Assembly: GCA_025352365.1 (NCBI GenBank)
Contig: JANXTO010000022.1
Coordinates: forward strand, 1-39,824
From: Undibacterium sp.
Lineage (GTDB): Bacteria; Pseudomonadota; Gammaproteobacteria; Burkholderiales; Burkholderiaceae_D
DNA: 39,824 nt
Direction: 5' to 3'
Below the pieces are notes generated by a model, which saw nothing but the letters and a program-made list of their open reading frames with translations, was not told the origin of the DNA and made no database searches. Both the position numbers and the translations under genes were made by a program. This document shows positions 1 to 39,824 of this stretch, in pieces (the stretch's first letter is position 1; every line of letters starts with the position of its first letter).

Positions 1-153
1 GTTTTAGGTATTTTGTCGATTATTTATTTATTGGGATGGTATTTAAAGATCGATGATAAAGATTCTGCAGGACGTCTTGTGATATATGGTTTTTTTCTTG
101 GTCTCCTGCCAATGATGATTTTTGGAGTTATTGCTCTGTTCTTAAAGCCTTAA
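1..153 (+). CDS. C-terminal end of a small membrane protein (partial)
   Basis: The first frame is open from the window edge to a TAA at 151-153, giving about 50 residues of an incomplete protein. Two hydrophobic stretches can be seen, one at the very start (VLGILSIIYLLGWYL) and one near the end (a Phe/Leu/Met/Ile-rich run), separated by a short charged loop KIDDKDSAGR. This is the pattern of a helical hairpin in the inner membrane. Too little is left to name a family, and the start lies outside the window. The reading frame and stop are directly seen; membrane location is inferred from hydrophobicity. Confidence 0.6.
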   Translation, partial: VLGILSIIYLLGWYLKIDDKDSAGRLVIYGFFLGLLPMMIFGVIALFLKP

Positions 154-195
154 TCGCATGCAATTGAAATTCTAACGACGTTTAAACTAAAAACT

Positions 196-471
196 ATGAC
201 AAACGTATCAATACAACCCACACCAGCCACACCAGCAAAAAGCTACAACCCCAACCACTTGCTCGATGCTGTCATCAAGCACGTCGGATTAAAAAACGAT
301 GCGGCGCTATCACGGATACTGGAAGTCGCACCGCCGGTGATCAGCAAAGTCCGTCATGGTCACTTGCCTGTCGGTGCAACTTTGCTGTTGCGCATGCATG
401 AGATCAGCGACTTGAGTATTCGGGAATTACGCTCGCTGATGGGTGACCGCCGGATGAAATTCAGAGGTTGA
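196..471 (+). CDS. Small HTH-like DNA-binding protein, hypothetical
   Basis: A 91-residue protein. After a Pro/Thr-rich tail (residues 1-18) it has a compact helical region with the stretch LSRILEVAPPVISKVRHGHL, which resembles a Cro/C1-type helix-turn-helix: 'AALSRILEV' would be the first helix and 'PPVISKVRHG' the recognition helix. Proteins of this kind, with a similar 'LSIRELRSLMGDRR' ending, occur in Oxalobacteraceae and are usually annotated as hypothetical or XRE-like. DNA binding is an inference from the fold pattern; no target is known. The gene stands alone on its strand. Copy 1 of the dispersed 78-bp element begins about 40 bp after its stop codon. The start ATG at 196 has no strong Shine-Dalgarno sequence in front of it. 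Confidence 0.6.
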   Translation: MTNVSIQPTPATPAKSYNPNHLLDAVIKHVGLKNDAALSRILEVAPPVISKVRHGHLPVGATLLLRMHEISDLSIRELRSLMGDRRMKFRG

Positions 472-510
472 TACAATCGCGCTGAGTGCGCTTTCCGGTA
501 TATATCATTA

Positions 511-591
511 AATACTCCGTATTAGTATATTTATAGTGTCCATATAATCTCTGGACATTAAGGCATATTCCTTTAAATATAATGGGAGTAT
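511..591 (+). repeat. Dispersed structured element, copy 1
   Basis: One of four related non-coding elements in this window. TACTC (513-517) to GAGTA (586-590) spans 78 bp, as in the other copies. The ends ATACTCC (512-518) and GGAGTAT (585-591) are complementary. A central hairpin pairs GTGTCCA (536-542) with TGGACAT (552-558) around a loop containing TATAAT. One pair, G536 with T558, is a G-U wobble that would be an A-C mismatch on the other strand. The copy sits about 40 bp after the stop of the small HTH gene and points toward the copper operon, whose first gene starts about 305 bp further on. Confidence 0.8.
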
Positions 592-896
592 GTGGTTTTA
601 CGTCTTAAATTATTACATCATTCATTAATAGTCACGACGCAGTCTGATTTTATTTTTGCCCGATCAACTAGCAAATCACTTGATCGCGTAGAGCCAAACT
701 GAGTGCTTAGTACGGCAAGGATTTTTGGTACTTTTCTGGCGACACTTCATAGCTGATGTACTATGATGCCGATTGGGTGGCGTAAAAAGAGTTTGGATTT
801 TAATGGCCGGCTTGCGGTGACTGTTAATCCTCATCTACTCCTACGATCTGCTAACACCCATTGACACTGACTTGCCAAATAATTGCCAAATAACTT
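592..896. other. Non-coding stretch upstream of the copper operon
   Basis: About 305 nt with no convincing gene. Visible structure: CGATCAA (661-667) and TTGATCG (680-686) form a 7-bp inverted repeat spaced by 12 nt; TCATAG (747-752) and CTATGA (761-766) form a 6-bp one spaced by 8 nt; and the 11-mer TTGCCAAATAA is tandemly duplicated at 872-882 and 883-893, directly before the GTG start at 897. The promoter of the copper operon is expected here, but I could not recognise a CusR- or CueR-type operator. The inverted repeats are only candidates for regulator sites. Confidence 0.4.
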
Positions 897-1313
897 GTGA
901 AACTCTCTCATCCCTCTCGCCTGATTGCAGCGTTTTTAACGCTGTTTAGCATGCTGTTTATGCAGCTTGCTGTGGCGTCTTATACTTGCCCTGACAGGAC
1001 GATGGGTAATGTTATGAACGGTATGAGCGGCACGAGCAAAAACCTCAGCGCTATGACTATGGTGGGCTGCGAAGGTATGGACAGCGAGCAACCCGCACTG
1101 TGCCACGCCCATGCTGAAGATGCGTTTGGAAAACAATCGCTGGATAAACCAACAGCGCCGGATGTACCTGCCTTTGTACAGGCTGGATTAGTGCTGACGC
1201 TAGTCATCATTGAAATATCAGAACTCCCGCAAGAACCTCAGCGTCAAAGCTTATTGCTGGCACACTCTACCGCGCCGCCCATCGCTATCCGCAATTGCTG
1301 TTTCCGCATTTAA
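897..1313 (+). CDS. Small exported Cys/His-containing protein heading the copper efflux operon
   Basis: A 138-residue protein with an N-terminal signal peptide or anchor (positively charged MKLSHPSR, then a hydrophobic run to about residue 27, ending AVAS). The rest holds scattered cysteines and histidines, including the pattern C-E-G-M-D-S-E-Q-P-A-L-C-H-A-H, several methionines, a second hydrophobic stretch around residues 92-105, and a C-terminal CC. Cys, Met and His suit Cu(I) binding, and the gene lies 73 bp upstream of cusC on the same strand. A periplasmic copper-handling role is therefore reasonable, but it is inferred from composition and position. No cusF-like gene is seen in the operon, so this protein might fill that place. 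The GTG start at 897 is chosen because it gives a complete signal peptide; it lacks a clear Shine-Dalgarno and is preceded by an 11-bp tandem repeat. Confidence 0.6.
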   Translation: MKLSHPSRLIAAFLTLFSMLFMQLAVASYTCPDRTMGNVMNGMSGTSKNLSAMTMVGCEGMDSEQPALCHAHAEDAFGKQSLDKPTAPDVPAFVQAGLVLTLVIIEISELPQEPQRQSLLLAHSTAPPIAIRNCCFRI

Positions 1314-1386
1314 ATCTCCAGATCGCTTAGCTTGTTGCTGTACGTCTTTTTGACGACAGTGCCGTTGACCGTTCTCTGGAGATTCC

Positions 1387-2805
1387 ATGTCTTTCCCAAT
1401 CTGCGCACCTTTACTTGCGCGCCTTAATGCTGACCATCATTCTAAGCTAGTCAATACCCTATTCCGTGCCGGAAAAATCGGCAAAATAATCACCGTGTTC
1501 GTGATTACGCTGTCGTCACTCAACGTCAAGGCTGCGGATATATCACTAACTATGCCAATGACGTCGCAGACTGTGCCGCTCACCGTGCTGCTGACTTTGA
1601 GCCAAGCGCAGCAACTTGCGGTCGCCCGGTCACATCAACTGATTGCACAGGATTTAGCTACTACTGCCTCGCGTGAAATGGCGGTCGCTGCCGGACAATT
1701 GCCTGATCCGGTATTAAAAGCCGGCATCGATAATCTGCCTATTAACGGCCCTGACCGTGGCAGCCTGACCAGCGATTTTATGACGATGCGTCGTATCGGT
1801 GTGATGCAAGAACTGACCCGAAGCGATAAGCGCCAGTTACGCGCCCAGCGCTATGACCGGGCAGCCGATAAGTCGCTGGCAGAAAAATCCAACCTCATTA
1901 CCGCTATTCAACGCGATACCGCGATTGCCTGGTTAGACCAATACTATGCAGAACGCATGGCTATCGTGGTCGCAGAACAAACAGATCAAGCCAAGCTTGA
2001 AATCGACGCGGCGGAGGGAAATTATCGCGCTGGTCGCGGTAGCCAGGCAGATATCTTTAGCGCCCGTAGTGCGCTAAGTATGGCGAATGACCGCAGCAGT
2101 GACATCCAGCGCAAACTGCGCAACGCGAAGACGATGTTATATCGTTGGACCGGTGTTACTTCTGAACTGACTTTAGCTGAACAACCACAACTTGAAACCA
2201 TACGTCTGGATCAATCAACGCTAGACACTTCGCTTGCCCATCATCCGCAGATCGCCATATTGAATAGGCAAACAGAGCTGGCCGAAGCCGATGCCAAACT
2301 GGCCGAGGCGAATAAAAAATCGGACTGGTCTGTCGAGGTCGCTTTTCAGCAACGTGGTTCTGCCTATTCAAACATGGTGTCGGTCGGCGTATCACTGCCG
2401 TTTCAGTGGGATCAAAAGAACCGCCAGGATCGCGAGCTCTCTTCCAAACTAGCAATGGTAGAACAAGCCAAAGCCGAGCGTGACGAAATGCTGCGTGCCC
2501 ACGTCGCCGAGACCAAGGCAATGATAGACGAATGGCAAACCGAACTTGAGCGTATCGCCCGCTATGAGCGCGAATTAATCCCGTTGGCAGCAGAGCGCAC
2601 GCAAGCCACGATGGCGGCATACCGGGGCGGCAAATCTGGCCTGACTGAAGTATTGTCTGCACGCCGCAATGAGCTTGATATGCGCCTGCAAGCGCTGCAA
2701 CTTCAGTCCGATACCGCCCGTTTATGGGCACAACTGAATTTTCTATTTCCGACCGAAGTGTCAGGCATCCATTCGGCTCAGTCCATGAATAAGGATATCC
2801 AATGA
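1387..2805 (+). CDS. cusC: Outer-membrane channel of a Cu/Ag efflux system, TolC family
   Basis: A 472-residue TolC-family protein. It has a signal-like segment near residues 30-50 and then the long amphipathic helical repeats typical of this family, with the recognisable 'LTLSQAQQLAVARSHQLIAQD' region at its start and the second repeat ('HPQIAILNRQTELAEADAKLAEANKKSDW') in the middle. Such trimers form the outer-membrane duct of RND pumps. The specific copper/silver assignment comes from its neighbours: it overlaps cusB by four bases (ATGA, 2802-2805), so the two are almost certainly translationally coupled. A GGAG Shine-Dalgarno precedes the ATG at 1387. By sequence alone it belongs to the CzcC-like branch, so the name cusC rests on operon context. 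Confidence 0.85.
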   Translation: MSFPICAPLLARLNADHHSKLVNTLFRAGKIGKIITVFVITLSSLNVKAADISLTMPMTSQTVPLTVLLTLSQAQQLAVARSHQLIAQDLATTASREMAVAAGQLPDPVLKAGIDNLPINGPDRGSLTSDFMTMRRIGVMQELTRSDKRQLRAQRYDRAADKSLAEKSNLITAIQRDTAIAWLDQYYAERMAIVVAEQTDQAKLEIDAAEGNYRAGRGSQADIFSARSALSMANDRSSDIQRKLRNAKTMLYRWTGVTSELTLAEQPQLETIRLDQSTLDTSLAHHPQIAILNRQTELAEADAKLAEANKKSDWSVEVAFQQRGSAYSNMVSVGVSLPFQWDQKNRQDRELSSKLAMVEQAKAERDEMLRAHVAETKAMIDEWQTELERIARYERELIPLAAERTQATMAAYRGGKSGLTEVLSARRNELDMRLQALQLQSDTARLWAQLNFLFPTEVSGIHSAQSMNKDIQ

Positions 2806-4145
2806 AAAATAAAAATATCATCCACCTCACCGCAGGACTCGTTGCTATCGGAATGTTGGCAGGATTTGGTCTCTATCGTCTAGGCCTCAGTCAAGGCATG
2901 ACAGCCACCGCAACACCCCCGACAAATACAGCGATGGCAGCAGCCCCAGCTAAGGATAAGAAGGTACTGTATTGGCACGATCCTATGGTCCCCACCCAAA
3001 AGTTTGATCAACCGGGCAAGTCACCGTTTATGGACATGCAACTGGTACCGGTCTATGCCGATGGCGATAGTAATGGCGGAAACGACGGCAATGGTGATAA
3101 CGAAAACTCAGTCAGTATTAGTCCCCGGGTGCAGCAGAATTTGGGGATACGTACCACACAAGTGCTCAAAGGCAATCTGAGCCTGGCAGTAGCCGCGGTC
3201 GGTAGCGTTGCCTACAACGAACGTGAACTGACGTTAGTGCAGGCGCGCAACAATGGCTTTATCGAAAAATTGTATGTCCGCGCGGCCTTGGATATGGTTA
3301 AAAAAGGGCAAGCTCTAGCCGAATTATATGTGCCGGACTGGGTTGCAGCGCAGGAAGAATTTCTGACTGTAAAACGGATGCAGACGAGTGGCATAGAGGG
3401 ATTACTAGAGGCCGCTAAACAGCGTATGCGTCTGGTCGGCATGAGCGATGAACAAATCCATTTGGTAGAAACCAGTAGCAAGGTGCATCCACGCATCACG
3501 ATCACAGCGCCGGTCGGCGGCGTCATTACAGAATTGTCCGCACGCGAAGGGATGACCGTCATGACAGGCGCACCGATGTTCCGCATCAACGGCTTGGCAA
3601 CGATCTGGGTCAATGCCGATGTCCCGGAAAATAGTCTGACGCAGATACGTCCGGGTAACACGGTAGAGGCCAGCACCCCCTCCTTACCCGGCACGACCTT
3701 CAATGGGAAAATCAGTGCGATCTTGCCACAAGTCGATATGACGACCCGCACGCTAAAAGCCCGTATTGAACTGAACAATCCTTCCGGTCAATTGGTACCC
3801 GGTATGTTCGCTACCATTAAATTTAATTCCGACGCCCACAACAATATTTTGCTGGTACCGACAGAAGCCATCATCCAGACTGGCACCCGCTCGGTCGTGA
3901 TGATCGCTCAGGACAACGGCAAGTTTATGCCAGTCGATGTTGAGACCGGCATGGAAGCCAATGGTCAGATCGAAATCCGCAAGGGACTAGAAGTCGGGCA
4001 AAAGCTGGTTGTTTCGGGTCAGTTCTTAGTCGATTCAGAAGCTAGCCTGAAAGCGACAACGACCCGTATGAGCGACGGCTCTGCCAACGACGCTATGACG
4101 AGGACTATGGCAACGCCTGCACTTCCATCAGGAGCCAAAAAATGA
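2802..4145 (+). CDS. cusB: Periplasmic adaptor of the Cu/Ag efflux pump
   Basis: A 447-residue membrane-fusion protein joining the CusA pump to the CusC channel. Residues 1-32 hold a hydrophobic anchor or signal. Residues about 55-90 form the heavy-metal-binding domain, with 'YWHDPMVP' followed by '[13 protein letters not shown]'. Its methionines at 62, 77 and 79 have the same 15 and 2 spacing as the three Cu(I)-binding Met residues known from Escherichia coli CusB. After this come the barrel-sandwich/lipoyl, helical hairpin and beta-barrel regions ('[20 protein letters not shown]', '[13 protein letters not shown]'). The domain between about residues 91 and 105 is Gly/Asn/Asp-rich and probably flexible. 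The gene overlaps both cusC and cusA by four bases. Confidence 0.92.
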
Positions 4146-7100
4146 TGGCGAACCTCATCCGCTGGTCCATCGCCAACCGCTTTCTGGTATTGCTAGCAAG
4201 CTTGATGATGACCGCATGGGGTATCTGGTCACTGTCACGCACACCCTTGGATGCGATTCCAGACTTGTCCGATGTGCAGGTCATCATCCGCACCAGCTAC
4301 CCGGGTCAGGCACCGCAGATCGTTGAAAATCAGGTGACCTATCCCTTGACCACCACCATGCTCTCGGTGCCGGGAGCCAAGACGGTACGCGGTTATTCGT
4401 TTTTTGGCGACTCCTTCGTCTACGTATTGTTTGAAGACGGTACAGATATGTACTGGGCACGCTCACGTGTGCTGGAATACTTAAATCAGGTGCAGTCGCG
4501 TTTACCACCGCAAGCGAAAGCGTCGCTTGGCCCTGATGCTACCGGCGTAGGCTGGGTATATGAATACACGCTGGTAGATCGCAGCGGCACGATGGATTTA
4601 TCGCAGTTACGCGCCTTCCAGGATTGGTTTCTGAAATACGAATTGAAATCCGTTCCTAACGTATCCGAGGTCGCTAGTATCGGTGGCATGGTGCGGCAAT
4701 ATCAGGTGCAACTCGATCCTGACAAAATGCGTGCGTATAACATCCCTCACGGCAAAATCGTAGAGGCGATACAGAAAGCGAACCAAGAAACCGGTGGCTC
4801 AGTATTAGAACTGGGTGAGGCCGAATACATGGTGCGCGCTTCGGGCTATCTCAAAAGCTTGGATGACTTTCGTAAGATTCCTCTGACCACAACTGACGCT
4901 GGTGTGTCGGTGCGGCTAGGCGATGTAGCGCGTGTCCAGATCGGACCAGAAATGCGGCGTGGCATTGCCGACCTGAATGGCGAAGGCGAAGTCGCAGGCG
5001 GCGTGATTGTGATGCGCTCCGGTAAAAACGCCTTAGAAACCATCAAGGCCGTCAAAGCAAAATTAGAACAATTAAAAGCCAGCCTGCCGCCTGGGGTTGA
5101 GATCGTTACCACCTATGACCGCTCGCATCTGATCAAGCGTGCAGTCGATAATTTGCAAGAGAAATTGATAGAAGAATTTATCGTCGTCGCGCTGGTCTGC
5201 GCGATTTTTCTATTCCATTTGCGCTCAGCGTTAGTGGCTATCGTCACATTGCCGATGGGTATTTTGATTGCCTATATCGTCATGTATTACCAGGGAGTGA
5301 ACGCCAATATCATGTCACTGGGCGGAATCGCGATTGCTGTTGGCGCCATGGTGGATGCCGCAGTAGTGATGATAGAAAACGCACACAAACACATCGAGGC
5401 CTGGAACCATACCCATCCGGACAAACAATTATCCGGCGAAGAACACTGGCGGGTCATCGGCGATGCAGCGGCAGAAGTTGGCCCCGCACTTTTTTTCTCA
5501 CTCTTAATTATTGTGTTGTCGTTTATTCCGGTATTTACGCTAGAGGCGCAAGAGGGACGTTTATTTGTACCGCTCGCTTTTACCAAAACTTATGCCATGG
5601 CGGCTGCTGCCGTGCTGGCGGTGACACTGATTCCGGTATTAATGGGTTATCTGATCCGCGGCAACATTCCGGATGAACAAAAGAATCCGCTGAATCGTTT
5701 CTTCATTGCGCTCTACCGTCCCTTGCTGGATGTGGTACTGCATTCACCCAAAGCGACGCTGATCATTGCCGCCTTAGTCGTCGTTGCCACTCTTTGGCCA
5801 ATATCACATTTGGGCGGTGAGTTTATGCCGCCGCTGGATGAAGGTGATCTGTTGTATATGCCCTCTGCGCTGCCTGGCATTGGCGCCGGTAAGGTATCCG
5901 AATTACTGCAACAAACCGACCGTCTGATCAAGACCGTGCCGGAAGTGCAAACCGTCTTTGGTAAAGCAGGGCGTGCCGAATCGGCAACCGATCCCGCGCC
6001 GTTGGAGATGTTTGAGACCACCATACAGTTCAAACCACGCGATCAATGGCGTGCCGGGATGACCACCGACAAGTTGATAGAGGAACTGGACCGCATCGTC
6101 AAAGTACCCGGCTTATCCAACATCTGGGTACCACCGATCAGAAACCGTGTCGATATGCTGGCTACCGGCATCAAGAGTCCGGTCGGTATTAAAGTTGCCG
6201 GTGCCAGCTTAAAAGAAATCGACAGGATTACCGCCGACATTGAACGCGTCGTCAAAAATGTAGCAGGCGTATCTTCTGCCTTAGCAGAACGTTTAAACGG
6301 CGGCCGCTACATTGACATCGATATCAACCGGGATGTAGCAGCTCGTTATGGATTAAATATCGCGGATGTGCAAAGCATCGTTTCAGCGGCTATCGGTGGC
6401 GACAATATTGGGGAAACCGTCGAGGGCTTACAGCGCTTTCCGATTAACGTCCGCTACCCCCGCGAGCTACGTGACTCGGTAGAAAAATTACGTCAACTAC
6501 CGGTATTGACCGAACGTGGTGCGCAGATCCAATTAGGCGATATAGCTCAGATCCGCATCAACGATGGACCACCGATGTTGAAGAGTGAAAATGCACGACT
6601 GTCGGGCTGGGTTTATATCGATATCCACGACCGAGATTTAAATTCGACGGTGCATGAGATGCAGCAAGCAGTCGCCAAACAAGTGAAACTATCCGCTGGT
6701 TATTCAGTCACCTGGTCAGGTCAGTTTGAATATCTGGAACGCGCCACCGCCAAGATAAAAGTGGTAGTACCAGCGACCTTACTGATTATTTTTGTGCTGT
6801 TGTATATGACGTTTAATCGTATCGATGAGGCCGCACTGATCATGGCGACCTTGCCGTTTGCACTGGCTGGCGGGATTTGGCTGCTTTGGTTACTTGATCA
6901 TCACTTATCCGTTGCCAGCGGGGTAGGATTTATCGCTTTGGCAGGCGTCTCGGCAGAATTTGGCGTGATCATGTTGCTCTATCTTAAACAAGCGTGGGAT
7001 GCTCGCGTCTATATCGGAAAAGAAACCGAGCAAGATTTATTAGATGCGATTCGTGAAGGCGCGGTGTTGCGGGTAAGACCAAAAGCCATGACAGTAGCGG

Positions 7101-7309
7101 TGATTATTGCCGGGCTAGTGCCTATCATGTTGGGGCAAGGCACAGGCTCAGAGGTCATGCAACGCATCGCCGCACCGATGGTAGGCGGCATGATCACCGC
7201 GCCTTTATTGTCGATGTTTGTGGTGCCTGCGGTGTATTTTTTATTACGTCGAAAACAAATCAGAACGACGGTAGAAACATCAGCAGGCACGCCAGAGCGA
7301 CGAGGCTAA
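4142..7309 (+). CDS. cusA: Cu(I)/Ag(I) efflux RND pump, inner-membrane subunit
   Basis: A 1055-residue heavy-metal-efflux RND protein with twelve expected membrane helices and two large periplasmic loops. The three methionines that bind Cu(I) in Escherichia coli CusA are present at the same numbers here: M573 ('[10 protein letters not shown]'), M623 ('APLEMFETT') and M672 ('[11 protein letters not shown]'). The helix-4 aspartate of the proton relay is D405, in '[16 protein letters not shown]'. These residues make a Cu/Ag specificity much more likely than Co/Zn/Cd. The gene overlaps cusB by ATGA at 4142-4145. No cusRS regulators lie in the window, so regulation must come from elsewhere. The protein ends in a short charged tail after the last helix. 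Confidence 0.95.
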
Positions 7310-7419
7310 AGAGCCACCTAATTATAAGTTTGTAACACTTAGGTTTAGAAATCGTAGTTTAGCTATGTATGTGAATGTTAATATGATTTTCTAAGGTAAC
7401 TCTCACGGGACAAGTTCTT

Positions 7420-10146
7420 ATGACTTTATTAGCGAATATTCGAGTGCGCGATATGAGTGTAAAAACTCGTTTAACCTTGGCAGTCGCCTTATTTTTTACT
7501 CTGGCATTTGCCCTGCTCACAGTATTATCTATATCCGTATTTGAAAGAACCTTAGAAAAAGTCATCGACGTTCGTCAGTCAAGTCTCATACAAAATACCG
7601 CAGATGAGATAGATCAAAAAGTTGAATTGAGAAGAAGCACCTTAATCCGTCTGGCGGTTGACCTTGGCTCAGTGCCGAGGAATAACGACAACTTACAAAG
7701 TTTTCTTGAGCAACAACATAGCCTCGACGGCTTGTTTGATAATTTTGCGATCTTCGATCTTAAAGGAGACTTGATCGCAAATATGGATAGGCCAGAAACC
7801 CGCGGAAAATTAAATATCTCGACCAGAGACTATTTTCAGAAATCGATTGCAGAGGGCAAAGTCGTCATTTCATCACCATTAAAAAGTGGTGTCTCAGGAC
7901 GACCAATTGTCGTGATCTGTGTTCCTATTTTTGATCCTAGGGGACAAATGATCTTGACCTTATTGGGCACCATAGAATTGACTGAAGACAGTTTTTTGGC
8001 CAACTTTGCTACCGAGAAAATTGGTGCTACAGGATATTTTTATATCGTGACTACTAAAGGCTTTTTTGTAACTCATCCAGACCAGTCACGTATCTTAATG
8101 AACACCAGCGATATTCCCGGTAAAAGCTACTCGGTAGACATGGCATTGAATGGATTTGAAGGGACGACTATGTCCACTACACGGCAGGGACAAGATGCGA
8201 TATTTTCTTTCAAACGCTTGAAATCCGTGGATTGGATTGTTGCCGCTGTCTACCCGTCTGAGGAAGCATTTAGCCCCATCGTAGAAGTCAAGCGCAGCGC
8301 TATTTTTGTCAGCATAACTTTATTAGTGATTCTATTGCCACTTGCCTGGTGGTTTATGTATCGGCAACTAGCGCCGTTACAGAAATTACGCAATAAAGTT
8401 ATTAACGCAGACACTGATTTTGATATTAAGTTACGCCCAAAAAGCTATCCCAAGGATGAGATTGGAGAACTCGCTAAATCTTTTGACGATGCCATGGCCA
8501 GACGGTTGCTGGCTGAATCCGCCTTAGTCGCAAGTGAAAATAAATTACGATTAATCGCAGATAATATGTCCGCCTTTATCGGCTACATTGACTACAACGA
8601 GAAGTATACCTTCGTCAATAAACAAGTTGAAAAACTGTTTGGCGTCTCTGCTAAAAAAGCCATTGGCAAGACCATCAAAGAAGTGATGGAGCCTGCTTTT
8701 TACAATCAAAATAAACCGTTTATCAATCAAGTCCTCAACGGTGACTGGACACGGTATGAACGTCAGGCGCACAGAAATGGCAATGCTGAATGGGATCGTG
8801 TGACGTATGTCCCGGACGTTAACGCCGATGGAATGGTTGATGGATTTTTTGTACTGGTTGAGGACATTACAGAGTTTAAACGCATTCAAACAGAATTAAC
8901 TGCGAGCGAAAAACGTACCAGAACTATTACGGACAATGTACCGGCACTGATTGGCTATATTGATGCCAATGAACGCTATCAATTCTGCAATCGGTTCTAC
9001 AACATGATTCCAGGTTTAAATGCTGAGATGATGATAGGCCAGACGGTCAAAGACGTTTTCGGCGAAACGCCGTATCTGGAATTGAAGGAAAATATTCGGC
9101 AAGCACTGACAGGAAAAGCAGTCTCTTTTGAGCGCTTTACCACAGAGCGTGGTCTCGCCAGATATCTGCAATATGAATATGTGCCCGACGTTAATCTTGA
9201 TGGTTCTACGGTCGGTTTTTATACCATGGTCATTGATGTAACTGATCGTAAAGAGGCCGAATTAAAACAGCAGTCCAGCGAGGGATTATTGCGTGCGATT
9301 GCAGACAATATCCCGGCATTCGTCAGCTTTATCGATAAAGAAGACCGCTTTCAATTTGTTAATCGCCCCTACGAAGCCTGGTTTAATCTGCCACTTGCAG
9401 AGATACGCGGGCGCTCTGTGTTGTCACTACTGACTGAGCCAATTCAGCAACTACACACAGAGCATTTTCTGATTTCGCTTGCAGGTGAAAAAACAGAGTT
9501 TGAATTACAAATCAGTATCTCCGGGATTTTTAATCATTACAAAGCGACTTACGCACCGCAACGCGATGAGGCTGGAAACGTGATCGGCGTTAATTCATTA
9601 ATTAATGATATTACCGATGCCAAAGCGATAGAAACACAACTTCTCGCGCTGGCAAGGTTCGACACCTTAACCGGTTTGCCCAACCGTAACCAACTCAACG
9701 AAAGATTAGCGGAAGCTACCGCCAGATCAACACGAAACAAGCGCTCCATCGCTGTCATGTTTCTTGATCTTGATCGATTTAAATCCATCAACGATACCCT
9801 TGGCCATCACGCAGGCGATCTGGTCCTCAAAGAATTTGCGTTCAGATTAAAGGGCTGCATCCGCCAGACCGACATGGTTGGGCGCTTGGGCGGTGATGAA
9901 TTTGTGATTGTTCTTGAAGGTTTAAATAGCCAGGAAGAAAGTGAAATTGTAGGATCAAAAATCATCCAGGCAATGACGACTCCCTTCAATATTGATGGCA
10001 ACTCCAGAATCATCACCACCAGCATCGGGATTGCGATTTCTAACACCAAAAATTCCAGTGGCGAAGACCTCTTGAACAAGGCTGACGAGGCCTTGTATCT
10101 GGCTAAAAAAGCGGGGCGGAATATTTTTAGAAGTCTTGAACTTTAA
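7420..10146 (+). CDS. Membrane diguanylate cyclase with Cache, HAMP, three PAS and GGDEF domains
   Basis: A 908-residue membrane sensor that should make cyclic di-GMP from two GTP. Order of parts: a membrane helix at about 17-40; a periplasmic double-Cache sensor to about 285, including 'ATGYFYIVTTKGFFVTHPD'; a second helix at about 288-312; a HAMP segment; PAS domains starting near residues 375, 498 and 620, each opening with a similar 'IADNxxAFIGYID' motif; and the GGDEF domain from about 747. The active-site GGDEF is intact at 824-828, and the product-inhibition motif RxxD (R815-D818) lies five residues before it, so the enzyme should be active and feedback-inhibited. The three PAS domains look like internal duplications. 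It starts 110 bp after cusA on the same strand, so co-transcription is possible but not shown. Confidence 0.93.
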   Translation: MTLLANIRVRDMSVKTRLTLAVALFFTLAFALLTVLSISVFERTLEKVIDVRQSSLIQNTADEIDQKVELRRSTLIRLAVDLGSVPRNNDNLQSFLEQQHSLDGLFDNFAIFDLKGDLIANMDRPETRGKLNISTRDYFQKSIAEGKVVISSPLKSGVSGRPIVVICVPIFDPRGQMILTLLGTIELTEDSFLANFATEKIGATGYFYIVTTKGFFVTHPDQSRILMNTSDIPGKSYSVDMALNGFEGTTMSTTRQGQDAIFSFKRLKSVDWIVAAVYPSEEAFSPIVEVKRSAIFVSITLLVILLPLAWWFMYRQLAPLQKLRNKVINADTDFDIKLRPKSYPKDEIGELAKSFDDAMARRLLAESALVASENKLRLIADNMSAFIGYIDYNEKYTFVNKQVEKLFGVSAKKAIGKTIKEVMEPAFYNQNKPFINQVLNGDWTRYERQAHRNGNAEWDRVTYVPDVNADGMVDGFFVLVEDITEFKRIQTELTASEKRTRTITDNVPALIGYIDANERYQFCNRFYNMIPGLNAEMMIGQTVKDVFGETPYLELKENIRQALTGKAVSFERFTTERGLARYLQYEYVPDVNLDGSTVGFYTMVIDVTDRKEAELKQQSSEGLLRAIADNIPAFVSFIDKEDRFQFVNRPYEAWFNLPLAEIRGRSVLSLLTEPIQQLHTEHFLISLAGEKTEFELQISISGIFNHYKATYAPQRDEAGNVIGVNSLINDITDAKAIETQLLALARFDTLTGLPNRNQLNERLAEATARSTRNKRSIAVMFLDLDRFKSINDTLGHHAGDLVLKEFAFRLKGCIRQTDMVGRLGGDEFVIVLEGLNSQEESEIVGSKIIQAMTTPFNIDGNSRIITTSIGIAISNTKNSSGEDLLNKADEALYLAKKAGRNIFRSLEL

Positions 10147-10201
10147 CGGATGAAAAGGTAGACGTCACCACTCGTTAGCGATGCTTGGCTAGGTTTGCGA
10201 G

Positions 10202-11005
10202 TTAAAGCAAAACTATCACTCTATAAGCAAACAAACAGGCAACTGATAGCAATAAACAAGCAAAGCTAGTTTGTATCATCGTCTCACTGAATAATCTGGC
10301 AGCACGTCTGCCCAGCAGCATGCCAAGTATCGTACTCAGTACAAAAAATGTTGTGAACTGCAAAGGGATTACCGCGCCATGTAGTACAGCGCTACCTACC
10401 CCGGCGCTGCCGACTAAAGCAATCACAAATAAGGAAGTCGCAATCGCGCCATGCATACTGAGGTTGGTGTAGTGCCGCAACATCGGGACGATAACAAAGC
10501 CGCCACCAACGCCTAATAAACCCGTGACTAAACCTGCAATACCGCCGATTGAGGCAATGACTACGCTGGTAATCCAGGTCCATTCAAAACGTCCGGTGCT
10601 ACTGTTGATACAAACCCGGGTTGGTGAATGCTGACCGGCAGCGGGATTCATTCTTCGGCTGAATAAGCGGCTGGCCACAAAAAATAAAATCGCAGCGAAT
10701 AAACCCATCAACCAGACTTGTGGCAAGCGCTGTGCAGCTAGTACACCGACAGAGGTTAAGGGCATACCAATCAAGGCCATCAGTAATGCAGCACGGTAAC
10801 GCACCAGATTTTTTCGAAATCCTTCTATTGCACCCACCGCAGCGCCAGCGGTGACGGCTAACAATGCCACGGGCATGGCTTGCTGCATTTGCCAGCCCAT
10901 TGCCTCAACCAAAGCGGGTACCGCCAAAATGCCGCCACCTGCGCCAGTCATGCCCATGACTGCGCCGACGGTTACACCAATAAGCAAAGCAATAAGCTGG
11001 AGCAT
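10202..11005 (-). CDS. TauE/SafE-family sulfite/sulfur-compound exporter
   Basis: A 267-residue polytopic membrane protein of the TauE/SafE family. It shows the two family half-repeats, 'GVTVGAVMGMTGAGGGILAVPALVE' near the N-terminus and 'GLVTGLLGVGGGFVIVPMLRHY' in the second half, with about eight hydrophobic segments between and around them. Members export sulfite, sulfoacetate or related anions. It is the last gene of a minus-strand set behind two YeeE/YedE-type transporters and a BigR-like repressor, with an 86-bp gap to the preceding gene. An export role for sulfite or thiosulfate produced by persulfide oxidation fits well, but the substrate is an inference. The Shine-Dalgarno before the ATG is weak. 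Confidence 0.88.
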   Translation of the reverse strand: MLQLIALLIGVTVGAVMGMTGAGGGILAVPALVEAMGWQMQQAMPVALLAVTAGAAVGAIEGFRKNLVRYRAALLMALIGMPLTSVGVLAAQRLPQVWLMGLFAAILFFVASRLFSRRMNPAAGQHSPTRVCINSSTGRFEWTWITSVVIASIGGIAGLVTGLLGVGGGFVIVPMLRHYTNLSMHGAIATSLFVIALVGSAGVGSAVLHGAVIPLQFTTFFVLSTILGMLLGRRAARLFSETMIQTSFACLLLSVACLFAYRVIVLL

Positions 11006-11091
11006 GTGAGTATAGTCAGGTGAGTAGAATCAAGTGAACAGCGTCATAGAGGTTGGATCAAATAGCCAGGTTGAAATAAACAAAGCCATTT

Positions 11092-11556
11092 TTATTGATC
11101 AGATTGTTTTGCTGTAGAAGCATAGAATTTTTCTAACCAAGTAAACACCTGCATGCCGACCAGCATCGCCAGCACAAACAAAGCGCCTTTGCCAAAGCCG
11201 CCACCCAGCAAAACCAGCGCCGGGCCCGGGCAAATTCCGGCGATTCCCCAACCCATACCAAACAGCAGACTACCGATAATCAGACGACGATCGATCTGCG
11301 TGCCAGTCGGCAAATGTATAGGCAAACCAAGCAGAGACTGTTGATGTTGATGCTGATATTGACGCTGACGTCGACGCGCAAACCAAAATGCACCGCTAGC
11401 TACCGCAATCGCACCCGCCATCACCAAGGCCAATGACGGGTCCCAAGCGCCGCCCAGATCTAAAAAACCAAGCACTTTGACCGGATCAGCCATGCCCGCC
11501 AAAATCAATCCCAGGCCAAAAATCAGTCCCGCCAATCCAGAGAAAAATAGCGGCAT
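11092..11556 (-). CDS. YeeE/YedE-type sulfur transporter subunit (DUF6691/PmpB-like)
   Basis: A 154-residue membrane protein. The open frame extends further upstream, but the start is placed at the ATG at 11556-11554: an AGGAGT Shine-Dalgarno lies a few bases before it, and it overlaps the preceding gene's stop by one base (TAATG), implying translational coupling. The protein has about four hydrophobic segments and the family motif '[19 protein letters not shown]', whose cysteine is the conserved one in this half of the transporter. A Gln/His-rich loop ([10 protein letters not shown]) lies between the halves. With its partner it resembles the two-gene PmpA/PmpB-type pairs proposed to move thiosulfate or (per)sulfide-type sulfur across the inner membrane. 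The pairing is seen; the substrate is inferred. Confidence 0.88.
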
Positions 11557-12005
11557 TATAGGACTCCTGATAAATTGGTTAGACCATGCCGGAGGATAAA
11601 AACGGTGACAAAACCGGCTACCATAAACGCGATGGTTGCCATTAAAGAACGCGGCGATAAACGCGACAAACCACAAACGCCGTGCCCGCTGGTACAGCCT
11701 GAACCATAACGTGTACCGATGCCGACCAGTAAACCGGCAATGATGATGGCCGGCCAACCAGTATCAATTTTTATGCTGGGCAAAGTGGCAAATACGCCAT
11801 ATACCAAAGGCGCGCCCAGCACACCCAGCACAAACGCCAGGCGCCACCACCAATCACCCCGCACCGGTCGCAACAATCCGGCAACGATACCGCTGATGCC
11901 GGCAACCCGACCATTCATCAAGATCAGCAGCGATGCGGCGAGTCCGATTAGAGCGCCGCCAAGTAAAGCAGAAATTGGAGTAAAAAGAGTCCAAGCGAGG
12001 TTCAT
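11556..12005 (-). CDS. YeeE/YedE-type sulfur transporter subunit (PmpA-like)
   Basis: A 149-residue protein with four hydrophobic helices and the diagnostic motif '[26 protein letters not shown]', whose conserved cysteines are central to sulfur-species transport in the YeeE/YedE family. It forms an operon with the next gene (one-base overlap) and then the TauE/SafE gene. Upstream on the same strand lies copy 2 of the dispersed element and then bigR, so the order is bigR, element, this gene. It has no good Shine-Dalgarno of its own. A 14-codon reading frame starting just after the element (ATG at 12046-12044, preceded by GGGGAG inside the element) ends in TGA overlapping this gene's ATG as ATGA, so coupled translation from that leader is a real possibility. 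Confidence 0.9.
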
Positions 12006-12048
12006 ATAAACAGCGTCATAAAAATAGCCTCAAAAAACAGCTTCATGA

Positions 12049-12134
12049 AATATACTCCCCGATATTTTATTCAAATAATGCCTATTGTCCATATAATACC
12101 TAGACAATTAAAATATACTAACCCCAAGTATATT
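12049..12134 (-). repeat. Dispersed structured element, copy 2 (between bigR and the sulfur transporter)
   Basis: Read on the minus strand it has the same 78-bp span from TACTT (12130-12126) to GAGTA (12057-12053). The outer arms AATATACT and AGTATATT pair, with a further U-G wobble inside. The central hairpin pairs TTGTCTA with TGGACAA, holding one U-G wobble that exists only on this strand. The outer edge of the element touches the TGA stop of bigR, and its other end lies about 43 bp before the YeeE/YedE start. It is thus an intercistronic element in the bigR operon. It ends in GGGGAG, eight bases before the ATG of a 14-codon leader frame. Confidence 0.8.
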
Positions 12135-12514
12135 CAGGACTTGGGACAATATAAGTCATACAAAAGCTGCAATAAATGCAGTACTTTGGGGTCGGCGATA
12201 GAGTAATGAATGCGCTTCCCGTCACGCCGCGTATCGACTAAACCTTCGGTTCGTAGCACGCCCAATTGCTGCGACAAGCTAGGTTGATGCAGGTCTAGCA
12301 GCTCTTCCAACTCACTAACGGACTTCTCGCCTTGGCTAAGCTGGCACAGCAGCAGTAAGCGATCTTCGTTACCCAAAGCACGTAAGGTGCTGCTGGCAGC
12401 TTGCGCAGCGACACGCATTTGTGCAATATCAAACGCATGTCCGGCTGGCTCTGTTGATTCTATTGTTTCTATTGTTTCTATTGTTTCTATTGATTCTATT
12501 GTTTGGGTAGTCAT
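12134..12514 (-). CDS. bigR: ArsR-family persulfide-sensing repressor, BigR/SqrR type
   Basis: A 126-residue winged-helix ArsR-family protein. Core helices run from about residue 35; the recognition region is 'SVSELEELLDLHQPSLSQQLGVLRTEGLVDTRR'. Two cysteines, C57 ('LLLLCQLSQGE') and C123 ('LYDLYCP'), are 66 residues apart, matching the redox pair of BigR (C42/C108) and SqrR (C41/C107), which form a disulfide or polysulfide bridge when reactive sulfur is present and then leave DNA. The neighbours fit: sulfur transporters downstream and a divergent persulfide dioxygenase. The N-terminal extension (about residues 6-20) is an IET/IES repeat encoded by a 9-bp tandem repeat, which could change length without breaking the frame. 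The likely operator is the inverted repeat at 12539-12566. Confidence 0.92.
   Translation of the reverse strand: MTTQTIESIETIETIETIESTEPAGHAFDIAQMRVAAQAASSTLRALGNEDRLLLLCQLSQGEKSVSELEELLDLHQPSLSQQLGVLRTEGLVDTRRDGKRIHYSIADPKVLHLLQLLYDLYCPKS
12458..12502. repeat. 9-bp tandem repeat inside the 5' end of bigR
   Basis: The plus strand shows five near-identical 9-mers in a row: GATTCTATT, then three of the form GTTTCTATT, then GATTCTATT. On the minus strand they encode the alternating Ile-Glu-Thr/Ser residues 6-20 of BigR. A unit of nine bases keeps the frame when copies are gained or lost, so the repeat may vary among strains in number but not by frameshift. Effect on the protein is unknown; the repeat lies ahead of the winged-helix core. 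Confidence 0.8.
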
Positions 12515-12523
12515 AGCAGCTCA

Positions 12524-12566
12524 TTACAATTTACTTGATTACATTATATAATTTGATATTATGTAA
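12524..12566 (+). promoter_or_regulatory. Divergent promoter region with probable BigR operator
   Basis: Between bigR (minus strand, starting at 12514) and the persulfide dioxygenase gene (plus strand, starting at 12611). An inverted repeat has arms TTACATTATAT (12539-12549) and ATATTATGTAA (12556-12566), matching at 10 of 11 positions with a 6-nt spacer. A TATAAT at 12547-12552 lies inside it, with TTACAA (12524-12529) 17 bp upstream as a -35. A repressor on the inverted repeat would cover the -10 box. The repeat and boxes are seen; BigR binding is inferred from position and from AT-rich palindromic operators being usual for this family. Confidence 0.65.
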
Positions 12567-12610
12567 GTCAAAAGAATATTTATCCCACTATCATTAGGAA
12601 TGAGGAAATC

Positions 12611-13483
12611 ATGTCCGTGCAATTACAAAGCTTCTTTGATGCCACCACTTGCACCGCGACTTATGTAGTCTTTGATAAGGTAACAGGCAAAACTGACGGT
12701 CATGCCGCCGTGATCGACAGCGTCCTCAATTATGACCCCAAATCCGGGCGCACCAGTACCGCAGGTGCAGATCAGATTGTGGAATTTATTCGTAGCCAGC
12801 AATTGCAACTTGATTAGATATTAGAAACCCACGCGCATGCCGATCACTTATCGGCTGCACATTATTTGCGCCAGCAGTTAGGCGGCAAAATTGCGATTGG
12901 CGCACATATCCGTCAGGTACAAACGGTATTTAAACAGCTATTCCATCTGGAACCAGACTTCGCGGTAGATGGTTCGCAATTTGATGTGCTGTTTGCGGAG
13001 GATGAAGAATTCAAGATCGGCAGTTTGACCGCCAAGGCCTTATATGTGCCTGGCCATACCCCAGCAGATATGGCATACCAGATCGGCGATATGGTCTTTG
13101 TCGGCGACACCTTGTTTATGCCTGATGTGGGTACGGCACGTTGCGATTTCCCGGGTGGCGATGCGTACTTACTGTATCGCTCCATCCAAAAACTATTATC
13201 GCTGCCGGAATCGACACGCCTCATGATGTGCCACGACTACCCACCGACCAACCGCGCAATCCGCTTAGAAACCAGTGTGGCAGAACAAAGGATCAATAAC
13301 ATTCACGTGCGTGACGGCATCAGTGAGGCCGCGTTTGTAGCGATGCGCAACAAGCGCGATGCGGGTTTAGAGATGCCAATATTAATTTTGCCGTCGGTGC
13401 AAATCAATATCCGCGCTGGTGCTCTTCCGCCAGCGGAAGAAAACGGCATTAGCTACTTAAAAATCCCGCTGAATGGCATATGA
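12611..13483 (+). pseudogene. blh: Persulfide dioxygenase (metallo-beta-lactamase fold) interrupted by an amber stop
   Basis: The frame from ATG 12611 to the stop ending at 13483 would encode about 290 residues of a Blh/ETHE1-type persulfide dioxygenase, which oxidises glutathione persulfide to sulfite and glutathione. Codon 69 (12815-12817) is TAG. Directly after it comes 'ILETHAHADHLSAAHYL', which holds the metal-binding HxHxDH motif. Family members usually have Trp before ILETHAHADHL, so a single TGG-to-TAG change explains the break. Later metal-site motifs are intact ('GHTPADMAYQIGD', 'FVGDTLFMPDVGTARCDF', 'MMCHDYPP'). The gene diverges from bigR with a good promoter. The C-terminal part could in principle start internally, but it would then lack the HxHxDH motif. 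Real decay, amber readthrough or a sequencing error are all possible. Confidence 0.88.
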
Positions 13484-13536
13484 CGTTTTCTACCTATAGT
13501 TTTCTACTACAGCCTAGCCAGATTTATTCACCAGTT

Positions 13537-14850
13537 TTATGTACTCTCGACGAGCTCTTTAGGATAGATCCTTACCAGCACTATCCGTGGGCCATTCATT
13601 TTTTTCACTACTGCATCAAATTGCGGGAAACCAATTTTTTGGCCTTCAATCGGTAAATCGCCCAAGGTATGCATGATTAGACCGCCGATGGATTCTACTT
13701 CTTCGCTATCGATGTCGATGCCGAGTGCAATGCCCAAGGTGAACAAAGGCAAACTGCCTTTGCCCATCATCGTACCGTCGTCCAAAGTGACCCAATCGTT
13801 TTCATTCAAACGGAATTCGTCACGAATTTGCCCAACCAAAGCGCCTAACAAATTATCCAAAGTCAAAAAGCCCAGCGGCTTATTGTCTTTGTAACCGACG
13901 ATCGCAAAATGCGGTGCACCTTTACGAAAGCGCCGGAATAATTCTAGCGCAGGCATCGTCGGCGGGACAAATTCTACATAGCGCAAATGGCCGCTTAATT
14001 CATCTAGCGATTTACCGCTTTGCTGCGCCAGAAATAAGTCCTTCAAATGCAACATGCCAAGGACTGTTTTGCCATCTGCCTCCAGATACGGATAACGGCT
14101 GAAGCGATTGCGATACGCAGTTTCCATATTCTGCGCCAAGGTTTTATCCTTGTGCATCGCCACGACTTCGCTGAATGGACGCATCAGGTCAGAGACTTCC
14201 AGATCACCAAAATCCAGCATCTGCGCCATGATGCTCCACTCATCTGGCGTCAGTTTTTTACTGCCATGGCTGCCGCGCAAAATCAGCTTCAGTTCGTCCG
14301 GCGAGTAATGTATGTCGCCACCATGTGCGGCATCCAAGCCAATCCAGATTAAGACTTTATTGGCGCTGGCATTGAGCGCCCAGATAATCGGATACATCGT
14401 CCAATAAAATAAGTACAGCGCCGGTGCAGTCCACAACGAAACGGTCTCTGGCATACGGATCGCCATCGATTTTGGCGCCAGCTCACCGACCACAATATGC
14501 AAAAAAGAGATGCCGAAAAAGGCAAAAATGAAGGAAATGCCATGAATCAATTCTACCGAGACGACTCCAACGGCAACCAGCAGAGGCTCCAGCAAGCGGG
14601 CAAACGCAGGCTCACCTATCCAGCCCAGCCCCAAAGACGCCAGCGTAATACCAAGCTGGCAGGCCGATAAATAAGAATCCAGATGTTGATGCACGGTACC
14701 AAGTAAGCGTCCACGCACGCCGCCGGTTTTGGCAATACTGCGCACTCTGGTTTGACGCAATTTGACCAACCCAAATTCGGCGGCCACAAAAAAACCATTC
14801 AACACCACCAAAAACAAGGCGGCGATTACGAGCAAAAGATTATCCAACAC
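13537..14850 (-). CDS. CorC/HlyC-family membrane protein with DUF21, CBS pair and C-terminal transporter-associated domain
   Basis: A 437-residue protein. Residues 1-190 make the DUF21/CNNM transmembrane region with about four hydrophobic helices and the N-terminal 'LVVLNGFFVAAEFGLVKLRQTRVR' signature. A pair of CBS domains follows at about 210-335 ('VSDLMRPFSEVVAMHKD', then 'FAIVGYKDNKPLGFLTLDNLLGALVG'), and the CorC_HlyC domain at about 345-430. Family members are linked to magnesium and cobalt efflux or polyamine export; the substrate here is unknown. The old name 'hemolysin' for this family is misleading. Its 3' end faces the persulfide dioxygenase gene with only 53 bp between, and its 5' end faces copy 3 of the dispersed element. 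Confidence 0.9.
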   Translation of the reverse strand: MLDNLLLVIAALFLVVLNGFFVAAEFGLVKLRQTRVRSIAKTGGVRGRLLGTVHQHLDSYLSACQLGITLASLGLGWIGEPAFARLLEPLLVAVGVVSVELIHGISFIFAFFGISFLHIVVGELAPKSMAIRMPETVSLWTAPALYLFYWTMYPIIWALNASANKVLIWIGLDAAHGGDIHYSPDELKLILRGSHGSKKLTPDEWSIMAQMLDFGDLEVSDLMRPFSEVVAMHKDKTLAQNMETAYRNRFSRYPYLEADGKTVLGMLHLKDLFLAQQSGKSLDELSGHLRYVEFVPPTMPALELFRRFRKGAPHFAIVGYKDNKPLGFLTLDNLLGALVGQIRDEFRLNENDWVTLDDGTMMGKGSLPLFTLGIALGIDIDSEEVESIGGLIMHTLGDLPIEGQKIGFPQFDAVVKKMNGPRIVLVRIYPKELVEST

Positions 14851-15321
14851 AAACTTTCTGTCAACGAACCAACCGCTAATGTAGACTAGATTGAGGGAAC
14901 TTACCTAGTAATTGAGGTGTCAATATGCGATTACTTAGCAAGTATCACTTGAAAATTGCTACGGCCGCCAATATATACTCGGATCAAGTATATTTAAATT
15001 GTCCATATAATCATTGGACAATAGGCATATTTTTCAATAAAAACAGGGGAGTATATTGAAAATACTAGAAAAAACCGGCTCGGACAGATTAAATCAGATA
15101 GCATAAAAATACTGGCAGCGGCGAACATAGACAGACGTCGCATTCCGTAGCTGCAAGCTTGGCGTACAGAAAAATTCGGGCTGTATCTTTAGGACTTTTA
15201 CTGCTTTCGCACGCTCTCTACTCATCTCTGAGCTTACTTCCGCACATATTAACGGCACTTAGTTATAAGCAATCGTGCCAAGATGACATAGAATCCGACA
15301 AAGCTCATCCGCAAGAAAGAA
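14851..15321. other. Non-coding stretch between corC-like gene and gcr-like gene
   Basis: About 470 nt between divergent genes. It holds copy 3 of the dispersed element (14970-15057). A 44-codon frame (ATG 14925, with GAGGTG upstream, stop 15057-15059) crosses the element, but copy 1 has a stop in the same frame, so I do not call it a gene. Another open frame at 15159-15416 overlaps the start of the next gene, has no support, and is also left out. No other structure stood out. Confidence 0.4.
14970..15057 (+). repeat. Dispersed structured element, copy 3
   Basis: TACTC (14976-14980) to GAGTA (15049-15053) is 78 bp. The outer arms ATATACTC and GAGTATAT pair, and the central hairpin ATTGTCCA (14998-15005) with TGGACAAT (15015-15022) is fully Watson-Crick, making this the most regular copy. 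TATAAT lies in the loop (15006-15011). It ends AGGGGAGTATATT like copies 2 and 4. This copy stands upstream of two divergent genes and is oriented with the gcr-like gene, which starts about 265 bp downstream. Confidence 0.85.
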
Positions 15322-17442
15322 ATGGAGAAAACATTGTCTATCGACAGCATCCTTATTCGCATCTCTCAAATCAGACAGCAAGACCCACTCTATCGAGATA
15401 TAGATTGTTTGCGTGATCTGGTCGCAGCGCTACGCCCTGCCCGCATCCACAATATTGGGCAAGCTACCGACAATATCCGTGCGCTGTGCTACCTGTTAAA
15501 GCAACATCCGGATTGGGCGCGCAGCCTGCGTGAATACATCGCGCAAGTAATCACGACCCGCAAATTGGTACATCTGTTTACCGACACTGGCATCACCCAA
15601 AACAAGGGATTTTGGGGTGCCGCCTGGCATCAATTAGCAGAGAAGTTTTTGCCGCCGCTGGTCAATGACGACTACCTTAAAGATTTGTTCGGTCAACTAT
15701 TTAATAACGCTAACGACTATCGCTGGGTATCGGGCGTCAGTGATGAAGTCTGGCTAGAGTTATTCATGAGTCTGGGTTTTAGAGTCTCCAACCCGCGTCC
15801 GATCTATGCCGCAATGACGCAAGAAGTACTCAGCGCCGTACAAGTCTTGTCTTACCGTATCACTACGATTGGCCTAGAGGCAGAACTGGTCAGAAATTAT
15901 CCTGATATAGAACGCTTTGAATCACCATTTTTACGCCAGAACGATGCCATCAACGATTACATTGTTGGTCATAGCGATTGGTTAATCGATAAAGAAATAA
16001 GCCGCGAAGACAGTTTGCATATCGAAGTGTTACTGACGCAGTGTGAAGAAGTCGTACTCAAAATCAGACGTACCGCGGCGATGCAAGGCGTATCCGTCAG
16101 CCTGACGCGTTTGCTATTACGCCTGACACAAAGTATCGAGCGCTTACGGATTTTATTAACTCTGCTGGATACCCGCAGCGCCAAATCTGCGGCGATGATC
16201 GGTGTCGCGCTGTTAAAAGAATTGGTATTAGCCGATAACAAAAACGGCAGTATCCGCGACCTGATCCAGACCAATACTGAATTATTGTCATTGCAAGTCA
16301 CTGAGCATGCTGGTAAGAGCGGTGAACATTACGTCACGACCAATCGCAAAGAATGGTACGAAATGATGCGCTCGGCAATGGGCGCGGGATTTATTGTCGG
16401 CTTTATGGCGATGATCAAAATCCTATTTGGCAAATTGATCATGGCGCCGTTTGGCTATGCCGTTTTATATAGCCTGAACTATTCATTCGGATTTATGTTT
16501 GTGCATGTCTTGCACTTTACGATTGCGACCAAACAGCCTGCGATGACCGCTGCACTCATCGCCAAATCAATTGATAAAGGCAAGCAAAAACTCGATAAAC
16601 TGGTCGAGCTGATTGTACAAGTATTGCGTTCACAATTTATTGCGATTCTCGGTAACGTAGGGATTGCGATCCCGACTGCCTTTGCGATTGCCTGGGCATG
16701 GTTTGCGATCTCCGGTCACCACATGGTGACGGTCGATAAAGCCCACCACTTGCTGCAGGATATTGATCCTATCCACAGTCTGGCACTTCCGCATGCGGCA
16801 ATTGCCGGCGTGTGCTTGTTTTTGTCTGGATTGATTTCGGGCTATTACGACAATAAAGCCGCGTATTCGCGCATACCAGAACGCTTGCGCCAATTACGTT
16901 GGTTAAGAGCGATCTTGGGCGAATCACGTTTGCATAAAATGACCAACTATATCGGCAATAATCTGGGGGCATTAGCAGGTAATTTTTTCTTCGGTGTGAT
17001 GCTGGGTACGATAGGTCAGTTGGGCGTATTCTTTGGATTGCCGATTGATATTCGCCATATCACTTTCTCCAGTGCTAACTTTGCCTTTGCACTAGCGGCG
17101 ATGGACAACCATATGCCCTGGCAAGTAGTTGTCACTTCGCTGTCGGGTATTTTGTTGGTAGGTCTGACCAATTTAGGTGTGAGTTTTTCACTGGCGATGA
17201 TGGTTGCCTTGCGGTCTAAGCGCGTGAGTTTTGGCCAAGGCAGAGCTCTGAATAAAATGCTGTGGAAGCGGTTTTGGTCAGGCACCAGAGATTTCTTTTT
17301 ACCACCCAAAGAAGTCACTGGCATAGACCCAGTGACGGCAGCGACACTGGACGAAGAAGCGAAAGAGGCGGAACAATCGGCACAATCCATTAATGCCGCG
17401 TCGGTACCAGATAAAAAACCGATTGAGCACAAGTCTCACTGA
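15322..17442 (+). CDS. Gcr-type 'site-specific recombinase' (COG4389), a polytopic membrane protein of unknown function
   Basis: A 706-residue protein of the family annotated as site-specific recombinase Gcr. The N-terminal half (about 1-340) is helical and soluble-looking. The C-terminal half (about 350-640) has at least seven hydrophobic stretches, such as 'GAGFIVGFMAMIKILFGKLI', 'FIAILGNVGIAIPTAFAIAW' and 'GILLVGLTNLGVSFSLAMMV'. I see no tyrosine- or serine-recombinase active-site pattern, so the recombinase label is doubtful and a membrane role is more likely. The tail is charged and Ala/Glu-rich. The start ATG at 15322 follows an A/G-rich AAGAAAGA. Two perfect hairpins follow the stop, at 17455-17475 and 17496-17527. 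Confidence 0.8.
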   Translation: MEKTLSIDSILIRISQIRQQDPLYRDIDCLRDLVAALRPARIHNIGQATDNIRALCYLLKQHPDWARSLREYIAQVITTRKLVHLFTDTGITQNKGFWGAAWHQLAEKFLPPLVNDDYLKDLFGQLFNNANDYRWVSGVSDEVWLELFMSLGFRVSNPRPIYAAMTQEVLSAVQVLSYRITTIGLEAELVRNYPDIERFESPFLRQNDAINDYIVGHSDWLIDKEISREDSLHIEVLLTQCEEVVLKIRRTAAMQGVSVSLTRLLLRLTQSIERLRILLTLLDTRSAKSAAMIGVALLKELVLADNKNGSIRDLIQTNTELLSLQVTEHAGKSGEHYVTTNRKEWYEMMRSAMGAGFIVGFMAMIKILFGKLIMAPFGYAVLYSLNYSFGFMFVHVLHFTIATKQPAMTAALIAKSIDKGKQKLDKLVELIVQVLRSQFIAILGNVGIAIPTAFAIAWAWFAISGHHMVTVDKAHHLLQDIDPIHSLALPHAAIAGVCLFLSGLISGYYDNKAAYSRIPERLRQLRWLRAILGESRLHKMTNYIGNNLGALAGNFFFGVMLGTIGQLGVFFGLPIDIRHITFSSANFAFALAAMDNHMPWQVVVTSLSGILLVGLTNLGVSFSLAMMVALRSKRVSFGQGRALNKMLWKRFWSGTRDFFLPPKEVTGIDPVTAATLDEEAKEAEQSAQSINAASVPDKKPIEHKSH

Positions 17443-17454
17443 CGATAAACTCAT

Positions 17455-17475
17455 TGGCACTTGCTAAGTGCCAAC
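17455..17475 (+). terminator. Hairpin after the gcr-like gene
   Basis: TTGGCACTT (17455-17463) and AAGTGCCAA (17467-17475) form a perfect 9-bp stem with a 3-nt loop, 12 bp after the stop codon. There is no U-run after it, so it may stabilise the 3' end or act with the next hairpin rather than terminate on its own. Confidence 0.5.
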
Positions 17476-17495
17476 TGATATATCTAAGCTCTCTC

Positions 17496-17527
17496 AGGTC
17501 TCTGAACAAAGTCTTGTTCAGAGACCT
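17496..17527 (+). terminator. Perfect 14-bp hairpin between gcr-like and bestrophin-like genes
   Basis: AGGTCTCTGAACAA (17496-17509) and TTGTTCAGAGACCT (17514-17527) pair perfectly around the loop AGTC. It is followed by TAAATATTC, an AT-rich stretch but not a clean U-run. It is probably a terminator or mRNA-end stabiliser in the 124-bp gap before the next same-strand gene. Confidence 0.6.
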
Positions 17528-17566
17528 TAAATATTCTCGCTATCAAATCATCGCCGGGACAGTAAA

Positions 17567-18340
17567 ATGGAATTTTTGTACCAAATCGATGCTTGGAAAA
17601 TCGCACTCAGTTTATTGATCTGTCTGTTCCTGATGATTGAGATCAGTTACCGCTTCGGTAAGCGTAATGATCCTGCGGTATATGAGCAATCCAGCTCCGT
17701 GTTTACTACTTTAATGGGGGCTGCTCTGGCCTTGCTGGGATTGTTACTCGCGTTCTCGTTTGCGATGGCCTCCGCCCGTTATGATCTGCGAAAAAATATT
17801 ATTTTGAAAGAAGCCAATGCGATCGGCACTACGTATTTGCGGGCTGATTTACTCGATCCTAATGTGCGCGATCAAGTCAAAAGTAAATTAAAGGACTACA
17901 CCAAAATTCGTCTGGCTAGCTATCAGACCAGCATTAATCAAAAACAAATTAGCCAGGTCAGTCAGCAGACGAATCAATTACAGCAAGAAATCTGGAACAT
18001 CGCCAGTAGCGAGCTACGGCGTGAAAGACAAATGAATAATTCACTATTTGTGCAAGCACTCAATGACATGATTGATGTCAGCGCAGAACAAAATGATGCG
18101 CGAGAAAATCATGTACCTGAATCCGTATTCTGGCTGCTGTTTATCTCGGCACTGTTGACAGCCGCGCTCAGCGGCTATGCCTGCGGTGCCATTGGTCATC
18201 GCAACATAATGGCAACGAGCATATTTGCGCTGTTGGTCGCGTTAGTGATTTTCTCCATCATTGATCTGGACCGGCCACAACGCGGCTTAATTCAGGTGAA
18301 CAAGCATCCTATGCAAAGTGTGCTGGAGAGTATGCAATAG
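17567..18340 (+). CDS. Bestrophin-like/DUF4239 membrane protein
   Basis: A 257-residue protein with two N-terminal membrane helices (about 12-28 and 46-68), a long charged and helical middle region (about 70-180, with 'KEANAIGTTYLRADLLDP', which is typical of this family), and two C-terminal helices (about 185-208 and 213-235). This is the layout of the DUF4239 or bestrophin-like domain. A channel function has been suggested for the family by remote similarity only; no substrate can be read here. It lies alone between hairpin structures upstream and a 204-bp gap downstream. Confidence 0.78.
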   Translation: MEFLYQIDAWKIALSLLICLFLMIEISYRFGKRNDPAVYEQSSSVFTTLMGAALALLGLLLAFSFAMASARYDLRKNIILKEANAIGTTYLRADLLDPNVRDQVKSKLKDYTKIRLASYQTSINQKQISQVSQQTNQLQQEIWNIASSELRRERQMNNSLFVQALNDMIDVSAEQNDARENHVPESVFWLLFISALLTAALSGYACGAIGHRNIMATSIFALLVALVIFSIIDLDRPQRGLIQVNKHPMQSVLESMQ

Positions 18341-18544
18341 AGAGCTGAAAAGCTGAGTAAAAAGCGTATTGGTTAAAAAGATGATGTCATTTAGTCGCGC
18401 AATTTTTTTAAAAATATCAATAATAAAACGTCAACCTAAACGAGCTTGATCGCGTTATCCTCATGTCCTTATCTTTACGTGTACCCAAGCTTCTGAGCAT
18501 TGCGTGGGTATCGCGCCCATCACAATTCGACATCAAGGATTTTC

Positions 18545-19552
18545 ATGCAAAGATCTTCTGCCGCTATCGTCTCAACTAGTCTTGCAGTCAGCATTACCAT
18601 CAGCTTGTCTGTACTGGTATCCCAATCCGCATTTGCCAACGACTATTCGCCTTTATTTAAAGCAAAAAAATATGATGAAGTGGCGCGTGTCGCCAACGCC
18701 AAACTCAGCGTCGAGCCGAATAATGCAGATGCATTAATTGCCAAAGCCAAATTGATTTTGATCGAGGGTAAAGAAAGTCGTTTAGACGAAGCAGCAAAGC
18801 TAGCTGAGCAATGCATTAACGCCAATCCAAGCAACTCGGATTGTCAGGAAAGTCTGGGGGAAGTATTAGGTACCAAAGCCATGCGCGGCGGGATTATGTC
18901 AGCGATTGGTTATGCCAGCAAAATACGTGATGCCTTCCAAAAAGCAGTCGAACTCAATCCCCAAAATATAGAAGCACGCAGCTCCTTGATGGAGTACTAC
19001 ATGCAAGCGCCAAGCATCGCAGGTGGTGGTAAAGGCAAAGCTGAAAAACTCATTACAGAGACAATAAAAATTGTCCCGGCAGCCGGCACTTTAATGCAAG
19101 CTAAGCTGGATATCGCAGACGAGAATTTCAGCAAAGCTGAAGCCGCGATTTTATCAGTCAACGCTACCAATTCAGAACAGTTGAGCGATATGCAAGCCGA
19201 TCTGCTGCAAAGTTTAGGCAGCAATTATGTAAAGCAGAAAAAATATGCCGATGCATCCCGTGTATTTCAAGAGTCGCAACGTCGCTTCCCGGACAAGCAA
19301 GGCGGCTTTTATGGCATGGCCAGAAATCTGCAAGAGCAAGGCAAGCACAAAGAAGCCATCACTTTTTTTGAGAAAGCTCTCGCTATCGATGCGCAATCCT
19401 ATACCTACTATCGCATGGGCCAATGTCTGCAAGCTTTAAGCGACAAAGCCAAAGCGATAGTCACTTTTGAAAAAGCATTGAGCTTTAAACCAGAGCTACC
19501 GAAAAAAATCAAAGACGATGTTGAGGCGCAGTTGAAAATGCTGAAAGGCTGA
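18545..19552 (+). CDS. Exported TPR-repeat protein
   Basis: A 335-residue protein. The ATG at 18545 is chosen because AAGGA lies a few bases before it and it begins a clear signal peptide (MQRSS, a hydrophobic run, then SQSAFA and a cut near residue 30); the frame is open a further 45 bp upstream. The mature part is built from tetratricopeptide repeats: Lys/Ala-rich helical pairs such as 'YDEVARVANAKLSVEPNNADALIAKAKL', 'KYADASRVFQESQRRFPDKQGGFYGMARNLQ' and 'HKEAITFFEKALAIDAQSYTYYRMGQCLQ'. TPR proteins of the periplasm hold protein complexes together; no partner is evident here. An 11-bp hairpin (19626-19658) follows about 75 bp after the stop. Confidence 0.85.
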   Translation: MQRSSAAIVSTSLAVSITISLSVLVSQSAFANDYSPLFKAKKYDEVARVANAKLSVEPNNADALIAKAKLILIEGKESRLDEAAKLAEQCINANPSNSDCQESLGEVLGTKAMRGGIMSAIGYASKIRDAFQKAVELNPQNIEARSSLMEYYMQAPSIAGGGKGKAEKLITETIKIVPAAGTLMQAKLDIADENFSKAEAAILSVNATNSEQLSDMQADLLQSLGSNYVKQKKYADASRVFQESQRRFPDKQGGFYGMARNLQEQGKHKEAITFFEKALAIDAQSYTYYRMGQCLQALSDKAKAIVTFEKALSFKPELPKKIKDDVEAQLKMLKG

Positions 19553-19959
19553 TTCGGCGCCTGACCATCAGCAGGTTAGAAGTTATTTTCTACCCTCATT
19601 TTTTTCTATTCCTCTATAAATCATCTACCGTTTCAGGCGAGTGTGGTCTGAAACGGTACACATTCTGCAAATAAGGTCATTTTTATATCAAAAAATTTGA
19701 CCTCTCCCATGAGTCAATTCACAATCCCTGTGTCGGTACAGCATTAAGATTGCTATCGAACAAGAGAAAGTACGGCACTCATTAATTCGATCATGAATCA
19801 CTGAGTAGTCAGTATTTCCAATCATGTTCGAAACTAAGATTGATCTGAATTTAAATCGTCTGCGTACTTATTTAAAAATAGCTGCGTGTACGTGAATAGT
19901 TGCGTGGTTACGTCATCTTTTTTGCGAGCTCTTTATCTGCAAGTTTTACAAGGCACTCC
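19553..19959. other. Non-coding stretch upstream of the RND operon
   Basis: About 407 nt without a convincing gene. Apart from the hairpin at 19626-19658, I see only AT-rich sequence with loosely similar short words (TCGATCATGAATCA, ATCATGTTCGA) that might belong to a regulator site. No clear promoter could be placed. The promoter of the nodT-adaptor-pump operon is expected here. Confidence 0.35.
19626..19658 (+). terminator. Hairpin after the TPR gene
   Basis: TACCGTTTCAG (19626-19636) and CTGAAACGGTA (19648-19658) pair perfectly over 11 bp with an 11-nt loop. No U-run follows (CACATTCTGC), so a terminator is possible but a protein-binding palindrome cannot be excluded. Confidence 0.4.
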
Positions 19960-21396
19960 ATGGCTTTAAGCGCCAAAAAACTTGTTTTCTCCCCTTCTGT
20001 CGCTGCCTTGTGCCTAAGCGGGTTATTGTCTTCCTGTAGTTTGAGCACACCTAAGCCAGATCAGCACCTGCTTGATAATAATGCCGCAACCTGGCAAACA
20101 AATTTACCGCCGTCTGAGAAGGTGGATGTTGCACAAAATCTTTCTGCCTGGTGGGATAGCTGGAACGACGCTACGCTGAGCCAGCTTCAACAAGTTGCGC
20201 AGCAACAAAATCAAAGTCTGGCGCAAGCCACCGCCCGCATAGGGCAGGCGCGCGCCGATGCGGCAGCAGCGGGAGCTGCGCTTTGGCCTAGCGTCAACCT
20301 GACGGCCAGCGTGACGGCTGGTCGCAATCCACAATTACTGCAAACCAGCAAACAAACGCTGGCGATCGCGGGGCTAGATGCCAAGTGGGAAGTCGATTTA
20401 TTTGGCGCAGTATCGGTAGCTCGCCGCGGTGTGGTGGCGCGGCTCAATGCGCGTGAAACCGAGTGGCACGATGCCAGGATTAGTCTTGCAGCAGAAGTTG
20501 CCAACACCTATATCAGCTTACGTGTTTGCGAAGCGCAAGCTGATTTACAGCAACGAGCCCTGCAGTCGCAAGAACTGGCGCAGCAACTGACAACTCGCAA
20601 AGCCGAAGCTGGCTTTATCTCACCTCTGGAGCTGGCACAGCAAGCCGCCGTGGTCGCTAATGTGCAAACCCAATTACAGCATCAGCAAAGTGATTGTGCG
20701 GTACTCGTCAAATCCTTGGTTGTCTTAAGTACCTTGCCCGAGGCGCAATTGCGCCAGATGTTGAGCGCGCGGCGTGGGCAATTGCCGCAAGTCAGTAGTT
20801 TTATTGTCGATGCAATCCCCGCCAAAGTGTTATTGCAACGCCCCGACTTGCGCGCCAGTTTATATAACCTGACCGCTAGTGCAGCGGAGATCGGCGTTGC
20901 AGAAGCGCGGCGTTATCCTTCTATATCTTTACTCGGCTCGATCAATGTATTTGGTGTGCGCATTGGAGACCAAACGATGCGAGATAGCAGCTGGTCGTTC
21001 GGCCCCAGCCTGGATTTGCCCTTGTTTGATGCGGGCAAGCGCAAAGCGGCGGTGGATGGAGCGCAAGCGCGTTATGCCGAGACTCTAGCGGCGTTCCGCC
21101 AGCAAAGTTTGATCGCCATCCGCGAAGTCGAAGAGGCAATGGTCAAATTGAATGCCGTCAACCAGCATCTGCAAAGCTATGCTGCTATTGAAACAGCAAA
21201 TACAAAATCACTAGAAAGCGCCGAAGCAGGCGTCCGCTTTGGCAGTAATAGCGTGCTCGATAAAGAAGATGCCTTGCGTCAGCAACTCAGCAGTCAGCAA
21301 CAAAAATTATCTTTGCAGCGCGATCGGGCAAGTGCCTGGATTGCGCTGTATAAAGCGATCGGTGGTGATTGGAAAACTACCTCGACAACAGAATAA
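19960..21396 (+). CDS. NodT-family outer-membrane efflux lipoprotein
   Basis: A 478-residue RND outer-membrane channel. The start at ATG 19960 gives a lipoprotein signal with the lipobox LLSSC (acylated Cys at residue 26); the frame also runs 60 bp further upstream from a TTG, which would weaken this signal. Family features are the 'WWDSWNDATLSQLQQVAQQQNQSLAQA' start, 'LDAKWEVDLFGAVSVARRGV' and the C-terminal half-repeat 'VDAIPAKVLLQRPDLRASLYNL'. It works as a trimeric duct with the next two genes. AAGG lies just upstream of the ATG. Copy 4 of the dispersed element starts about 30 bp after its stop, inside the likely operon. Confidence 0.88.
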   Translation: MALSAKKLVFSPSVAALCLSGLLSSCSLSTPKPDQHLLDNNAATWQTNLPPSEKVDVAQNLSAWWDSWNDATLSQLQQVAQQQNQSLAQATARIGQARADAAAAGAALWPSVNLTASVTAGRNPQLLQTSKQTLAIAGLDAKWEVDLFGAVSVARRGVVARLNARETEWHDARISLAAEVANTYISLRVCEAQADLQQRALQSQELAQQLTTRKAEAGFISPLELAQQAAVVANVQTQLQHQQSDCAVLVKSLVVLSTLPEAQLRQMLSARRGQLPQVSSFIVDAIPAKVLLQRPDLRASLYNLTASAAEIGVAEARRYPSISLLGSINVFGVRIGDQTMRDSSWSFGPSLDLPLFDAGKRKAAVDGAQARYAETLAAFRQQSLIAIREVEEAMVKLNAVNQHLQSYAAIETANTKSLESAEAGVRFGSNSVLDKEDALRQQLSSQQQKLSLQRDRASAWIALYKAIGGDWKTTSTTE

Positions 21397-21425
21397 ATAC
21401 TTATGCAGACACTTTGATATAAATA

Positions 21426-21509
21426 AATACTCCCTACAGGTATATTTAAATTGTCCTTATAATCATTGGGCAATAGGATATATTTAAAAACATAATGGGG
21501 GAGTATATT
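21426..21509 (+). repeat. Dispersed structured element, copy 4 (between nodT-like gene and adaptor gene)
   Basis: TACTC (21428-21432) to GAGTA (21501-21505) is 78 bp. The ends ATACTCCC and GGGAGTAT pair. The central hairpin pairs ATTGTCC (21450-21456) with GGGCAAT (21468-21474), including a T454-G470 wobble (offsets in 21000) that holds only on this strand. TATAAT lies in the loop (21458-21463). A frame opened by the TTG at 21508, just after GGGGGAG, runs 30 codons and stops at TGA 21598-21600, overlapping the adaptor start as ATGA. Confidence 0.82.
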
Positions 21510-21596
21510 GTATTTCCCGGTATTTATATGCTCATATTGTGTTGAGTTAATGCAGGGAAAAGAATTGCAGAGAAAAGAATTTTACGGAGTCGGCAT

Positions 21597-22868
21597 ATGA
21601 AGTACGTACTCGATCATAAAAGAACAGCCATCATCGTCAGCGCCTTGCTGATACTAATGTTGCTCATCCTTGTCTTTGCCAAAAGAGGTATGTCAGCAGA
21701 TCAGACCGTCAATACCAGTCACAGCGCCAAAGGTGACATCAACACCAATCTTGGCGCCAGCGCTGTTGGCTTAGGTAATGCAGGTAATACGGGTACAGCA
21801 GGTCCCGCACGTCCCTCACTCAGCGTGACAGTAGCGACCATGCAAAATACGGCATGGGCCGGTAGCAGCAGCGCCAATGGCAGCATCGCTGCATGGCAAG
21901 AGGCCATCATCGGCACCGAACTCAACGGCGTACGGCTTAATGAATTACTGGTGCAGGTTGGTGACAAGGTCAAACGTGGTCAACTGCTCGCCAAATTTTC
22001 TGAAGATACGATCAGCACTGAAGTCGCCCAGCAAGAAGCGATGCTGGCTGAGGCAGAAGCGACCTTGGCGGAGGCCCAAAGCAATGCCAGGCGAGCGATG
22101 CAGTTAAAAGAAAGCGGCGCTATCAGTATCCAGCAAATCAACCAGTATGCCACTGCCAGAAATACCGCATTTGCCCGTATGTCCGCCGCCAAGGCAAGTG
22201 TGCAATCGGTGCGATTACGACTAAAGCAAACCCGCATTGTTGCACCGGACGATGGTGTGATCTCTGCGCGCAACGCGACCATCGGCGCAGTTGCACAAAG
22301 CGGTCAGGAATTATTTCGTCTGATCCGCCAGGGCAAGCTGGAATGGCGCGCAGAGATGACGGCAGAAGACAGCGCCCTTATCAATATCGGTCAGCAAGTA
22401 AACGTGTTCGCTACCGATGGCAGCGTTATTCAAGGCAAAGTCAGAATGCTGGCACCGACGGTAGATACACAAACTCGTAAGACCCTGGTGTATGTGGATT
22501 TGCTGGAGGGAACAAATAAAACTGGCGCGATGAATAATCTTAAAGCAGGCATGTTTGCCAAAGGTGCGTTCTTATTGGCTGAGACCAACGCGATCTCCGT
22601 ACCCAGCTCAGCGGTCGTGATGCGTGATGGTTATGCCAGTATCTTTGTGATGGACACCAGCAAGGACGTAACGAAGGGCATCGGCAAAGTAAAGCAATTA
22701 CGGGTGACCACCGGCAGAACCCAAAACGGCAGAACCGAAATCCTGAGTTCGCTCAATAATGGACTCTCAGCGACATCAAAAGTGATCGACAGCGGGGCTG
22801 GTTTTTTGGCCGATGGCGACATCGTCAGGGTGGTAAGCGCAACCCCCATCTCTTCCAGCCCGAAGTAA
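21597..22868 (+). CDS. RND efflux periplasmic adaptor (membrane fusion protein)
   Basis: A 423-residue adaptor. A single membrane anchor sits at residues about 10-28, followed by a Gly/Thr/Asn-rich linker to about 65. Then come the biotinyl/lipoyl domain ('GVRLNELLVQVGDKVKRGQLLAKF'), a short alpha-hairpin rich in Ala and Glu (about 140-205), the second lipoyl half ('RIVAPDDGVISARNATIGAVAQSGQELFRLI') and the beta-barrel ('LKAGMFAKGAFLLAE'). A GGAG Shine-Dalgarno precedes the ATG. It sits 9 bp ahead of the pump gene and about 200 bp after the NodT gene, making a complete tripartite pump operon. Substrate is unknown; drugs or toxic organics are usual. Confidence 0.9.
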   Translation: MKYVLDHKRTAIIVSALLILMLLILVFAKRGMSADQTVNTSHSAKGDINTNLGASAVGLGNAGNTGTAGPARPSLSVTVATMQNTAWAGSSSANGSIAAWQEAIIGTELNGVRLNELLVQVGDKVKRGQLLAKFSEDTISTEVAQQEAMLAEAEATLAEAQSNARRAMQLKESGAISIQQINQYATARNTAFARMSAAKASVQSVRLRLKQTRIVAPDDGVISARNATIGAVAQSGQELFRLIRQGKLEWRAEMTAEDSALINIGQQVNVFATDGSVIQGKVRMLAPTVDTQTRKTLVYVDLLEGTNKTGAMNNLKAGMFAKGAFLLAETNAISVPSSAVVMRDGYASIFVMDTSKDVTKGIGKVKQLRVTTGRTQNGRTEILSSLNNGLSATSKVIDSGAGFLADGDIVRVVSATPISSSPK

Positions 22869-22877
22869 GGCCAACGC

Positions 22878-25800
22878 ATGATGAACTTTTCTTCCTGGTC
22901 GATCAAAACACCGATTCCGGCGCTATTGCTGTTTATTCTGCTGACCCTGGCTGGTCTGCTCGCTTTTCATGCGATGAAGATCCAGGACTTTCCTGATATC
23001 GAATTGCCGATGATTACCGTCGCCACATCCCTCCCCGGCGCGGCTCCGGCACAGATAGAAACTGAGATCACCCGCAAACTGGAAAACGCGCTGGGCACGA
23101 TGCAGGGAGTCAAACATTTGTACTCCACCGTACAAGATGGCATGTCGCTTACCACCATCGAGTTTGTGCTGGAAAAACCTATGCTGGAAGCATTAGATGA
23201 TGTCCGTAACGCCGTCAGCACCGTACGCGGAGAATTGCCAGGCGACGTGAAAGATCCTGTGATCAGTAAGGTGGAATTTTCCGGCGTCCCGTTTTTGGTG
23301 TACACCGTCGCCTCCGGCAAATTAGATGAAGAAGGTTTGTCTTGGCTGGTAGATAACCAGATCACCAAATCCTTGATGTCGGTACCGGGTTTGGGCAAAG
23401 TTGCACGGGTAGGTGGCGTCGATCGTCAGGTTCTGGTTGAACTCAATGCTGCCAGCATGGCGGCACTGAATGTCTCCGCCGCCGAAGTCTCGCGTCAGCT
23501 AGTCCAGGTACAGCGTGATGCCTCTGGTGGTCGCGCCAATATCGGTAACAGTGAGCAGGCAGTCCGTACCATCGCTACCGTCGCCAGCGCAGCCGAACTC
23601 GCCAACATGGAATTGAGCCTGAGTGATGGTCGCCGGCTGCAACTCAAACAAATCGCTCATGTACAAGACACCGTCGCCGAACGACGTTCAATCGCGCTAC
23701 TGGATGGCAAACCGGTGGTCGGTTTTGAAGTTACACGTAGTCGAGGTGCGAGCGAAATTACGGTCGCCAAAGGCGTACGTGATGCCTTAACCAAACTGCA
23801 AGTGAGCCATCCGGATTTAACTCTGGACGAAGCGTATAACATGGTCGAGCCAGTACAAGAATCCTTTGACGGTTCTATGTATTTGCTGTTTGAGGGTGCA
23901 TTGCTGGCTGTGCTGGTGGTCTGGTGGTTCTTGCGAGATTGGCGCGCGACTCTGGTATCTGCCGCGGCCTTACCATTGTCGGTCATACCGACTTTTCTCG
24001 GCATGTATTTGTTTGACTTTACGCTCAACACCGTAACGCTATTATCGCTGGCGCTAGTCGTCGGTATTCTGGTCGATGATGCGATTGTAGAAATCGAAAA
24101 TATCGTACGCCATTTGCGCATGGGTAAGACGCCTTATCAAGCGGCGATGGAGGCCGCAGATGAAATAGGCCTGGCGGTCATCGCCACGACCTTCACTCTG
24201 GTTGCAGTATTTTTGCCAACGGCGTTTATGACTGGTATCGCTGGTAAATTCTTTAAACAATTTGGCTGGACTGCGGCATTGGCAGTGCTGGCGTCCTTAG
24301 TCGTCGCACGTTTGTTAACGCCGATGATGGCGGCCTATTTTCTGAAACCTATTGTCCATCCGAGCAACGACAGCAAGCTGATGCAAACCTATATGCGAGT
24401 GGCGGAATGGTGTTTGGAACATCGGTTGATGACTTCCATTTTGGCAGGTATTTTCTTTTTTGGATCGCTTGCGCTAGTACCATTTTTACCGACTGGCTTT
24501 GTACCACCGGACGACCGCTCGCAAACCGTCGTCAAGTTAGAACTACCTCCTGGTAGTTCGTTTAAAGACACTTTCGCTGTGGCAGAACAGGCGCGAAAAT
24601 TACTAGAAAAACGTAAAGATATTACCAAAATTTATACCTCTGTCGGCAGCGGTAGCGCAGGCTCTGATCCGTTTGGCGAAGGCGGCATTAGCTCAGTCAA
24701 CAAAGCCAACTTGACACTCACGCTAAGTCCCCGCTCACAACGCAGCGAGACAAAAACAGTGATAGAAGGCGAGTTACGTCAGGCATTACAAGTGCTGCCG
24801 GGTGTGCGCATCAATATCGGACTTGGTGGCACGGGAGAAAAACTACAACTCTCGTTAAGCGGAGACAACCCCGATACTTTAAACAGCGCAGCAGAGGCCG
24901 TGCAGAGAGATTTACGCACTTTATCAGGCGTCGGCGCGATTAGCTCAAACGCCAGCCTGCTCCGGCCAGAAATTATTATCCGTCCAGACTCCGCCCGCGC
25001 CGCCGATCTTGGCGTGAGCACTGTGGCGATTGCAGAAACGATACGCGTCGCTACCGTAGGCGACTATGACGTTGGCCTGGCAAAATTGAATTTGCCAGAG
25101 CGCCAGATACCGATCGTAGTGCGGTTCCCGCTAGGGTCACGCAATGATCTCTCGCAGTTATCCCAACTCGCGGTACCTGGCAAAACTGGACATGTGCTAC
25201 TGAGCCAAGTCACTGATCTGAGCATGGGCAGCGGTCCGACACAAATTGGCAGAATGGACCGATCACGCAACGTCACGTTTACCATAGAGTTGAACGATAA
25301 AACTTTAGGTGAGGTCAGCGATGCCGTCGATACTCTGCCAAGCTTAAAGAATCTTCCGGCTGGCGTCATCCGCACAGAAATTGGCGATGCCGAAGAGATG
25401 AAGACGCTGTTTGCGAGTTTCGGGCTGGCGATGCTAACAGGTGTGTTGTGCATCTACATGGTGTTGGTATTGCTGTTCCATGATTTTATGCAACCAGTCA
25501 CGATTCTGGCAGCTTTGCCTTTATCCATAGGCGGGGCTTTTGTCGCACTACTATTAACGCACAGCGCATTCTCTATGCCGTCTTTGATTGGCTTAATCAT
25601 GTTGATGGGAATCGCCACTAAAAACTCTATCCTTCTAGTGGAGTACGCCATCGTGGCACGCCGCAACGGACTGTCGCGTCACGCTGCATTGCTGGATGCT
25701 GGACATAAACGCGCGCGCCCTATCTTAATGACTACCATTGCAATGGGCGCTGGCATGCTGCCAATTGCTTTGGGCATCGGCATTGATCCTAGTTTCCGCG

Positions 25801-25958
25801 CACCGATGGCAATCGCCGTCATCGGTGGTTTGATTACCTCCACCCTGCTTTCATTACTGGTGGTACCAGTCGTATTTACTTATGTTGACGACCTTGTACA
25901 AAAAGTAATGCGACGTACAGTAAAAACAGCGAATACTGTTACCGCTGCAGACGAATAA
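22878..25958 (+). CDS. RND multidrug efflux pump, HAE type
   Basis: A 1026-residue inner-membrane RND transporter. The helix-4 proton-relay pair is D400-D401 in 'VVGILVDDAIVEIENI', the double aspartate seen in AcrB-type (hydrophobe/amphiphile) pumps and unlike the single Asp of CusA earlier in this window. Other family signs are 'DFPDIELPMITVATSLPGAAPAQIETEIT' near the N-terminus and the helix-10 to helix-12 region 'PSLIGLIMLMGIATKNSILLVEYA'. The similarity is to shorter HAE-type proteins rather than AcrB itself, so I give no symbol. ATG codons at 22878 and 22881 are both possible starts. A long non-coding region follows. Confidence 0.92.
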   Translation: MMNFSSWSIKTPIPALLLFILLTLAGLLAFHAMKIQDFPDIELPMITVATSLPGAAPAQIETEITRKLENALGTMQGVKHLYSTVQDGMSLTTIEFVLEKPMLEALDDVRNAVSTVRGELPGDVKDPVISKVEFSGVPFLVYTVASGKLDEEGLSWLVDNQITKSLMSVPGLGKVARVGGVDRQVLVELNAASMAALNVSAAEVSRQLVQVQRDASGGRANIGNSEQAVRTIATVASAAELANMELSLSDGRRLQLKQIAHVQDTVAERRSIALLDGKPVVGFEVTRSRGASEITVAKGVRDALTKLQVSHPDLTLDEAYNMVEPVQESFDGSMYLLFEGALLAVLVVWWFLRDWRATLVSAAALPLSVIPTFLGMYLFDFTLNTVTLLSLALVVGILVDDAIVEIENIVRHLRMGKTPYQAAMEAADEIGLAVIATTFTLVAVFLPTAFMTGIAGKFFKQFGWTAALAVLASLVVARLLTPMMAAYFLKPIVHPSNDSKLMQTYMRVAEWCLEHRLMTSILAGIFFFGSLALVPFLPTGFVPPDDRSQTVVKLELPPGSSFKDTFAVAEQARKLLEKRKDITKIYTSVGSGSAGSDPFGEGGISSVNKANLTLTLSPRSQRSETKTVIEGELRQALQVLPGVRINIGLGGTGEKLQLSLSGDNPDTLNSAAEAVQRDLRTLSGVGAISSNASLLRPEIIIRPDSARAADLGVSTVAIAETIRVATVGDYDVGLAKLNLPERQIPIVVRFPLGSRNDLSQLSQLAVPGKTGHVLLSQVTDLSMGSGPTQIGRMDRSRNVTFTIELNDKTLGEVSDAVDTLPSLKNLPAGVIRTEIGDAEEMKTLFASFGLAMLTGVLCIYMVLVLLFHDFMQPVTILAALPLSIGGAFVALLLTHSAFSMPSLIGLIMLMGIATKNSILLVEYAIVARRNGLSRHAALLDAGHKRARPILMTTIAMGAGMLPIALGIGIDPSFRAPMAIAVIGGLITSTLLSLLVVPVVFTYVDDLVQKVMRRTVKTANTVTAADE

Positions 25959-26685
25959 CGATCACCACGACAATCGCATGTGTGCGGTAATCATCACAAA
26001 ATATTGATACTGGCCGATCGTGTTAATGGTCGGTCTGCGTTCACGCAGCAGCGCACTTTTTGCTGCTTTATATATATTTAATGCAAGCATTTGAACCCTG
26101 CAAAATCACGATCATTTTGCTGTAAAACACGATTAAAAATAAGCTCAAAAATAAGATCGAAAATATCATTAAATAAGTATCATTAATTATTTAAACGATT
26201 TTTAATCGAAGTTAACCTCCAATGGCTGTGCAATGCATGTCATTAAAGGGTCATAAAAATATGCATATCGATATGTTGTTATCAATTAACAACAATTTTT
26301 GCACTATTTCCCTAAAAAAAACGCAAATCCTTGACTTGATTTCTTACTCATAAGTTAATGAGCAATCGCTTGCGCAAACGATTGCTTTTTTCTGCTTTTT
26401 TATCGTTTTAGGAAATCAGAAAGTCATGAGGTGATTTATTTGTGTCCGCGAGTGCGTCGAGGCGTCACAGCCAATATCAGGGTCGGCGTATTGATATCAG
26501 TCGTCAACAAAAGATGTAGAACACAACAATAACAAGAACAGGTCTGCAGCGAAGTCTGCTTTTCTTCCCTTCGGCCGTATCAATCTTGTTGCAGTTTTTT
26601 ATTAGCTAGCTTCAGATTTACTCAATGTACTTGGTTCGGAACATACCGAATTTACTCAACAGCCGTCTTAAGGGAGAAACAACTC
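25959..26685. other. Long non-coding region with several inverted repeats
   Basis: About 727 nt without a convincing gene. In order: short alternative hairpins around 26035-26066 (CTGCG/CGCAG; GCAGCA/TGCTGC) that could end the pump mRNA; an AT-rich block with CGATTAAAAAT (26130-26140) and its complement ATTTTTAATCG (26198-26208); a perfect 7-bp hairpin GTTGTTA/TAACAAC (26275-26293); and a clear intrinsic terminator at 26361-26391. The terminator lies 400 bp past the pump gene, so a short untranslated transcript or a long 3' end may be present. The rest, to 26685, holds the expected promoter of the secreted PHP protein; I could not assign its boxes with confidence. Confidence 0.45.
26361..26391 (+). 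terminator. Intrinsic terminator in the long intergenic region
   Basis: AGCAATCG (26361-26368) and CGATTGCT (26379-26386) form an 8-bp stem; the loop contains the self-complementary TTGCGCAA. A T-run follows (26386-26391), then a second T-run a few bases on. This is the best-formed plus-strand terminator in this region. Confidence 0.7.
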
Positions 26686-29556
26686 GTGCACAACTTTACA
26701 CATCATCTGAGTCATCGCATCAAACTAAAAACCCTCGCCTATCAACTCAGTCTGGTCTGCGCTTTAGGCGTGGCAGCAAGTAGTAGCGCTATGGCCTCAT
26801 ACGCCGATCATCATGAATTTGAGGCGACACTGCATGTACCTTTTCGTGCAGACGCTAGCCTGCGGACTGGTGACGAATCGCGTTATTTCACGATGGAATT
26901 TGAATTCCCCCTGCTGGAACAAGAACAATCCGTCACCTGGCGTCTGGAGCTGATCAGCCCGACCGGAAAAGTCGTCAACAAATGGTATGGCGTAGAAAAA
27001 TTATTTAAAAAAACCATCACAACCAAAGTATTGTGGGCAGGTCGTCCATATGGTTCGACTAGCTTATCTTCCAACGTACCTAATGGTTTATACCAAGTGC
27101 GCTTGACTGCAACATCCAATGACACGAGTGGTTTGACTGCTCTGGCTGGCGGTGCAGGTGCACAAGACAAATTAGTAGAAAACGTATTAGCCAAGTCTAA
27201 AACTGAAATCATTTCTCAAAGCTGGCCTATGCAAGTGGGTACGCTCACCGCACCGTCTATGCCGAGTTTTAAAGCCTTGCCTACTCGCGCAAAAAGCGGC
27301 ACAAGCCTTGCTAGTACTAGAACACTCAGCTCAACTGCTAGCTCAACTGCTGCTGGCGGTACAGTCAGTTCTTTAGCGGTTGCAGCACCAAGCAGTTTGC
27401 CGTACACAATCTATTTCGGTAACTTGCACAGCCAGACAAATCACAGCGATGGCGGTGGCGCTCTGAGTTCTTGTACCGGTGCACAAAATCCGCAATCTGC
27501 CGCACTGGGCCCAACAGATGCGTACCAATATGCGTTAAACCGTGGTCTGGATTTTTTGATGACCTCGGAACACAATCACATGTACGACGGGTCTGACAGC
27601 ACCAATGCTTCTGCCGTACCAGCGACTGCAAAAAATCTATATCAATCTGGACTGACGGCGGCGACCAGCTTCAATTCTGCACATTCAAACTTCTTGGCTA
27701 TTTATGGCATGGAATGGGGCGTCATTAGCAATGGCGGCCATATGAATATTTTCAATTCCAACGAATTACTGGAATGGGAATATAACAGCAGCAATCAGTT
27801 GATTGGCGACACCTACACAGCAAAAAGTGACTATGCCGCGCTGTATACTTTGATGCGTCAACGCGGCTGGATCGGCCAATTTAATCATCCTGCCGCTACA
27901 GGTCAGTTCAATGCCGGTGGCGTTGATTTGGGCTATACCGCTGATGGCGATCAAGCGATGGTAATGTGCGAAGTGCTTAACACTTCTGCGTTCTCAACCA
28001 ACACCACCGAGACCGAAACTAGCCGCAGCAATTACGAAGCGGCCTGTAATAAAGCATTGGAGGCTGGTTATCACGTTGCCTTCAGCACAGATCAAGATAA
28101 CCACTGTGCTAACTGGGGTGCTTCTTACACCAACCGCACTGGCGTGTTGCTGCCAACCGGAACGACCTTAAACACAGCAAACTTCCTGGCTGCATTAAAG
28201 GCGCGCCGTGTGTTTGCGACGATGGATAAAAATTCCCAATTGGTCTTGACTGCCAATGGCCATTTGATGGGCGAGCGCTTTACCAATACCGGTGCGTTAA
28301 CTCTGGTCACTAACTTTGCCAGCAGCACGGGACGTACTGCTGCAACGGTAGCAATTTACGAGGGTGTGCCTGGACGTAACGGCACGGTCACACAATTGTC
28401 CAGCACTGCCACAACGACCATCACACCAGCAGTCGGTGAGCATTTTTACTATGCAAAAATCACTCAGGATGACGGCAATATTTTGTGGTCTGCACCGATG
28501 TGGGTAACGCAGTCCACGAGCTCCGGTGGCTCCAGCGATACAACACCGCCAACAGTTAGTGCGACTGAAAGTGGCACCAGCGGCAATATCACTTTATCCG
28601 CCAGCGCCAGCGACAATGTCGGCGTCAGTAAAGTTGAGTTTTATGTCGATAGCGTTCTGAAAGGCACTACCACCAGTTCGCCATATAGCCTGACGTTAAA
28701 CTCCACGACACTGAGCAATGCTTCCCATTCATTGGTAGCTAAAGCCTACGATGCGGCGAACAATGTCGGCACCTCCGGCGCAGTCAATTTTACGGTCAGC
28801 AATGCGACCAGCGACACCACGCCGCCAACTGTCAGCGCGACTGAAAGCGGTACTAGCGGCACCATCACTTTGTCGGCAACGGCAAGCGATAACGTTGGGG
28901 TCACTAAAGTTGAGTTTTATGTCGATAACACTCTCAAAGGCAGCGCCACGACCACACCTTACTCACTGACGCTGAACTCCACTACGCTCAGCAATGCAAG
29001 CCATAGCTTAACGGCCAAAGCTTACGATGCCGCCAATAATGTTGGCACATCCTCAGCAGTCAATTTCACCGTTAATAACGCGGCGGCATCGACTCAGTTG
29101 ATTGTGAACGGTGGATTTGAAAGCGGCGCAAGCTCATGGACAGCAACTAGCGGCGTAGTCAGTTCTGACAGTAGCCAGGCAGCACATGGCGGAACCTATA
29201 AAGCGTGGATGGATGGTTATGGTGCCGCGCATACGGATTCCATTTATCAGCAAGTCACGATTCCCGCTACCAGCACAACGGCAACGCTGAGCTTCTGGCT
29301 GAAAGTCATCTCTGACGAAACGACGACCACCAATGCCTATGACACCCTGCAAGTGCAGATACGTAATAGCAGTGGCACGGTACTCGCAACACTGGCGACT
29401 TACTCCAACTTAAATAAAGGCAGCACTTACGTTAACAAAACCTTTGATTTGAGTTCATATAAAGGCCAGACTATCCGCGTCTACTTCTTAGGCGTAGAAG
29501 GCAGCACAGTGGCAACTTCGTTCCTGATTGATGATGTTAGCCTAATTGCGCAATAA
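26686..29556 (+). CDS. Secreted PHP-domain (CehA/McbA-like) protein with two Ig-like repeats and a C-terminal binding domain
   Basis: A 956-residue exported protein. A GTG start at 26686 follows AAGGGAG. Signal peptide residues 1-37 end SAMA. Residues about 38-175 form a beta-rich domain, then a Ser/Thr/Ala-rich linker to about 238. The PHP-type metallohydrolase domain spans about 240-520: 'YFGNLHSQTNHSDGG' carries H248, H253 and D255 as likely metal ligands, followed by 'FLMTSEHNHMYD' and 'IGQFNHPAA'. Two 92-residue Ig-like repeats begin at 617 and 709 and are very similar ('DTTPPTVSATESGTSG', 'PYSLTLNSTTLSNASHSL'). The C-terminal domain (about 803-956) resembles a carbohydrate-binding beta-sandwich ('NGGFESGASSWTATSG'). 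An extracellular phosphoesterase role is possible; the substrate is unknown. Confidence 0.85.
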   Translation: MHNFTHHLSHRIKLKTLAYQLSLVCALGVAASSSAMASYADHHEFEATLHVPFRADASLRTGDESRYFTMEFEFPLLEQEQSVTWRLELISPTGKVVNKWYGVEKLFKKTITTKVLWAGRPYGSTSLSSNVPNGLYQVRLTATSNDTSGLTALAGGAGAQDKLVENVLAKSKTEIISQSWPMQVGTLTAPSMPSFKALPTRAKSGTSLASTRTLSSTASSTAAGGTVSSLAVAAPSSLPYTIYFGNLHSQTNHSDGGGALSSCTGAQNPQSAALGPTDAYQYALNRGLDFLMTSEHNHMYDGSDSTNASAVPATAKNLYQSGLTAATSFNSAHSNFLAIYGMEWGVISNGGHMNIFNSNELLEWEYNSSNQLIGDTYTAKSDYAALYTLMRQRGWIGQFNHPAATGQFNAGGVDLGYTADGDQAMVMCEVLNTSAFSTNTTETETSRSNYEAACNKALEAGYHVAFSTDQDNHCANWGASYTNRTGVLLPTGTTLNTANFLAALKARRVFATMDKNSQLVLTANGHLMGERFTNTGALTLVTNFASSTGRTAATVAIYEGVPGRNGTVTQLSSTATTTITPAVGEHFYYAKITQDDGNILWSAPMWVTQSTSSGGSSDTTPPTVSATESGTSGNITLSASASDNVGVSKVEFYVDSVLKGTTTSSPYSLTLNSTTLSNASHSLVAKAYDAANNVGTSGAVNFTVSNATSDTTPPTVSATESGTSGTITLSATASDNVGVTKVEFYVDNTLKGSATTTPYSLTLNSTTLSNASHSLTAKAYDAANNVGTSSAVNFTVNNAAASTQLIVNGGFESGASSWTATSGVVSSDSSQAAHGGTYKAWMDGYGAAHTDSIYQQVTIPATSTTATLSFWLKVISDETTTTNAYDTLQVQIRNSSGTVLATLATYSNLNKGSTYVNKTFDLSSYKGQTIRVYFLGVEGSTVATSFLIDDVSLIAQ
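28534..29085 (+). repeat. Two tandem 276-bp repeats encoding Ig-like domains
   Basis: Units start at 28534 and 28810, a period of 276 bp or 92 codons. The encoded domains agree at most positions, with long identical stretches (VGTS, NVGV, KVEFYVD, YSLTLNSTTLSNASHSL). Many DNA differences fall at third codon positions, so the duplication looks old enough to have diverged under protein-level constraint. They space the catalytic domain from the C-terminal binding domain. Confidence 0.85.
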
Positions 29557-29596
29557 AAAAATCGGTTGAAGCTGGCAGTCTCCAGTTTCAACCGAT
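29554..29596 (-). terminator. Minus-strand terminator for the PhyH-type gene
   Basis: Arms 29561-29575 and 29582-29596 form a 15-bp stem (ATCGGTTGAAGCTGG on the plus strand with its complement, one G-T wobble) around a 6-nt loop. A-residues at 29555-29561 on the plus strand give a T-run on the minus strand only. It therefore serves the minus-strand gene ending at 29668, although it begins just after the stop of the plus-strand PHP gene. Confidence 0.7.
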
Positions 29597-29636
29597 CTAT
29601 CAATTCAGCAGAATACAATCTAATTCAAAACAATCG

Positions 29637-29669
29637 CGCCAGTTTGGAATTTCCAAGCTGGCGTTTTTT
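29637..29669 (+). terminator. Plus-strand terminator for the secreted PHP-protein gene
   Basis: CGCCAGTTTGG (29637-29647) pairs with CCAAGCTGGCG (29653-29663), one G-T wobble, with AA/TT extending the stem; six T follow at 29664-29669. It lies about 80 bp past the PHP gene, and its T-run reaches the stop codon of the convergent PhyH gene, so the two terminators are crossed over. Confidence 0.75.
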
Positions 29670-30507
29670 ATTGAAAACCTCTTACTGGTAAATTGGCACC
29701 ACGTTGTATCCAGTTCTTAGGAGAGTACACAGTGCGGCCATCGGTAACATGCAACGTATAAGCATGGCGAGATACCGCAGAACGATTCGGTGCGCTGTAA
29801 TGCGGTAACAAACCATGGAAACAAACCAAGCTACCCGCTTTGACTTCTAAAGGCACCGCTGTACTATCATCCGGCCAAGGCATCGCGTCTAATTTCTCTA
29901 CGCTAACGTGATCGCCCTCGCGGATAAAACGTTCGCGCAAGGGAGTTCTGTGCCCACCCGGTTCTGCCCACAAACAACCGTTTTCTAAAGACGCATCCTC
30001 CAGCGCAAACCAGAACGTAGTCACACTAATTGGCGTCGTATCAAAGTAAGTAGCATCTTGATGCCAGCGTACTTCGCCACCAATGCCTGGCTGTTTAAAG
30101 ATGTACATGGATTGCCAAATTTGCGGCTCCACCAGACCTAAATCCTGCGCCACTTGCGCCAACTTGGCATCACGTGAAAAAGCAATAAAAACCGGATCAA
30201 TATCATGCAAGGCGTGGCCGATTTTATTAATCGATAAAGATTTATCCTGCTTCAATTCGCCGTTCGGACCAAATGCCTCTTCCTCAAAAAAGCAGCGCAC
30301 CTTGTCGGCAGAACCTAAAAAATAGTCGTCTGTGGATTTCTCTTGCTCTTGGGTAGTAAAGATGGACTTGCTCTCAGCAGTGTCAAACTGCTCCACAATC
30401 AAACCCGCGCGTTCGCGCAATGCAGCGATCTCGGCAGTAGATTTAAAGTCCGGCACGATCAAATAACCATCCTGAATAAATTGCTCTTTTTGGGCGACGC
30501 TCAACAT
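29668..30507 (-). CDS. Phytanoyl-CoA dioxygenase (PhyH) family protein
   Basis: A 279-residue Fe(II)/2-oxoglutarate-type oxygenase. The iron-binding HxD is in 'VRWHQDATYFDTTP', and the distal His is in 'CFHGLLPHYSAPNRSAVSRHAYTLHV', where the Arg of 'NRSAVSRHA' should hold 2-oxoglutarate. Length and the opening 'FIQDGYLIVPDF' match PHYHD1-like members of the family, which hydroxylate small molecules; the substrate cannot be read. A GAGGGAAC Shine-Dalgarno precedes the ATG at 30507. It diverges from the KAS III-like gene with a 254-bp gap that shows no clear operator. Confidence 0.85.
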   Translation of the reverse strand: MLSVAQKEQFIQDGYLIVPDFKSTAEIAALRERAGLIVEQFDTAESKSIFTTQEQEKSTDDYFLGSADKVRCFFEEEAFGPNGELKQDKSLSINKIGHALHDIDPVFIAFSRDAKLAQVAQDLGLVEPQIWQSMYIFKQPGIGGEVRWHQDATYFDTTPISVTTFWFALEDASLENGCLWAEPGGHRTPLRERFIREGDHVSVEKLDAMPWPDDSTAVPLEVKAGSLVCFHGLLPHYSAPNRSAVSRHAYTLHVTDGRTVYSPKNWIQRGANLPVRGFQ

Positions 30508-30761
30508 GATACTGTTCCCTCTATGTGTGGCAAACGATGAATTCTCTGCAAATCAAATCAGATTTTACTAGCTTTATGATACAAAATTATACGCTTGGCA
30601 GAATGTTAGCTATTTAATGAAGGCTATGTCAGAGCAGTTGGAACAAGCGCTCTAGTTTTATCAGTTATCGTGGCTAACTTCTTAAAACCAGGCAATTTTG
30701 TGTAAAATTGTGCCGCTTTGTCGTGCATCAGCTTCGACACTATTATAAGAAAGATATCGAG

Positions 30762-31898
30762 ATGAATGAAGTCCCAATGAATAAAGTCGTCATCAGCGGC
30801 ACTGGTCTGTTTACTCCATCCCAATCTATCAGCAATGAAGAATTAATCGCTAGTTTCAATGCCTATGTTAATCAATTTAATGCACAAAATGCGACGGCAA
30901 TTGCCAGCGGTGAAGTCACTGCGTTAGAAGAATCCAGCGTCGGCTTTATCGAAAAAGCCTCTGGCATTAAAGCACGCTTTGTCATGGAAAAAGAAGGCGT
31001 GCTAGACATCAATCGTATGACGCCGCGCATACCAGAACGCAGTGACGAAGCTCCTTCCATCATGTGCGAAATGGCCGTGATTGCCGCAACACAAGCATTA
31101 GAACGCGCAGGTCGTACCGCGGCAGATGTGGATGCGGTCATTGTCGCTTGCAGTAATTTGCAACGCGCCTACCCAGCGATTGCAGTAGAAGTACAAAGTG
31201 CCTTGGGTATTGACGGCTACGGTTTTGATATGAATGTTGCCTGCTCGTCAGCCACCTTTGGTATTCAGGCTGCGGTCAGTGCCATACAAAGCGGCCAGGC
31301 GCGTGCTGTACTGGTCGTTAATCCAGAAATCACCAGCGGCCACTTAAACTGGCGCGATCGTGACAGTCATTTTATTTTCGGTGACGCATGCACTGCGATT
31401 TTGTTAGAGCGCGCAGATCTGGCAAAGTCCGCTGATCAGTTTGAAATCATTGGTCTTAAATTAAAAACCCAGTTCTCCAATAATATCCGCAACAACTTCG
31501 GCTTCTTAAACCGTGCGGATGAATCCGGTATTGGCAAACCCGATAAGCTTTTCCGTCAGCAAGGTCGTAAAGTATTTAAAGAAGTTTGTCCGATGGCAGC
31601 CGCAACGATTACAGCAACGGTACAAGAAGCGGGGATACAAATCCCTGAAGTACAACGCTTCTGGTTACACCAGGCTAATCTAAATATGAATCTGCTGATC
31701 GCTCGCATGATACTTGGACGCGACGCAACGGCGGAAGAATCGCCAACAATTTTGGATACCTATGCGAATACTTCATCGGCAGGCTCCATCATCGCTTTTC
31801 ACAAGTACCAGGACGATTTAGTCAGTGGCGCAGTCGGTGTGATTTGCTCGTTTGGTGCAGGTTATTCGATCGGTTGCGTCGTCGTTAAAAAGCTCTGA
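30762..31898 (+). CDS. Beta-ketoacyl-ACP synthase III-like enzyme
   Basis: A 378-residue thiolase-fold condensing enzyme. The catalytic triad is complete: C161 ('NVACSSATFGIQ'), H303 ('FWLHQANLNMN') and N336 ('TYANTSSAGSII'), which is the Cys-His-Asn set of FabH. The final glycine-rich 'CSFGAGYSIGCVVV' is also as expected. It is longer than typical FabH (about 320), with an extra segment near residues 30-70 ('NQFNAQNATAIASGEVTALEESSVGF'), as in a separate FabH-like branch of betaproteobacteria. It stands apart from any fatty-acid gene cluster, so a role in ordinary initiation or in a special acyl product is open. The ATG at 30762 is chosen; the one at 30777 is also possible. Confidence 0.85.
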   Translation: MNEVPMNKVVISGTGLFTPSQSISNEELIASFNAYVNQFNAQNATAIASGEVTALEESSVGFIEKASGIKARFVMEKEGVLDINRMTPRIPERSDEAPSIMCEMAVIAATQALERAGRTAADVDAVIVACSNLQRAYPAIAVEVQSALGIDGYGFDMNVACSSATFGIQAAVSAIQSGQARAVLVVNPEITSGHLNWRDRDSHFIFGDACTAILLERADLAKSADQFEIIGLKLKTQFSNNIRNNFGFLNRADESGIGKPDKLFRQQGRKVFKEVCPMAAATITATVQEAGIQIPEVQRFWLHQANLNMNLLIARMILGRDATAEESPTILDTYANTSSAGSIIAFHKYQDDLVSGAVGVICSFGAGYSIGCVVVKKL

Positions 31899-31909
31899 TC
31901 GTAAGCATC

Positions 31910-31956
31910 ATTAAAACAAAAAAGCTGCGTTTAGGTCGCAGCTTTTTTGTTTTAAT
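31910..31956. terminator. Perfect bidirectional terminator
   Basis: Twenty-base arms 31910-31929 and 31937-31956 are exact reverse complements around a 7-nt loop. The GC core GCTGCG/CGCAGC is flanked by A6 on one side and T6 on the other, so it works on both strands. It separates the convergent KAS III-like and TlpA-like genes. Confidence 0.93.
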
Positions 31957-31970
31957 GGCGTCAATTTTTT

Positions 31971-32492
31971 TTAAACTGCCAAGGCTTTTTCTAACAAGGC
32001 ATGCAGCTCTGTAAAGGACGGTTCTCCGACATAACGCTTAAGAATATTACCTTGCTTGTCGATGATATAGGTCGTTGGCGTTAATTTAACTTCACCAAAT
32101 GCTTTTGCTAAGGCGCCGTCAATATCTAGAGCGACGTTAAAAGGTAACTGCCGTGTCTCCGTGTAATTGAGCACATAGTTAGGAGGATCGTAGCTCATCG
32201 CAACAGCAACAAATTCCAAGCCTTGCGTATGATATTTATTATAAGTTTCTATCATACGCGGCATCTCAGCGACACAAGTAGTGCAGGAAGTCGCCCAAAA
32301 ATTGACCATGACGACTTTGCCGCGCAAACTCTGCGCACTAATTTTTTCACCTTTCAGATTTACAAAAGTGACGTCCGGCACAATTGCCTTATTTGACAGT
32401 GATTGATAAAACAAGACGCACAGCGTAATTAAAGCTGCGCCAGCAATAACGGAAAAAATTCTGAACTTGATCGGGGAAGAAGGCGCCAACAT
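31971..32492 (-). CDS. TlpA-like membrane-anchored thiol-disulfide oxidoreductase
   Basis: A 173-residue thioredoxin-fold protein. The ATG at 32492 gives a short lead and one membrane helix at about 12-30; the frame is open 12 codons further, to 32528, which is a less natural start. The periplasmic domain has the redox motif C70-T-T-C73 in 'NFWATSCTTCVAEMP' and the cis-proline loop 'KLTPTTYIID'. The AhpC/TSA-like 'VPDVTFVNLKGEKISAQSLRGKVVMVNF' is typical of TlpA/ResA proteins, which reduce disulfides for cytochrome c maturation or copper delivery. No cytochrome gene is nearby. It diverges from the frameshifted binding-protein gene. Confidence 0.9.
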   Translation of the reverse strand: MLAPSSPIKFRIFSVIAGAALITLCVLFYQSLSNKAIVPDVTFVNLKGEKISAQSLRGKVVMVNFWATSCTTCVAEMPRMIETYNKYHTQGLEFVAVAMSYDPPNYVLNYTETRQLPFNVALDIDGALAKAFGEVKLTPTTYIIDKQGNILKRYVGEPSFTELHALLEKALAV

Positions 32493-32578
32493 AAGAAACC
32501 ACCAGAGATGTACACAACAGAGTCGCATTATACGACCGATGCCGTATTATGGTGGCTGACTATCTCTTGCAAATTAAT

Positions 32579-33357
32579 ATGCTGACTGAAATAACATCGC
32601 AACAACGTAGACGAAAACTAATCAGTGGTTTGTTCACATTACTGATACCCAGCTTTGCCTGGTCAGAAAAGAGTAGCGTCGTCTTGCTGCTGGCGGAAGC
32701 AAACCCTGATCAAAATCCACAAATTCCCGTCAATGATACTTTTCGCAAAACGATGGATTACGTCGAAAAAGAACTCGATGTTAACTTTGAAATACGGCAC
32801 TATCCATGGAACCGCTTACTCAAAAATCTCAATCAAGGCGAGGGCTTAGCCTTTGGATTATCCAAGACCAAAGAGCGCCTGCGGACATTACACTTCTCTG
32901 ACCCTGTATATACAAGCTATGTATGGATGATCACCTTAAGCAACAGCGTTTTTCCATACCAATCTATACAAGATTTAAAAGGTAAAAAATTGGAATAATC
33001 CGTGGCTCTAGTTACGGAGATGAATTTGATGCACAAAAAAACAGTGCGTTCACTGTAGATGAAGATACCTACTCAATTACCTCGCGATTACAAAAATTAA
33101 TTAACAAGCGAACCGATGTTATTTTGGTAGGACATCGTAGCGATAACCCGACCAAAATCGAAGGCATCATCAACAACTTAATCCCAAAACTGTCACTAGA
33201 ATCCGCCTTGCCAGCAGGTGTGAAGTTTGCTGTATTACGCAAGCCACTGAGTACCGATCACATCCATTTCGCCATTTTAGCGAGCCAGGATAATGGCATC
33301 ATCAGCCGCATTAATACAGTGATCCATAAAGCAAAAAAAACTAGAGCACTGGAATAA
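32579..33357 (+). pseudogene. Periplasmic solute-binding protein (SBP family 3-like) with a frameshift
   Basis: Two adjoining frames together give about 259 residues of a transporter-type substrate-binding protein. The first, from 32579 (an alternative ATG lies at 32549), has a signal peptide (QRRRKLISGLF..PSFAWS) and ends '..IQDLKGKKLE' at 32998. The second continues as 'IIRGSSYGDEFDAQKNSAF' and runs to 33357. The family usually reads 'DLKGKKLGIIRGSSYGDEFD', so one missing G near 32991-32993 (TTGGAATAATC in place of TTGGGAATAATC) restores the protein. The second part has no mutations that would suggest long decay, so the change is recent or a sequencing error. No permease or ATPase genes are adjacent. 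Confidence 0.85.
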
Positions 33358-33403
33358 TCTGCACGCTAGTCTTCTAAGACTCTTGTAATAGCGCGGCAAG
33401 CAA

Positions 33404-33622
33404 CTACTTCTTGGCACCAAAAACCAAAAGTAAACCACCAACAACAATCGCACCAATGCCAGCCCAGACTGGTACGTTGACGGTTTCTTTTTCTTTTACA
33501 GATAATTCAATTGGCCCTACTTTTAAAGCTGTGCTGTCTTTGGTATAGCTAAAGCCGCCATAAATTAAACCCAGCACGCCAGCCAGGATTAAAGCGATAG
33601 CGACGAATTTGATTGCATTCAT
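33404..33622 (-). CDS. Small membrane protein, DUF3185-like
   Basis: A 72-residue protein with two membrane helices (about 5-25 and 52-69) and a short polar loop between them ('SYTKDSTALKVGPIELSVKEKETVNVP'). It ends GAKK. The pattern matches small DUF3185-type proteins of Gram-negative bacteria, for which no function is known. AAGGAAAG lies upstream of the ATG at 33622, a good ribosome site, so it is probably expressed. It is alone on its strand between the frameshifted binding-protein gene and the Lrp-type regulator. Confidence 0.75.
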   Translation of the reverse strand: MNAIKFVAIALILAGVLGLIYGGFSYTKDSTALKVGPIELSVKEKETVNVPVWAGIGAIVVGGLLLVFGAKK

Positions 33623-33711
33623 TTTTTGCTTTCCTTGATCAGTGAAATCTCAGTTATACCTCAGTTCCACCTCAGTTAAAAATTAACGCCAGAAGGGATT
33701 TTCTGGCGGCA

Positions 33712-34161
33712 TTACAAATCTAACGGCGCAGAAATCGTCTTGCCCGACACATGGGTAGTCAGCACAATCGCGGTCGAGGTCGAGCCAAATGCGTTCAGCG
33801 CATTGATGATGCGTTGCAGATGTTCGACATCGGTTGCCAGTACCCGCATCACAGCCCCGTCCTCACCCGTTACGGTATAGCAATCAATAATCTCCGGGCA
33901 GTCGGCAACGTATTGTGCATAGGGGCGACCTTGCTGAGTCGATAAACGTATCATCGCCGTGATCTGGTAGCCAAGTGCTTTAGGATTGATATCAGCGCGG
34001 TAACCACGGATTACCTGGGCGCTTTCCAGCCGTTTGATGCGTTCGGACACAGCCGGTTGGCTCAGATGGATTTGACGACCAATTTCTGCGTGCGTCATGC
34101 GGGCATCTTGCTGCAAGAGCTGTAGAATTTTTTGGTCAAAGTTATCGATTTTTTGGGTCAC
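33712..34161 (-). CDS. Lrp/AsnC-family transcriptional regulator
   Basis: A 149-residue regulator. Residues about 5-60 are the winged HTH ('DQKILQLLQQDARMTHAEIGRQIHLSQPAVSERIKRLE'), followed by the ligand-binding RAM domain ('ALGYQITAMIRLSTQ..DCYTVTGEDGAVMRVLATDVEHLQRIINALNAFGSTSTAIVL'). The GTG start at 34161-34159 belongs to a row of three GTGAC units spaced 14 bases apart, so the exact start is uncertain. It diverges from lysA across 206 bp, suggesting control of lysA or of itself by an amino acid, perhaps lysine. Escherichia coli uses a LysR-type regulator there instead, so this is an unusual pairing. The effector is inferred, not seen. Confidence 0.9.
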   Translation of the reverse strand: MTQKIDNFDQKILQLLQQDARMTHAEIGRQIHLSQPAVSERIKRLESAQVIRGYRADINPKALGYQITAMIRLSTQQGRPYAQYVADCPEIIDCYTVTGEDGAVMRVLATDVEHLQRIINALNAFGSTSTAIVLTTHVSGKTISAPLDL

Positions 34162-34367
34162 GATTTTTGAGTCACGAATTTTTGGTCACGATTTTCTGGT
34201 TAACTTAATGATCGTCAGCGCTTGCCACAGGTTTGATAGGTGTCTGCCATGATATTCAAGCCAATCCATTGCAATCGTCCTATTTTGCTGATGGAATGCT
34301 CTTTAAAAGAGTGTGCTTACTTGTTACAGTGTAAATCAAATTTACCTAATCTTTTAAAGAAAATACT
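34162..34367. promoter_or_regulatory. Divergent regulatory region between the Lrp-type gene and lysA
   Basis: Two small palindromes fit Lrp-type sites: CTCTTT-A-AAAGAG (34299-34311) and GTAAAT-CAA-ATTTAC (34331-34345). The second is a 15-bp dyad, the usual length for an Lrp/AsnC site, and lies 22 bp before the lysA ATG. Near the regulator start, three units beginning GTCACGA or GTCACGAA repeat every 14 bp on the plus strand (34158-34199). Binding is inferred. Confidence 0.5.
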
Positions 34368-35603
34368 ATGATTTCTCATCAGCAGATCGCCCGCATTGCG
34401 CAACAATTCCAGACGCCTTGCTGGGCTTATGACGCTAACATCATTCGCCAGCAAATCGCCCGTTTGCGCCAGTTTGATGTCATCCGTTTTGCGCAAAAAG
34501 CCTCAAGCAATATTCATCTGCTGAGCCTGATGCGGGAAGAAGGCGTCATGGTTGATGCAGTCTCGCTAGGGGAAGTAGAGCGGGCGCTGGCCGCTGGCTA
34601 TGTTCCAGATGCGCAAGCAAAGCATGCGCCCATCGTTTTTACCGCTGATTTACTGGACAAGCATGCCTTAAAGCGTGTGGTAGAGCTGAACATCCCGGTC
34701 AATTGCGGCTCACCTCAAATGCTGGAGCAGTTGGGGCAAGCCCATCCCGGTCATGCGGTCTGGTTGCGGATTAACCCTGGCTTTGGTCATGGCCACAGCC
34801 GCAAAACCAATACCGGTGGCGAACAAAGCAAACACGGTATCTGGTATGAGCATCTGGCAGAGAGCCTGGCATTGATCGCGCACTACAAACTAACGCTGGT
34901 TGGCTTGCATATGCACATTGGCTCTGGCGTGGATTACGATCATTTGCAAAGTGTCTGCGATGCGATGATTTCTCAGGTTAAAACTTGTGCTTGCGATATG
35001 TCGGCCATCTCCATTGGCGGCGGCTTATCTATTCCTTACCGTGATGGTGAAGCGGTGGTAGATACCGATCATTACTTCCAGATTTGGGCGAAAGCGCGCG
35101 AGCAAATTGAGGCGCATCTGGGTCACAGCATCAGTATGGAAATTGAGCCCGGGCGTTTTTTGGTCGCACAATCAGGCATCCTGATCTCTGAACTGCGTGC
35201 GCAAAAACAAGTCGGCAATAACTTCTTCGCCTTAGTTGATGCAGGCTTTAACGATCTGGCACGTCCCGCGATGTATGGCAGCTACCACCGCATCAGCACC
35301 CACGCTGCGGATGGCACGCCACGCACGATGGACTTAAAAGCCACTGTCGTTGCTGGCCCACTATGTGAATCCGGCGATGTATTCACCCAAGAAGATGGCG
35401 GCGTCGTCACGACCCAAGATTTACCTGCATGTGAGATCGGCGATTTGCTGGTGTTCCATGACACTGGCGCTTATGGTGCCAGCATGTCATCCAACTACAA
35501 TAGCCGCCCGCTGATACCCGAAGTGTTGGTCGATGGCGACCAGATCAAGCAGATTCGTCGTCGCCAGACAGTGCAGGAGCTGATTGCGCTGGAACAAATT
35601 TGA
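34368..35603 (+). CDS. lysA: Diaminopimelate decarboxylase
   Basis: A 411-residue fold-III PLP enzyme that converts meso-diaminopimelate to lysine in the cytoplasm. K44 in 'RFAQKASSN' is the PLP-binding lysine. Other marks are 'HMHIGSGVDYDHLQSVC', 'ISIGGGLSIPY' (the glycine loop for phosphate), 'EIEPGRFLVAQSG' and the conserved 'CESGDVFTQE' and 'GAYGASMSSNYNSRP' near the end. The sequence follows the Escherichia coli type closely (for example 'NPGFGHGHSRKTNTGGEQSKHGIWY'), rather than the LysA type that accompanies dapF in many betaproteobacteria, so it may be a second copy. It ends at a hairpin shared with the convergent kinase gene. Confidence 0.92.
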   Translation: MISHQQIARIAQQFQTPCWAYDANIIRQQIARLRQFDVIRFAQKASSNIHLLSLMREEGVMVDAVSLGEVERALAAGYVPDAQAKHAPIVFTADLLDKHALKRVVELNIPVNCGSPQMLEQLGQAHPGHAVWLRINPGFGHGHSRKTNTGGEQSKHGIWYEHLAESLALIAHYKLTLVGLHMHIGSGVDYDHLQSVCDAMISQVKTCACDMSAISIGGGLSIPYRDGEAVVDTDHYFQIWAKAREQIEAHLGHSISMEIEPGRFLVAQSGILISELRAQKQVGNNFFALVDAGFNDLARPAMYGSYHRISTHAADGTPRTMDLKATVVAGPLCESGDVFTQEDGGVVTTQDLPACEIGDLLVFHDTGAYGASMSSNYNSRPLIPEVLVDGDQIKQIRRRQTVQELIALEQI

Positions 35604-35667
35604 TCGCTTTTCTGAAAACAATTTATCAAATTCAATTAAATTAAATTCAATTCAATTTATATCGTCC

Positions 35668-35719
35668 AATGATGATGCGGCTTCTGGAAGCTTTTTATGC
35701 CAGAAGCCGCATTATCATT
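35668..35719. terminator. Long hairpin between convergent lysA and histidine kinase genes
   Basis: Arms 35668-35687 and 35700-35719 pair over 20 bp with a single G-T wobble and a 12-nt loop. No long T-run follows on either strand, but the GC-rich CGGCTTCTGG core and the convergent position suggest a two-way transcription block. An AT-rich direct repeat (AATTAAATTAAATTC) lies before it. Confidence 0.7.
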
Positions 35720-35774
35720 GAACCTTTAATTTTGGGGGAGCTTCTACTTACTAAACACCAGTTTCAATTCATCA

Positions 35775-37751
35775 CTAAGCCAACATCGGCAAGCAAAACC
35801 AAAACCTCGTGCCCTCGCCCTCGGTACTGTCAAAACCTATCCTGCCGCCCATTTTTTCTATCAAGGTTTTGCTGATGTGCAAACCCAAACCTGTACCGCC
35901 TTGGTTGCGGGTGCTGCTGCTATCGGCCTGCGCAAACTGGCCAAAAATCTTTGGTTTGAATAGTTCAGGAATACCGCAACCTTGATCAATCACTTGCACC
36001 CGATAAGCACCGTCATGCAGATCAATCATGATCTTGATCGCCATCTGCGCCGAAGAGAATTTGATCGCATTAGAAATTAAATTGGCAAATACTTGCAGCA
36101 GGCGTCCGGCGTCGACATCGACCATTGCGGCCGGTAAGTCGCTATTAAAATCAATGCTCACCTGAAACTCATCGGCATAGGCCTGATTGGCTTCTATCGA
36201 CTGCTGCGCGAGCAATATCAAGTCGTGCTTTTGCAGATTCAGGATCAAAGCGCCCGCCGACAATTTGTTCATATCCAGAATATCGTTGACCAAGGCCAGC
36301 AAGCGTTTGCTATTGCGGTGCGCCACTTTGATGAGCTGTTCTGCCTTTTCTGGCAATGCGCCCATGACGCCAGATTCCAGCAAACTTAAAGACCCGCGTA
36401 TCGACGTCAGCGGTGTACGCAACTCATGGCTCACCATAGAAATAAATTCCGTTTTAATCGTATCCATCATGCGACTCTCCGTCACATCCTGAAAAGTCCC
36501 TATCATGCGTACCGCTTGCTGATTTTCATACACGACTTCGCCGATAGAACGACACCAGATCGCACGGTTTTTTGCTGTGGTGAGCGGGAATTCAATTTCA
36601 AAACCATTCCCGCTATCAATCGCTTTTTGGATTGCCTCTTGAACGATGGGGCGAACATGGGGTAAATAGAAATTAATCGCTTGCTCTAATGTTGGCTCAA
36701 ATCCCGGCTCTACGTCATGAATCAGACAAGTCTGATCAGACCAGGTTACTTCTGATTTAAGCAGATCAACGCCCCAGGCACCTACGCCGGCCAGGCGCGC
36801 CGCCGATTGCAGCAAAGCTTCGCTGCTACGAATTTTTTGTTCATTTTCACGACGCTCGGTGATGTCGGTTTGGATCGCAATAAAGTGACTTAGCTGGTTG
36901 GTCTGATCAAACACGGGTTGCATATTCAGACTGATCCAATACGCATTCCCTTGCTTGTTGTAATGCAAAATCTCCGTCTTGCATTCGACCGCTTGCGCCA
37001 GGCAAGTCATGATGTAATCCACGGTGGCAGGGTCTGTGCCAGGCCCATGCAAAATGCGGTTAGGCTTTTGCCCCATCATTTCGTGCAGGCTATAGCCCGA
37101 CATCTTGGTAAAAGTCGTGTTGACCCACTCAGCCTCGCCTCGTGCATTGTTAATAATCACGCCGTTATCGGTGTAGCGTGCGACTAAGGATAATTGTTCA
37201 AACTGACGGGCGATGGTGTTGAGGCGGGCTGCGCTATCTTCGGCAAGCGCCAGTTTTTTGACTAGCACATTGGCTTGCAATTCAATTTCAACCAACTGCG
37301 CCAGAGTGCGTAAGCTTTCTTCATCGGCACTGTCAAAATCTCGTGGCTGGCTATGCACCAGACATAGACTGCCGATACGAAAACCGTTCGGACTACGCAA
37401 AGGCTGGCCTGCATAAAAACGAATATAGGGTTCGCCGGTAACGGCAGGATTGTCACTAAACCGAGGGTCGGTCAAAGTGTCGCGCACAACCAGCGGCTGA
37501 GCATTCAGGATTGTGTGACCACAAAAGGAGGTGTTGCGGGGCGCTTCTTGTACTTCCAGCCCAACGGTAGATTTGATCCATACGCGCTCTTGATCGACCA
37601 GATTAATCATCGCGATTTCTACCCTGAACAGGCGTTGCGCCAACAAGGTAAGCCGATCAAAACGATACTCTTTTGGCGTATCCAATACACATAAATCCCG
37701 CAGCTCTTGCAAGCGATCTGCGTCATTATTAGGGATTGGTGCTTCTAGCAT
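35775..37751 (-). CDS. Hybrid-less sensor histidine kinase with GAF and two PAS domains
   Basis: A 658-residue soluble sensor kinase with no membrane helix. Order: GAF (about 22-165, 'YRFDRLTLLAQRLFRVEIAMINLVDQ'); PAS (about 185-305, 'GYSLHEMMGQKPNRILHGPGT', LOV-like in wording but with no flavin-binding cysteine that I can place); PAS/PAC (about 310-425); HisKA with H442 in 'SMVSHELRTPLTSI'; and HATPase with N-box 'NLISNAIKFS', 'DQGCGIPE' and 'GGTGLGLHISK'. It should autophosphorylate, but no response regulator is adjacent, so its partner is elsewhere. AGGAG lies before the ATG at 37751. Confidence 0.9.
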   Translation of the reverse strand: MLEAPIPNNDADRLQELRDLCVLDTPKEYRFDRLTLLAQRLFRVEIAMINLVDQERVWIKSTVGLEVQEAPRNTSFCGHTILNAQPLVVRDTLTDPRFSDNPAVTGEPYIRFYAGQPLRSPNGFRIGSLCLVHSQPRDFDSADEESLRTLAQLVEIELQANVLVKKLALAEDSAARLNTIARQFEQLSLVARYTDNGVIINNARGEAEWVNTTFTKMSGYSLHEMMGQKPNRILHGPGTDPATVDYIMTCLAQAVECKTEILHYNKQGNAYWISLNMQPVFDQTNQLSHFIAIQTDITERRENEQKIRSSEALLQSAARLAGVGAWGVDLLKSEVTWSDQTCLIHDVEPGFEPTLEQAINFYLPHVRPIVQEAIQKAIDSGNGFEIEFPLTTAKNRAIWCRSIGEVVYENQQAVRMIGTFQDVTESRMMDTIKTEFISMVSHELRTPLTSIRGSLSLLESGVMGALPEKAEQLIKVAHRNSKRLLALVNDILDMNKLSAGALILNLQKHDLILLAQQSIEANQAYADEFQVSIDFNSDLPAAMVDVDAGRLLQVFANLISNAIKFSSAQMAIKIMIDLHDGAYRVQVIDQGCGIPELFKPKIFGQFAQADSSSTRNQGGTGLGLHISKTLIEKMGGRIGFDSTEGEGTRFWFCLPMLA

Positions 37752-38010
37752 GCAAGCTCCTGGATGAATGCTACGAAATCTAGTTGTAGCCGGAGCTTAG
37801 AGCATACTCTGAGTACCGTTTGCATGCTTCACATACAGGCTGTTCTGAACTGCATTCAACGCCTAAGAGACAATTTTTTACAAAAAAATTCAATTAGTTG
37901 ATAGATAAAAAATCTTTTGTCTATACATTCTGCAGCTTCCCAAGCATTTTCATGCTGGAGACCGCATTCTGATTGGACATCTGTTTTTGACGTTTTATTT
38001 TAACTAATCA

Positions 38011-38421
38011 CTACTTCGATAAGCTGCGGCTTAATGACCAGCTAAAACTATTCCCACCGAGCGTAAGATTACCCTGACATTGTTTAAACGCCTCGATAAA
38101 AGCATCGGTGTGTTCACTGGCATGATCGATCGTCTGGCTAAACGCCAGTGCCCTGATGATGCCAGGCGCGTTGGTAGTTAAAGTGGACGTCATCGTAGCG
38201 ACAACCTGCTCTTTATCAACCAGCTCTGCAGCACAAGCAAAGACAGCATCATCGGTAGATTCAAACGTGACGCTTAACTGGTAAGGGCCATCACCTATGG
38301 TTTTTGCTAACGCAGTTGGAGTAGAAGTTGATGCCGCAGAAGAACATGCTGACAAGACAAAAACAGCGCAGGCAATAGCCAAAATCGTGGGGACGAGATA
38401 CTTAATGACAGAACGAGACAT
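38011..38421 (-). CDS. Small lipoprotein of unknown function
   Basis: A 136-residue protein with a lipoprotein signal peptide: MSRSVIKYL, a hydrophobic run and the lipobox LSAC (acylated Cys near residue 26), then a Ser/Thr/Ala-rich linker. The mature part includes 'YQLSVTFESTDDAVFACAAELVDKEQVVATMTS' and a second cysteine pair region ('AFKQCQGNLTLGG'); two of the cysteines could form a disulfide. I do not recognise the family. It is alone, with 259 bp to the kinase gene on one side and 187 bp to the EF-G gene on the other; neither gap shows a clear operator. Confidence 0.6.
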   Translation of the reverse strand: MSRSVIKYLVPTILAIACAVFVLSACSSAASTSTPTALAKTIGDGPYQLSVTFESTDDAVFACAAELVDKEQVVATMTSTLTTNAPGIIRALAFSQTIDHASEHTDAFIEAFKQCQGNLTLGGNSFSWSLSRSLSK

Positions 38422-38562
38422 GAATGATTTTTACAAAAACAAATAACACCAGACGGATAGTGTGGAGCGGCATTCTACCAAGCTATGCTGCGACATCCTG
38501 AAATTGCATGTAATTTAGTGTAATTCGATATTGCAGCGTACTACTTTTTACGACCCTCCAAT

Positions 38563-38600
38563 AAAAAAGGAAGGTAAAAGCAAGCGCCTCTACCTTCCTT
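38563..38600 (-). terminator. Terminator of the EF-G-like gene
   Basis: AAGGAAGGTA (38567-38576) and TACCTTCCTT (38591-38600) pair perfectly over 10 bp. On the minus strand the hairpin ends in a T-run given by the A-residues at 38563-38568. It lies 8 bp past the stop of the minus-strand EF-G-like gene. Confidence 0.8.
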
Positions 38601-38608
38601 AACACTTC

Positions 38609-39824
38609 CTATGCAACAACTGCGTCTCGCTCATCATGGGTTTGAGGTTGACCATGCGCTTGATGAGCAATTGCCGCATGTCTGGCATACACAGCGCTGG
38701 CGAAAGCCCGGCCTTGCGACAGGGATCGCAGATCGGTCGTATGCCCGAACAATTTCTTGAGCGGGACGTCAGCCACGACTTCTACCCGGCCTGTATGTTC
38801 CTCTATACCCAGCACCCGGCCATTACGACGTTGCAGATCACCGATCACATCACCGGCATTGGCCGCTGGTGCATCAACGGTGACTGTCATGACGGGTTCT
38901 AACAGAACTGGATTAGCGATTTTCAGTCCGGATAAAACGGCTTCTTTCGCCGCCACCATAAACGCCATTTCACTGCTATCTACCGCATGATAATCACCGT
39001 CCAGCAAAGTGACTTTGATGCCCGTTACGCGATGCCCAAGCGGACCTTGCGCCAGCGCCTGCCGTATGCCTTTTTCTACCGCAGGGAAATACACACTGGG
39101 AACGACACCACCCTTGATGGCATTCTCAAATGCAAACTCACCATCAAACAGCGCCACCCTCATCACAACACGTGCATATTGCCCTTTGCCGCCAGTTTGC
39201 TTAGACACTTTGCCCTCAACCTCGACCGCCGGACCTGCAATCGTCTCTTTGTATGCCACATGTGGCGCACCGACTTTGACTTCGACACCAGCCTCGCGCC
39301 GCACTCTTTCAAGCACGACATCCAGATGCAGCTCACCCATGCCCCATAAAATGGTCTCGCCGGTTTCTGGATTGCCTTCCAGACGCAAAGACGGATCTTC
39401 ACGGCGAAAGCGATCCAGCGCAGCGATCATTTTTGCGCGATCGCTGCTATTACCCGGCTCTATCGCAAGGGCCACAACAGGTTCACCGGCATAGATCGTT
39501 TCTAACACCAGTGGCACTACTTTCGACGACAAAGTCTGGCCCGTCAGCGCATCTTTTAAACCCGCAATAGCAATAATGCTGCCCGCCTGCGCCTGACTAA
39601 CACCAGTGCGACGATCGGCATGCACAATATACAAACGCCCTACCCTGACAGGCGCCTGCAAACTGGCATTCCAGACCGTATCGCCCTCATGCAAAGTACC
39701 GCCATAAAGTCGGACAAACGACAAAGAACCATGCTCGTCATGTACGACTTTAAAAATCAGCGCAGCGAGTGGATCTGCCGCCCCTGTCGCAACTGGTACA
39801 GCGACATCATTCAATATCGCAGTC
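38609..39824 (-). CDS. Elongation factor G paralogue, C-terminal part (partial)
   Basis: The frame stays open to the window edge, so about 405 residues are the C-terminal two thirds of an EF-G-type GTPase without its G domain. Present are domain II ('LAALIFKVVHDEHGSLSFVRLYGGTLHEGDTVWN'), domain III ('MIAALDRFRREDPSLRLEGNPETGETILWGMGELHLDVVLERVRREAGVEV'), domain IV ('VEGKVSKQTGGKGQYARVVM') and domain V ('NPVLLEPVMTVTVDAPAANAGDVIGDLQRRNGRVLGIEEHTGRVEVVADVPLKKLFGHTTDLRSLSQGRA'). It diverges from the usual housekeeping EF-G wording and lies away from ribosomal protein genes, so it is probably a second EF-G copy. The end is unusual, with a His/Gln-rich tail. Confidence 0.88.
   Translation of the reverse strand, partial: TAILNDVAVPVATGAADPLAALIFKVVHDEHGSLSFVRLYGGTLHEGDTVWNASLQAPVRVGRLYIVHADRRTGVSQAQAGSIIAIAGLKDALTGQTLSSKVVPLVLETIYAGEPVVALAIEPGNSSDRAKMIAALDRFRREDPSLRLEGNPETGETILWGMGELHLDVVLERVRREAGVEVKVGAPHVAYKETIAGPAVEVEGKVSKQTGGKGQYARVVMRVALFDGEFAFENAIKGGVVPSVYFPAVEKGIRQALAQGPLGHRVTGIKVTLLDGDYHAVDSSEMAFMVAAKEAVLSGLKIANPVLLEPVMTVTVDAPAANAGDVIGDLQRRNGRVLGIEEHTGRVEVVADVPLKKLFGHTTDLRSLSQGRAFASAVYARHAAIAHQAHGQPQTHDERDAVVA

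What the first reader, a model, noticed from the sequence alone, without database searches (positions are those of the whole stretch)
511..21509. A four-copy 78-bp structured element, all copies oriented with the next gene
Copies at 511-591, 12049-12134 (minus), 14970-15057 and 21426-21509 align end to end with no net gap: TACTY to GAGTA is exactly 78 bp in each. Shared features are complementary ends, GTATATTT at core positions 13-20, a 7-bp hairpin at 24-30/40-46 and a GGGAG block before the end. Each copy faces the downstream gene: the copper operon, sulfur transporter operon, gcr-like gene and RND adaptor. Three copies follow a same-strand stop codon by 0-40 bp. I know of no named family that matches, though ERIC-, REP- or MITE-type repeats behave like this.
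Basis: partly seen in the sequence, partly recalled or inferred. Interest (0 to 1): 0.82.

Follow-up and report, generated by a model that had tools for sequence, protein, structure and literature searches.

The report
Ancient fixed-length intergenic DNA repeat, Undibacterium
Many copies of a 78-base DNA element sit just after genes in Undibacterium bacteria; their ends and near-exact length are kept, at some of the same chromosomal places in different species, while the middle differs by species, which points to docking sites for DNA-binding proteins rather than to switches for the next gene.

Summary
The four copies are real: ungapped 78-mers. They belong to a large dispersed Undibacterium family: 39 copies in 390 kb of this genome, about 400 by extrapolation, null 0; no Rfam match to the element.

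'Facing the next gene' fails genome-wide: orientation is random (34 sense, 27 antisense). Copies sit near stop codons (52 of 61) and are depleted between divergent genes.

In 33 copy pairs shared with a ~95%-identical sister, indels are about 15-fold rarer inside the element than in flanking intergenic DNA. End motifs change 0.8-3% versus about 10%. The 'hairpin' arms do not co-vary in the main set, though a 20-copy subset disagrees. Of 7 testable copies of other species, 6 lie at element loci of this lineage in the same orientation; the 7th overlaps a variant copy. The centre is species-specific. A second form has its 3' block reversed.

Best explanation: a vertically inherited, selected, spacing-dependent protein-docking site at gene ends, working like REP/BIME arrays; the proteins are unknown. 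Membership in REP/REPIN is not met (no GTAG/CGTC tag, no consistent RAYT link).

The parts
511..592 (+). Element copy 1 (type A) with two flanking bases each side: M1 511-532 (TATACTCC-N-AGTATATTT type), centre 535-559, M3 577-592 (GGGAGTAT block)
   Evidence: (89.2 bits, E 2.5e-13); both flanks could not be placed in the sister genome
12051..12132 (-). Element copy 2 (type A): M1 12111-12132, centre 12084-12108, M3 12051-12066; starts 3 bp after the stop codon of the ArsR-type regulator ORF
   Evidence: (80.2 bits, E 1.7e-11); present at the same place in G015; no element recognised at that place in G011
14974..15055 (+). Element copy 3 (type A): M1 14974-14995, centre 14998-15022, M3 15040-15055; one of the few copies between divergent genes
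   Evidence: (94.3 bits, E 2.4e-14); present at the same place in G015; no element recognised at that place in G011
21426..21507 (+). Element copy 4 (type A): M1 21426-21447, centre 21450-21474, M3 21492-21507
   Evidence: 88.7 bits, E 3.2e-13; flanks could not be placed in G015

Best explanation
The element is a DNA-level docking site of fixed geometry, not an RNA switch for the next gene. Three blocks are held at fixed spacing: M1, a palindrome TATACTCC-N4-6-AGTATATTT at the 5' end; a central inverted repeat whose sequence is species-specific (TTGTCCA-N9-TGGACAAT here); and M3, AAAAATAATGGGGAGTATA at the 3' end, usually forward, sometimes reversed. SHOWN: about one copy per 10 kb in this genome, nearly all intergenic and close to stop codons, no orientation preference, the same loci in other Undibacterium species where this could be compared, strong selection on the end motifs and on length between sister genomes, and a centre that differs between species. 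INFERRED: one conserved protein, probably dimeric, binds the AGTATA half-sites of M1 and M3, and a second, faster-evolving dimeric protein (or another domain) binds the centre, so that the sites in a genome follow its changing specificity. The complex at gene 3' ends would act much as gyrase- and IHF-binding BIMEs are thought to act in E. coli (recalled), as a node for supercoil relaxation or insulation between neighbouring transcription units. The binding proteins and the cellular effect have not been identified.
For: Length and spacing: 2 indels in 2,694 element bp vs 75 in 6,564 flanking intergenic bp over 33 ortholog pairs, p 3e-9. Ends: substitutions TATACT 0.8%, GTATATTT 2.4%, GGGGAGTATA 2.9%, TGGACAAT 6%, against 11.9% for the 5' arm TTGTCC (21 pairs of 82-mers) and 10.1% for flanking intergenic DNA. 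Half-elements are rare: 5 of 181 strong M1 and 12 of 174 strong M3 motifs lack a partner. Placement: 98 classified type A copies are 61 tandem, 29 convergent, 8 divergent; 52 of 61 tandem copies lie nearer the upstream stop; 34 sense vs 27 antisense; 1 of 103 in a gene. No co-variation of the central arms: arm-swap P 0.73, n 41; not among the five best helices in 68 copies. Shared loci: 29 of 29 evaluable G015 copies (of 33) are present in G000; 3 of 3 testable G011 copies (of 5; one by a single flank) lie at G000/G015 loci; 6 of 7 testable copies of other species (of 96; two of them at one locus) likewise, same orientation in 6 of 6, where about 11% of intergenic intervals hold a copy (98 copies, 869 intervals). 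Centre: identity 0.59 within vs 0.44 between six groups, while the neighbouring AT arm gives 0.575 vs 0.558. M3 reversed: 15 copies after overlaps were removed (26 raw matches, null 1).
Against: No binding protein was found and nothing was tested in vitro. Copy number varies widely (about 400 here; capped, lower-bound counts 117 in G133/U. rivi, 95, 57, 39, 23, 16, 13, 11 elsewhere), and 8 of 10 G000/G015 loci comparable with G011 have no element recognised there, so copies are gained or lost as with mobile repeats. Fifteen Undibacterium genomes show none or one with model R2 and live without it. Some copies in relatives look like intrinsic terminators (6 of 16 U. rivi copies; shuffled strands 4 of 32), and the 81-mer set shows excess arm pairing. 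Whole-element substitution is only slightly below the flanks (8.5 vs 10.1%).
Confidence: 0.45

Rival explanations
1. A REPIN/MITE-like replicator: the 78-mer is a non-autonomous mobile element spread by an unidentified transposase, and species-specific centres are successive master sequences. Host function is absent or secondary.
For: Inverted ends TACTCC...GGAGTA (type A); copy number from 0-1 to about 400 between species; 8 of 10 comparable loci without an element in G011; REP-like placement at gene 3' ends; a RAYT-like Y1 gene in this genome with one copy 131 bp beyond its stop codon.
Against: No clean empty site in 33 evaluable G000 copies of 38 (31 present, 1 split by an insertion sequence, 1 in a rearranged segment) and 29 of 29 evaluable in the other direction. 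Fixed orthologous copies are constrained at ends and length, which neutral ageing of single copies would not give. Type B copies lack inverted ends. Half-elements are rare. Y1 matches occur in all 26 genomes tested, with or without elements; of 13 RAYT-like loci read, only that of G000 carries an exact-ended copy (the G015 ortholog was not read).
Confidence: 0.25
2. A 3'-UTR RNA element or (bidirectional) transcription terminator that protects or ends transcripts.
For: Position after stop codons and between convergent genes. Some copies in U. rivi and G013 contain stems followed by T tracts. At one convergent pair G011 has an intrinsic terminator where G015 has the element. Six of seven folded copies (two of them cut 1-2 bases off register) are 1.6 SD or more below shuffles.
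Against: Terminator-like score in only 5 of 37 G000 and 1 of 30 G015 copies. No orientation bias relative to the upstream gene. No co-variation of the central arms in 41 copies and none standing out in 68. No Rfam match to the element.
Confidence: 0.16
3. A cis-regulatory element for the downstream gene.
For: All four window copies face the next gene. The only copies found in G004 and G282 (model R2) lie at one locus shared with G000, G015 and a G302 (U. jejuense) copy, inside a nag-like sugar gene cluster (gene names by recall from the translations).
Against: Genome-wide orientation is random, and copies avoid divergent intergenic regions and the start-codon side; an early 63-copy count gave 29 with and 34 against the next gene.
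Confidence: 0.04

Closest known systems
REP / BIME (GTAG- and CGTC-tagged extragenic palindromes)
   Same: High-copy short intergenic palindromic repeats, mostly between convergent or co-directional genes and near 3' ends, with family- or species-specific sequence (abstract and the genome-distribution section of PMC3733652 read). Insertion sequences in such repeats have a precedent (PMC1525189, search listing only). Binding of gyrase and IHF by BIMEs is recalled.
   Different: No GTAG or CGTC tag; a three-block unit of about 75-79 bp rather than 20-40 bp units; no consistent RAYT neighbourhood; arms do not co-vary in the main set of this lineage; ends and length are constrained in fixed orthologous copies.
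REPINs (RAYT-mobilised REP doublets)
   Same: A two-ended element with complementary ends that persists for long times in genomes (PMC3116915, passages; PMC8049555, passages).
   Different: A form with a reversed 3' block exists, half-units are rare, no mobility was seen between the two sister genomes, and RAYT-like genes are present in genomes with and without elements.
MITEs such as Correia/NEMIS, ERIC
   Same: Short, high-copy, mostly intergenic, with inverted ends (PMC10969869, passages only; the TA target duplication of Correia is recalled).
   Different: No empty site or target duplication found; type B lacks inverted ends; internal length is under selection; no parental insertion sequence was found in the stretches read.
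Intrinsic terminators / SPRITE-like 3' elements (recalled)
   Same: Placed after stop codons; some relatives' copies contain stem plus T tract.
   Different: Most copies of this lineage lack a usable stem plus T tract.

Membership tests
REP (GTAG/CGTC super-families) | GTAG or CGTC tag beside the palindrome | tested here: not met
   The conserved motif is GTAT(ATTT) before the centre; consensus and frequencies
REP (GTAG/CGTC super-families) | Intergenic, mostly between convergent or co-directional genes, near 3' ends | tested here: met
   61 tandem, 29 convergent, 8 divergent of 98; 1 of 103 in a gene
REPIN | RAYT (Y1 transposase) associated with and flanked by the repeat | tested here: not met
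   Y1 in 26 of 26 genomes irrespective of elements; of 13 RAYT-like loci read only G000's has an exact-ended copy nearby
REPIN | Palindromic arms maintained by pairing | tested here: inconclusive
   No co-variation in 41 copies and none standing out in 68; the 20-copy 81-mer set gave 0 of 5000 arm swaps, possibly a register artefact
MITE | Terminal inverted repeats | tested here: inconclusive
   Present in type A; absent in the type B form
MITE | Empty sites / target-site duplication in relatives | tested here: inconclusive
   No clean empty site in 33 evaluable G000 copies and 29 evaluable G015 copies; 8 of 10 loci lack the element in G011 but are too diverged to read junctions
Rfam RNA families | Match to a curated covariance model | tested here: not met
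   0 at gathering thresholds in the window; in 8 loci with other copies only two sub-threshold mir-3047 hits, on both strands at one place in L226 away from the listed element
Intrinsic terminator | GC stem followed by T tract | tested here: not met
   5 of 37 G000, 1 of 30 G015 copies; up to 6 of 16 in U. rivi
BIME-type protein docking (gyrase, IHF, Pol I; recalled) | Specific protein binding | not testable with these tools
   Needs biochemistry; only selection on spacing and motifs is shown

The most novel reading that the evidence does not exclude
A genus-wide set of chromosomal docking sites, tens to hundreds per genome in the species that have it, whose shared members keep their locus, orientation, ends and length (within a base or two) over the divergence of the genus while their central recognition sequence is exchanged in concert at the sites of a species. 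That would be a genome-scale co-evolution of one fast-changing DNA-binding protein with its sites, and the whole system can be lost in a lineage.
Probability: 0.33. Interest if true: 0.8.

Novelty: new variant of a known kind. Interest (0 to 1): 0.63.

Why it matters
What bacterial intergenic repeats do, and whether they are selfish, is an old question. Here fixed orthologous copies show measurable selection on ends and length, the arms of the central inverted repeat do not co-vary in the main set, and the centre differs by species, also at shared loci. Gains and apparent losses across one genus give a natural experiment for finding the partner gene by its presence/absence pattern. If proteins dock there, it is a tractable model for how gene ends are insulated and how a DNA-binding specificity can shift across hundreds of sites.

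Tried and rejected
RNA or riboregulator: fold z-scores are modest (0.3 to -3.5 in 7 copies), no Rfam match to the element, no co-variation in the main set; rejected as the main function. Terminator class; rejected for most copies. RAYT/Y1 partner: no association. Plasmid or phage origin: copy 3 as query gave no hit; seven viral-contig pattern hits are unrelated in sequence. Coding potential: U. rivi-type 76-mers have an open frame with fewer stops than column shuffles (10 vs 19.3), but the 77-mers do not (11 vs 12.8, P 0.29) and the frame is not open upstream; not pursued. An automatically iterated end profile for G133 drifted and was discarded; model R2 replaced it. The neighbouring PF10136 'site-specific recombinase' gene as a partner: that region also matches G005 and G003 and G005 has no element with either model, so not discriminating. 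Literature: searches naming Undibacterium with repeats, MITE, palindromes or comparative genomics and one on miniature or intergenic repeats in Herbaspirillum/Oxalobacteraceae listed no paper on this element; listings only, open-access library only.

Limits: gene calls are from my own simple finder. Copy counts from whole-genome model searches are lower bounds because about 150 candidates per genome are scored. 'Absent' means no match with models built from two groups of species; the exact-end pattern alone missed G003, which has 13 copies, and gave 2 hits in G252 and 1 in G259 that model R2 does not score. Ortholog copies were picked as matches in one genome, which biases divergence slightly downward. 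Two of the 33 pairs were matched by order, not by both flanks. The groups pool U. rivi with U. aquatile and G016 with a MAG, and include orthologs, which raises within-group identity. In one search only 5 of 9 shared-locus comparisons were usable, three of them at one locus. One search counts both strands, so some copies appear twice.
Full report
OBSERVATION. The four copies are in the window as described, ungapped 78-mers with an exact GTATATTT block and complementary ends. A covariance model from nine copies, these four included, found 150 matches in the own genome, the scoring cap, all with E at or below 2.2e-8. An end-motif profile finds 39 copies in 390 kb of this genome, 32 in 400 kb of sister genome G015, 5 in 360 kb of G011, and none in reversed sequence. 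That extrapolates to about 400 copies in 4.0 Mb.

WHERE IT OCCURS. Exact paired ends TACTCCN65-67GGAGTA occur 160 times in G000, 185 in G015 and 12-45 times in eight other Undibacterium genomes; 12 of the 268 same-family genomes outside the genus have one each, fewer than have the backward-read control pattern. An rpoB tree, rooted on one long-branched genome of another genus, puts the element-bearing MAG NC_groundwater_817 (G313) outside the other genomes sampled; several forks are open and G313 has an unusual base composition. With model R2 the element has no match in G005, G308, G204, G001, G012, G266, G252, G161, G010, G002, G193, G259, and one match each in G225, G282 and G004, while G003 has 13. 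On that tree this reads as ancestral presence and about four losses; repeated gain is not excluded. The single copies of G004 and G282 lie at the same locus, which also holds a copy in G000/G015 (C329:54862) and in U. jejuense.

ANATOMY. Blocks: M1 TATACTCC-N-AGTATATTT, a centre, and M3 ending GGGGAGTATA. In 1.19 Mb of G000 and G015, 132 type A matches (both strands, some copies counted twice) have total lengths 82 (92), 81 (32), 83 (3), 80 (2) and three outliers; null 1. A second form with the same 5' half and centre but M3 reversed gave 26 raw matches, null 1, several of them type A copies read from the other strand. After removing overlaps, one search counted 103 type A and 15 type B copies. 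Strong solitary motifs are rare: 5 of 181 M1 and 12 of 174 M3 (one M3 'solo' is the copy split by an insertion sequence).

PLACEMENT. Of 103 type A copies, 1 overlaps a called gene and 4 are at edges. The other 98 are 61 tandem, 29 convergent (15.3% expected from intergenic bp, p 3e-4) and 8 divergent (26.9% expected, p 6e-6). In tandem pairs 52 of 61 are nearer the upstream stop (median 82 vs 208 bp), and orientation is 34 sense vs 27 antisense, p 0.44. The window's 4-of-4 orientation towards the next gene is therefore not a property of the family.

SELECTION. G015 is about 95% identical in this region. Of 38 G000 copies given, 33 had both flanks in the fetched G015 DNA: 31 hold the element, one is split by an insertion sequence (HTH_38 and rve domains; IS30 family by recall), one lies in a rearranged segment with only a weak match; no clean empty site. 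In the other direction 29 of 33 were evaluable and all 29 are present. Over 33 aligned pairs indels are 2 in 2,694 element bp vs 75 in 6,564 flanking intergenic bp (p 3e-9), while overall substitutions are 8.5% vs 10.1%. Within 21 pairs of 82-mers, TATACT 0.8%, GTATATTT 2.4%, GGGGAGTATA 2.9%, TGGACAAT 6.0%; TTGTCC 11.9% and the loop 12.9%. So ends and length are constrained and most of the interior is not.

NOT A MAINTAINED HAIRPIN, MOSTLY. In 41 equal-length copies pairing of the central arms equals arm-swapped pairing (288 vs 288.7, P 0.73); in 68 copies the helix is not among the top five. The 20-copy 81-mer set gave the opposite result (140 vs 132.9, 0 of 5000), which I suspect reflects mixed register but cannot exclude.

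SAME LOCI, DIFFERENT CENTRES. Three of three testable G011 copies (of five; one, L113, by a single flank) lie at G000/G015 element loci. Of 96 distinct copies from other species, 7 had both flanks in the fetched G000/G015 DNA: 6 have an element there, at five distinct loci, same orientation in 6 of 6; the seventh falls on a 90-bp type B copy. About 11% of intergenic intervals there hold a copy (98 copies, 869 intervals), so chance would give about one. One locus (C188:53331) is shared by G000, G015, G011, U. rivi and U. aquatile. Against this, 8 of 10 G000/G015 loci comparable in G011 had no recognised element, including window copies 2 and 3. The centre is species-specific (0.59 within, 0.44 between six groups) but the adjacent AT arm hardly is (0.575 vs 0.558), which argues against whole-tract replacement. 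At five usable shared-locus comparisons of nine, three of them at one locus, ortholog centres average 0.50 identity, own-species 0.58 and 0.68, random cross-species 0.45.

MECHANISM. Shown: selection on ends and spacing, shared loci, 3'-end placement, species-specific centre. Inferred: one conserved protein on M1/M3, a second with changing specificity on the centre, acting at gene ends. The partner is unknown. The nearest functional analogy is BIME/REP arrays; membership in REP/REPIN is not met and MITE membership is undecided (see the tests).

Noticed in passing
L087:2019-3205 (G015, ortholog of G000 C329:21918-21999): An insertion sequence with HTH_38/rve domains (IS30 family by recall; 333 aa ORF) sits inside an element copy, splitting it.
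   Followed up: partly
G000 C329:54862-54943, G015 C1 ~2222804, L176, L338, L341: One locus inside a nag-like cluster (SIS-domain gene / ABC sugar-binding gene, names by recall) carries the element in five genomes and is the only copy found in G004 and G282.
   Followed up: partly
G000 C205:48-129(-) and 111-191(+): Two copies overlap head to head near a contig end, sharing part of their ends.
   Followed up: no
copies in L196-L255 (U. rivi, aquatile, MAG JACPWS): The interior reads as an open frame (YSPQYILKPFIYAEIK-like) with fewer stops than column shuffles in 76-mers; not in 77-mers, not open upstream.
   Followed up: partly
L106:14556-14638 (G011): A 79-bp element whose interior is a strong stem with A and T tracts, a likely bidirectional terminator, unlike the other four copies found in the fetched G011 DNA.
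   Followed up: no
window 12441-12512: A 9-bp tandem repeat (TCTATTGTT) in the N-terminal part of the ArsR-type regulator ORF next to copy 2.
   Followed up: no
window 28532-29082: A tandem duplication of 275 nt (75% identical) inside the long ORF 26686-29556.
   Followed up: no
window 31909-31957: Perfect 21-bp inverted repeat with 7-nt loop between convergent ORFs, a likely intrinsic terminator.
   Followed up: no
window 15322-17442: The gene after copy 3 matches PF10136 SpecificRecomb (E 1.3e-234), a family I recall as poorly understood.
   Followed up: partly
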